Source: Chitinophagaceae bacterium (lineage in GTDB: Bacteria; Bacteroidota; Bacteroidia; Chitinophagales; Chitinophagaceae). Taken from it: a DNA stretch of 42,854 nucleotides. A model generated the notes under the pieces. The model was not told where the DNA came from. It was given only the letters and a program-made list of their open reading frames with translations, and made no database searches. Shown here piece after piece: positions 1 through 42,854 of this stretch; positions within the stretch are counted from its first letter, which is position 1; every line of letters begins with the position of its first letter. Position numbers and translations under genes: made by a program. The stretch is from positions 1 to 42,854 of the forward strand of contig CANFHO010000010.1 in the NCBI GenBank assembly GCA_947447005.1, written 5' to 3'.

Positions 1-45
1 GCAAAAGCCTTAGCTCAACTCCCTGAAACACTCGGAGACTATTAG
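1..45 (+). CDS. Possible 3' end of a gene entering from the left
   Basis: Frame 1 is open from the first base and stops at TAG (43-45), giving a 14-residue tail ending in LPETLGDY. The stop lies 6 bp from the end of the convergent permease gene, which fits a tail-to-tail gene pair. Fourteen codons are too few to identify a family, and an open stretch this short could arise by chance. The call rests mainly on gene packing. Confidence 0.35.
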   Translation, partial: AKALAQLPETLGDY

Positions 46-51
46 GATCAT

Positions 52-1284
52 TTAATTTCTTAATTCAAAAACCTCTTTGGATGCCTTGGAAGCGGGTATC
101 CATGATGCCCCTATTGCAATACAAAATACAGTTGTAGTCACTAAGATGAAATCTGAATACACTATTTTAACAGGATAGTAGTCAATCAGAAACGAAGCTC
201 CCTGCAGTGGCACTAGTTTATACGTTACTTGCAAGTAATATAATAGCAGCGCAAAAGCAACTCCTCCTACCGTGCCAATTACTCCCAAGAGGACCCCTTC
301 TGCCAAAAATATTTTTTTAATGACTGAAGTATCTGCTCCCATTGCCATCAAAACCTGTATGTCTTTCCTTTTTTCCAAAACCAACATACTCAAGGATCCG
401 ACCATATTAAAAGCTGCTACCAACAAAATCAAGGTAAATATTCCATAAATGGCCAATTTTTCCATCTTGATTGTTTTATACAAGGTTCTATTCTGCTCAT
501 AACGATCTCCCAATACGATACCTTCCCCTAAAACCTGTCTGATCTGATACTTTATATTTTCAATGTTGGAACCAGGACCTAATTTAAATTCTACTGCGGA
601 GTATTCATCTGTACCATAATTCAAATATGTTTTCAAAAAATTAATATCTGTGAAAGCATACTTATTATCAAATTCACTCTGAATGGCAAAACTGCCTGTA
701 GGATAAACAATGCCCATGCCCAATGCACTCAAGGGGTCTAATGAAGCAGTCTGACCTTTTCTTGGGATATAAATGGAAACCGGATAAACGGATCTGTCTG
801 ACATTAAACCCAGCGCCTGCTCTACCCCTACACCCAACACCACACCTGGTTTTTCTGTTAATCCGAGGTCAAACTTACCATGATACATTTTTTCACGTAT
901 ACCGGACAAATGAATAAAATTTGTATCAACACCTCGAATATTGACAATGGTTTGCAGAGATCCGTTTTGAAGCAATGCTTTTTCTTCGACGCCTGTTGAA
1001 ATAAGTGATATCCCATCTATGGTTCGCAGTTGCTTCAACTTGGCTGGTTCAAGAATAAGTACTTTGCCTTTCGCAGGACTTCCCTTTAAATCTGCATAAT
1101 AAGAAGCATAAAGTGTCTTTACCAAATCTTCAAAGCCGTTGAATGCGCTTAATATAATCAACAATGATGCCGTACCCACAACAATGGCAGATACACTCAC
1201 CCATGAAATCACATTGATGGCATTGGTTGATTTCTTGGCCTTGAAATACCGCCATGAAAATGTTAGGATGGGTTTGAATCTCAT
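52..1284 (-). CDS. FtsX/LolC-like ABC transporter permease
   Basis: Inner-membrane permease of the FtsX/MacB/LolC-E superfamily (410 aa). The layout is typical: one N-terminal membrane helix around residues 22-48, a large extracytoplasmic domain to about residue 275, then three helices near 280-300, 325-355 and 375-400. The motif VLEKRKDIQVLMAMGA is the conserved cytoplasmic coupling segment of FtsX-type permeases. In Bacteroidota such proteins are usually annotated as lipoprotein-releasing or MacB-like permeases; no ATPase partner is adjacent, so the substrate is not assignable. The start ATG overlaps the rbfA stop by 4 bp, implying translational coupling and one transcript from the rbfA promoter. 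Confidence 0.85.
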   Translation of the reverse strand: MRFKPILTFSWRYFKAKKSTNAINVISWVSVSAIVVGTASLLIILSAFNGFEDLVKTLYASYYADLKGSPAKGKVLILEPAKLKQLRTIDGISLISTGVEEKALLQNGSLQTIVNIRGVDTNFIHLSGIREKMYHGKFDLGLTEKPGVVLGVGVEQALGLMSDRSVYPVSIYIPRKGQTASLDPLSALGMGIVYPTGSFAIQSEFDNKYAFTDINFLKTYLNYGTDEYSAVEFKLGPGSNIENIKYQIRQVLGEGIVLGDRYEQNRTLYKTIKMEKLAIYGIFTLILLVAAFNMVGSLSMLVLEKRKDIQVLMAMGADTSVIKKIFLAEGVLLGVIGTVGGVAFALLLYYLQVTYKLVPLQGASFLIDYYPVKIVYSDFILVTTTVFCIAIGASWIPASKASKEVFELRN

Positions 1285-1643
1285 TTATTTTTCTCTTCGT
1301 TGATCTGCTTGAATATCTCTTCCATTTTGAAAACATAGTCAAGTGTATCATCCAAGAAGAAACGCAATTCAGGAATCCTGCGCAGTTGCTGTTTTACCCT
1401 ATTGCCTAATTCTCTTTTGATTTCACCTGTTCTGTCTTCAATGCGCGACATCAAAGCTTGTTGATCTTTCACTTGAAAAAGGCTTAAATAGATTCTTGCT
1501 TCAAGCAAATCAGGCGTTATTTTCACTTTTGAAATGGATAGCATTCCGCCATCCACCATATTTAGTCCAAGTCGCAGGAAAATATCATTCATTTCCTCCT
1601 GAATTACACCTGCCACTTGTTTCTGTCTTTTACTTTCCTCCAT
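1281..1643 (-). CDS. rbfA: Ribosome-binding factor A
   Basis: RbfA is a small KH-like-fold protein that binds the 30S subunit and helps 16S rRNA 5'-end maturation, notably during cold adaptation. The 120-aa length is normal. The sequence starts with the family pattern of an ESKRQKQVAGVIQEE helix, followed by a KVKITPDLLEARIYLS strand region and the C-terminal LRRIPELRFFLDDTLDYV segment that contains the family's conserved P-L-F-D core. It is first in a two-gene unit with the overlapping permease. A divergent promoter pair lies in the 73-bp gap to the MsbA-like gene. Confidence 0.93.
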   Translation of the reverse strand: MEESKRQKQVAGVIQEEMNDIFLRLGLNMVDGGMLSISKVKITPDLLEARIYLSLFQVKDQQALMSRIEDRTGEIKRELGNRVKQQLRRIPELRFFLDDTLDYVFKMEEIFKQINEEKNK

Positions 1644-1654
1644 AATGAATCGAG

Positions 1655-1682
1655 TTGATGGCTGTAAAATTAGTTACTTTTG
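1655..1682 (+). promoter_or_regulatory. Predicted promoter of the MsbA-like gene
   Basis: TTG (1655-1657), a 17-nt spacer and TACTTTTG (1675-1682) match the Bacteroidota consensus TTG-N17-23-TAnnTTTG. The expected start site near 1688 leaves about 29 nt of leader before the ATG at 1717. Confidence 0.55.
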
Positions 1683-1697
1683 ACCCGAATATTCAAA
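1665..1697 (-). promoter_or_regulatory. Predicted promoter of the rbfA unit
   Basis: On the minus strand, TTTG (1694-1697) is followed after 21 nt by TAATTTTA (1665-1672), one base off the Bacteroidota -7 consensus TAnnTTTG. It lies 22 nt before the rbfA ATG. It abuts the divergent -7 box on the plus strand, so the two promoters cannot easily be occupied at the same time. Confidence 0.45.
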
Positions 1698-1716
1698 AAA
1701 CCGGTTACGCATCGAA

Positions 1717-3537
1717 ATGAAAAGTCTACGCAATATTTTTTCGTATATAAAAAGGTACCCAAAACTGGTCATTGGTTACTTCTCTTTCAATATTCTATCA
1801 GCTATTTTTTCACTGATGTCATTGGCAATGCTAAGCCCGTTTCTGACATTAATATTTGGCTTGGAGGATAAAGGGAAAGCAGGCGGAGCAGGTTTCAACC
1901 TGGGAAAAGCCATGTCTGGATTGTACTTAAAACTATCGGCCTTAACACAATCAACAGAGGGTAAAGTACATGCATTGGCAATTATTTGCGGTATTCTTAT
2001 CTCATCTATTGTACTTAAAAATATATTTCTGTACCTCTCGCTATATTTGCTAACACCTATCAGAAACAATATCATCAATGATATGCGAACTGATATGTTC
2101 AGTAAGATTCTTGAATTGCCTGTAGGCTTTTTCAATGATCAACGCAAGGGGGATATAATGAGTAAGCTTACAAACGACTTGCAAGATGTTGAGTTTTCTA
2201 CCATGAGCTTTTTGGAAAGCTTTTTCAGAGAACCTATTTTGATTGCTTGTTATTTATTTGGAATGATCAGTCTTAGTCCTCAATTATCCCTTTTTCTATT
2301 GATATTTTTACCTGTTGCAGGCTTGATTATTGGTCGTGTAGGCCGTTCACTTAAAAAGGTTTCCACTGGAGTTCAGGTTAAATTAGGTGAGATATTAAGC
2401 ACAATAGAGGAAACCATTGGCGGCATCCGGGTAGTAAAAGCGTTTAATGCTGAACAGCAGCAACTGAACAGGTTCAACAATGAAAACATTGAACTTCTCA
2501 AGATCAAAAACAAGGCAATCAGAAAACGAGATCTGGCCTCCCCGGTTTCAGAAACCTTGGGAATTGTTGCGGTATGTTGTGTTTTATATTATGGAGGCAC
2601 GCTTGTTTTACACAAGGATTTTTCTTTAAGCGGTCCAGCATTTCTCACATTTATTGCCATTTTCACCCAAATCATCAATCCATTAAAGGCATTCAGCACA
2701 GCATCGTATAACATCAGGAAAGGTGCAGCCAGTATAGAACGTATACAAAAGCTCATAGAGGAGGAACAAACGATTAGGGAAGATGAAAACCCAATTCATA
2801 TTACAAGCTTCAATGATTCTATTGAATTGAAGAATGTAGGTTTTTCATACCCTGAGAAAAATATTTTGAAGCATATCAACCTGAAGATAAAAAAAGGCCA
2901 AACCATTGCATTGGTTGGCGCATCAGGGGCAGGAAAATCAACTTTAGCAGATATTATACCCAGATTCCATGATGCCACAGAAGGAGAAGTAATGATTGAT
3001 GGGGTAAATATCAAGAAGATAGCATTAAAAGACCTTAGAAATTTAATGGGCATTGTAACACAAGAGCCAATTCTTTTCAATGATACAGTAAAAGCGAATA
3101 TTTCACTTGGAAATGCACAAGCAACCAATGATGCTGTCATGGAAGCCGCTAAAATTGCCAATGCACATAGTTTTATAGAGAAAAAGGATCAGGGGTATGA
3201 TACTATTGTAGGTGACAGAGGTTCGAAACTTAGTGGAGGTGAACGTCAGCGTTTGACCATTGCCCGTGCAGTATTAAAGAATCCTCCCATTTTGATTCTG
3301 GATGAAGCAACATCATCACTGGATACAGAAAGTGAAAAATGGGTTCAGGACGCCATCAACAACCTCATGAAAGACAGAACAAGCATTATCATTGCGCATA
3401 GGCTTTCAACAGTACAGCATGCAGATGAAATCATTGTATTGCAGGACGGAGAAATTGCAGAACGCGGCAAACACGAAGAGTTGATCGCCTTGAATGGAAT
3501 CTATCATAAATTGGTAAACATGCAGCAGATGAAATAA
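1717..3537 (+). CDS. MsbA-like ABC exporter (fused permease and ATPase)
   Basis: Half-size ABC exporter of 606 aa that would work as a homodimer in the inner membrane. The N-terminal half (about residues 15-330) is a six-helix ABC type-1 transmembrane domain. The nucleotide-binding domain has Walker A GASGAGKST near residue 400, the signature LSGGERQR near 504, Walker B ILILDEATSSLD near 525 and the H-loop AHRLST. The family exports lipids, lipid A precursors or peptides; MsbA-type lipid flipping is the usual Bacteroidota annotation but the substrate is inferred. It has its own promoter and ends at a hairpin shared with the convergent DksA-like gene. Confidence 0.9.
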   Translation: MKSLRNIFSYIKRYPKLVIGYFSFNILSAIFSLMSLAMLSPFLTLIFGLEDKGKAGGAGFNLGKAMSGLYLKLSALTQSTEGKVHALAIICGILISSIVLKNIFLYLSLYLLTPIRNNIINDMRTDMFSKILELPVGFFNDQRKGDIMSKLTNDLQDVEFSTMSFLESFFREPILIACYLFGMISLSPQLSLFLLIFLPVAGLIIGRVGRSLKKVSTGVQVKLGEILSTIEETIGGIRVVKAFNAEQQQLNRFNNENIELLKIKNKAIRKRDLASPVSETLGIVAVCCVLYYGGTLVLHKDFSLSGPAFLTFIAIFTQIINPLKAFSTASYNIRKGAASIERIQKLIEEEQTIREDENPIHITSFNDSIELKNVGFSYPEKNILKHINLKIKKGQTIALVGASGAGKSTLADIIPRFHDATEGEVMIDGVNIKKIALKDLRNLMGIVTQEPILFNDTVKANISLGNAQATNDAVMEAAKIANAHSFIEKKDQGYDTIVGDRGSKLSGGERQRLTIARAVLKNPPILILDEATSSLDTESEKWVQDAINNLMKDRTSIIIAHRLSTVQHADEIIVLQDGEIAERGKHEELIALNGIYHKLVNMQQMK

Positions 3538-3567
3538 AAAAAACCGGTATTAATTACCGGTTTTTTT
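3538..3567. terminator. Bidirectional intrinsic terminator
   Basis: A perfect 9-bp stem, AAACCGGTA (3541-3549) with TACCGGTTT (3555-3563), has a 5-nt loop, a T run on the plus side and an A run on the left. It serves the MsbA-like gene, whose stop is 4 nt away, and the opposite DksA-like gene, whose TAA stop (3550-3552) lies in the loop. Confidence 0.85.
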
Positions 3568-4590
3568 ATTCATATTCATTTTGGCTTCCATGCTGAGCGT
3601 TGCGTGTGGAACCGCTCTTAATCTTGCCTTGTCAATCAATTTTCCTGTTACCCTACAAATACCATAGGTTTTGTTTTCAATTCTCATCACAGCCTTTTCA
3701 AGCTTTTCGATGAAATCGATTTGACGGCTTGCCATTTGGCTTAGCTGCTCTCTTTCCATGCTTAAACTACCGTCTTCCATGGTCATGTAACGATTGTCAG
3801 AATCTTCACCACTCATAGAATCTTTTCTGGTGATCAATCCATTTAGATACCCCAATTCTTGCTTTGCGGCATTCAACTTGCTGTTGATCAACTCTCTGAA
3901 TTCTGCTAAATCTACATCACTATACCTTTGTGTAGGTGCTGTAATAATTGGCTCTTCGGGAGCAGCGCTGAGCACAGAACGGGTAAATTCAGGCTCATAT
4001 TTTCTTGCTGAAGTTGCATTGATTTTAGGCATTGCAACTTGTTTAACTTCTTTTTTTGATTCCTTTTCTCTCAAAGCTTTACGGATTTGAGCAGAAGAAT
4101 TTGCTGGCTTACTGGTTTCAGCAAACCTTGTTTCTGGAGAAATAGTTGGCAATTTAGGCTTTGCTGGTTTTGCTGGCTTTGCCGCAGGCATTGGTTTAGA
4201 CGGGGCCGCTTTTACCACAGGTGCCGGCTTGGGGGCTGGTGCAGCTTTTTTTGCAGGTTCAGACTTTACTGGGACCGCTTTTTTTGCAGGTGCTGCAGGT
4301 TTTGCGGGTGCTGCTGGTTTAGCAGGAGGGGTAGCCTTTTTTACTGGAGCTGCTTTTGCAGGTGCTGCTTTTTTTACAGGAGCCGCACTTTTTGTTGCAG
4401 GTTTAGTAACTGGCTTTGGTGCTGCTTTTTTTACAGGCGCCGCCTTTTTTGCAGGTTCCGCTTTCTTTGGTGCTGCTTTTTTTACTGGCGCTGCTTTTTT
4501 AGCTACAGGTTTTACTGGTGCTTTTTTTGCAGGTGCTGCTTTCTTGGCAGGAGCTGCCGCTTTTTTGGGTGCTGGTTTTTTTGTTGCCAT
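3550..4590 (-). CDS. DksA/TraR-like protein with long Lys/Ala/Pro tail
   Basis: 346-aa two-part protein. Residues 1-145 are low-complexity repeats of the KKAAPAKKA type, resembling histone-H1 or AlgP-like tails, and are strongly basic. A linker (about 146-220) leads to a C-terminal DksA/TraR-like domain: a coiled coil (about 225-305) and the segment YGICRVTGKLI followed by LRAVPHATLS. Only one cysteine (C312) of the normal four-Cys zinc finger remains, which I recall as usual for Bacteroidota DksA-like proteins. Family members bind the RNA polymerase secondary channel; the tail suggests added nucleic-acid binding, which is inference. It follows ileS after only 6 bp, so co-transcription is likely. 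It is much longer than the roughly 125-aa plain domain. Confidence 0.85.
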   Translation of the reverse strand: MATKKPAPKKAAAPAKKAAPAKKAPVKPVAKKAAPVKKAAPKKAEPAKKAAPVKKAAPKPVTKPATKSAAPVKKAAPAKAAPVKKATPPAKPAAPAKPAAPAKKAVPVKSEPAKKAAPAPKPAPVVKAAPSKPMPAAKPAKPAKPKLPTISPETRFAETSKPANSSAQIRKALREKESKKEVKQVAMPKINATSARKYEPEFTRSVLSAAPEEPIITAPTQRYSDVDLAEFRELINSKLNAAKQELGYLNGLITRKDSMSGEDSDNRYMTMEDGSLSMEREQLSQMASRQIDFIEKLEKAVMRIENKTYGICRVTGKLIDKARLRAVPHATLSMEAKMNMNKKTGN

Positions 4591-4596
4591 AATTGC

Positions 4597-7500
4597 TTAG
4601 CCGTTTTTTATAACATTGACTTTCAGCATATTACCATTTATTTCCACTTCCTCACCTTGTGCAAGTCCTTCTACAAACAGTAGCTGGTCAGCCAAAATTT
4701 CGGCGCAAATATAGGTATTAAATTGAGTAAATGCCTTTTCCAATGCAGGATGCAGCTGAATTTCTACTTTCACCCTGTCTGTTAATTCCAAATCCTGGTC
4801 TTTTCTGATCTTTTGAATCCTGTTCACCAATTCCCTTGCGTTGCCCTCATTCTCTAGTTCTTCGCTGATTGAAACATCCAACGCCACTGTGAGAGTATTT
4901 TTTGAGGCAACCATCCAACCCTGTACATCTTCACTTTGAATTTCAACTTCTTCCTTCAAAATCTCAATTTCTTCTCCATCTATCTTTAACATAATTGTCC
5001 CCGTAGATTCCAATGACCTAATCTGAGATTGCTCCATGGAACCAATTGCTGCTGCGGCTGCCTTCATTTTAGCACCAAGCTTCTTACCTAGGATGACAAA
5101 ATTTGCTTTTACCTTCTTTTTGATAAAATCATTATCTGCTGGCAAATATTCCATTTCTTTTACATTCACCTCGGCCAGAATCAAATCTTCGATTTTTTGA
5201 AGCTGAATTTTCATTCCTTCTCCACTAATGGGGATCAAAATCTTTTGTAAAGGTTGTCTTACCCTGATATTCACTTTTTTTCTGATAGACAATACCAATG
5301 AAGACAATTCTTTGGCCATGGACATCCTTTCTTCCAATTCCAAATCAATCCATGATTCATTTGCAACAGGAAAATCTGTATGATGTACAGAAGTAGATGT
5401 TTCTTTTCCTGTTACTGCATTTAAATTTCTAAAAACAGAATCAGTGAAGAAAGGCGAAATAGGTGCAGCCAATTTTACAATTGTGCTTAAACAGGTATAC
5501 AGCGTTTGGTATGCACTGATCTTATCTGATTCATACTCTCCTTTCCAGAACCGCCTTCTGGATAGCCTTACATACCAGTTACTGAGCAATTCATCTACAA
5601 AAGAATCAATTGCCCTTCCGGCCATGGTTGGCTCATAGTCATCCAAATGTTTATTGACTTCCTTGATCAGACTTTGTAAGCTGGAAAGAATCCACCTATC
5701 AATCTCAGGCCTATCATGGATATCGATATCTGCTTCAGCATATTTGAAACCATCCACATTGGCGTATAGTACAAAGAACTGATATGTATTGTACAAGGTT
5801 CCAAAGAATTTGCGCTGAACTTCTTTGATACCTTCCAGGTCGAATTTAAGATTATCCCAAGGCGATGCATTTGTAATCAAATACCACCTGGTTGCATCTG
5901 CGCCATACGTATCGATCGTACTAAAAGGATCTACCACATTCCCCAAACGCTTACTCATCTTGTTTCCATTCTTATCCAACACCAAGCCATTGGATACAAC
6001 GGTTTTATAGGCTACACTATCAAACAACAATGTTCCCAAAGCATGTAATGTATAAAACCAACCCCTGGTTTGATCCACACCCTCTGCAATAAAATCAGCA
6101 GGGAACGCCTCTCCACTCTCAACCATGGCTTTATTCTCAAATGGATAATGCCACTGCGCATAAGGCATGGCACCACTATCAAACCAAACATCCACCAAAT
6201 CTGGCACGCGTTTCATAGGTTGTCCGGTTGGACTAACTAAAATAATTTCGTCTACATATGGCTTATGTAAATCATTTACACCATTTTTTATAAATGATTC
6301 ATTCACACCACCTAAAACTTCATTTGCTTTTGTAAGACCTTCTTTCAATTCTTCTAAAGATCCGATGCATATTTCCTCAGTACCATCTTCTGTTCTCCAA
6401 ATGGGCAAGGGGGTTCCCCAAAAGCGACTTCTGCTCAGATTCCAGTCAACCATATTTTCCAACCAGTTGCCGAACCTGCCGTCGCCGGTAGATTTAGGTT
6501 TCCATTGGATGGTTTTGTTTAACTCAACCATCCTATCTTTTAAAGCGGTTGTCTTGATGAACCAGGCATCCAATGGATAATATAAAATGGGCTTATCTGT
6601 TCTCCAACAATGGGGATAGTTATGCTCATATTTCTCAACCTTAAAGGCTTTGCTTTCTTTTTTAAGCATCACGCAGATGTCTACATTGACATCCACATAA
6701 TTTTCTTCATTCTTGTAATTCTTTACATACCGATTGCTGAATTCACCCAGGCCTTCTACAAATTTTCCTTCTCGATCAACCAGGGTTAGGATTCCCAAAT
6801 GATTCTTTTTACCCACTTTAAAGTCATCTGCGCCAAAAGCAGGGGCCGTATGTACAATACCAGTACCATCTTCGGTTGTAACGAAATCGCCCAGTACAAC
6901 CTTGAATGGATCTGCTTCAGGGGTAATTTCTTTGATTATATCCAATGTGTTTGCTGTTGCCGGGATCAATTGTTCATAATAGATTCCATCCAGAGATGAA
7001 CCCTTATATGTTCCGAGGATTTTCCAGGGAATCAATTTATCGCCTGACTTATATTCGTCGAACGACAATTCAGCAGACTCTTCCTTGAAATATTTTCCGA
7101 GCAATGATGTTGCTAAGATTACTGCACAAGGTTCTCCCGTATATGGATTGAAACTTTGAACCAGACTATATTCGATATTGGGACCAACTGTCAGACCCAG
7201 ATTAGACGGAAGTGTCCACGGTGTAGTAGTCCATGCCATGAATGACACGTTGATACCTCCAGGTGTTTTCGCCAACATATCTGCAACTACTGCATTCGAA
7301 GTATTTTTAACTGTATCCAGACTAAACATAACTACTGCAGAAGTATCCTTTACATCCTTGTAGGTACCAGGTTGATTCAATTCATGTGAGCTGAGTCCGG
7401 TACCAGCCGCAGGTGAATAAGGCTGAATGCTTACGCTTTGATACAGTAGCCCCTTCTGATATAAAGTTTTCAAGCACCACCAGAGAGATTCAATATAATC

Positions 7501-7965
7501 GTTTTCAAATGTAACATAGGGGTTCTTCAGATCAACCCAATAACCCATTTTAGTGGTAATCTCATCCCACTTGTCTTTGTACCGTAATACTGCTTCGCGG
7601 CATTTCTGGTTGTATTCTGCAACGGTAATTTTTTTGCCTATATCTTCTTTGGTGATTCCCAACTCCTTCTCCACACCCAATTCAACGGGTAAGCCATGGG
7701 TATCCCATCCACCTTTACGTTTCACCTGATAGCCCTTCATGGTCTTGTAGCGACAAACAAGATCCTTCAGTGTCCGGGAAATTACATGGTGTATGCCGGG
7801 CATTCCATTTGCGCTGGGAGGGCCTTCATAAAAAACGAAGGGTTTCGCACCATTTCTGTTTCGGATACTTTCATTAAAAGCATCTTCCTTTAACCAGGAT
7901 TCCAGCATCTCCCTTTCAAATGCAGGGAGGTTCAGGTTTTCGTACTCTTTGTAATTCAATTGCAT
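4597..7965 (-). CDS. ileS: Isoleucyl-tRNA synthetase
   Basis: Class I aminoacyl-tRNA synthetase charging tRNA-Ile (1122 aa, the long form common in Bacteroidota). The HIGH-type motif appears as GMPGIHH near residue 55, with PPSANG before it. The KMSKR loop is intact as NGNKMSKRLGNVVDP near residue 690. The CP1 editing domain lies between them (WTTTPWTLPSN near 245), and VDVWFDSGAMPYAQ near 590 is a recognised catalytic-domain motif. The C-terminal third is the anticodon-binding region. A TAnnTTTG box sits 17 nt upstream, beside a heptad-repeat array. Confidence 0.97.
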   Translation of the reverse strand: MQLNYKEYENLNLPAFEREMLESWLKEDAFNESIRNRNGAKPFVFYEGPPSANGMPGIHHVISRTLKDLVCRYKTMKGYQVKRKGGWDTHGLPVELGVEKELGITKEDIGKKITVAEYNQKCREAVLRYKDKWDEITTKMGYWVDLKNPYVTFENDYIESLWWCLKTLYQKGLLYQSVSIQPYSPAAGTGLSSHELNQPGTYKDVKDTSAVVMFSLDTVKNTSNAVVADMLAKTPGGINVSFMAWTTTPWTLPSNLGLTVGPNIEYSLVQSFNPYTGEPCAVILATSLLGKYFKEESAELSFDEYKSGDKLIPWKILGTYKGSSLDGIYYEQLIPATANTLDIIKEITPEADPFKVVLGDFVTTEDGTGIVHTAPAFGADDFKVGKKNHLGILTLVDREGKFVEGLGEFSNRYVKNYKNEENYVDVNVDICVMLKKESKAFKVEKYEHNYPHCWRTDKPILYYPLDAWFIKTTALKDRMVELNKTIQWKPKSTGDGRFGNWLENMVDWNLSRSRFWGTPLPIWRTEDGTEEICIGSLEELKEGLTKANEVLGGVNESFIKNGVNDLHKPYVDEIILVSPTGQPMKRVPDLVDVWFDSGAMPYAQWHYPFENKAMVESGEAFPADFIAEGVDQTRGWFYTLHALGTLLFDSVAYKTVVSNGLVLDKNGNKMSKRLGNVVDPFSTIDTYGADATRWYLITNASPWDNLKFDLEGIKEVQRKFFGTLYNTYQFFVLYANVDGFKYAEADIDIHDRPEIDRWILSSLQSLIKEVNKHLDDYEPTMAGRAIDSFVDELLSNWYVRLSRRRFWKGEYESDKISAYQTLYTCLSTIVKLAAPISPFFTDSVFRNLNAVTGKETSTSVHHTDFPVANESWIDLELEERMSMAKELSSLVLSIRKKVNIRVRQPLQKILIPISGEGMKIQLQKIEDLILAEVNVKEMEYLPADNDFIKKKVKANFVILGKKLGAKMKAAAAAIGSMEQSQIRSLESTGTIMLKIDGEEIEILKEEVEIQSEDVQGWMVASKNTLTVALDVSISEELENEGNARELVNRIQKIRKDQDLELTDRVKVEIQLHPALEKAFTQFNTYICAEILADQLLFVEGLAQGEEVEINGNMLKVNVIKNG

Positions 7966-7982
7966 ACTTCTATCAAAGGCTG

Positions 7983-7990
7983 CAAAGGTA
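7983..7990 (-). promoter_or_regulatory. Predicted -7 box of ileS
   Basis: The minus strand reads TACCTTTG, an exact match to TAnnTTTG, 17 nt before the ileS ATG. No TTG is present at the usual -33 distance; that position is occupied by the G/A heptad array. Confidence 0.4.
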
Positions 7991-7997
7991 AAGATAA

Positions 7998-8112
7998 GAA
8001 AAGAGAAAAGTGAAAAGAGAAAGGAGAAAGGAGAAAACAGCCTTATTTACCATTCAGGCAATAAACTCCTTTTCCATTCAATTTTCTCTTTTCTCCTTTC
8101 AATTTTTCTCTT
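7998..8112. repeat. Heptad-repeat inverted pair, ileS/hmuY spacer
   Basis: The purine arm (7998-8038) is almost six consecutive 7-mers: GAAAAGA, GAAAAGT, GAAAAGA, GAAAGGA, GAAAGGA, GAAAAC. After about 43 nt comes a pyrimidine arm (8082-8112) with TTTTCTC units. The reverse complement of the purine arm matches the pyrimidine arm at 18 of 19 positions in the best register. The pyrimidine arm runs into the stop codon of the HmuY-like gene (TTA at 8112-8114). Confidence 0.85.
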
Positions 8113-8753
8113 TAAAAGACTTTCGTCCCATTGCCCTGATAGCTATATCTAAATGTATAATAACGCTGAAAACTGGTTTTTATAGCATCTGTTGCAGTAG
8201 CTGCTGGAGTTATACCACCTTTGTAGTAATTCAGTATCTCCACTTTAGCGTACTTACCACTAGCGGTTTTTATCACCAAAACCCGGCCAGGTATTGGCGT
8301 TATCAGGTTATTCACAAAATCATAAACATACCATCCTTTATTGCTTCCTGTAGTAATTGCATAGGAAGTTGGAACATTATCCACTTTAATGGTTGAATCG
8401 GCAGGCACGGCAGTTAATGCATCAAAGGTGCCAGTATAAACAAACCCACCACCAGCACCTGGACCACTATTTCCTCCATTGGTTATAATGGTTGTTCCCC
8501 TAAATGCAATATCCCAATTCACTGAATTTGAATCACTGTTGGCTATTATTTTATTATTGGCAAGACTAAAGAAAGTAAACTTTCCCGCACCTACAGGCTG
8601 CCCGTTTACAAGTCCGATGATGGTATCGGCTGGTAAAGAATTAACGGTATTACTTGTCAGTGTGTTGAGGATTACAGGCGTTTCATTTTTGCTACAGGCT
8701 GCAAATAAAATAACAGATAAAAAAAGGATAGAGGTTGCTGTTGAATTTCTCAT
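8112..8753 (-). CDS. HmuY-like heme-binding lipoprotein
   Basis: 213-aa lipoprotein. The signal peptide ends in lipobox LFAAC (C20). The remainder resembles the HmuY family: a VNWDIAFRGT strand near residue 80, a GWYVYDF segment near 145, and a C-terminal KVEILNYYKG...YYTFRYSYQ strand pair. HmuY of Porphyromonas captures heme at the cell surface and passes it to a TonB receptor. The gene follows the TonB-receptor gene after 16 bp, as expected for an hmuRY-type operon. Whether it binds heme is inferred from family and context; I did not identify axial ligands. Its stop codon touches the heptad array. Confidence 0.8.
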   Translation of the reverse strand: MRNSTATSILFLSVILFAACSKNETPVILNTLTSNTVNSLPADTIIGLVNGQPVGAGKFTFFSLANNKIIANSDSNSVNWDIAFRGTTIITNGGNSGPGAGGGFVYTGTFDALTAVPADSTIKVDNVPTSYAITTGSNKGWYVYDFVNNLITPIPGRVLVIKTASGKYAKVEILNYYKGGITPAATATDAIKTSFQRYYTFRYSYQGNGTKVF

Positions 8754-8769
8754 TTAGACGTTTTTATGA

Positions 8770-10845
8770 TTAAAAATGTAGTTGAAGATTGATATAACTT
8801 AACCGGCCAGGATTGCCTGGAAGATTGGCAGGGTCTTTATAATTAAATATATTATCCATGCCTGCCATGAGTTCCCACTTGTCTTTTTTATAACCTACGG
8901 AGGCATTCGTTTGCAAATAACCTTTTGCAAATTCGTCTGAACGGTTAATGAGTCCGTTTCCATCCATATCAACACTTCCCCATTTACCTCTATAAATATT
9001 TCTAAGGGTAGCAAAAACACCATTCTTACTTGAATACAATAATTTTACATTGGCAGTGTACATTGATCTGTAAGGAAGTCCCCCATAGTCCTTCAAGTGC
9101 ATCACAGATGCGATTCCGGTATGTAAATCTCTTTGGTATACTTGACCCCTCGTAATGGCATCAAGAACATCTTTGTCTGCTGAATATAAAAACTGATAGC
9201 CCCCATTGACAGTAAATACACCATTCATTTTTTTTGAAAATCCAGCTTCCAAACCTTCCGTCAGGCCTCGCTTCAGATTAAAATAACTGAATATCTGTCC
9301 AGCGTTTTTCTTATACCCAATTATATCAGTAACAATCATGTTACTTAAATCATTTCTGAAAAGATTGATATGCAGAGATAGGTCCTTTTTAAAGTTTACA
9401 TTCATGCCCAGATTGAGCCCGCCTGATGTTTCAGGTTTCAGAACATTCAATTTATCGTACATCGCAGTTGCCTGATCGAGCAATCCACCTGCAATCAATC
9501 TTTTCATTTCAACCTTAGCAACTTCTGTACCAAATACGGAATAGGCACCAGCAGCAAGATTGGTAAAATTCAGATACAGTTGTCTGAAGTCGGGTGCCTT
9601 AAATCCTCTTCCATAAGAAAGGTTGAAGTCGATATTATGTGAAAGCTTGTATTTAAATGCAATCTTGGGACTTAGGACTGAAGCATAGGCACTGTTGTAA
9701 TCATATCGAGCACCTCCAACCAAGACCAGTGTTGGAGTGAGTTTTTTTTCCCATTGTGCATAGGTATATAGAATCTGATTAAATCTACGGGTTGATAGTG
9801 AGTCATATCTGTTTGAAGAAACGGATTCTTTGATAACTCCAATACCAAAAGTGATTTCAGAATAATTTGAAAGTTGAATATTGGATTGATTTTCAAATTT
9901 GATATAAGATTGCTGAAATCTGTCATTGTACCCTGATGCTATGTCTTTGACCGCTAGTTCCTGAACGGCTTGAAATCCAGTAAAATAAGCCCTCGTAACA
10001 TTTTTGAATGATTTGTTGAGTTCGTATTCTACATAAGGATTGATATTAAATTCATTGCTTTTTTCAAACCCCTGCGACAAAACATTCACTCCTCCATTTT
10101 GTACATTGATGCTGTTTTTGATATACGTGTTATTATATCGAAGTCCAATACCATACTTCATGTGTTTATTGAACTGCCCAGACAGATTGGCGTTTTGAAA
10201 AGATCGCCAGAAAGGCTCAACTGTTTTTTGGTTGGCATTGGGTTTTAAGCTATACCCTTCTGAGCTGTTTACATTGAATGATGCATTGACTTGTATATGT
10301 TTGAATTTTCTTGCATAATCAAAAGATCCATCCATTGTATTGAATCTGCCATATCTCACATTAAGATCTGACTTATAATTAGCTGCATCGTATGTAATAA
10401 TATTTACCACCCCACCCATTGCTTCAGAACCATATAAACTGGAAGAAGGTCCTTTGATGATTTCTATTTTTTTTACCCCTCTGACAGACAATCTGGACAG
10501 GTCGAGCACACCTCCTGTTCTTCCAATAAGCGGCTCGCCATTCAAGAGAATCAACGTATAATCAGAAGACAATCCTTGAACTTGAATACCCTTTCCGAAA
10601 TTATCAGTCACAACAATTCCTGTTTGCTCTGAAAGAATTTCATTCAACCTCAAAGATCCGCTCTGGTAAAGGGTTTTGGCATTTATCACAGAAACAGGTA
10701 TGGCCACATTTCCCAATAATCGCGGTGATTTTGTTGCAGTCACCACTACCTCGTCCATGTCTTTTGAAAAGGTCGAATCTGTTTTTTGTTGCGCATGTAA
10801 AGTCAATGACTTAACAGCAAAAAGAAATAAGAAAAAACGCTGCAT
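8770..10845 (-). CDS. TonB-dependent receptor, HmuR-like
   Basis: 691-aa outer-membrane receptor. After a short signal peptide ending HAQQ comes a TonB-box-like DEVVVTAT (about residues 31-38), the plug domain (about 40-150, with IKGPSSSLYGSEAMGGVVNI) and a 22-strand-type barrel ending in aromatic YINLQLHF. The plug motif and C-terminal aromatic signature are diagnostic of TonB receptors. Pairing with the HmuY-like gene suggests heme or another iron source. A CAACTTTG box (10863-10870, minus), one base off TAnnTTTG, lies shortly upstream. Confidence 0.88.
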   Translation of the reverse strand: MQRFFLFLFAVKSLTLHAQQKTDSTFSKDMDEVVVTATKSPRLLGNVAIPVSVINAKTLYQSGSLRLNEILSEQTGIVVTDNFGKGIQVQGLSSDYTLILLNGEPLIGRTGGVLDLSRLSVRGVKKIEIIKGPSSSLYGSEAMGGVVNIITYDAANYKSDLNVRYGRFNTMDGSFDYARKFKHIQVNASFNVNSSEGYSLKPNANQKTVEPFWRSFQNANLSGQFNKHMKYGIGLRYNNTYIKNSINVQNGGVNVLSQGFEKSNEFNINPYVEYELNKSFKNVTRAYFTGFQAVQELAVKDIASGYNDRFQQSYIKFENQSNIQLSNYSEITFGIGVIKESVSSNRYDSLSTRRFNQILYTYAQWEKKLTPTLVLVGGARYDYNSAYASVLSPKIAFKYKLSHNIDFNLSYGRGFKAPDFRQLYLNFTNLAAGAYSVFGTEVAKVEMKRLIAGGLLDQATAMYDKLNVLKPETSGGLNLGMNVNFKKDLSLHINLFRNDLSNMIVTDIIGYKKNAGQIFSYFNLKRGLTEGLEAGFSKKMNGVFTVNGGYQFLYSADKDVLDAITRGQVYQRDLHTGIASVMHLKDYGGLPYRSMYTANVKLLYSSKNGVFATLRNIYRGKWGSVDMDGNGLINRSDEFAKGYLQTNASVGYKKDKWELMAGMDNIFNYKDPANLPGNPGRLSYINLQLHF

Positions 10846-10948
10846 CAGGAATGATTATGAAGCAAAGTTGAAACATCAACACACAATCATTATCATGGAA
10901 ATGTCATAGAAATAGTTGTGATGTTTTTTTGACAAACAGGTGACAAAT

Positions 10949-11072
10949 CAAGAGAAAAGAGAAAAGAGAAAAGAGAAAAATGAAGTGATGAAATAGGAAA
11001 GTAAAGAGTGGAGCAAGAAAAATGATTATTGGCTGTTACATTCTTATCTTTTCTCTTTTCACTTTTCTCTCA
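10949..11072. repeat. Heptad-repeat inverted pair, receptor/araC spacer
   Basis: The purine arm at 10949-10985 contains three perfect GAAAAGA units (10954-10974). The pyrimidine arm at 11048-11068 is CTTTTCT, CTTTTCA, CTTTTCT. The arms are complementary at 22 of 24 positions in the best register, with a loop of about 65 nt. The pyrimidine arm runs into the AraC-gene stop (TCA at 11070-11072, read as TGA). Confidence 0.85.
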
Positions 11073-12005
11073 TTTGCTAAGTAGCTCACAAGGCTTGAGT
11101 CCTGTATGCTTTTTGAAGGCAGTCGAAAAATGTGAAATGGAAGAATAGCCCAATGTAGCTGACACTTCAGAAACGGTAAATCCTTTTTCGTACAAAAGAT
11201 AACGTGCATGTTCCATGCGTTGATCCTGATAGAAGTCGAATATGGTTGTGCCATACATCACCTTAAATCCTTTTTTCAGATAGCACTCATTGATAGCCAC
11301 TTTTCTGCTCAATTCCTTGATGGTGATTGGATCTCCGATGTGTTTTAAGAGTGTTTCTCTTGCCAACATGATTTTTTCCCTTTCGCCTGCGTATTCCAAA
11401 AATTTACATGCAGGAACCTCATCTTCCTTGACTTCAGACAATGCTTCCAAACAATACAGCAATAAAACCTGTGTTTGAGCATTCATAAAAATATTCTCAA
11501 CCTCTTCCTTGTAAGGATTGTTTAGAATAGATTCAAGTGTTTGGCGAATCCTTCCTGAAAGTTGGATTGGCTTTGAAAAAGAATGTTCGTATTTAAAGTT
11601 GAGCAATGCATAGGTTTCAGAAAAAACGATATCCGATTTAATAAGATTTGAAAGATGAAGGGGCTCAAATCTGAATCGAAGCATATCCACTGTATCATTC
11701 TGCTCCACACATGCAGCATCTTTATTGAACTTGCATTCCTCACAATTCGCATGAACATGTCCGCAATATGTTTGTCCGCTGACACAAAATCTAAATTCCA
11801 AAAACCGCTCTGAACTGATTGCATCGTAATTATACATCAAAGAACCTTGTTCATCCACAAGCATTCTTGACTGTTTTTGATATCTTTTTATCTGAAAACG
11901 CCAGGAACCTGGGATATTTTTCTCTTTTGTATGCAAAACAGGCATATCTGAGGGAAAATCCCAGTCTACACTCAATAATGGCTTTATTTTGGTTAAAATC
12001 TGCAT
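11070..12005 (-). CDS. AraC-family regulator with N-terminal cysteine cluster
   Basis: 311-aa transcription regulator. The C-terminal 95 residues hold two helix-turn-helix motifs of the AraC type (IKELSRKVAINECYLKKGF, then GFTVSEVSATLGYSSISHF ending in FKKHTGLKP). The N-terminal domain is unassigned but carries C74, C81, C88, C91 and C99, spaced C-x6-C-x6-C-x2-C-x7-C. This suggests a metal, Fe-S or redox sensor (inference). It lies upstream of the heme-uptake genes on the same strand, which fits control of that module. A perfect -7 box TAAGTTTG (12013-12020, minus) ends 7 nt before the ATG, so the transcript may be nearly leaderless. Confidence 0.88.
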   Translation of the reverse strand: MQILTKIKPLLSVDWDFPSDMPVLHTKEKNIPGSWRFQIKRYQKQSRMLVDEQGSLMYNYDAISSERFLEFRFCVSGQTYCGHVHANCEECKFNKDAACVEQNDTVDMLRFRFEPLHLSNLIKSDIVFSETYALLNFKYEHSFSKPIQLSGRIRQTLESILNNPYKEEVENIFMNAQTQVLLLYCLEALSEVKEDEVPACKFLEYAGEREKIMLARETLLKHIGDPITIKELSRKVAINECYLKKGFKVMYGTTIFDFYQDQRMEHARYLLYEKGFTVSEVSATLGYSSISHFSTAFKKHTGLKPCELLSK

Positions 12006-12012
12006 CTCTTTA

Positions 12013-12020
12013 CAAACTTA
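12013..12020 (-). promoter_or_regulatory. Predicted -7 box of the AraC-family gene
   Basis: The minus strand reads TAAGTTTG, an exact TAnnTTTG. Its proximal end is 7 nt from the ATG. No TTG is seen 17-23 nt upstream, which would suit an activator-dependent promoter, though that is inference. Confidence 0.4.
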
Positions 12021-12140
12021 CACCCAATAAATGAGGCCTAACCCTCCCCAATGTAAAAAAAGGGTCATTTTTGTGGAAATAATCTGAAAAAATAAGCGGT
12101 TATTTACCTTTCCATATTATATTAACCCCTTTGTTTTCAG

Positions 12141-12148
12141 TAGATTTG
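12141..12148 (+). promoter_or_regulatory. Predicted -7 box of gyrB
   Basis: TAGATTTG matches TAnnTTTG and leaves a leader of about 35-40 nt before gyrB. A TTG at the standard spacing is absent; the nearest TTTG is only 7 nt upstream. Confidence 0.4.
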
Positions 12149-12166
12149 TAGACATTTTTCAGTTGA

Positions 12167-14170
<2,004 letters not shown>

Positions 14171-14195
14171 TTTATTCATTATTAAAACAATCAAC

Positions 14196-14402
14196 ATGTC
14201 AAACGGAAAAATGCTCACAGCGTACAACGTTAAAACAAAAGAAAGGGATGTTCCAATGCAGGATGCAGTAGTAAGCCGCACAGCTAAAGGTGGTTATATT
14301 GCAAAGGGCCATGATGGAAAAGGGAACAAATTGACCGCTCTTTTGGGAGAAGCAAAAGCATTGGAAGCAATCAAGAATGGCGTAGCCAAACAAGATTGGT
14401 AG
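14196..14402 (+). CDS. Small conserved-looking protein downstream of gyrB
   Basis: 68-aa ORF starting 25 bp after gyrB and ending just before an intrinsic terminator, so it is probably the last gene of a gyrB transcript. It is basic and glycine-containing, with TAYNVKTKERDVPM near the start and an alanine-rich C-terminal helix. There is no signal peptide or membrane segment. I do not recognise a family. The clean position between gyrB and its terminator and the balanced composition support a real gene. Confidence 0.7.
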   Translation: MSNGKMLTAYNVKTKERDVPMQDAVVSRTAKGGYIAKGHDGKGNKLTALLGEAKALEAIKNGVAKQDW

Positions 14403-14429
14403 TATTACATACCCTCAATCATTTTATTG

Positions 14430-14458
14430 AAAAAGCCGCCCAATAGGGTGGCTTTTTT
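14430..14458. terminator. Intrinsic terminator after the gyrB unit
   Basis: AAAAAGCCGCCC (14430-14441), loop AATA and GGGTGGCTTTTT (14446-14457) form a 12-bp stem with one G-T pair and a T run. The A-rich left side means it may also stop transcripts arriving from the SUI1 gene on the other strand. Confidence 0.88.
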
Positions 14459-14482
14459 ATTATCTTCCGTAGGGTTTTATTG

Positions 14483-14592
14483 CATTTCTCCATTTCTCCA
14501 TTTCTCCATTTCCCCGTTTCACCATTTCACCGTTTCCCCGTTTCACCCTACTCTTTTCTCTTTTCACTCTTCTCTTTTCTCTTTTCTCTTTT
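14483..14592. repeat. Tandem octad plus heptad array beside the SUI1 gene
   Basis: Positions 14483-14546 hold eight consecutive 8-mers: CATTTCTC three times, then variants such as CATTTCCC, CGTTTCAC and CGTTTCCC. After 4 nt the period changes to 7: CTCTTTT (x2), CACTCTT, CTCTTTT (x3) at 14551-14592. The last unit shares its final T with the stop codon of the SUI1-domain gene (TTA at 14592-14594). No complementary purine arm is present nearby, unlike the other arrays. Confidence 0.9.
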
Positions 14593-14924
14593 TATCCCTT
14601 GACTTTGTATTTATTCTTCTGCAACCATCCCCTCACCTTCTCCCTGTGATCTCCCTGAAGAATAATCTCCCCTTCCTTTGCAGAACCACCTGTTCCGCAA
14701 TGATTTTTTAACTTTTTGCCTAATTCAGCCATATCCTCTTCTTTACCGATGAAACCTGTAATCAATGTTACGGTTTTTCCTGCACGATGTTTTGTTTCCA
14801 TGCTCAAACGCAAGATTTGCTTTTCTGCAGGCAAGGTTTCCTGTTCTTCTTGTTCCTCCTCCGGCTTGAAACCAGGATCAGTGCTGTATACGAGCGCAGG
14901 CCTATCGTCTTTATGTTTCTTCAT
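14592..14924 (-). CDS. SUI1/YciH-domain translation factor
   Basis: 110-aa eIF1/SUI1-domain protein of the YciH type. The domain covers about residues 45-110, with the core GKTVTLITGF, LGKKLKNHCGTGGSAK and a C-terminal EIILQGDHREKVRGWL helix. The first 40 residues are acidic and probably disordered. Bacterial YciH proteins are thought to monitor translation initiation fidelity; the role here is inferred. I chose the ATG at 14924 over an in-frame ATG at 14990, because the added 22 residues would be hydrophobic and outside the domain. Confidence 0.85.
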   Translation of the reverse strand: MKKHKDDRPALVYSTDPGFKPEEEQEEQETLPAEKQILRLSMETKHRAGKTVTLITGFIGKEEDMAELGKKLKNHCGTGGSAKEGEIILQGDHREKVRGWLQKNKYKVKG

Positions 14925-14997
14925 GTAAGTTGATTGAGAAAGCTGATTATATGCAAATATGATGCATTTCATTTTTACTACATAATCCATTCAGAGA

Positions 14998-15025
14998 TTG
15001 GTTTGTTGGAAATGAATTAATTTTG
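14998..15025 (+). promoter_or_regulatory. Predicted promoter of gpmI, possibly leaderless
   Basis: TTG (14998-15000), a 17-nt spacer and TAATTTTG (15018-15025) match the Bacteroidota consensus. The -7 box ends 4 nt before the ATG at 15030, so transcription would start at or beside the start codon. Confidence 0.55.
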
Positions 15026-15029
15026 TGAC

Positions 15030-16553
15030 ATGGAAACCAAAAAAAGTATACTCGTTATTATGGATGGCTGGGGACTGGGTGCAGTTCCGGAAAGTGATGC
15101 CATCAAACATGCCAATGTACCTTTCGTGAGTTCACTCTATGGAAAGTATCCTCATTCCACATTGATAACTTGTGGAGAGCAGGTTGGATTGCCTGATGGA
15201 CAAATGGGGAACAGTGAAGTAGGACATCTGAATCTTGGCGCAGGCAGGATTGTGTATCAGGAACTCCAACGGATCAATGTGGCAATTCGCACAGGTACTT
15301 TCCAACAGAATGAAACATTGTTACAGTCGATCAGGTATGCCAAGAGAAATAACAAGAAACTACATCTCATTGGGCTTGTAAGTGATGGCGGTGTCCATTC
15401 CCATATCAAACATGTAGAAGCCATTGTTGACCTCTGCAAGATGGAAGGACTGGACAATGTTTTCATTCATGCGTTTACAGATGGAAGGGATACCGATCCC
15501 AAAAGTGGACTTGGTTTTATAAAAGAATTGGAGTCGCATATTGCAGGTTCGACAGGCAAGATTGCAAGTATTACCGGCAGGTATTATGCCATGGACAGAG
15601 ATAAGAGGTGGGAACGTGTAAAGTTGGCTTATGATGGATTGGTAAAAGGCGAAGGACAACATGCAACTGTTGCATCGGATGCAATAGCGGCATGTTATGA
15701 AAATAATATTACAGATGAATTCATCAAACCAATCATCATTGTTGATGGAAACCACAAGCCTATAGCAACCCTTGAAGAAGGGGATGCAGTTATTTGTTTC
15801 AACTTCCGAACAGATAGGTGCCGTGAGATTACTGAAGTATTGACACAAAAGGATTTTCAGGAATTCGGTATGCACAAACTTGCCTTGGAGTATACAACCA
15901 TGACTGAGTATGATAATACATTCCATCATGTACATGTAATTTTCACCAATGATAACCTAACGCATACGTTGGGAGAGGTTTTGGAGCAACATGGTAAAAC
16001 TCAAATTCGTATTGCTGAAACAGAAAAATACCCACACGTTACCTTCTTTTTCAGTGGCGGAAGGGAAGTCCCTTTTGATGGCGAAAGAAGAATCATGGCA
16101 GCATCTCCAAAGGTGGCTACGTATGATCTTCAGCCTGAAATGAGTGCATATGAACTCACTGAAAAAATAGTACCAGAGATCAAAGCAAAATCAGCTGATT
16201 TCATCTGCTTGAATTATGCAAATGCTGATATGGTTGGGCATACTGGAATTTGGGACGCAGCCATCAAAGCTGCAGAAACAGTGGATGCATGTGTTAAACA
16301 AGTGGTTGAAGCTGCCTTGGAAAACGGCTATACTATTTTCCTGACAGCGGATCATGGCAATGCTGACTTTATGAAAAACAATGATGGAAGTCCCAATACA
16401 GCACATACGCTCAACCCAGTTCCTTTATTTATCATTGATAAAGACTGGAAAGGTGAAATCAAACCTGGCAAATTAGGAGATATTGCCCCAACAATCCTTC
16501 ATTTTATGGGATTGCCAATACCTGGAGAGATGACAGGAAACATATTGGTTTAG
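15030..16553 (+). CDS. gpmI: 2,3-bisphosphoglycerate-independent phosphoglycerate mutase
   Basis: Interconverts 3- and 2-phosphoglycerate in glycolysis, using two metal ions and a phosphoserine intermediate. 507 aa, the usual length. Alkaline-phosphatase-fold motifs are visible: LVIMDGWG (metal Asp near residue 11), catalytic Ser62 in GNSEVGH, HAFTDGRDTDP, GRYYAMDRDKRW, and the C-terminal metal sites NYANADMVGHTG and TADHGNAD. It is a single-gene unit between a predicted promoter and a strong terminator. Confidence 0.97.
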   Translation: METKKSILVIMDGWGLGAVPESDAIKHANVPFVSSLYGKYPHSTLITCGEQVGLPDGQMGNSEVGHLNLGAGRIVYQELQRINVAIRTGTFQQNETLLQSIRYAKRNNKKLHLIGLVSDGGVHSHIKHVEAIVDLCKMEGLDNVFIHAFTDGRDTDPKSGLGFIKELESHIAGSTGKIASITGRYYAMDRDKRWERVKLAYDGLVKGEGQHATVASDAIAACYENNITDEFIKPIIIVDGNHKPIATLEEGDAVICFNFRTDRCREITEVLTQKDFQEFGMHKLALEYTTMTEYDNTFHHVHVIFTNDNLTHTLGEVLEQHGKTQIRIAETEKYPHVTFFFSGGREVPFDGERRIMAASPKVATYDLQPEMSAYELTEKIVPEIKAKSADFICLNYANADMVGHTGIWDAAIKAAETVDACVKQVVEAALENGYTIFLTADHGNADFMKNNDGSPNTAHTLNPVPLFIIDKDWKGEIKPGKLGDIAPTILHFMGLPIPGEMTGNILV

Positions 16554-16586
16554 CCGTAAAAATCATAATTGTACGATTAACATCTG

Positions 16587-16617
16587 AAACAGGTCTTTTT
16601 GAAAGACCTGTTTTTTT
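16587..16617 (+). terminator. Intrinsic terminator of gpmI
   Basis: A perfect 12-bp stem, AAACAGGTCTTT (16587-16598) with AAAGACCTGTTT (16602-16613), has a 3-nt loop and continues into a T run to 16617. It lies about 34 nt after the gpmI stop. Confidence 0.9.
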
Positions 16618-16681
16618 ATATAATACTGTAAAAAGAAAAAATTATGCAGCACCAAAAATTAAAAAATTGTCTTATTTTCAG

Positions 16682-16699
16682 AGATCATTAAACTGATCT
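16682..16699. promoter_or_regulatory. Palindrome in front of the ECF sigma gene
   Basis: AGATCA (16682-16687), a 6-nt gap and TGATCT (16694-16699) form a perfect dyad ending 2 nt before the sigma-factor ATG. It could be an operator, or a small RNA hairpin affecting initiation. A 6+6 dyad can also occur by chance. Confidence 0.3.
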
Positions 16700-16701
16700 T
16701 C

Positions 16702-17283
16702 ATGTTAGAAGAGGTGCTTCTTCAAGGTTGCCAACAAAACGATGCTTACGCACAGCAAGAGTTATATGGACGTTATAGTCCGAAAATGCTCTCTGTTTGC
16801 TATCGTTATGCCAAAACAAGAGAGGATGCAGAAGATATGCTTCAGGAAGGTTTCATTAAAGTCTTCAGCCAAATCAAACAGTTTGAAGGTCGTGGTTCTT
16901 TGGAAGGATGGATATTACGCATCATTGTGCATACCTGTATCAATCATTTGAAGAAAAATAAAAAATTCAATGACAATGTAGATATCCTTTTTGCAAGCAA
17001 TATCAGTGTGAAAGAAGACAATATTCCTGCTGTATTACAAGCAAAGCAAGTGGTTGAATGCATTCGTATACTGCCTATAGGATACCGAACTGTGCTCAAC
17101 CTATATGCCATTGAAGGGTATTCACACAAAGAAATTGCATCTATACTTGATATCGAAGAGAGTACAAGCAGATCGCAATATACCAGGGCAAGGAATATGT
17201 TGGAAGAGATATTGGTGAAAAAGAATATCGTGACAAAAGAAAAAGAAAAGAAAAGTTGGTTTAAGCCTGTAAAGATTAAGTGA
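16702..17283 (+). CDS. ECF-family RNA polymerase sigma factor
   Basis: 193-aa extracytoplasmic-function sigma factor. The sigma-2 region spans about residues 10-85 (YGRYSPKMLSVCYRY, AEDMLQEGFIKVF, then GSLEGWILRIIVHTCINHLKK). The sigma-4 region spans about 115-170 (LPIGYRTVLNLYAIEGYSHKEIASIL and a helix-turn-helix ending RSQYTRARNML). A basic tail follows. The next gene begins 24 bp downstream and encodes a membrane-anchored protein, the position where an anti-sigma factor is often found. A short palindrome precedes the start codon. Confidence 0.92.
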   Translation: MLEEVLLQGCQQNDAYAQQELYGRYSPKMLSVCYRYAKTREDAEDMLQEGFIKVFSQIKQFEGRGSLEGWILRIIVHTCINHLKKNKKFNDNVDILFASNISVKEDNIPAVLQAKQVVECIRILPIGYRTVLNLYAIEGYSHKEIASILDIEESTSRSQYTRARNMLEEILVKKNIVTKEKEKKSWFKPVKIK

Positions 17284-17307
17284 TCTGAAGGGTTGAATAA
17301 AAGAGAC

Positions 17308-18597
17308 ATGAGAAAATATTCGTCTGATGAGTTGGAAGACTTTTTGAAGGAAAGATCTGATCAGTATTTGATCTACCCTTCAGACGCTGTGTGGAACAAT
17401 ATTCAAAAGAATTTGTATCCAAACAGGTTTTGGACATATGTGTCCATAGGCTTCCTATTGCTATGTATTTCAGGCGGCTTGGTTATTCACAACACAAAAG
17501 AATTAGTTGAAGTACCAGCTCCAACGGGGCAAATTGCATATAGCTTTATCTCCAATGACCCGCTTGAAAAGGCTTACAAAAACATGGAGGTCATTTCAGT
17601 TAAATATAGGGAAAACAACCGAGATCATTCAATTAAAATGATACAACAGGTAGCTGTTTTACAGCGAGATGTTGACATAAATAATGAAATAGCAGAAGGT
17701 TCTATGTATAATTCAGAGAAAATTGAACTCCCTGCAAGTGTTTTGGCCATTTCAAAAGAAATTCAAGATAGAAATGCCGGTATCAATATCAAGCCAACAA
17801 AAAAGAATTTCCTCTCCAATGCGTTTGAAAGTGTAGTTGCACATGCCATCAAGATTAGTAAAAAAGCTGAATGGCAGTTTTATATAACACCAACAGCCAG
17901 TTACAGAATTCTTCAAGGCAAGGCAACTAACAGCAATTATCAATATGCTTCATTCCCGTATACCACAAATTCCAATTTTGCGGCGAATGTGAATGATGCA
18001 GTAAATCATAAAGCAGGTATGGGATTGGAGCTTGGAACATCCATGCTTTACCCCCTCAGTAAAAAACTTACACTCAAAACAGGGCTACAATTCAACTATA
18101 ACCATTATCAGATTGAAGCGTATATTGGTACTCCTGAAATTGCGACCTATGGCATGAATAATTTTGGATATGGAGCCAGTTCTCCAATCAGCACCATCTC
18201 ATATTACAGAAATGGGGATGGGTATAGTTCAACTACATTGAGGAATGAGCACTACATGATTTCCATGCCAATTGGTTTGGAATATATCGTTGCAGGTAAC
18301 AAAAAGATCAATTTGGCCATTGCATCTTCATTACAGCCTACATATGTATTTACAAACTATTCCTATTTGATTTCAACCAATTTAAAGAATTACGCAAAAG
18401 AGCCAAGCTTAAACAGAAGATTCAATATCAACTCTGCAGTTGAAGCATCCCTCAATATTCAATCCGGGGCATATAAATTCAGCTTTGCTCCACAATACAG
18501 ATACCAGCTTATTTCCAGCTTTAAGAACAAGTATCCTATCAAGGAAAATCTGTGGGACATGGGTGTAAAACTTTCGGTATCTAAGACCATCCATTGA
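17308..18597 (+). CDS. Membrane-anchored beta-barrel-like protein next to the ECF sigma gene
   Basis: 429 aa from the ATG at 17308; a TTG at 17293 would add five residues. Residues 1-40 are a short acidic cytoplasmic-like segment with YPSDAVWNNIQKNL, 42-60 form one hydrophobic helix, 65-185 a polar linker, and about 190-429 show the alternating aromatic pattern of an outer-membrane beta-barrel domain. I recall Bacteroidota proteins with this layout encoded next to ECF sigma genes and annotated as outer-membrane beta-barrel proteins. The N-terminal segment may contact the sigma factor, but no canonical anti-sigma zinc motif is present. How a barrel can follow an inner-membrane anchor is unclear. 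Confidence 0.75.
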   Translation: MRKYSSDELEDFLKERSDQYLIYPSDAVWNNIQKNLYPNRFWTYVSIGFLLLCISGGLVIHNTKELVEVPAPTGQIAYSFISNDPLEKAYKNMEVISVKYRENNRDHSIKMIQQVAVLQRDVDINNEIAEGSMYNSEKIELPASVLAISKEIQDRNAGINIKPTKKNFLSNAFESVVAHAIKISKKAEWQFYITPTASYRILQGKATNSNYQYASFPYTTNSNFAANVNDAVNHKAGMGLELGTSMLYPLSKKLTLKTGLQFNYNHYQIEAYIGTPEIATYGMNNFGYGASSPISTISYYRNGDGYSSTTLRNEHYMISMPIGLEYIVAGNKKINLAIASSLQPTYVFTNYSYLISTNLKNYAKEPSLNRRFNINSAVEASLNIQSGAYKFSFAPQYRYQLISSFKNKYPIKENLWDMGVKLSVSKTIH

Positions 18598-18639
18598 TTT
18601 TAATTTTTCTGCGGGAAATTGCTGCAGTAATTTTACAAC

Positions 18640-19197
18640 ATGATATATGCCATCAGGTTTTCTGTTATTTCTATTGTGGCAGTCTTGTTTGCCTGTAATA
18701 TCAAACAGGATTCAGATCCATCCTACTATCCAGTAGTTAACTTTTTTACACAAGAGATCGCTGCTATTGATACATTGCCTTTGGCAATTTTTCATGTAAA
18801 AATTGAAAAGGATCATTCTGATACAAGTATTTTTCCAAAAGAGGAATTCAGGAAAATGACTAATTCATTTTTTATACATGAACTTAAGGAAATGAACGCC
18901 GAAAATGGATTCAAGGAAACGGTGATTCATGATGAACAACTGAAGGAAACCACACTCAGCTATATCAAAGAAGACTCAAATCCGGGATTATTCAAAATAG
19001 AATTGCACATTAGAGATGGAGAATCCATTGTGCATTCTGTTTACATGGAGAGGATTGACAAGGAAAAAGATTTAGAAATTTCCAGAAAAATCTTATGGCT
19101 TGCAGGAAAAGAAATGATTGTTCAGTCAATGGCATACTCAAATGGCAATGCAGTAGAGAATAGATCCGATCGATTTAGATGGTCAGTTGAAAACTAA
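18640..19197 (+). CDS. Putative lipoprotein of unknown function
   Basis: 185 aa with a signal peptide ending in lipobox VLFAC (C19), so probably a lipoprotein. The mature part is charged, rich in Glu, Lys, Ile and His, with no recognised domain; strands such as TLPLAIFHVKIEK and FKIELHIRDGE suggest a compact periplasmic fold. It starts 43 bp after the beta-barrel-like gene and ends 2 bp before uvrC, so it likely belongs to the same transcript from the sigma gene through uvrC. I do not recognise the family. Confidence 0.75.
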   Translation: MIYAIRFSVISIVAVLFACNIKQDSDPSYYPVVNFFTQEIAAIDTLPLAIFHVKIEKDHSDTSIFPKEEFRKMTNSFFIHELKEMNAENGFKETVIHDEQLKETTLSYIKEDSNPGLFKIELHIRDGESIVHSVYMERIDKEKDLEISRKILWLAGKEMIVQSMAYSNGNAVENRSDRFRWSVEN

Positions 19198-19199
19198 AT

Positions 19200-20999
19200 A
19201 TGAAGCAAGAACAATTCAGCAACATACAACAAACCTTACCTAATTCTCCCGGAATATACAAGTACTATGGAATTCAAAAACAATTGTTATACATAGGAAA
19301 GGCAAAGAATATACGTAAAAGAGTGAGCTCTTATTTCAATAAAAATAATCACAGCTTTAAAACAAATGAGCTTGTCCGACAAATTGAACATATTGAATTC
19401 ACCATTGTCCATTCTGAACATGATGCACTGCTGCTTGAAAATTCATTGATCAAGGAATTCAAGCCAAAATATAATATACTGTTGAAAGACGATAAGGCAT
19501 ATCCTTATATCGTCATCAAAAAAGAACCTTTTTCCAGGGTCTTTTTAACAAGGAGAAAAATCAATGATGGCTCAGAATATCTGGGACCATTTACATCTAC
19601 TACGAGGGTTAGAGACCTGATGGAATTCATCAAGCAGCATATTCAATTGAGAAATTGCACACTTGCATTAACCAAATACAACATTGAAAAGGGAAAATTC
19701 AAGGTTTGTCTGGAATACCATTTGGGAAATTGCAAAGGTGCTTGTGTTGGGCTTGAGACGCAAGCTGATTATGAAAAAGGATTGGAGCAAATCAGGCATA
19801 TTTTAAAAGGCAATCTGTCTGGAATCATCAATGAATACAAGCAAAAACAAAAGGCTTTTATAGAGGAATTGGCATTCGAAAAAGCTGAGTTCATTCAACA
19901 AAAGATAAATGACCTGAAAAATTATCAGGCCAGATCAGTTATAGTGAGTCCGAATTTAGGCGACCTCGATGTATTTGCATTAGGAGATTATGAAGGAGAT
20001 AAGGTGGTCAGTTATTTAGCGGTGCGAAATGGCACCATCAGTAATTCCAAAACAGCCTCGTTTCGGTTGATGATTGATGAAGAAAAAGAAGATTTACTGG
20101 CACATGTAATCACCAATTTTCAATCGATATTCGATAGTGAGGCCAAGGAACTCATCCTCCCCTTCCCTATTGATTTTGGGTTTGAGGGATATAAGGTTAC
20201 GATTCCAAAAGCGGGAGAAAAGAAAAAACTATTGCTTTTGGCGGAAACAAATGCCAATTACTTCATTGAGGAGAAACGAAAACGAAAAATGCTTTACCTC
20301 AGTGAAAAGAATGCGAGTAAGGAAAGTTTATTGAGAGATGTGCAGACAGCATTGAGCCTGAAGGAAATTCCTTATCACATTGAGTGTTTTGATAACTCCA
20401 ATTTTCAAGGCGACTACCCTGTTTCTGCCATGGTGTGTTTCAAGAATGGAGTACCCAGCAAAAAGGACTACCGGCATTTCAAGGTTCAAACAGTACAGGG
20501 CATCAATGATTTTGCGACCATGAAAGAAGGTGTTTTCAGAAGATATGAAAGATTGAAAAATGAAGGGGCAGACTTGCCTCAACTGGTGATCATTGATGGA
20601 GGCAAGGGACAATTGGGAGCGGCGCTGGAAGCCATTGATGAGCTAGGGCTTAAGGGTAAAATGACATTGGTTGGATTGGCCAAAAATCAGGAAGAGTTGT
20701 TTTTTGCCGGAGACCAGGAATCCCTGAAGCTTGGCTACGATAGTGAGGTCTTGAAATTCATTCGAGGCATACGTGATGCTGTGCATGATTTTGGAGTGGG
20801 TTTTCATAGAAAACTCAGAAGTAAAGGAACATTCGTAAATGAGTTGGAAAGCATTCAGGGAATTGGGCCTCAAACTGCTTTTGAATTATTGAATCACTTC
20901 AGGTCAGTTACAAACATTAAAAAAGCAAGTGAGGAAGAACTTAAGCAGTTGATTGGAGTTGCTAAAGCAAGATTGATTATTGAACATTACAAAAAATAG
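19200..20999 (+). CDS. uvrC: Excinuclease ABC subunit C
   Basis: Nuclease subunit of UvrABC nucleotide excision repair, making both incisions around a lesion. 599 aa, normal length. The N-terminal GIY-YIG domain shows SPGIYKYY and LLYIGKAKNIRKRV. A UVR domain for UvrB binding lies near residues 205-240. The RNase-H-like C-terminal nuclease region shows ECFDNSNFQGDYPVSAMV and LVIIDGGKGQL, and helix-hairpin-helix motifs close the protein (ELESIQGIGPQTAFELL). The start ATG follows the lipoprotein stop after 2 bp. An intrinsic terminator follows at once. Confidence 0.97.
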   Translation: MKQEQFSNIQQTLPNSPGIYKYYGIQKQLLYIGKAKNIRKRVSSYFNKNNHSFKTNELVRQIEHIEFTIVHSEHDALLLENSLIKEFKPKYNILLKDDKAYPYIVIKKEPFSRVFLTRRKINDGSEYLGPFTSTTRVRDLMEFIKQHIQLRNCTLALTKYNIEKGKFKVCLEYHLGNCKGACVGLETQADYEKGLEQIRHILKGNLSGIINEYKQKQKAFIEELAFEKAEFIQQKINDLKNYQARSVIVSPNLGDLDVFALGDYEGDKVVSYLAVRNGTISNSKTASFRLMIDEEKEDLLAHVITNFQSIFDSEAKELILPFPIDFGFEGYKVTIPKAGEKKKLLLLAETNANYFIEEKRKRKMLYLSEKNASKESLLRDVQTALSLKEIPYHIECFDNSNFQGDYPVSAMVCFKNGVPSKKDYRHFKVQTVQGINDFATMKEGVFRRYERLKNEGADLPQLVIIDGGKGQLGAALEAIDELGLKGKMTLVGLAKNQEELFFAGDQESLKLGYDSEVLKFIRGIRDAVHDFGVGFHRKLRSKGTFVNELESIQGIGPQTAFELLNHFRSVTNIKKASEEELKQLIGVAKARLIIEHYKK

Positions 21000-21000
21000 A

Positions 21001-21024
21001 AAAGCCGTCGAGTGACGGCTTTTC
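21001..21024. terminator. Bidirectional intrinsic terminator between uvrC and gldN
   Basis: A perfect 10-bp stem, AAAAGCCGTC (21001-21010) with GACGGCTTTT (21015-21024), has a GAGT loop. The A and T flanks are symmetrical, so it can serve uvrC on the plus strand and the gldKLMN operon on the minus strand, whose last stop is 24 nt away. Confidence 0.88.
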
Positions 21025-21048
21025 AGTAATATTTATCAAACTGTTTGA

Positions 21049-22095
21049 TTAGTAAGACCAGAGACCAATTTCAAAATTGAAGATCTTGTTTTTGATATTG
21101 TCACCTTCCATCAAACGAAGAATATCATCCTTGATGTATTGTTTGATATACAAGTCGTATGGGTTTTCGATACTTGACTTAACAATGTAGCTGGCGAAGT
21201 AACGGCTCTCAAATAATTCTTCCCAACTCATCCTGGCGCCGAAATTCTTTCCATTGTATACTTCGTATAAAGCGAGGATTGGACGCAGTTCAGGATAATA
21301 TACCCAGAAAAGTGGAGACTCCCCGAGTACTGTTCCGGAAGCTTCATCAATATATGTTTTGATTGGGGCAATACCGAGAATTCTTACAAACATCCTGGAA
21401 GATTCCTTGTCAAAAACCCATTCTTCTTTTATACGAAACTTTACAATTTCGTCTGGGTTAAACTCTTTACATACCAATGAATCCTTCATGATACCTTTTG
21501 AGCCGGTTGGATCTTTTGCCCAATCAATCACTTGAACTGTATCGCATTTTCCTGAAATCACCTCACCTACTCTTGCAGTTGTCATAGGTGTTGTAAATCG
21601 ATCATCTACCGTTGGATCAAATACAGTGATATCACCCTTTCTAACAGCATGCAAAAGTATATTCAGAAAACGTTGGCTACCGTTATCATCTTCCGCTTTG
21701 TAACGGAAGGCAAGGTTCATTTTTTCCCTGATATCAATCTCTCTCCATACACGCTCACGGTACCATGCATCGTCTTCACGAATATGCTCATATGCAAGTG
21801 GAGTACGGTCTTTCACCAATCCTCTTTCAATAGACGCATCAGGACGCAAAGAAACACGAACTGAATCAAAAGCAAATGGGTCTTTTGGTGGAGCCGGTGG
21901 AGGCGGCGGAACAGTATCCTGTTTCGGAGCAGCTTGTTGTGCATCCAGCACTTGAGAAGTTGCTTTTTTTGCAGTTGTCTGCTTGGCAGTTGTCTTTTTA
22001 GGTGCAGGCTTTTTCTTTGCTTGCGCCCCAGCTTCTAAGCTAAGAAAGCTTACAAAAGCGAGCAGTAAAAGACCTTTTGACCAATTCATTTTCAT
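21049..22095 (-). CDS. gldN: Gliding motility / T9SS protein GldN
   Basis: 348-aa periplasmic component of the type IX secretion system (PorN homologue), which associates with GldK in a ring under the outer membrane. A signal peptide ends near AGAQA, followed by a Lys/Ala/Thr/Pro-rich stretch (about 27-75) and the GldN domain (about 85-340: YEHIREDDAWYRERVWREIDIREKMN, VIDWAKDPTG, FWVYYPELRPILA). It is last in the gldKLMN order, 24 bp after gldM. Identification rests on these motifs together with the diagnostic neighbourhood. Confidence 0.95.
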   Translation of the reverse strand: MKMNWSKGLLLLAFVSFLSLEAGAQAKKKPAPKKTTAKQTTAKKATSQVLDAQQAAPKQDTVPPPPPAPPKDPFAFDSVRVSLRPDASIERGLVKDRTPLAYEHIREDDAWYRERVWREIDIREKMNLAFRYKAEDDNGSQRFLNILLHAVRKGDITVFDPTVDDRFTTPMTTARVGEVISGKCDTVQVIDWAKDPTGSKGIMKDSLVCKEFNPDEIVKFRIKEEWVFDKESSRMFVRILGIAPIKTYIDEASGTVLGESPLFWVYYPELRPILALYEVYNGKNFGARMSWEELFESRYFASYIVKSSIENPYDLYIKQYIKDDILRLMEGDNIKNKIFNFEIGLWSY

Positions 22096-22119
22096 GATAT
22101 GATTATTTAAACTTGTAGG

Positions 22120-23667
22120 TTATTTCAGATTATATGACAAGCTGTTGCTCAATGTTCTTGTTCTTCCCGCTGGATCACGTACTACAATATCTGTAATTGC
22201 AACCAGGGCACCTGGCCTCAATTTATTGATTAATGTTGCTGCACCGCCTGCCCATCTTGCACCTTTGTTATCAACAGGAGCGTAATCAGGAATATCAGCA
22301 CTCAAAGCACCTACTTTATAGCTAACCACTTCAAATGGAGCGTCAAACTCAGAATCTTCAAGCTTTGCGATGATACCACCCATTGCCTTGAAAGACGCAG
22401 AAGGTACTGCACCTGGTTTTAAATTTCCAACATATGCTGTAGGATTGGGTAGCTGTTTTACACGGAACATTATTTTTCCGGCTGCTTTTCCTTCCACCAT
22501 AACAGTAACTGCCTGATCACCTGAAGCACCCTGATTAGGCTTTGCTATGTATTTATTACCAGAAACCTTGGTAATTGTACCACCACTGAATTGGGCTGAA
22601 ACCTTTTCGCTTCCTGCGCCTGCTGTAATGGTAAGTGGATTATCTACTCCAACATACAATACATTCATTTTGTCAGGAGATACAGCTACGCCTGAAGGAG
22701 AACCAACAGTATAGTCAATCTTTTTGGAAATTGTTTTTTGCTCACCTGTATTAGGATCAACAAAACTCACACTTACATTCATGCTATGTGCACCTGTTCC
22801 ACCAGCAGCGACAGTTGATTCAGCAACGCCATTTGCATTCACTGAAATAGCCCTTCCGTCGATTGTTACAACTGGTTTAACATTTGAGTTGAAAGCACCC
22901 AAGCCAGCAGTGACGGTCATTTGCTCACCTGGCATCAAATATGTGGAACTTGTTCCAACCAATGGTTCAAACTTATCCATGATCAATTTAACTGCTCCTA
23001 CCTGGCTTACACAAAAAGTAGCTGCAAGGTTTTCAGAATTCTTTACATCATTCTGAAATTTACTCAACATAGTGAGTGCTGCAACAGTAGGCGTCATGTG
23101 AAAGTAGCTGGTAATCCAATCTTTCACTTTGTCACCTGTTTTCAAGTTGCCAGAAGCAGACTTAGGCACTTCAAGATTCAAAGGGATTTTAGGACCAATC
23201 TGGCCTGCCATTTCCTTATCGATTGCAAGTAATTTTGTTTTAAATTCTTCCAATTTGCCGTAGAGGATTTTGCCTTCGCCTTTGGTATCAAAAAGTCTTG
23301 TAGCAGCATCAATATTGTCTTCACGGAAGGAGCCTGTTTCCTTATCCAGATCCGCCTCTTCCTTGAGTTTTTGTTTATATTCCTCAAGCATTTTCGAGGT
23401 TTCGTCGGCCAATACTTTTATCTGATCTGCCTTAGGTTTCCAAATAGAAGCTTTTTGACTACTCTTTGGATCTTTCAATAATTCTTCAAAATTTGTGTAT
23501 ATCGCGGCTGTTGAATTAGACAACACCCCATTTGATTCCTTCAAGCTATTATCAACAACTTTAAAGGCGTTCAATATTTCTGCAGACACGTTTAACGCTA
23601 GCAATGCAGTCAATACCAAGTACATGATATTGATCATTTTCTGCCGCGGTTCTTTGGGAAGTCCCAT
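22120..23667 (-). CDS. gldM: Gliding motility / T9SS motor protein GldM
   Basis: 515 aa, the usual length. The N-terminus GLPKEPRQKMINIMYLVLTALLALNVSAEIL holds the single membrane helix (about residues 11-28) that packs with GldL helices to form the proton-driven motor; I cite it only by its landmarks EPRQKM and ALLALNVSAE. The long periplasmic part is helical at first and then immunoglobulin-like, reaching towards the GldK/GldN ring. The rotary-motor role comes from published work on GldLM and PorLM. The gene starts 44 bp after gldL. Confidence 0.96.
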   Translation of the reverse strand: MGLPKEPRQKMINIMYLVLTALLALNVSAEILNAFKVVDNSLKESNGVLSNSTAAIYTNFEELLKDPKSSQKASIWKPKADQIKVLADETSKMLEEYKQKLKEEADLDKETGSFREDNIDAATRLFDTKGEGKILYGKLEEFKTKLLAIDKEMAGQIGPKIPLNLEVPKSASGNLKTGDKVKDWITSYFHMTPTVAALTMLSKFQNDVKNSENLAATFCVSQVGAVKLIMDKFEPLVGTSSTYLMPGEQMTVTAGLGAFNSNVKPVVTIDGRAISVNANGVAESTVAAGGTGAHSMNVSVSFVDPNTGEQKTISKKIDYTVGSPSGVAVSPDKMNVLYVGVDNPLTITAGAGSEKVSAQFSGGTITKVSGNKYIAKPNQGASGDQAVTVMVEGKAAGKIMFRVKQLPNPTAYVGNLKPGAVPSASFKAMGGIIAKLEDSEFDAPFEVVSYKVGALSADIPDYAPVDNKGARWAGGAATLINKLRPGALVAITDIVVRDPAGRTRTLSNSLSYNLK

Positions 23668-23711
23668 ATGTCAGTTTAATTTAAATGTTAGGAACTGGTT
23701 TTTCGGATCAA

Positions 23712-24479
23712 TTATGCGCGGCCTTGCATTGCAGATAGCATGTTTCCATACACACTGTTCAGGCTGCCGAGGTTTTTAGCAAGCAAAGCAATTTGCTCTT
23801 GTGTTTTCTTGGCATCATCAACACTTCCTTGCATATTTTGTGAAATTTTCACAAGATTGTCATAGAAACTGTTCATTGCTTTGATGTGATTGCCAGAATC
23901 CTGCAATTCCAATTCATACATTTTATTGAGTGAACCGAGGTTTATAGTAAGTTTCTGAACTTGTTCATGGAATGCTTTAGAACCTTCTGCAGCAGAATTA
24001 AACTGTTGAACTGAGTTAGCAGCAACAACATATGCATCCTTTACAGATCCCAATGCAGCTGTTGCTTCTTTTGTCTTGGCGGCATATTCATTTGTGGCAG
24101 AAGTCAAATCTGCAACATTTGCCATATTTTGAACAGAAGTATTGAATTTAGCAAAATTCTCATTGAGTTTTTTGAGGTTATCGGGATTGATTTCTTTTTC
24201 AATCAACTTCTTCAACTCATCATTTGCAGGGGAAGCCGAACCGCCACCTATACCACCTTGAAGATTTTTAGCCAAGTCTTCAATGGGATCATGTGGATGA
24301 TAGAATGCATAGATAATGAAAATCAATGCTTCTGTAAGCAAACCAACGGTTAGCATTACGTCTGCGAAAGATTTGTGCAGGATTTTTGCCCATGCACCAA
24401 ATATTACAACAGCAGCACCAATACTAACAACGGCGTTTACTATCTTGTCCCAGTCAATGTTTTTTTGTTGTTCGGCCAT
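23712..24479 (-). CDS. gldL: Gliding motility / T9SS motor protein GldL
   Basis: 255 aa. Two N-terminal membrane helices (about residues 12-31 and 41-59) precede a long cytoplasmic helical domain (about 80-255). E50 lies in the second helix (LLTEALIFIIYAF) at the position of the glutamate shown in Flavobacterium GldL to be important for proton coupling. Together with GldM it forms the inner-membrane motor energising type IX secretion and gliding. It lies 50 bp after gldK in the same operon. Confidence 0.95.
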   Translation of the reverse strand: MAEQQKNIDWDKIVNAVVSIGAAVVIFGAWAKILHKSFADVMLTVGLLTEALIFIIYAFYHPHDPIEDLAKNLQGGIGGGSASPANDELKKLIEKEINPDNLKKLNENFAKFNTSVQNMANVADLTSATNEYAAKTKEATAALGSVKDAYVVAANSVQQFNSAAEGSKAFHEQVQKLTINLGSLNKMYELELQDSGNHIKAMNSFYDNLVKISQNMQGSVDDAKKTQEQIALLAKNLGSLNSVYGNMLSAMQGRA

Positions 24480-24529
24480 AAAATGGATTTTAGTGGTTTT
24501 TGTATTTGTTTTGGATTTATTTAAAGTGT

Positions 24530-25822
24530 TTATTTTTTTGAAGCCATTGGAGGAAGGTCAACAACACAACGGAAACCGATGTAAGACTTGGTTGTATCTT
24601 GATATTCATAATTCCTGGCACTGTTTTGAAGGAAGAAGCCAACATCTTTCCAGCTTCCACCACGAACTACCTTGCGTTTCATACGAGGAGGATCATTATC
24701 CTTTGCATTCCAACGAATATCCGGATTCATATCGTGCTGAAAGTTGTATGCGCCTTCATAATACAATGAAGATGTCCACTCAGCCACATTTCCAGCCATG
24801 TTGTACAAACCAAAATCATTTGGCCAATATGCATCAGCACGAACTGTATAGAAACCACCATCTTCAGGATAGTTACCTCTTCCTGGCTTGAAGTTTGCCA
24901 ACAGACAACCTTTTTTATTTCTCAAGTAAGGACCACCCCATGGAAAAGGAACCTGTGAACGTCCTCCTCTTGCTGCGTATTCCCACTCGGCTTCAGTTGG
25001 TAGTCTGAAATCTGATTCAGTCATTCTTTTGTGCGATTCCAAATATGAATTGAGGAATTGCGTTCTCCATTCGCAGAAAGCAGTAGCCTGTTTCCAGTTA
25101 ATACCCACAACCGGATAACTTCCGTATGCAGGGTGAGAATAATATTTTTTTGCCATTGGTTCATTATAAGAATACGTGAAATCACGAATCCACACCAACG
25201 TATCAGGGTAAATCTGAGTATCTTTTTTTACAATGAAATTAGACCTTGGCTTGGTTGCATTTTCGCGTCTGGCACCTTCTTTATAGTCAAAGATTTCAGA
25301 ATGATAGACAATCTTTTGTGCATCCAATTCTTTGCGGCCATTGATTCTGTTATCAGGTGTAACTATCATGGCACTTAGTTGCTCAAGAATTTTTGGATCA
25401 TTCCATTTTATCAACCTGGCTTTATTCCAATCTATTGGACTAGATCCATCAGCAGCTTGTTTTTTGTAATTCAGGATGGTAGCAGCGATTGAATCGCGCA
25501 CATAATTCACAAACTGACGGTATTCGTCATTGGTGATTTCAGTGGCATCCATCCAGAATCCATTGATGGAAACTTGTTTATTTCTTGCTGTGAAGGCATA
25601 GCTAACATCTTCATCACTGGGGCCCATGTGAAAAGTACCAGATGGCACATATACCATTCCGGGAGGTTTTGGCATCACATATTTACTACCAAGTGATACA
25701 CCATGCAACTGGCCATCCCCTGAGATAGCTCCTGACTTACCACTTGATTTACCACAGCTGGTAATAACCAGTGCAAGAGAAAGGACTGCAATAAGATTGT
25801 TCAAAAGGCTCTTCATTTTCAT
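24530..25822 (-). CDS. gldK: Gliding motility / T9SS lipoprotein GldK
   Basis: 430-aa lipoprotein with lipobox ITSC (C23). Residues about 55-425 are a formylglycine-generating-enzyme/SUMF1-like domain (MVYVPSGTFHMGP, ATEITNDEYRQFV, RLPTEAEWEYAARGG, NMAGNVAEWTSSLY, VVRGGSWKD, RNYEYQDTTKSYIGFRCV). In type IX secretion GldK/PorK uses this fold structurally, forming an outer-membrane-anchored ring with GldN. It is first in gldKLMN. A TATATTTG box lies 24 nt upstream. The paralogue gldJ is not in the window. Confidence 0.95.
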   Translation of the reverse strand: MKMKSLLNNLIAVLSLALVITSCGKSSGKSGAISGDGQLHGVSLGSKYVMPKPPGMVYVPSGTFHMGPSDEDVSYAFTARNKQVSINGFWMDATEITNDEYRQFVNYVRDSIAATILNYKKQAADGSSPIDWNKARLIKWNDPKILEQLSAMIVTPDNRINGRKELDAQKIVYHSEIFDYKEGARRENATKPRSNFIVKKDTQIYPDTLVWIRDFTYSYNEPMAKKYYSHPAYGSYPVVGINWKQATAFCEWRTQFLNSYLESHKRMTESDFRLPTEAEWEYAARGGRSQVPFPWGGPYLRNKKGCLLANFKPGRGNYPEDGGFYTVRADAYWPNDFGLYNMAGNVAEWTSSLYYEGAYNFQHDMNPDIRWNAKDNDPPRMKRKVVRGGSWKDVGFFLQNSARNYEYQDTTKSYIGFRCVVDLPPMASKK

Positions 25823-25845
25823 AATTAGTTTAGGATGAACGCCAA

Positions 25846-25853
25846 CAAATATA
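25846..25853 (-). promoter_or_regulatory. Predicted -7 box of the gldKLMN operon
   Basis: The minus strand reads TATATTTG, an exact TAnnTTTG, giving a leader of about 17 nt. No TTG lies at the usual -33 spacing. The rest of the 164-bp spacer is AT-rich without other recognised signals. Confidence 0.42.
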
Positions 25854-25986
25854 AATGATTAAAGGCTATCTTTTTTTAATATAACTAGTTAATAATCTAA
25901 ATTTTAACAAGATTGAAACAAGATTCAACTAAGCATCAAAAACGAAGCTTTGAGTCCTATATTGTATGACGAAACTTATCTTTTTG

Positions 25987-28044
25987 TTAAGATGCCACTT
26001 CTTTAAGTATTTCTGTCTCTGAATTTACCGGCCTTTTACAACTATACTGATGACAATGGTAATAAAAAACGGCTTCTGTGGTCTCTTTTCCGGCCAAAAG
26101 CGGGTATTTTTCATTGGCAACTTTTGCTGACATGATTACCCGATTGGGTATATAATTCCCCAAAAGTTTGAAAGATGCCAGATGTGCATTTTGACCCAAC
26201 ACTGCCAGTTCATGGGTTCCTTGGGTGAACTCTAAGAGTAAACTGGCCCATAAACCATATGAATTTGGGTATCTAACTGCAGTATCTTTTTGAATTTCAA
26301 GCATTTGTATAGCACGATTCCTCCAGTTTGGCTTGTTTAACAAAAGGCCTAATTGATGAAGATTCCAGGCCATTAAAGCATTCCCAGAGGGCAAGGCACC
26401 ATCGTATAGATCTTTTTTTCTGACAAGAATATCCTGTTGTTGGATGGGAGAAAAATAAAAATACAGGTTGTCCTCATCCGTAAAATGAGCATCCACATAT
26501 TCTGCAACTTCATTTGCCTGATCGAGATAAGCTGGATCTGAAGTAGCTTCCTGCAAAAGCAAAAGAGCTCGGATTAGCATCGCAAGATCATCCAGATAGG
26601 CGTAAAATTTTGCCTCACCTGCCTTGTATGTATGTTTCCAGATACCGAGTGATTCATTTTTGAAAAGCTGAAAAAGTGTTGACATGTGCTTTTCAGCAAA
26701 ATCTACCCATTCCTTCTTTTGCAGTGCCAGTCCTGCAGAAACAAGGGCCTGATTCATCATTGCATTCCAACCCAAAATCATTTTATCATCTGTTCCTGGT
26801 CGTACCCGCCTGGAGCGGAAATTGAGTAATTTTTCTGCAGCATTTGTGATGATTTCTGCAGCAATATCCGGTTCCAATACATTTTCAGAAGCCCAGGTTT
26901 CAATGGGTTTCATCACCCTTAAAATATTCACATGTTCCCAATTGCCTGCTTCTTTTACATCCCAATATGAAGCCAGCAGTTCCGCATTATCGCCTACGAT
27001 GGCATTGAATTCATCCAATGACCACGTATAAAATTTTCCCTCTACCCCTTCACTATCGGCATCCAGCGCAGCATAGAAACAACCATTTTCCCCCATCATT
27101 TCCCTCATCATGAAACCAATGGTTTGCTCAATACATGCTGCATATTCCTTGTCTGAGGTAATTTGATATGCTTCTGACATCGAAATCAAGAGCAAGGCAT
27201 TGTCGTAGGTCATTTTTTCAAAATGAGGTGCAAGCCATTGTGAATCAGTTGAATAGCGACAAAACCCGCCACCAATCTGATCGTAAATACCACCACGCAT
27301 CATCTTCTTTAAACTCAATTCGGCTTGTGCAAGCGCATCAACATCTTTGAAGAAATGATAATATCGCAGGAGATAGTTGATTGAAAACGTTTGTGGAAAT
27401 TTAGGTGCCTTCCCAAAACCTCCTTCTACTTGATCAGCCATCATGATTAGTTGATGTCGTATTTTCTCCGTTTGCTGCCTGGTGAATTTTTCTTCAAGAG
27501 GAAGATTAAACCCTTCGAATTTCCGTGGATCCACCTTATTTACTGAAAGCAAATGATTTTTGAGTTCATCTGCTTGCTGTTCAATATCATGCCTTCGTGA
27601 AAGAAAAGCCTGTTGCAGCTGAGTCAACAAATTCTTCCATGAAACCCTGTTTTGCAAATCAATGGGCGGAAAGTAGGTGCCCCCATAGAAAGGCCTACCA
27701 TCCGGTGTTAGAAACATATTCAATGGCCATCCCCCTTGTCCGGTGATGGCTTGCAATGCATCCATGAACAAATGGTCCAGATCAGGCCTTTCTTCCCTAT
27801 CAATCTTTATGCTGATGAAATGTTTGTTCATCAGGTCGGCAGTGGATTGATCCTCAAAACTTTCCCTTTCCATGACATGGCACCAATGACAAGCTGCGTA
27901 GCCAATGCTCACTAAAATCAATTTATCTTCATTCTTTGCTTTTGCCAAAGCTTCCTCTCCCCACGGAAACCAATCCACCGGATTATAGGCATGTTGGAGG
28001 AGGTAAGGACTGGTTTCGCTTAGAAGTCTGTTTGCTTTTTCCAT
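25987..28044 (-). CDS. YyaL-like thioredoxin-domain protein (DUF255)
   Basis: 685-aa protein of the YyaL/SPATA20 family. The N-terminal thioredoxin-like domain (about residues 5-165) begins [21 protein letters not shown] and carries a CxxC pair in ACHWCHVM (C52, C55). The rest is an alpha/alpha-toroid resembling six-hairpin glycosidases. The cellular role of the family is not well established. The start is fixed by the conserved N-terminus. That ATG lies only 3 nt after the T run of the hemD terminator, leaving no room for a separate promoter. Confidence 0.9.
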
Positions 28045-28047
28045 CTT

Positions 28048-28073
28048 AAAAAAAAGACCCCGGTGTCGGGGTC
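28048..28073 (-). terminator. Terminator-like hairpin between hemD and the yyaL-like gene
   Basis: On the minus strand, GACCCCG (28067-28073) pairs with CGGGGTC (28056-28062) around an ACAC loop and is followed by eight Ts (28048-28055). It lies 16 nt after the hemD stop, and the T run ends 3 nt before the next ATG. Confidence 0.85.
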
Positions 28074-28089
28074 ATCTGTTTGAATATTT

Positions 28090-28896
28090 TTATTTTGACT
28101 TGTTCTTTTCAGTCAGGAAGCGCTCCAATGCTGCAGTCATGGAAGGAGTTTGTGGCTCTGGTGCCTTGATATGCAAGGTTAGGCCTGCCTCTTCCACAGC
28201 TCTTAGTGTATTTCCTCCAAAAGCAGCTACGTAGGTTCCATTTTGGAGGTATTCAGGAAAGTTCTCTTTCAAACTTTTTACCCCACTTGGCGTGAAGAAA
28301 CAGATTATATCAAATTCATGAATTGCCAGTGATGACTTTACATCACTGCTGATGGTTCTGTACATATAAGGAGTAACAAATTCACAGTTATGGCCTTTGA
28401 GCCAAGCCAGAATTTCATTGTCCTGTTGATTCTCAGAGCAGGGATACATGAACTTTTCGTTCTCCTTGTGCTTGTTGATTGCATCAAACAATCCTTTATT
28501 GGTGCCATCGTTGCTAAAAAATACCTTTCGCTTTCGATAGAGAATGAATTTTTGCAGATATAAAGCAACCTGCTCATTGATGCAAAAATATTTGGTGTCT
28601 TGGGAGATGGTGATTTTCATTTCTTCGCAAATGCGAAAAAAATGATCGATAGCATTCTTACTGGTTAGAACAACAGCAGAATATTGCAGGATATCAATCT
28701 TTTGTTTTCGGAAATCCTTGGAAGGAATAGCTTCCAATTTAATAAATGGAATGAATTCCATGACCACACCATGCTTTCGTTCCAACTCAAAATAAGCAGA
28801 TTTTGGGGACTCTGGCTTAGGTTGTGTGATCAAAATCTTTTTTACACTTTTGGATAGTGTTTCAGATGCCTTTTTTCCATTCTTGGTCATATCCAA
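28090..28896 (-). CDS. hemD: Uroporphyrinogen-III synthase
   Basis: 268 aa. Converts hydroxymethylbilane to uroporphyrinogen III, the branch point for heme and B12-type corrins. The sequence fits the Bacteroidota HemD pattern: KKILITQPKPESPKSAYFEL start, a VVLTSKNAIDHFF segment near residue 80, and IICFFTPSGVKSLKENFP near 200. HemD is poorly conserved, so the call also uses the flanking DUF4271 gene, a combination I recall from other Bacteroidota. A predicted promoter lies just upstream. Confidence 0.88.
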   Translation of the reverse strand: MDMTKNGKKASETLSKSVKKILITQPKPESPKSAYFELERKHGVVMEFIPFIKLEAIPSKDFRKQKIDILQYSAVVLTSKNAIDHFFRICEEMKITISQDTKYFCINEQVALYLQKFILYRKRKVFFSNDGTNKGLFDAINKHKENEKFMYPCSENQQDNEILAWLKGHNCEFVTPYMYRTISSDVKSSLAIHEFDIICFFTPSGVKSLKENFPEYLQNGTYVAAFGGNTLRAVEEAGLTLHIKAPEPQTPSMTAALERFLTEKNKSK

Positions 28897-28910
28897 TCAC
28901 TGATGAAGTG

Positions 28911-28938
28911 CAAATTTAATCAATATTTTTCAACCAAA
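28911..28938 (-). promoter_or_regulatory. Predicted promoter of hemD
   Basis: The minus strand has TTTG (28935-28938), a 16-nt spacer and TAAATTTG (28911-28918). The -7 box is exact and the spacer is one base below the usual range. The leader would be about 8-10 nt. Confidence 0.48.
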
Positions 28939-29022
28939 TTAAACACAGCTGGAATTTCATTGAATCATTTGCGCATTTCTGCAGAAGTTGTTAAAATGTT
29001 ATGTTGAAATTTCAAAGAAATA

Positions 29023-30000
29023 TCAAAGCAGATCAATTTTCCGGAGAACCAATTGATCCATGATGAATTTCAATAAAACACAAGTTGGAAGAAGTTCAAG
29101 TGAAACAAATGCCATGATATAGGTAAATACGCTTGTTTTTGTTTGCTTCTTGAAAATCTGATACCCCCGGAATAACCTCAACATCAACAAAATAGACATC
29201 AATATCAATGCCATTCTGAAATAGACGGTTAGAGAGCCTTCTGTAGCGTAGGCTAGCAGCAGTGAAAACGTCAGCAATACCACACCGGATATCTTATTTA
29301 TCAAGGTTACAAGGAAGGAATAATTTTCAAAAACTTCTTTTTGCTTAAAAAGCCATCCTAAAAAAAGTAAAATCAGATGCTTGCATGCATAAATCACAAA
29401 AAAACCAATTGCAGCTCCGAAAACAAGTCTTGTCCAATGTATTTCTGCGAGCTTCAACCTAACCGCAAAACCGAAATACATGAATAGGGCGGCAGCAAAA
29501 AAGAATAATATCTGATAAAAAACCGCAGGAACCGGGTCTTGCATGGCAGGTTCGCGGGCCTGACCAAAGACCATTACGGGATTCAGAAATATTTTTGTGA
29601 GTCTGCTGAAGTAGGCTGGATAGAAGGCATTGACCACTGCAGATAAGAATAACAATAATACGAATGAGTAGAAAATCCACTCCCGATGTGGTGTTTCATG
29701 TTCGATGATCAAAAGACGCTTGGGCTTCATTTTAATCATATATACATCGGAATGTCGGATATAGGATGTTGCATATTGTCCATAGACCCCATCCGACAAC
29801 TGAATTTTATATGCTTGCAGCTGTTCCGCTTTGAGTGGTTTATGATTTAAGATAAATGCCTTTCGAAGAGAATCCTGAATTAAACTATCTACATTACTAG
29901 AGAGAATTTCAGTCTGAAATACTGTACTATCCTGTGCCTGGAGATTCCCAGCCAAGATGAACATGAAAAAGAATAACAGGTATCGGTGTACAAGATTCAT
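29023..30000 (-). CDS. DUF4271-type membrane protein
   Basis: Integral membrane protein of 325 aa from the ATG at 30000; an upstream ATG at 30039 would add 13 residues. I prefer the internal start because it gives a clean signal peptide ending NLQAQ. A soluble stretch of about 95 residues follows, then about six to seven hydrophobic helices (WIFYSFVLLLFLSAVVNAFYP, FFFAAALFMYFGF, then KHLILLFLGWLF and others). It matches the DUF4271 family found beside hemD in Bacteroidota; the function is unknown to me. It sits 35 bp after the BamA-like gene and 126 bp before hemD. Confidence 0.8.
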   Translation of the reverse strand: MNLVHRYLLFFFMFILAGNLQAQDSTVFQTEILSSNVDSLIQDSLRKAFILNHKPLKAEQLQAYKIQLSDGVYGQYATSYIRHSDVYMIKMKPKRLLIIEHETPHREWIFYSFVLLLFLSAVVNAFYPAYFSRLTKIFLNPVMVFGQAREPAMQDPVPAVFYQILFFFAAALFMYFGFAVRLKLAEIHWTRLVFGAAIGFFVIYACKHLILLFLGWLFKQKEVFENYSFLVTLINKISGVVLLTFSLLLAYATEGSLTVYFRMALILMSILLMLRLFRGYQIFKKQTKTSVFTYIMAFVSLELLPTCVLLKFIMDQLVLRKIDLL

Positions 30001-30035
30001 TCTAAGCAAAATTATTTCATTCCTACATGAGAACA

Positions 30036-31832
30036 TCAAAAGATGGCAACAAATCCAAAATGGATTTTTGCTTCCTTGAATCCCCAGCCGGAGGAGGGTT
30101 GTTTGCCAATGGCATAGGCCAGATTAAACATACCAGATTTGGTTTCAAAGGATAGTCCCAAACCAGTTCCCAAATAGGTTCCAGAGGTTTCCAATTCCAG
30201 TGATTTCCGTTGAACCTTTGCAGCATCGAAGAATGCATACAGATAGGATGAAGTTCCCAGCAGATAGCGATACTCAAGGTTTGAAATCAAATAACCAGAA
30301 GCAAAAAGGCTTTCCTCATTGACTCCTCTTAGGGTTTTAATGCCTCCTATCTGAAAAAGTTCGTTCCGATAAATACGGTCAGCCATGATATAACCACCAT
30401 TCAAACCAAATTTCATGGTTGATTGAGTTCCCACAGGAAAAAATTGATCAAATTTTACAATGGCACGTCCTTGGGAGGATTTTGCTTTCACTGTGTCATA
30501 CAAAGAGCCAAAATTAAAAGGCTTGCCCAGTGCGTCTTTCTCAAGCATCACAATGGTTTGGTTTCTGGCTATTTTCCTCAAGCCTGCAGACAACCTCATT
30601 TCCAGCTCAAACCCTTTGCGGGGGTTGAGTGTATTATCTGTTCCTACATGATGATAGGAAATACCAAACTGACTATTGCTTACATCGAGCATAGCCGGTA
30701 ATCGTTTTGTAGACTTTATCAAACTGGTATCAATGTCCAACAAACTACTCGAAAATTGCTGAAAGAAGATCGATGCCTTGGTTCTTCCACTGATAAAATA
30801 CTGCCAACCCAATCTTGTATTGATATTCATGTAGGTAGAATCTTTTTTCAACAAATTGAATTGCATATCTATCCCGGACTGTGTTTTAAAAAGAAACGGT
30901 TTTTGAAAGCCCATTTGCAGACGGGGAGATTGAACCTGCAACTGTTGCCAATTCACCAACACATGCTCTCCTCCACCAAATGCATTGTTCAATTGCATAT
31001 TTGCTTCACCCGTCAATAACATTTTCCCGCCCAGTTGCGTATTGGATGGCATGAGTCCTGCCAACAAATCAATTTGGTCGCCACGACGTTGTTCCAAAAA
31101 AAGATTTAATACGGCACCGGTTCCCAACAAGGTGAGGTTCCATGGACTTTTTTCCAATAGAAAACCGGTTGACGCCAACCTTTTGGAAATATCTTCCAAT
31201 GAAGATTGGTTGTAGATGCTTCTTGTTTTGATATCCAAGAGATTTTCAAGATAGTCGTGACTGATATGCAGATTACCTTCCACATGAATACTATCAATAT
31301 GATACAAGGGACCTTTTTCAACCTTTAAGATGGCGTATAAAGCTGCGTCTCTTAAATAACTACTATCGAGACGAACAGAGGCGAAAGGATATCCGTTGTT
31401 TTCGTAATAATGCAATATGGATGAAGTGTAAGAAGAAAGCCTCAATGGATCAATCGGTTCACCTTCATTTAGTCCGGCCTTGCCATTCTGAAATACCTCT
31501 GAAAGGATATTTTCTCCCACACGTATCCTACCAAAATGATATTGATCACCCAAGTAAAACCATGCCTGTGTGCGACTATCTGTTTGTACAATACTATCGA
31601 TGGAGAATGCGAGATATCCCATTCTAAAAAGTGATCCAGAAAGTTCCTTTTGAAGATATTGGGCGCAATCTGTTTTATTCGAAAAATCTGTTTGCAAAGC
31701 GATTTTCCCTGCAAAAGCAGTAGTACCTTTGTCGATGCAAGTCCATTGCAAAACATGTTTGTTCTGCCCATGTGCAAAAAAAACAAGAGCAGAAGCAAGT
31801 ATGAGTAATCGGTATTTAAGATGGATGTGCAA
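30036..31832 (-). CDS. BamA/TamA-family outer-membrane barrel protein
   Basis: Omp85-superfamily protein of about 598 aa. A signal peptide (LLILASALVFFAHGQ) is followed by POTRA-like repeats (a clear one reads IDSIHVEGNLHISHDYL, about 170 residues in) and a C-terminal 16-strand-type barrel (GTDNTLNPRKGFELEMRL, FQIGGIKTLRGVNEESLF, the latter being the conserved lid-loop RGF/RGV region). Omp85 proteins insert or export proteins or lipids at the outer membrane. It is shorter than BamA, so a TamA-like or surface-antigen paralogue is more likely. The start is uncertain: TTG at 31832 gives a compact signal peptide, while ATG at 31880 would overlap hemW head to head. Confidence 0.85.
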   Translation of the reverse strand: MHIHLKYRLLILASALVFFAHGQNKHVLQWTCIDKGTTAFAGKIALQTDFSNKTDCAQYLQKELSGSLFRMGYLAFSIDSIVQTDSRTQAWFYLGDQYHFGRIRVGENILSEVFQNGKAGLNEGEPIDPLRLSSYTSSILHYYENNGYPFASVRLDSSYLRDAALYAILKVEKGPLYHIDSIHVEGNLHISHDYLENLLDIKTRSIYNQSSLEDISKRLASTGFLLEKSPWNLTLLGTGAVLNLFLEQRRGDQIDLLAGLMPSNTQLGGKMLLTGEANMQLNNAFGGGEHVLVNWQQLQVQSPRLQMGFQKPFLFKTQSGIDMQFNLLKKDSTYMNINTRLGWQYFISGRTKASIFFQQFSSSLLDIDTSLIKSTKRLPAMLDVSNSQFGISYHHVGTDNTLNPRKGFELEMRLSAGLRKIARNQTIVMLEKDALGKPFNFGSLYDTVKAKSSQGRAIVKFDQFFPVGTQSTMKFGLNGGYIMADRIYRNELFQIGGIKTLRGVNEESLFASGYLISNLEYRYLLGTSSYLYAFFDAAKVQRKSLELETSGTYLGTGLGLSFETKSGMFNLAYAIGKQPSSGWGFKEAKIHFGFVAIF

Positions 31833-31859
31833 CCATACAAATCTACAACCTTCAAACCA

Positions 31860-33002
31860 ATGGCAGGCATCTATATACATATCCCCTTTTGCAGAAAGGC
31901 CTGCCATTATTGCAATTTTCATTTTTCCACCACCCTTGAACAAACTGATCGGATGGTAGCTGCCATTGCGCAGGAAATTAACATGAGTCAGCAGCTTGAA
32001 GGACAATTAATAGAAACCATTTATTTCGGAGGTGGAACTCCATCTATTTTAGCAACAGAGAAAATTGAAAGCCTGCTCCATGTCATCCATAAAAAATTCC
32101 AGGTAATCAGCGATGTTGAAATTACTTTGGAAGCAAATCCGGATGATATTGATATGGAAAAGGCGATGGCATGGAAAAGGATGGGGATCAACAGATTTAG
32201 CATAGGAATTCAATCCTTCTTTCAAGAAGATCTTGTTTGGATGAACAGGGCACATGATGCAGTGAGATCCAGAGCATGCATAGAAACGATACAGGAAGCG
32301 GGTTTCAGCAATTTCAGCATTGATCTTATTTATGGAACACCTGGACAGACACTCGAACAGTGGAAAGAAAATCTCGATATTGCAATAGCATATAAAGTAC
32401 CTCATCTTTCATGCTACGCACTCACGGTAGAGGAAGGCACAGCACTGCATCATCAAATTCAACATCAGAAAAAAACAGCGATAGATCCTGAGATCCAATC
32501 TGCTTGTTTTGATATACTTCAGCAAAAAACATCAGCAGCAGGATACAGGCATTATGAGATTTCGAATTTTGCACTTCCCGGTAATGCAAGCAGGCATAAT
32601 AGTTCTTATTGGAAAGGAACACATTATCTGGGTGTAGGACCAGCAGCGCATTCATTTGATGGAGAAAAAAGAAGTTGGAATGTGTCAAACAATATCCAAT
32701 ACATGCAAGCGATTGAATCAGGAATTTCATGTGCAGAGGAAGAAGTTCTCACTTCAAAAGACCAGTTCAATGAATATATCATGACGGCTCTAAGAATGGA
32801 CACGGGAATCAATCTACTGCAAATTGAACAGCATTGGGGCAATGATGTTTTACTTCAATTGAAAAAAGACATTCAGCCATGGATTGATTCCAGAAAAGTG
32901 GTATTGAAAGATGATCATTGGATCATTACGCTTGAAGGAAAATTTTTTGCAGATGGTATTGCGTCATCTTTGTTTCAAATCGACACTTCAGATCAACACT
33001 GA
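31860..33002 (+). CDS. hemW: HemW-type radical SAM heme chaperone
   Basis: 380 aa from the ATG at 31860; an upstream in-frame ATG at 31821 is less likely because the family begins with GIYIHIPFC. The radical SAM motif is C11-x3-C15-x2-C18 followed by NF rather than a fourth cysteine, which distinguishes HemW from the oxidase HemN. Other motifs are IYFGGGTPS, EANPDDI, GINRFSIGIQSF and IDLIYGTPGQT, with a HemN-like C-terminal domain from about residue 290. HemW proteins bind heme and deliver it to target proteins. The tail overlaps convergent gpsA by 15 bp. Confidence 0.93.
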   Translation: MAGIYIHIPFCRKACHYCNFHFSTTLEQTDRMVAAIAQEINMSQQLEGQLIETIYFGGGTPSILATEKIESLLHVIHKKFQVISDVEITLEANPDDIDMEKAMAWKRMGINRFSIGIQSFFQEDLVWMNRAHDAVRSRACIETIQEAGFSNFSIDLIYGTPGQTLEQWKENLDIAIAYKVPHLSCYALTVEEGTALHHQIQHQKKTAIDPEIQSACFDILQQKTSAAGYRHYEISNFALPGNASRHNSSYWKGTHYLGVGPAAHSFDGEKRSWNVSNNIQYMQAIESGISCAEEEVLTSKDQFNEYIMTALRMDTGINLLQIEQHWGNDVLLQLKKDIQPWIDSRKVVLKDDHWIITLEGKFFADGIASSLFQIDTSDQH

Positions 33003-33995
33003 TTCTATTTTTTTGAAAGCTTCTGAGGGATCCATAGCATTCCATAGAATTTCATATATCGCAGTAATGATGGGCATTTCAGCCATTACTTGCTGATTGA
33101 GTTCAAAAATGGACTTCGAAGCAGGATACCCTTCTGCCACCATTTGCATCGCCAGTTTGGTTGCTTCCACACTGTAGCCTTTGCCGATCATGTTTCCAAA
33201 AGCACGGTTGCGACTAAACAAAGAATAACAAGTCACCAACAGATCGCCCATGTAAACAGAAGAAGCGTAATTAATATGACCACAGGATGTTTGCAACCCT
33301 TTTGTTTGTATAACTTTTTTTAGGAAGGATTGCATTTCTCCACTTGCATTGGCAACAAATACACTTAGGAAATTATCTCCATATCCAAGTCCGTTCAGGA
33401 TGCCAGCACCCAATGCATATATATTTTTCATGATTGATGCGTATTGCACACCATACACATCGGTATTCACAATGGTATTGATAAAAGGGGTTTTGAAACA
33501 AGCGGCAACTGTTTCAGCCAGGGTAGTATCTTCAGAAGAGAAGGTGAGATAAGAAAGTTTTTCAGCAGCCACTTCTTCCGCATGACAGGGTCCCATGAGT
33601 GTTACATAGCCCTTCACTTCAATATGATCATGATCACGTAAATAATCATTCAGCAAAACATTGTATTCAGGGAGGATTCCTTTTACAGCAGAGACAATAA
33701 TCTTGCCATTGAGCTGTTCTTTAAAAGGGTCTATATAAGAAGATGTGAAGGCGGATGGCACAGCTATAACAATGGCTTCTGCATGTTCATACACGTAAGC
33801 AGGATCGGTTGTCAGCGTCAATTGCTTGAGATCAAAATAAACTGAACTGAGGTATTTGGGATTGTGATGACGAGTAAGAATGTGTTGGATCATTTTTTCA
33901 GACCGCACACACCAAATGACATCATGCCCATTGTCTGTAAGGATTTTCACTTGCGCAGTACCCCAGCTGCCACTTCCTATGATACCGAATTTCAT
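32988..33995 (-). CDS. gpsA: Glycerol-3-phosphate dehydrogenase (NAD(P)+)
   Basis: 335 aa. Reduces dihydroxyacetone phosphate to sn-glycerol 3-phosphate for phospholipid synthesis. The Rossmann motif GSGSWGTA is at residues 7-14. Further family motifs are VIAVPSAFT, VSAVKGI (with the catalytic-region lysine), GPCHAEEVA (usually GPSFA or GPSHA), KNIYALGAGILNGLGYG and GDLLVTC. The start codon lies 8 nt from a heptad-repeat array, and its first units form the TAACTTTA sequence where a -7 box would be expected. Confidence 0.95.
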   Translation of the reverse strand: MKFGIIGSGSWGTAQVKILTDNGHDVIWCVRSEKMIQHILTRHHNPKYLSSVYFDLKQLTLTTDPAYVYEHAEAIVIAVPSAFTSSYIDPFKEQLNGKIIVSAVKGILPEYNVLLNDYLRDHDHIEVKGYVTLMGPCHAEEVAAEKLSYLTFSSEDTTLAETVAACFKTPFINTIVNTDVYGVQYASIMKNIYALGAGILNGLGYGDNFLSVFVANASGEMQSFLKKVIQTKGLQTSCGHINYASSVYMGDLLVTCYSLFSRNRAFGNMIGKGYSVEATKLAMQMVAEGYPASKSIFELNQQVMAEMPIITAIYEILWNAMDPSEAFKKIESVLI

Positions 33996-34003
33996 GGGAT
34001 AAA

Positions 34004-34078
34004 GTTAGGTGTTAGGAGTTAGAAGTTAGGCATTAGAATGACTTTTTCTAACACCTAACTTCTAGCTACTAGCTTCTA
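34004..34078. repeat. GTTAGNN heptad inverted pair, gpsA/efflux-adaptor spacer
   Basis: The left arm (34004-34038) is five 7-mers: GTTAGGT, GTTAGGA, GTTAGAA, GTTAGGC, ATTAGAA. After 9 nt the right arm (34048-34078) reads CTAACAC, CTAACTT, CTAGCTA, CTAGCTT, CTA in the same 7-nt phase. The final CTA (34076-34078) is the TAG stop codon of the efflux-adaptor gene. Every unit carries TAG or TAA-type triplets, so all three frames are stopped. Confidence 0.92.
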
Positions 34079-35458
34079 TTTTTTCACTTCAAACAACTCT
34101 TCCTTCTTCACCACTTTCACTTTCGTTCCAGTGCGAAGGAGTTTGCTTACGGTTGAATATGGGCCAACAATTACTTCATCACCCTCTTTCAAACCAGAAA
34201 CAATTTCGATGTAGTTGATATCCTGAATACCTGTTTTTACAACTGTGCGTTTTACGGTGCCATCCTTTTGAAGAATAAATACTACTTCATCCAAATCGTC
34301 GACATTTTTTACACTGCCATCATCCGTACCTGTTTCGGCAGGAGCATCCATCTTCTTTTCAACTTTCGCTTCTTTACCAGCAGCTGCAGTATCAGCACGA
34401 TCGCGGGTTGTGACAGCATTGATAGGAATGGCAATTACATTGCTATGTGTATTGGTTTGGATATCTGCGTTTGCACTCATGCCTGGACGGAAAGGGAACT
34501 TTCCTTTTTTAGCATCAATCAAATCAGCATAGGATGATGGAATAAGACGAATACGCACTTCATAGTTGGTAAGGTCATTAGAAGTTGTTGCTGCAGTTCC
34601 ACCCACACCCCTGTTGGTGCTTGAAATTTGAGTTACAATCCCTTTGAATTTACGTTTGTTATATGCATCCACTTCCACCAGGGCTGAATCACCAATCGTA
34701 ACTTTAGGAATATCATTTTCACCCACATCAACGCGTACTTCAATTACACGCATATCAGCAATTCTCATCATCTCCGTACCTGCCATCATGGAGCTACCCA
34801 CAACGCGTTCACCTTTTTTTACATTCAATAAAGAAACGATTCCACTCATTGGAGCCACCAGGTTGGTGCGCCCCAAATCCTTATTGGCTCTGCTTAAGCT
34901 GGCTTTTGCACTCAGTACAGATGCATTGCCACTTTTAATCATTTGAGTAGAGGCATTGAAATCTGCTTTTGAAGTCAGGAATGCGTTTTCAGCTTGTTCA
35001 AATTCCAACCTGGAAATAACTTTTTCCTGAAACAATTGTTTCTGACGGTTGTATTGACGTTCCGCTTGTTCCATTCTGGCTTTCACTGCAGAAAGATTGG
35101 CTGTTGCATTTTCCACTTGTGCTTGTTGCTGTGAAACCTGTGCAGCTGCCTGATCTCGTTGTGTTGCATAAATATCTGCATAGATTGTAGCAAGCAATTG
35201 TCCCTTTGTAACACTGTCACCTTCCAATACATTCAGTTGCACAATCTCACCTGATACGTCTGGGCTGATTTTCACTTCAACTTCGGGATATACCTTACCG
35301 CTGGCAGTTACCACTTCAGTAATATCTTTTCTTCCGGTTTTCTCAGAGGCGACTTTCGTTCCTTCCTCTTTTCCTATAACTCCTGCCTTCTTAAGACCGA
35401 GCAACGCGACAACCAAAACAACCAATCCGATTAGGATCCAAATCCATTTCTTATTCAT
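34076..35458 (-). CDS. MacA/HlyD-like efflux periplasmic adaptor
   Basis: 460-aa membrane-fusion protein of a tripartite exporter. An N-terminal membrane helix (about residues 4-21) precedes a barrel-sandwich half (KISPDVSGEIVQLNVLEGDSVTKGQ), an alpha-helical coiled-coil hairpin (about 90-195) and the return half (NLVAPMSGIVSLLNVKKGERV). A beta-barrel and membrane-proximal domain follow, with an unusual charged insert near residues 355-390. It is closest in style to MacA-type adaptors that pair with ABC permeases. It follows the TolC-like gene after 27 bp, but no pump gene follows. Its TAG stop is embedded in a heptad array. Confidence 0.9.
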   Translation of the reverse strand: MNKKWIWILIGLVVLVVALLGLKKAGVIGKEEGTKVASEKTGRKDITEVVTASGKVYPEVEVKISPDVSGEIVQLNVLEGDSVTKGQLLATIYADIYATQRDQAAAQVSQQQAQVENATANLSAVKARMEQAERQYNRQKQLFQEKVISRLEFEQAENAFLTSKADFNASTQMIKSGNASVLSAKASLSRANKDLGRTNLVAPMSGIVSLLNVKKGERVVGSSMMAGTEMMRIADMRVIEVRVDVGENDIPKVTIGDSALVEVDAYNKRKFKGIVTQISSTNRGVGGTAATTSNDLTNYEVRIRLIPSSYADLIDAKKGKFPFRPGMSANADIQTNTHSNVIAIPINAVTTRDRADTAAAGKEAKVEKKMDAPAETGTDDGSVKNVDDLDEVVFILQKDGTVKRTVVKTGIQDINYIEIVSGLKEGDEVIVGPYSTVSKLLRTGTKVKVVKKEELFEVKK

Positions 35459-35485
35459 CTTACTGTGATTTACTTTTTCTGTTGA

Positions 35486-36940
35486 TTATAATTTCAGTCC
35501 CTGACCCTTGTAGAATTCAAGTACTTTCATTCTGAATACATATTCATACTGAGCAACAACTTTATCGATTTTTGCTCTGGTTAGATTGTTTTGGTTTGTA
35601 AGCCATTCAATGGTTTGCATCACACCAATTTCATATCTTTTGGAAGCCAATTCAAATGACCTTGCTGCGGTTTCCAATGCTTTTTGTCGCGCCAAGTAGG
35701 TTTGGAATGCCCCGGAAGCACTGTAATATGCAGTATATATATCTTGCTTTAATTGTAACTTGTCACGTTCAATGGCGAGATCATTTTTCTTCACTTCCAA
35801 ATACGCTCTTTGCACATTTGCCCTTGCCTGATGTCCATTGAAAATCGGAATGTTTACCGATAAACCTAGTCCCTGGCCGAATTGATCACGTAGTTGTTTG
35901 CCATATCCATTCCAGTATTCACCAAAGCTTCTCATTTGATATTTCAAGTCGTATGCAGGAGCATATACAGGCACTTGTGTAACACCTTGTTTTATATAAG
36001 CACCCGTCTGTTGTTCGCCGGAATAGGTATACCCCAATGGTTTCTTCAGGAATTGGTTAAAGTTGGAACTCAATTGTCCGAATGCTGAAATGGATGGTTT
36101 CATGATTGCTTTTGATGCAAGCAGCGTTTTCTGAGCAGCTTGCATACGAAGATCATTTCCTTTGATTTGCGGTTGAGAAGTAAGGGCTGTTTGATATAAT
36201 CCATCCGGTACAATATCCAGAATATTATCAACCTGAATCATATCGATTGGGGGTGCAACCAATTCAAAAGGAATATCCGCCTGGAGCGATAACAATGATT
36301 TGAGAGAAAGCTTATCCAGATTGGCTTGCGACATAGCCTGTACATACGTTGCAGAATCGCGCGCTACTGTTGCTTCGAGTTCAGCTGCATTTAGCTCAGG
36401 CAGACTTCCTGCATCCACAAGTTTACGTGTATTGCGGTATTGTGCGTTGGTTTGATCGAGAACAATTTTGCTAATTTCCACCTGTTCCCTGCTCAACAAA
36501 GCACGTAAATAGGTTGCCGCAATGTTCAGTCCTATGTCATTTGCAGCCTTATCAACAGCTGCCTGATCTGCTTCCCAGCTGAGTTTGCTGGCCATCAAAC
36601 TATTTTTTCTGCTATTGAAATTGAAGAGCAATGCATTGGATTGAATGCTCATTTGCTCAAACATTGCAGAGCGACTTGTATAAACATTGGTAGTGCGATC
36701 GAGTGTGCGACCGAAAGAGAAACCATGCGACATGCTATATCCCAATGAAGGGAGCTGTGCCATAACCGCTTGGTCGTAAGAAATTTTAGATTGCTCCGCT
36801 TGAATAGCAGTCTGACGAACATTGATATTGTTCTTCATTCCATATTCAACACAACGCCTCAAATCCCACTTCTGATCTTGTGCGTTGACTGCGCCAACGG
36901 ATGAGATCAACAAAAGAAGGGGTAAAACCGACAATTTCAT
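35486..36940 (-). CDS. TolC-family outer-membrane efflux protein
   Basis: 484 aa. A signal peptide ends near VNAQDQ. The family's repeated helical-barrel halves follow, with the first recognisable segment WDLRRCVEYGMKNNINVRQT and the late segment SFELASKRYEIGVMQTIEWLTNQNNL. TolC-like proteins form the trimeric outer-membrane channel of tripartite exporters. The gene is first in a two-gene unit with the adaptor. The 115-bp spacer upstream shows no strong promoter match. Confidence 0.92.
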   Translation of the reverse strand: MKLSVLPLLLLISSVGAVNAQDQKWDLRRCVEYGMKNNINVRQTAIQAEQSKISYDQAVMAQLPSLGYSMSHGFSFGRTLDRTTNVYTSRSAMFEQMSIQSNALLFNFNSRKNSLMASKLSWEADQAAVDKAANDIGLNIAATYLRALLSREQVEISKIVLDQTNAQYRNTRKLVDAGSLPELNAAELEATVARDSATYVQAMSQANLDKLSLKSLLSLQADIPFELVAPPIDMIQVDNILDIVPDGLYQTALTSQPQIKGNDLRMQAAQKTLLASKAIMKPSISAFGQLSSNFNQFLKKPLGYTYSGEQQTGAYIKQGVTQVPVYAPAYDLKYQMRSFGEYWNGYGKQLRDQFGQGLGLSVNIPIFNGHQARANVQRAYLEVKKNDLAIERDKLQLKQDIYTAYYSASGAFQTYLARQKALETAARSFELASKRYEIGVMQTIEWLTNQNNLTRAKIDKVVAQYEYVFRMKVLEFYKGQGLKL

Positions 36941-37055
36941 ATTTAATAGGTTGATTTTGTGTCTGTTTCAGGAAGTTTCCAAAAACCAATGCAAAGATTC
37001 AACCAAAAAAGGGATTCTCAAAATCATTCGTCAGTTTAGGCGACCGCTTACAACA

Positions 37056-38216
37056 TCAGATGGAGGCAAAAGCCTGGCCTAGGTCATGGATCAGGAATTC
37101 GGGGTCTTCCAACCCGACGTACAAGCGTAACATCCTGTGTGTAGGGTTTTTAGGATCGAATTCATGTGATTGTATTCCTGCGCATTTGGGTATGATCAAG
37201 GATTCATGACCGCCCCAACTAACGGCCATTCTGAATGATTTGAGGGAATTGCAGAATTTTTCTATTTCTTCCATCTTTTGCGCTTTGATATAAAAGGATA
37301 TCAATCCACATGCCCCTTTCATTTGTTTTTGAGCCAGTTCATGTTGTGGAAAGGATGGATCCAGTGGGAAAATCAATGATTCAATCTGTTCCACTGACTT
37401 TAAATACCCGAGTACTTTGGCTGTAGAAGCAGTGATCCGATCAATGCGTGCAGGGAGTGTTCTCAATCCGCGCAATAATAGCCATGCGTTGAAAGGCTGG
37501 ATGCCGCTTCCGATGCACATGTACTCGCTTTCAAATATTTTACGCATCATGCTGGCAGAGCCAGAAATGACTCCACCCAGGGTATCTGAATGTCCGCCAA
37601 TGTATTTTGTGGCAGTTTGCATGGACATATCGATGCCCAGTTCTATGGGCTTTTGATATAAGGGGGTAGAAAAACTATTATCGATTAGGGTAATGATGCC
37701 ACGTGCTTTTGCAACATCTGCAATGGCTTTCAGGTCTTGAATATCCAGCCACCAGGAGTTGGGAGATTCAAGATAGATGAGCGTGGTATTTTCCTGCACA
37801 TGAGATAAAAATGATTCCAGGTTGGTGCCATCCGCATACGTGGAACTCACACCAAAGCGAGGCAGAATCTTGTCCAGCAGATGAACTGTCCATGAATATG
37901 GATGAGATACACTTAGAATATGATCACCAGATTTTACATTTGCAACAACTGCAGCATAAATGGCTGCAGCACCATTGTTGAATACCAGTGCATCTTCCGC
38001 ACCATCCAGGGCAGCCAGTTTTTTTCGGAGGATGTCAACCGTAGGGTTCAATCCCCTGCTATACAGATACCCGCCCATTTCATCTTCAAAAGCCTTGCGC
38101 ATGTCCGCCACCGTTTCAAACATAAAATTGCTGGTTTGAATGATGGGCGGTGCGATGGCATTGAAATAATTTCCATGTTCTTCACCCAGGTGGTTGATGA
38201 TGTAAGAAGTATCCAT
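37056..38216 (-). CDS. Cys/Met-metabolism PLP-dependent enzyme (C-S lyase-like)
   Basis: 386-aa fold-type I PLP enzyme of the cystathionine gamma-synthase/beta-lyase family. The phosphate-binding YSRGLNPT lies at residues 52-59, the PLP-ring Asp is D179 in IDNSFSTPLYQ, and the Schiff-base lysine is K204 in TATKYIGGHSD. The usual SSGMAAI helix start is NNGAAAI here, and the substrate tyrosine region reads HPYSWT. Whether it acts as cystathionine beta-lyase, gamma-lyase or methionine gamma-lyase cannot be told from this. Its ATG overlaps the permease stop as TGATG, implying translational coupling with amino-acid uptake. Confidence 0.88.
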   Translation of the reverse strand: MDTSYIINHLGEEHGNYFNAIAPPIIQTSNFMFETVADMRKAFEDEMGGYLYSRGLNPTVDILRKKLAALDGAEDALVFNNGAAAIYAAVVANVKSGDHILSVSHPYSWTVHLLDKILPRFGVSSTYADGTNLESFLSHVQENTTLIYLESPNSWWLDIQDLKAIADVAKARGIITLIDNSFSTPLYQKPIELGIDMSMQTATKYIGGHSDTLGGVISGSASMMRKIFESEYMCIGSGIQPFNAWLLLRGLRTLPARIDRITASTAKVLGYLKSVEQIESLIFPLDPSFPQHELAQKQMKGACGLISFYIKAQKMEEIEKFCNSLKSFRMAVSWGGHESLIIPKCAGIQSHEFDPKNPTHRMLRLYVGLEDPEFLIHDLGQAFASI

Positions 38217-39553
38217 CAGGAAATCGTTTTGGTTTTCTTGGCAGTGAGAAAATATAATATCAGGAATGCCGCCAACACAGCGGTGGCAGTAAGTGCAGTC
38301 ATGGGTTTGGTGATAGCAATATTGATGGCGATGAATGTATAGGATGCAATAAAAATGATAGGCATCAATGGAAAGAATTTCATGGTGTAGATCTGTTTCG
38401 GATCAAGGTGGCTGGTTCTTTTTCGGATGATGAATATGGTGGCTGCGGAGAATGCCATCCCAATGCAATCCAGAAACATGGTGAAACCCAATATTTTATC
38501 CACTGTTTTAGCAAAGAACAAGACCACTACCGTGATGAGTGCATATACTGTAAGACTAACCGTCAATACATCTTTCTTTTCATCTTTTTTGCTGAATGCT
38601 TTTGGAAGAATTCCATCCTGGCTCATGGCATACATCACACGCGGGTTGCTCATGAGGAGCACGTTGACATAAGCAAGTACCGCCATGAAAAGCAAGATAG
38701 AAAAAACGAATCTGCCTGAGGGACCAAACATGCGTTCTGCAACAATGGCTGCGATGCCTTTTGCATTTTTAAGTTCCTCGAAGCCAATTTGTTTATAATA
38801 GGCATAGCTCACAGCGAGATAAAGCAGGATGATTACGATGATTCCGATGAAAATGCCGCGTGGAAGATTTTTCCGTGGATTTTTTATTTCATCACCAAAA
38901 TTGATAGTTTGTTGATATCCGCCATAGGTAAAGGATACAGCTACCAGGGCTACCCCAAATGATTTCACATAATCCCAAAAAGTCAAGTCTGTTTTAGGCA
39001 CAAAATCATGAACTACTTTGGAAGATGAAGGAAAAAATATTCCAGCCACTATCAGGAGAATCATGGATATCTTGATCAACATGAGAATATTTTGTGTGGT
39101 TGAGCTCATGCGCAATCCCATGAGATTTACCCCATAGAACATGATAATGGCAGCCATGGCTATTAGCGACCGAACAAGGTCTGATGGTGGTGTTGAGAAG
39201 ATGACCTGTGATATATATTCACTACCGATCAATGCCACCAAGGCCAATGAAGAAGCATTCGAGATGAGAATGATACAATTCACTGCGAATGCTATGGAAG
39301 GATGATAGCAGGTGGCGAATATTTTATAATAGCCTCCAGTGATTGGGTAACGTGATCCTATTTCAGCATAGGTAAGCGCGCCACAAAGAGCAATCAATCC
39401 GCCAGCCACCCAAGTGATAAAAAACACAGAGGGGGTCACTGCTGCATTCGCAGAATCGGATGCAGTTCTGAAGATGCCCATGCCGATCACCAGACCTATC
39501 ACGATCATGGTGATGTCGAATAAATTCAAGAGTGGTTTTTTCGGGTTTGTCAT
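38216..39553 (-). CDS. APC-family amino-acid permease
   Basis: 445-aa membrane protein with about 12 helices. The first helix carries the APC glycine motif VIGMGIF near residues 22-28, and the second reads WVAGGLIALCGALTYAEIGSRYP, a family signature. It probably imports or exchanges an amino acid. Its stop/start overlap with the downstream PLP lyase suggests a sulfur amino acid as substrate (inference). It is divergent from the cobalamin-riboswitch receptor, with a heptad array 15 nt upstream of its ATG. Confidence 0.9.
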   Translation of the reverse strand: MTNPKKPLLNLFDITMIVIGLVIGMGIFRTASDSANAAVTPSVFFITWVAGGLIALCGALTYAEIGSRYPITGGYYKIFATCYHPSIAFAVNCIILISNASSLALVALIGSEYISQVIFSTPPSDLVRSLIAMAAIIMFYGVNLMGLRMSSTTQNILMLIKISMILLIVAGIFFPSSSKVVHDFVPKTDLTFWDYVKSFGVALVAVSFTYGGYQQTINFGDEIKNPRKNLPRGIFIGIIVIILLYLAVSYAYYKQIGFEELKNAKGIAAIVAERMFGPSGRFVFSILLFMAVLAYVNVLLMSNPRVMYAMSQDGILPKAFSKKDEKKDVLTVSLTVYALITVVVLFFAKTVDKILGFTMFLDCIGMAFSAATIFIIRKRTSHLDPKQIYTMKFFPLMPIIFIASYTFIAINIAITKPMTALTATAVLAAFLILYFLTAKKTKTIS

Positions 39554-39567
39554 GCGGGGAAGTTAAT

Positions 39568-39664
39568 AAAAAAAGAGAAAAGAGAAGAGTGAAAAGAGAA
39601 GGGATATTAAATTCCATTCACCTTTGTATTTCATTTTTCACTTTTCCCTTTTATCTTTTCTCTT
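39568..39664. repeat. Heptad-repeat inverted pair in the permease/btuB divergent spacer
   Basis: The purine arm (39568-39603) contains AAAAGAG twice, AAGAGTG, AAAAGAG and AAGGG in a 7-nt register. The pyrimidine arm (39634-39664) contains TTTTCAC, TTTTCCC, TTTTATC and TTTTCTC. The arms pair imperfectly. This is the only array not close to a stop codon: it sits between two divergent genes. Confidence 0.8.
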
Positions 39665-39728
39665 GTTCTATTCACATCGTGTTAAAAACAAAATCATCCC
39701 ATCCCAACTTTCACCTGCATCTTTGTGA

Positions 39729-39905
39729 TGCATTTGGTTGAATGCCCCTGAAGGGAAATTCATTAAAAGGGAAGTCCGGTCTGATTCCGGCGCTATCCCC
39801 GTAGCTGTAAAGACCTCTGCGAAAGCAAAACATCTGCAACATACGCCACTGTTCAAACGGGAAGGCTTGCAGATGGGGTTGAGCCAGAAGACCTGCCTGA
39901 TGTAC
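39729..39905 (+). ncRNA. Cobalamin (adenosylcobalamin-type) riboswitch
   Basis: The conserved core reads GGGAAGTCCGGT (39769-39780), then GATTCCGGCGCTATCCCCG and TAGCTGTAA, the class signature. The B12 box appears as GAGCCAGAAGACCTGCC (39881-39897). A 9-bp helix joins CATCTGCAA (39831-39839) with TTGCAGATG (39867-39875). A CATCTTTG box (39718-39725) could be the -7 element starting the RNA near 39731. The BtuB-like receptor is the regulated gene; B12 binding should reduce its expression. The boundaries are approximate. Confidence 0.95.
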
Positions 39906-40012
39906 ATTTTATCACACGAGCTTTCGGGAGAAAGGCTGGAGATGTTGAAACTGTATTATCAGCCATTCATTTCTGTTTATGTCCCCAAGGTTCATAGTAA
40001 ACCTTCACTATG
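39906..40012 (+). promoter_or_regulatory. Expression platform between riboswitch and btuB start
   Basis: Two mutually exclusive hairpins overlap the start codon. One pairs AAGGTT (39987-39992) with AACCTT (40000-40005). The other pairs CATAGT (39993-39998) with ACTATG (40007-40012), whose last three bases are the AUG. GGCTG (39934-39938) with CAGCC (39960-39964) may form an upstream stem. No U-tract terminator is seen, which points to translational control. Confidence 0.5.
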
Positions 40013-41962
40013 ACCAAACATTTATTATTTGCATGCATGATGCTAACATCCAAGGTGATGTTTGCGCAGAAAGACACCAGCGTCCGGTCACTCGAAGAAG
40101 TGATTGTAACGGCAAATCGTTTCCCTCAAAAACAGATCAGTACTGGTAAAGTCATAACCACCATCACCCGGGCTCAGATTGAAAAAACACCTGTACAGTC
40201 CGTAGGAGAATTGCTTAGTACACAATCAGGGATTAATGTTCTAGGAACAAACAATGCGCCAGGAACCAATCCGGATCTGTATTTCAGAGGAGCAGGCACA
40301 GGTAGTGTATTGATTTTGGTGGATGGAAATCCAGCCTATGATGCATCAACGATTCGATCTACCTTCGATTTGAATTTCATTCCGCTGGATGAGATCGAAC
40401 GCATTGAAATATTGAAAGGGGGACAATCCACTTTATATGGTTCAGATGCTGTAGCGGGTGTAATCAACATCATCACCAGAAGCAATGAGCAGAAAAAACT
40501 CAAAGCCAATTTGCATCTATCCGCAGGCTCATACAAGACGAAAAAAAGTGAATTGAGTGTAGGTGGTAAAACGAAACTAATCACATACAAAGCAGAATTG
40601 GGAACCACCCGTTCAGCAGGATTTTCATCAGCTGCAGACACATTTAAGGTGAAGTCGTTTGACAAAGACGGCATGCATAGAAGATTTGTGCGTGCTGAGA
40701 TTGGATCGTTGCCAGGAAAATCATGGAATTGGACTACATCATTCCAGCAAACGAAGTACAGCAATGACATGGATGAAACGAGGTTTGAAGATGCCAAAGA
40801 TTCCAAAGTAGACAATAGCAATATGCAATGGAATGCCCAGGTATCCAGGAAGCTGGGAAATGCAACCATTCATGCGAATTTCTCCACCAATAATTCAGTG
40901 AGACATTACAAGGATGATTCATTGTATTTGAATGGTTTTTCAAAATTTATTTTATCTGATTTCACAGGCAGGTCCAGTTATGCAGAATTGTATTCCACTA
41001 TCAAATTGAGTGATCAAATTCAGTTGTTCACAGGTATTGATCACAGATGGCAAAACACCGATCAGTATTATTTTTCTGTTAGCAGCTGGGGTGATTATAG
41101 TTCAACGATATCAAGTGATTCAGCCAAAACAAATGTGAGTAGCGCCACTGCGTCGTTGGTATACAATGGTAAGAAGGGATTCAATGTTGAGGGTGGAGTT
41201 CGATATAACAAACACAGCAGGTATGGAGATCATGTCACATACACATTCAATCCTTCTTATCTGTTCAAAAATAAATTCAAGTTTGCCTATAATTTGTCGA
41301 GCGCGTTCATGTCGCCTACCCTGTATCAATTGTATGATGGATATTCAGGTGAACATAATCTTCAACCCGAAACATCTGTGAGCAATGAAGTATCTGTTCA
41401 ATACATAGGCATGAAAGATTTGAATCTAAGGGCCACCTTTTTCAGCAGAAACATTGATCATGGCATTGATTACAGTTATGAATCCTACAAGTACTACAAT
41501 TATGGCAAGAAGAAAGATCATGGAATGGAGCTTGAAGCATCTTATACATTTGGAAAGTGGGACATGCATGCAAACTATACTTATTTGAAAGGGAATGTAA
41601 CTACAGCCAATTATGTGTACAATTCGAGTACATGGTTGTATGAGAAAAAAGGCGATACTACCTATTCGCATTTGTTCAGGGTGCCCGCTTCAACGTTCAA
41701 TGCACACATTGGTATTCAGGCAAGCAAGAAGCTGTATATATCGATATCACAAAAAATCGCTGGCAAAAGATTTGAGCCCATTTATGGAGCATCGCCCGTA
41801 GAGATGAAAGCATTTCAAACAACCGATTTATTTCTACAATACAGTGTGAATCGTTCATTGAAAATATATGGTTCCTTACGAAATCTCTTTAATACCCAGT
41901 ATCAGGAGATATGGGGATATAATACGATGGGGAGGAATGTTGTGTTGGGAGTGAGGTTTTGA
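40010..41962 (+). CDS. btuB: BtuB-like TonB-dependent cobalamin receptor
   Basis: 650-aa outer-membrane receptor. A signal peptide ends near VMFAQK, then come the TonB-box-like LEEVIVTANRF (about residues 28-38), the plug (about 40-155, with PDLYFRGAGTGSVLILVDG and IEILKGGQSTLYGSDAVAGVINIIT) and a 22-strand-type barrel ending NVVLGVRF. The cobalamin riboswitch directly upstream is the main evidence for B12 or another corrinoid as substrate. No BtuCDF genes are in the window. It ends 8 nt before a repeat array. Confidence 0.93.
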   Translation: MTKHLLFACMMLTSKVMFAQKDTSVRSLEEVIVTANRFPQKQISTGKVITTITRAQIEKTPVQSVGELLSTQSGINVLGTNNAPGTNPDLYFRGAGTGSVLILVDGNPAYDASTIRSTFDLNFIPLDEIERIEILKGGQSTLYGSDAVAGVINIITRSNEQKKLKANLHLSAGSYKTKKSELSVGGKTKLITYKAELGTTRSAGFSSAADTFKVKSFDKDGMHRRFVRAEIGSLPGKSWNWTTSFQQTKYSNDMDETRFEDAKDSKVDNSNMQWNAQVSRKLGNATIHANFSTNNSVRHYKDDSLYLNGFSKFILSDFTGRSSYAELYSTIKLSDQIQLFTGIDHRWQNTDQYYFSVSSWGDYSSTISSDSAKTNVSSATASLVYNGKKGFNVEGGVRYNKHSRYGDHVTYTFNPSYLFKNKFKFAYNLSSAFMSPTLYQLYDGYSGEHNLQPETSVSNEVSVQYIGMKDLNLRATFFSRNIDHGIDYSYESYKYYNYGKKKDHGMELEASYTFGKWDMHANYTYLKGNVTTANYVYNSSTWLYEKKGDTTYSHLFRVPASTFNAHIGIQASKKLYISISQKIAGKRFEPIYGASPVEMKAFQTTDLFLQYSVNRSLKIYGSLRNLFNTQYQEIWGYNTMGRNVVLGVRF

Positions 41963-41970
41963 TTGGATGA

Positions 41971-42092
41971 TGAAGTTTAGAAGGTTTAGGAAGTTGAGAA
42001 GGTTAGGAAGTTTTGAGGGTTTAGAAAATAAAAAAATGAGTATCTTAACAATAAAACCTAAACCTTCTAAACCTTCTCAACATCTAAACTTT
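41971..42092. repeat. Inverted pair of 8-9-nt repeats, btuB/marC spacer
   Basis: The purine-rich arm (41971-42024) repeats motifs such as GAAGTTTA, GAAGGTTTA and GAAGTTGA. The opposite arm (42053-42092) repeats CCTTCTAAA, CCTTCTCAA and CATCTAAA. A 16-nt block beginning GTTTAGAAGG (41975-41990) is exactly the reverse complement of part of the right arm. The array starts about 8 nt after the btuB stop and ends just before marC. Confidence 0.85.
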
Positions 42093-42097
42093 CAAAA

Positions 42098-42670
42098 ATG
42101 ACATTCGACGAAATAATCACAGTAACCTTTACCCTTTTTGCGGTGATTGATATCATCGGATCAATACCATTGCTTTTGTCGCTCAAACAAAAGATGGGAG
42201 GCATTCATGAAATGAAAGCCAGCTTGATTTCAGGCGGATTGATGATTTTCTTTTTGTTTGTAGGTGACAAATTTTTGAGTGTATTGGGAGTGGATGTAAG
42301 ATCCTTTGCCGTAGGTGGTTCAATTGTGATTTTCATTTTAGGGTTGGAGATGGTGTTGGGAATTGAATTCTTCAAGGGTGATGGGGATTCCAAATCAGGC
42401 ACGGTTGTACCGATTGCATTCCCGCTTATTGCAGGATCTGGCACACTAACAACCATCATCTCACTCAAATCAAGTTACAATGAATTGCCCATTCTCATTG
42501 GCATTCTGATCAATGTAGTGTTCGTTTACCTGGTATTACATTCCCTGGATTTTATTTCCAAACTACTTGGACATGCAGGCATGCTAGCCGTGCGTAAATT
42601 CTTTGGCGTGGTTCTGTTGGCTATCGCGGTGAAGATATTTGCCTCTAATGTAGGTGGACTTATTAAGTGA
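42098..42670 (+). CDS. MarC-family integral membrane protein
   Basis: 190 aa with five to six hydrophobic helices, matching the MarC (UPF0056) family: FDEIITVTFTLFAVIDIIGSIP at the start, GGSIVIFILGLEMVLG, PIAFPLIAGSGTLTTIISL (the signature segment) and VRKFFGVVLLAIAVKIF at the end. The physiological role of the family is unresolved; the multiple-antibiotic-resistance link suggested by the name has been questioned. The TGA stop is itself part of a heptad unit of the array that follows. Confidence 0.9.
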   Translation: MTFDEIITVTFTLFAVIDIIGSIPLLLSLKQKMGGIHEMKASLISGGLMIFFLFVGDKFLSVLGVDVRSFAVGGSIVIFILGLEMVLGIEFFKGDGDSKSGTVVPIAFPLIAGSGTLTTIISLKSSYNELPILIGILINVVFVYLVLHSLDFISKLLGHAGMLAVRKFFGVVLLAIAVKIFASNVGGLIK

Positions 42671-42747
42671 AAAGAGAAAAGTGAAAAGAGAAAAGTTTTC
42701 GCGCGCTTTAACTTCTTCAACCCCTTCAACTTTTTCAACCTATTCAC
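42667..42747. repeat. Heptad plus nonad array after marC
   Basis: The purine arm (42667-42694) is four perfect 7-mers: GTGAAAA, GAGAAAA, GTGAAAA, GAGAAAA. The marC stop TGA (42668-42670) lies inside the first. After a short GC-rich spacer comes a 9-nt series at 42712-42747: CTTCTTCAA, CCCCTTCAA, CTTTTTCAA, CCTATTCAC. The two arms belong to different repeat types and are not good complements. Bases 42748-42854 hold nothing I can support. Confidence 0.88.
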
Positions 42748-42854
42748 CTTCCTTCATGAATTTAAAAATTGATGAAAATATTTGGGAATGGATAATCAAA
42801 CAGATCAACGTTGTTTCTTCTTCCTCCACCATAGTATTAAACCTACACAAATAA

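Follow-up and report, generated by a model that had tools for sequence, protein, structure and literature searches.

Inverted arrays of degenerate 7-9 nt words at gene borders in a Chitinophagaceae genome: candidate bidirectional transcript-end hairpins

The spacers of this Chitinophagaceae genome contain tandem repeats that are real and genome-wide and that, in their full form, consist of a degenerate 7-9 nt word arrayed in two arms inverted to each other, with the G-rich strand first, spanning from gene border to gene border. These elements share their layout and polarity, sit mostly where genes end, have arms that match each other beyond the shared word, and, between congeners, can carry different words at one and the same junction. 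We tentatively propose, with a probability of roughly 0.4, that they are mainly bidirectional 3'-end hairpins that would do the job of a terminator, their words having been spread by some process.

Repeat arrays in the window and across the genome

The window, that is, the whole analyzed stretch of 42,854 nt, contains the following features.

7997-8037, + strand: G/A-rich arm, word AGAAAAG (7 nt), spacer between an hmuY-like gene and ileS
8036-8042, + strand: heptamer AACAGCC at the inner arm edge of the hmuY-like/ileS element
8082-8113, + strand: C/T-rich arm of the hmuY-like/ileS element
10950-10979, + strand: G/A-rich arm, word AAGAGAA (7 nt), araC-tonB spacer
11031-11037, + strand: heptamer GGCTGTT ahead of the C/T arm, araC-tonB spacer
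11047-11070, + strand: C/T-rich arm abutting the 3' end of the araC-type gene
14429-14458, + strand: ordinary intrinsic terminator (hairpin and T tract) preceding pyrimidine arrays
14483-14547, + strand: C/T-only array, 8-nt word CATTTCTC, without a purine arm
14551-14592, + strand: C/T-only array, 7-nt word CTCTTTT, abutting the end of a SUI1-type gene
34003-34038, + strand: G-rich arm, word AGTTAGG (7 nt), hlyD-gpsA spacer
34046-34071, + strand: C-rich arm of the hlyD-gpsA element
39571-39600, + strand: G/A-rich arm, word AAAAGAG, divergent spacer between a permease gene and a cobalamin riboswitch
39629-39664, + strand: C/T-rich arm of the permease/cobalamin riboswitch element
41972-42026, + strand: G-rich arm, 9-nt word GTTTAGAAG
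42058-42097, + strand: C-rich arm, 9-nt step CTAAACCTT, ending at the start codon of a marC-like gene
42665-42696, + strand: G/A-rich arm AAGTGAAAAGAGAA, 7-nt step, overlapping the end of the marC-like gene
42706-42756, + strand: C/T-rich arm of another word, CTTCAACTT (9 nt), downstream of the arm at the marC-like gene end

The initial annotation had placed repeats in seven spacers, in excess of chance, with a purine-rich arm first and then a pyrimidine-rich arm that is usually its reverse complement. The repeats are present at all seven places, each with rows in the Tandem Repeats Finder output, and the excess over chance is borne out below; the matched arms are found in five (7998-8112, 10949-11072, 34004-34078, 39568-39664 and 41971-42092). 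Of the other two, the spacer at 14483-14592 has no purine arm, its pyrimidine arrays, of 8-nt and then 7-nt step, following an ordinary terminator, and at 42667-42747 the purine arm (7 nt) and the pyrimidine arm that follows it (9 nt) are built on unlike words and are not reverse complements.

We surveyed 1.587 Mb (55%) of the window's own genome (G000), with 749 spacers, for arrays of period 6-9 and found them in 118 spacers, so that further copies are many; neither of the two refuting outcomes named in the initial annotation, similar numbers in shuffles and a lack of other copies, was obtained. Within a subset of 1.187 Mb, arrays were present in 78 of 535 spacers, compared with 6 of 1070 shuffles; spacers totalling 83 kb contained 118 arrays, and coding DNA (1.09 Mb) contained 31. 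A score of at least 14 for periods of 5-12 nt was reached in 32/191 spacers and 0/573 dinucleotide shuffles, and inverted repeats occurred in 24/191 and 0/573, respectively. The autocorrelation of the spacers peaks at lags 7 and 14, with lags 21, 8, 5 and 9 raised as well; among 118 arrays, with steps 6-9 allowed, step 7 was found in 65, step 8, nearly as frequent, in 48, and step 9 in 5. Short single arrays can resemble these repeats by chance, but the autocorrelation and the shuffle and coding-DNA comparisons rule out chance low complexity of A+T-rich spacers, to which we assign a negligible probability. Arrays are also present in 29 of 668 spacers from 80 gyrB neighborhoods, those of Pinibacter aurantiacus and Flavihumibacter fluminis having four array spacers each. 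In the congener G011, only 2 of 122 spacers have them, too few for a terminator test there.

Placement, layout and polarity

Arrays occupy 34 of 97 convergent (35%), 70 of 463 co-directional (15%) and 14 of 189 divergent (7%) spacers in the 1.587 Mb, and the same order holds when only spacers of 60-149 nt are counted (20/50, 25/191 and 4/81). The median distance between a gene and the array edge facing it is 3 nt for 3' ends (n=97) and 21.5 nt for 5' ends (n=42). In the gyrB neighborhoods, there is little or no 3'-end bias (5/130 convergent, 20/370 co-directional and 4/168 divergent spacers). Two simple accounts of how the arrays meet genes were not supported: the period continues into the stop codon in just 8 of 62 abutting arrays, and, for a rule that the C arm stops at a promoter, TAnnTTTG occurs within the final 60 nt of 10 of 51 cases that have an array at that place vs 128 of 624 that lack one.

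In the 1.587 Mb, 40 of 43 opposite-arm pairs begin with the G-rich arm; the pyrimidine-first order that the initial annotation had never seen is indeed missing from the window but is found, rarely, across the genome (3/43). The description of the first arm as purine-rich fits this genome, where it is G- and A-rich; G-rich fits better across species, because words such as GTTATGA, GGTTGAC and GTTAATT are not purine-rich and yet keep the G-then-C order. The gap between the arms ranges from 2 to 153 nt. A common word joins the two arms in 34 of the 40 G-then-C elements, compared with a mean of 10.4 and a maximum of 18 in 1000 re-pairings, and in three word families of at least three elements (29 elements), an element's own arms are better matched than re-paired arms; this match was reached in 7 and 3 of 2000 permutations for the inner ends and in 35 and 24 of 2000 for the outer ends. 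By estimated RNA-DNA hybrid energy, the C/T strand makes the weaker hybrid in 167 of the 174 arrays that were labelled.

The 5' end of the G strand faces the nearer gene, whatever the direction of that gene, in 134 arrays vs 32. By gene arrangement, the G-then-C and C-then-G counts are 17:0 in convergent and 5:0 in divergent spacers; the polarity in the latter, where no transcript need end, speaks against a terminator role. Only one array was called in 69 of the 118 element spacers, a number that overcounts one-armed spacers, as a weaker second arm may miss the threshold of the caller (as in three of the five matched-arm spacers of the window). For about 16-19 of the 69, a weaker second arm is probably present, which leaves some 50 of the 118 unable to form the arm hairpin, a further observation against a terminator role.

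These features bring to the fore a quite possible alternative, namely, that the arrays are tolerated, non-functional growth, produced by slippage and fold-back copying or by another strand-polar DNA process, that persists where it breaks nothing, next to gene ends and at a distance from promoters. The frequent one-armed spacers, the indifference of the G strand to gene direction and the polarity of divergent spacers all favor this alternative, and the in-register match of the arms fits fold-back copying. Furthermore, REPs, which are thought to be mobile, have an equal 3'-end placement (PMC3733652).

Ordinary terminators where elements sit

In convergent spacers of at least 50 nt, with the arms masked, ordinary terminators were identified in 4 of 33 with an element vs 26 of 52 without (p=0.0004), and three looser settings gave 5, 5 and 6 of 33 vs 27, 26 and 29 of 52; as a control for length, 16 of 31 element-free convergent spacers of 50-109 nt have one. 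Ordinary terminators thus appear scarce where elements sit, although this scarcity depends on the method. Without masking, the deficit fades as the criteria are loosened (5/33 vs 26/52, 9/33 vs 27/52, 12/33 vs 26/52 and 15/33 vs 29/52). A folding scan shows no deficit, the cut-offs of -8 and -10 kcal/mol giving 22/33 vs 26/52 and 14/33 vs 24/52, respectively (19/33 and 12/33 with elements when hairpins more than half inside arrays are removed), and neither do co-directional spacers (12/67 with an element vs 68/310 without). A strong exclusion, indicated at first by 1/21 vs 24/50, weakened when more data gave 5/33 vs 26/52, and the result depends on masking the arms; ordinary terminators stand beside arrays in the window spacer 14171-14591 and in a few other convergent spacers. 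The absence of the deficit from the relaxed unmasked, folding and co-directional tests agrees with tolerated growth, which, on the other hand, does not alone account for the fact that convergent spacers with elements have few ordinary terminators beyond the arms, unless elements overwrote them.

Words, congeners and possible makers

In the genus comparison, the repeat words are nearly private to individual genomes. Upstream of gpsA, congeners have unrelated words in the same layout; between hmuY and ileS, in line with a terminator role, most have a compact hairpin or a spacer of 33-43 nt, and a few have an element; the araC-tonB array is absent from the 14 congener spacers compared, in which, by eye, there is no clear terminator to replace, a point against that role. 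Orthologous spacers of some congeners contain, by eye, ordinary terminators where elements stand in other genomes. One architecture with several words is borne out genome-wide and in congeners; "family", the term of the initial annotation, is loose, the words being unlike between elements. Tolerated growth alone leaves unexplained why unrelated loci of one genome share a word missing in most congeners. Because loci share a word, local slippage alone would not suffice, and the genome's own words appear to have spread to many loci.

The heptamer AACAGCC/GGCTGTT recurs at the inner arm edges. It could have seemed a universal part of the elements when all 16 non-coding matches in 422 kb were at arms, but in 1.587 Mb only 23 of 44 lie within 40 nt of arrays, against a baseline of 16% of non-coding DNA covered by arrays plus margins. 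Of 20 congener places selected for having the heptamer, 9 have it, by eye, within arms built on other words; AACAGCC..GGCTGTT pairs in congeners often form compact hairpins or longer palindromes that lack heptad arms. Such a recurring part, together with the dispersed, intergenic, inverted and 3'-end-biased character of the elements, is what would be expected of mobile palindromes akin to REPIN/BIME elements, transposed by a REP-associated tyrosine transposase and later changed in their words by drift. This origin is nevertheless very improbable, considering that the elements have no fixed sequence and that words vary within one genome. Y1_Tnp was detected in 23 of 41 genus genomes, including G000 (one copy), but not in eight that have arm words (G011, G009, G004, G014, G012, G006, G017 and G022; drafts 74-100% complete, G011 100%), which rules out a requirement for RAYT.

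A further origin, also very improbable, is that the elements are scars of DNA ends healed by the addition of G-strand repeats and joined head to head like fused telomeres. It predicts G-then-C arms, lone arms, independence of gene direction and template-set, genome-wide words, all of which are observed; however, random joins should not yield a recurring inner heptamer, Ku is absent from G000 and 39 of 40 congeners, and RVT_1 is absent from G000, G011, G022, G045 and G055. End joining by Ku, which was detected in just one of the 41 genus genomes, and an RVT_1 reverse transcriptase as the template writer (in 5 of 41, G000 not among them, searched with the Pfam model RVT_1 only) were accordingly rejected. 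A broader conjecture, in our opinion rather unlikely, is that a process common to several phyla writes short G-first words at gene borders, often both arms at once, from a genome-held vocabulary that changed wholesale over evolution, the common maker being neither RAYT, Ku end joining nor RVT_1.

Proposed role and significance

Under the transcript-end hypothesis, RNA polymerase leaving either gene would transcribe the G-rich arm first and the C-rich arm next. The C/T arm, whose RNA-DNA hybrid would be the weaker of the two, could be pulled off as it pairs with the arm upstream; the weakness of this hybrid may be the cause of the polarity, and transcripts would terminate at the elements. Being its own reverse complement, the structure could serve both directions, which would account for a polarity that runs only one way as well as for words that are free to vary. 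Loading of Rho on the C-rich arm was considered and set aside, since it predicts neither the G-first order nor G-only arrays.

In this genus, the layout is freed from any single word: one polarity and one 3'-end placement recur with many words. With the architecture kept and the sequence changing, the two become separable, and two questions become directly testable, namely, whether transcripts end at such arms and by what process a word reaches many loci of a genome.

Comparison with known systems

The open-licence literature searched describes no comparable elements for Chitinophagaceae. The assertion that no such family had been described in Bacteroidota was, however, too strong, in view of both TAACTGA arrays in five Bacteroidetes (PMC4679880) and the Xanthomonas layout (PMC4692102). 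TAACTGA direct repeats, known from Beggiatoaceae, cyanobacteria and these Bacteroidetes, are, like the present elements, heptamer arrays of spacers, patchy across species and long in some Bacteroidetes; they differ in having a single word and in being direct instead of inverted, located mostly just before start codons, with 169 direct sets and one indirect repeat in the main genome of that study (PMC4679880). Tandem TAACTGA doublets number 0 on either strand of the 1.587 Mb.

REP/BIME/REPIN elements, palindromes of 20-40 nt with a GTAG or CGTC tag, a RAYT for GTAG and proposed roles in termination or mRNA stability, similarly are short, inverted and intergenic, lie mostly between convergent or co-directional genes and adjoin 3' ends (PMC3733652); the present elements, among those inspected by eye, have no fixed sequence and do not require Y1_Tnp. 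Ordinary intrinsic terminators are also inverted repeats at gene 3' ends, but here the arms are long and periodic, the gaps span 2-153 nt, and it is the arms, not a short T tract, that carry the polarity.

The closest resemblance is to the heptamers of Xanthomonas (GGGAATC) and Nostoc (GGGGA(C/T)T), degenerate G-rich tandem arrays of 7 nt, mostly intergenic, that are under-represented between divergent genes, have the G strand nearer its 5' gene, in some cases overlap stop codons, and are of a function left open (PMC4692102). Enrichment of bacterial heptamers was reported in 2007, as cited in the same paper. The inverted, gene-proximal layout is reported in Xanthomonas, with 70 and 75 convergently oriented inverted pairs in two genomes, and gene proximity in Nostoc too (PMC4692102). 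The 7-nt intergenic units, the convergent G-then-C pairs (40 vs 3 here) and the G strand nearer the 5' gene (134 vs 32) are shared with our elements. The differences are a single kind of word in each genome, examined there with a view to quadruplexes, vs many words of 7, 8 and 9 nt here, where the quadruplex motif (four runs of at least three G or C with 1-7 nt loops) occurs in only 2 of 177 arrays and some GGG or CCC in 66 of 177; heptamers 83% kept in place between two species vs nearly private words, unrelated at the same junction; and the recurring inner heptamer here. Given that the Xanthomonas GGGAATC heptamers share the layout, the elements described here vary a known, unexplained kind.

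Period-phased arrays in the window and the genome

Short tandem repeats had been reported by the initial annotation in seven intergenic spacers of the window, and they are present in all seven; the further claim that a purine arm is followed by its matching pyrimidine arm holds in five, and fails in 14483-14592, which carries C/T arrays alone, behind an ordinary terminator, and in 42667-42747, where a 7-nt AAAAGAG-type arm and a 9-nt CTTCAAC-type arm are unmatched. The following features were also recorded in the window:

4277-4583, within a reverse-strand reading frame (3550-4590): degenerate 18/51-nt repeats, GCTTTTTTTGCAGGTGCT-like, the sequence of which suggests a repetitive protein segment
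~14196-14402, forward strand: small ORF of ~68 aa, read by eye, separating gyrB from the heptad arrays; the relatives L051, L052, L053 and L075 have a comparable ORF 3' of gyrB
39718-39914, forward strand: cobalamin riboswitch (Rfam RF00174, 95.4 bits) immediately 5' of a TonB-dependent receptor gene; a heptad element sits between it and a divergent amino-acid permease gene

The draft genome comprises 2,901,208 bases in 169 contigs, the window being contig C10. The gyrB product encoded in the window shares 90-92% identity with its counterparts in four MAGs, three labelled Chitinophaga pinensis and one Chitinophagaceae bacterium, which makes a placement in Chitinophagaceae plausible. Across 422 kb of this genome, spacer autocorrelation peaks at lags of 7 and 14 nt, with 21, 8, 5 and 9 also raised. 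The proposed excess over chance was borne out in 1.187 Mb, where period-phased arrays occupy 78 of 535 spacers (30-1500 nt) vs 6 of 1070 dinucleotide shuffles; with steps of 6-9 nt permitted, these spacers hold 118 arrays (65 with a 7-nt step, 48 with 8, five with 9). Coding DNA yielded 31 arrays in 1.09 Mb. Extending the sample to 81 stretches (1.587 Mb, the window among them; same spacer lengths) gave 177 arrays in 118 of 749 spacers. Gene borders in all these samples were set by a simple longest-ORF caller, which leaves some borders off and some spacers containing small genes, such as that 3' of gyrB.

Anatomy and placement of the elements

The repeat words of this genome include AGAAAAG, AGGCAARG, GGCACRAG, GGCARTAG, GTTAGGA, GGAGAAAC, GTGGAATA and 9-mers such as GTTTAGAAG; eight word classes were used, and 46 of the 177 arrays fit none. 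Adjacent opposite arrays follow the G-then-C order in 40 cases and the reverse in three (1.587 Mb), the ratio being 18:3 in co-directional, 17:0 in convergent and 5:0 in divergent spacers. Of the 40 G-then-C elements, 34 use one word in both arms (mean 10.4 and at most 18 after random re-pairing). Within the larger word families, three in number with 29 elements, own arms also agree in register more closely than re-paired arms do. The arms are 2-153 nt apart (median 43). A heptamer recurs where they face this gap, reading AACAGCC on the first arm or GGCTGTT on the second; 23 of its 44 non-coding matches in this genome lie at most 40 nt from arrays. Among 20 congener places chosen for carrying the AACAGCC/GGCTGTT pair, nine (by eye, in G045, G044 and G055) carry it within arms whose words are quite different, the other 11 being compact hairpins or other palindromes. 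Only one array was called in 69 of the 118 element spacers, and since a weaker second inverted arm was detected in 16 of these at a score of at least 12 (shuffled flanks, 3/207) or 19 at a score of at least 10 (7/207), roughly 50 spacers are one-armed.

Element frequency rises with the number of gene 3' ends, from 14/189 divergent through 70/463 co-directional to 34/97 convergent spacers, and likewise among spacers of 60-149 nt (4/81, 25/191 and 20/50). The gene-proximal array edge is a median of 3 nt away where the gene's 3' end borders the spacer and 21.5 nt where its 5' end does. The 5' end of the G strand faces the nearer gene in 134 of the 166 arrays clearly closer to one gene; arrays within an element are not independent, and the formal p-value for this count is accordingly too strong. 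Around gyrB in other Chitinophagaceae and unnamed Bacteroidota, arrays are patchy (29/668 spacers in 80 neighbourhoods) and the 3'-end bias is weak or absent.

Elements as candidate transcript ends

Among convergent spacers 50 nt or longer, 4 of the 33 that carry elements have an ordinary terminator outside the arms vs 26 of the 52 element-free ones (Fisher p=0.0004), and three looser settings with the arms masked gave p=0.0006-0.0012. Masking shrinks the searchable room (mean 76 vs 145 nt); as a length control, 16 of 31 element-free convergent spacers of 50-109 nt have an ordinary terminator. With the arms unmasked, the deficit shrinks (5, 9, 12 and 15 of 33 vs 26, 27, 26 and 29 of 52) because arms and cores themselves start counting as terminators. 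A folding scan of convergent spacers revealed no clear deficit, even when hairpins mostly within arrays were omitted. This pattern is expected if the elements act as terminators, and also if they overwrote terminators or if masking hides some. Co-directional spacers show no terminator deficit; many of those that are element-free may lie inside operons.

We favor the interpretation of the elements as bidirectional transcript-end hairpins, with termination as their inferred effect. For 167 of 174 arrays, the hybrid computed for the C/T strand as RNA is the weaker one, and for this reason a polymerase that had just made the second arm would hold its RNA least firmly, at the moment when the first arm could pair with the second-arm RNA. 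Transcript-end hairpins do not account for the one-armed arrays or for the G-first order kept in divergent spacers (5:0); both point to a polarity inherent in arm formation. As to a maker, Y1_Tnp, Ku and RVT_1 are each missing from genomes carrying arm words.

Turnover at shared junctions and across genomes

Upstream of gpsA, where this genome (G000) has GTTAGAA-type words, arrays were called at 7 of 29 congener loci, with hlyD in view in six: 9-mers GTTGAAGGG in G006, G012 and G014, the 9-mer GTTGAAGGG as a C arm alone in G004 (hlyD not in view), the 8-mer GGTTTAGGG in G017, GTTATTG in G040 and a C-only array in G042. By eye, G009 has the 9-mer at a contig edge, and G019, G044 and G045 have an ordinary terminator; eleven other loci have a 12-42 nt gap and no arrays, and the remaining seven gave other or no information. 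Between hmuY and ileS (29 loci, both genes in view in 27), arrays occur in three genomes: G011 carries a two-armed 9-mer element, G020 a single arm, with ileS out of view, and G022 C-only repeats within a spacer of 548 nt. By eye, a compact hairpin is present at 13 loci, of which three lack a clear T tract, and 11 loci have a 33-43 nt spacer. In the araC-tonB spacer, none of 14 congeners has an array and the promoter-side sequence is alike by eye, hence the element was gained in the G000 lineage or lost elsewhere.

Words are nearly private to genomes, and some are common to several species. In counts over 41 genus genomes (G000 included) that tolerate two mismatches and, with matches overlapping inside arrays, reflect array length as well as loci, GAAAAGNGAAAAGNGAAAAG has 418 matches in G000, 48 in G022 (mainly GAAAAGTGAGAAGTG-type variants), 13 in G020 and 0-9 in each of the remaining 38; this pattern reads the same in reverse, which makes its reversed control uninformative. 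For AGGCAAGGAGGCAARGAGGCAA there are 260 in G000, 1-3 in three genomes and 0 in 37 (reversed control: 46 in G000, 1 elsewhere). GGTTGAC has 93 in G022 and 92 in G045; six other genomes have 1-13, and G000 and 32 more have none. The 9-mer GGTTGANGN is abundant in several genomes (G055 194, G011 148, G009 105, G004 90, G014 85, G047 80, G000 38; none in 19 of 41), and some words are therefore common to several species.

Mosaic variants and known relatives

Some AGAAAAG arrays are interspersed with a second small palindrome, of the CCTGCC(TTC/GAA)GGCAGG type (L169 135-280, at least three copies; L050 6355; L196 2967), and in L192 17861-18620 longer palindromes, of the GTTGCC type, alternate with four arrays; these mosaics are reminiscent of BIMEs. 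Three GGCAAGG-armed convergent elements (L039 6826-6979; L041 4153-4346; L199 12191-12315) have a common core between the arms, terminator-like GGGAGTCAG..CTGCTCCC or its reverse complement. Near-identical AGAAAAG elements stand in opposite orientation at the starts of contigs C4 and C8 (L041 ~130-250, L047 ~60-220), and elements of this type may break assembly. The congener G045 has another repeated palindrome, CCACRGA..ACAC-type arms around AACAGCC with a ~9-nt step by eye, near position 2001 of L201, L202, L204, L206 and L212.

Similar repeats may occur in further phyla. The layout itself is already known from Xanthomonas, where PMC4692102 describes GGGAATC arrays that form convergent inverted pairs (70 and 75 in two genomes), closer to the 5' gene whatever the gene direction (a proximity rule also found in Nostoc), some overlapping stop codons, and under-represented between divergent genes; no function is assigned to them there. 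The architecture is the same as here, but with a single word there. TAACTGA arrays, some in Bacteroidetes, are described in PMC4679880. Given this shared architecture and the arrays in Bacteroidetes, the elements described here are a variation on a known layout.
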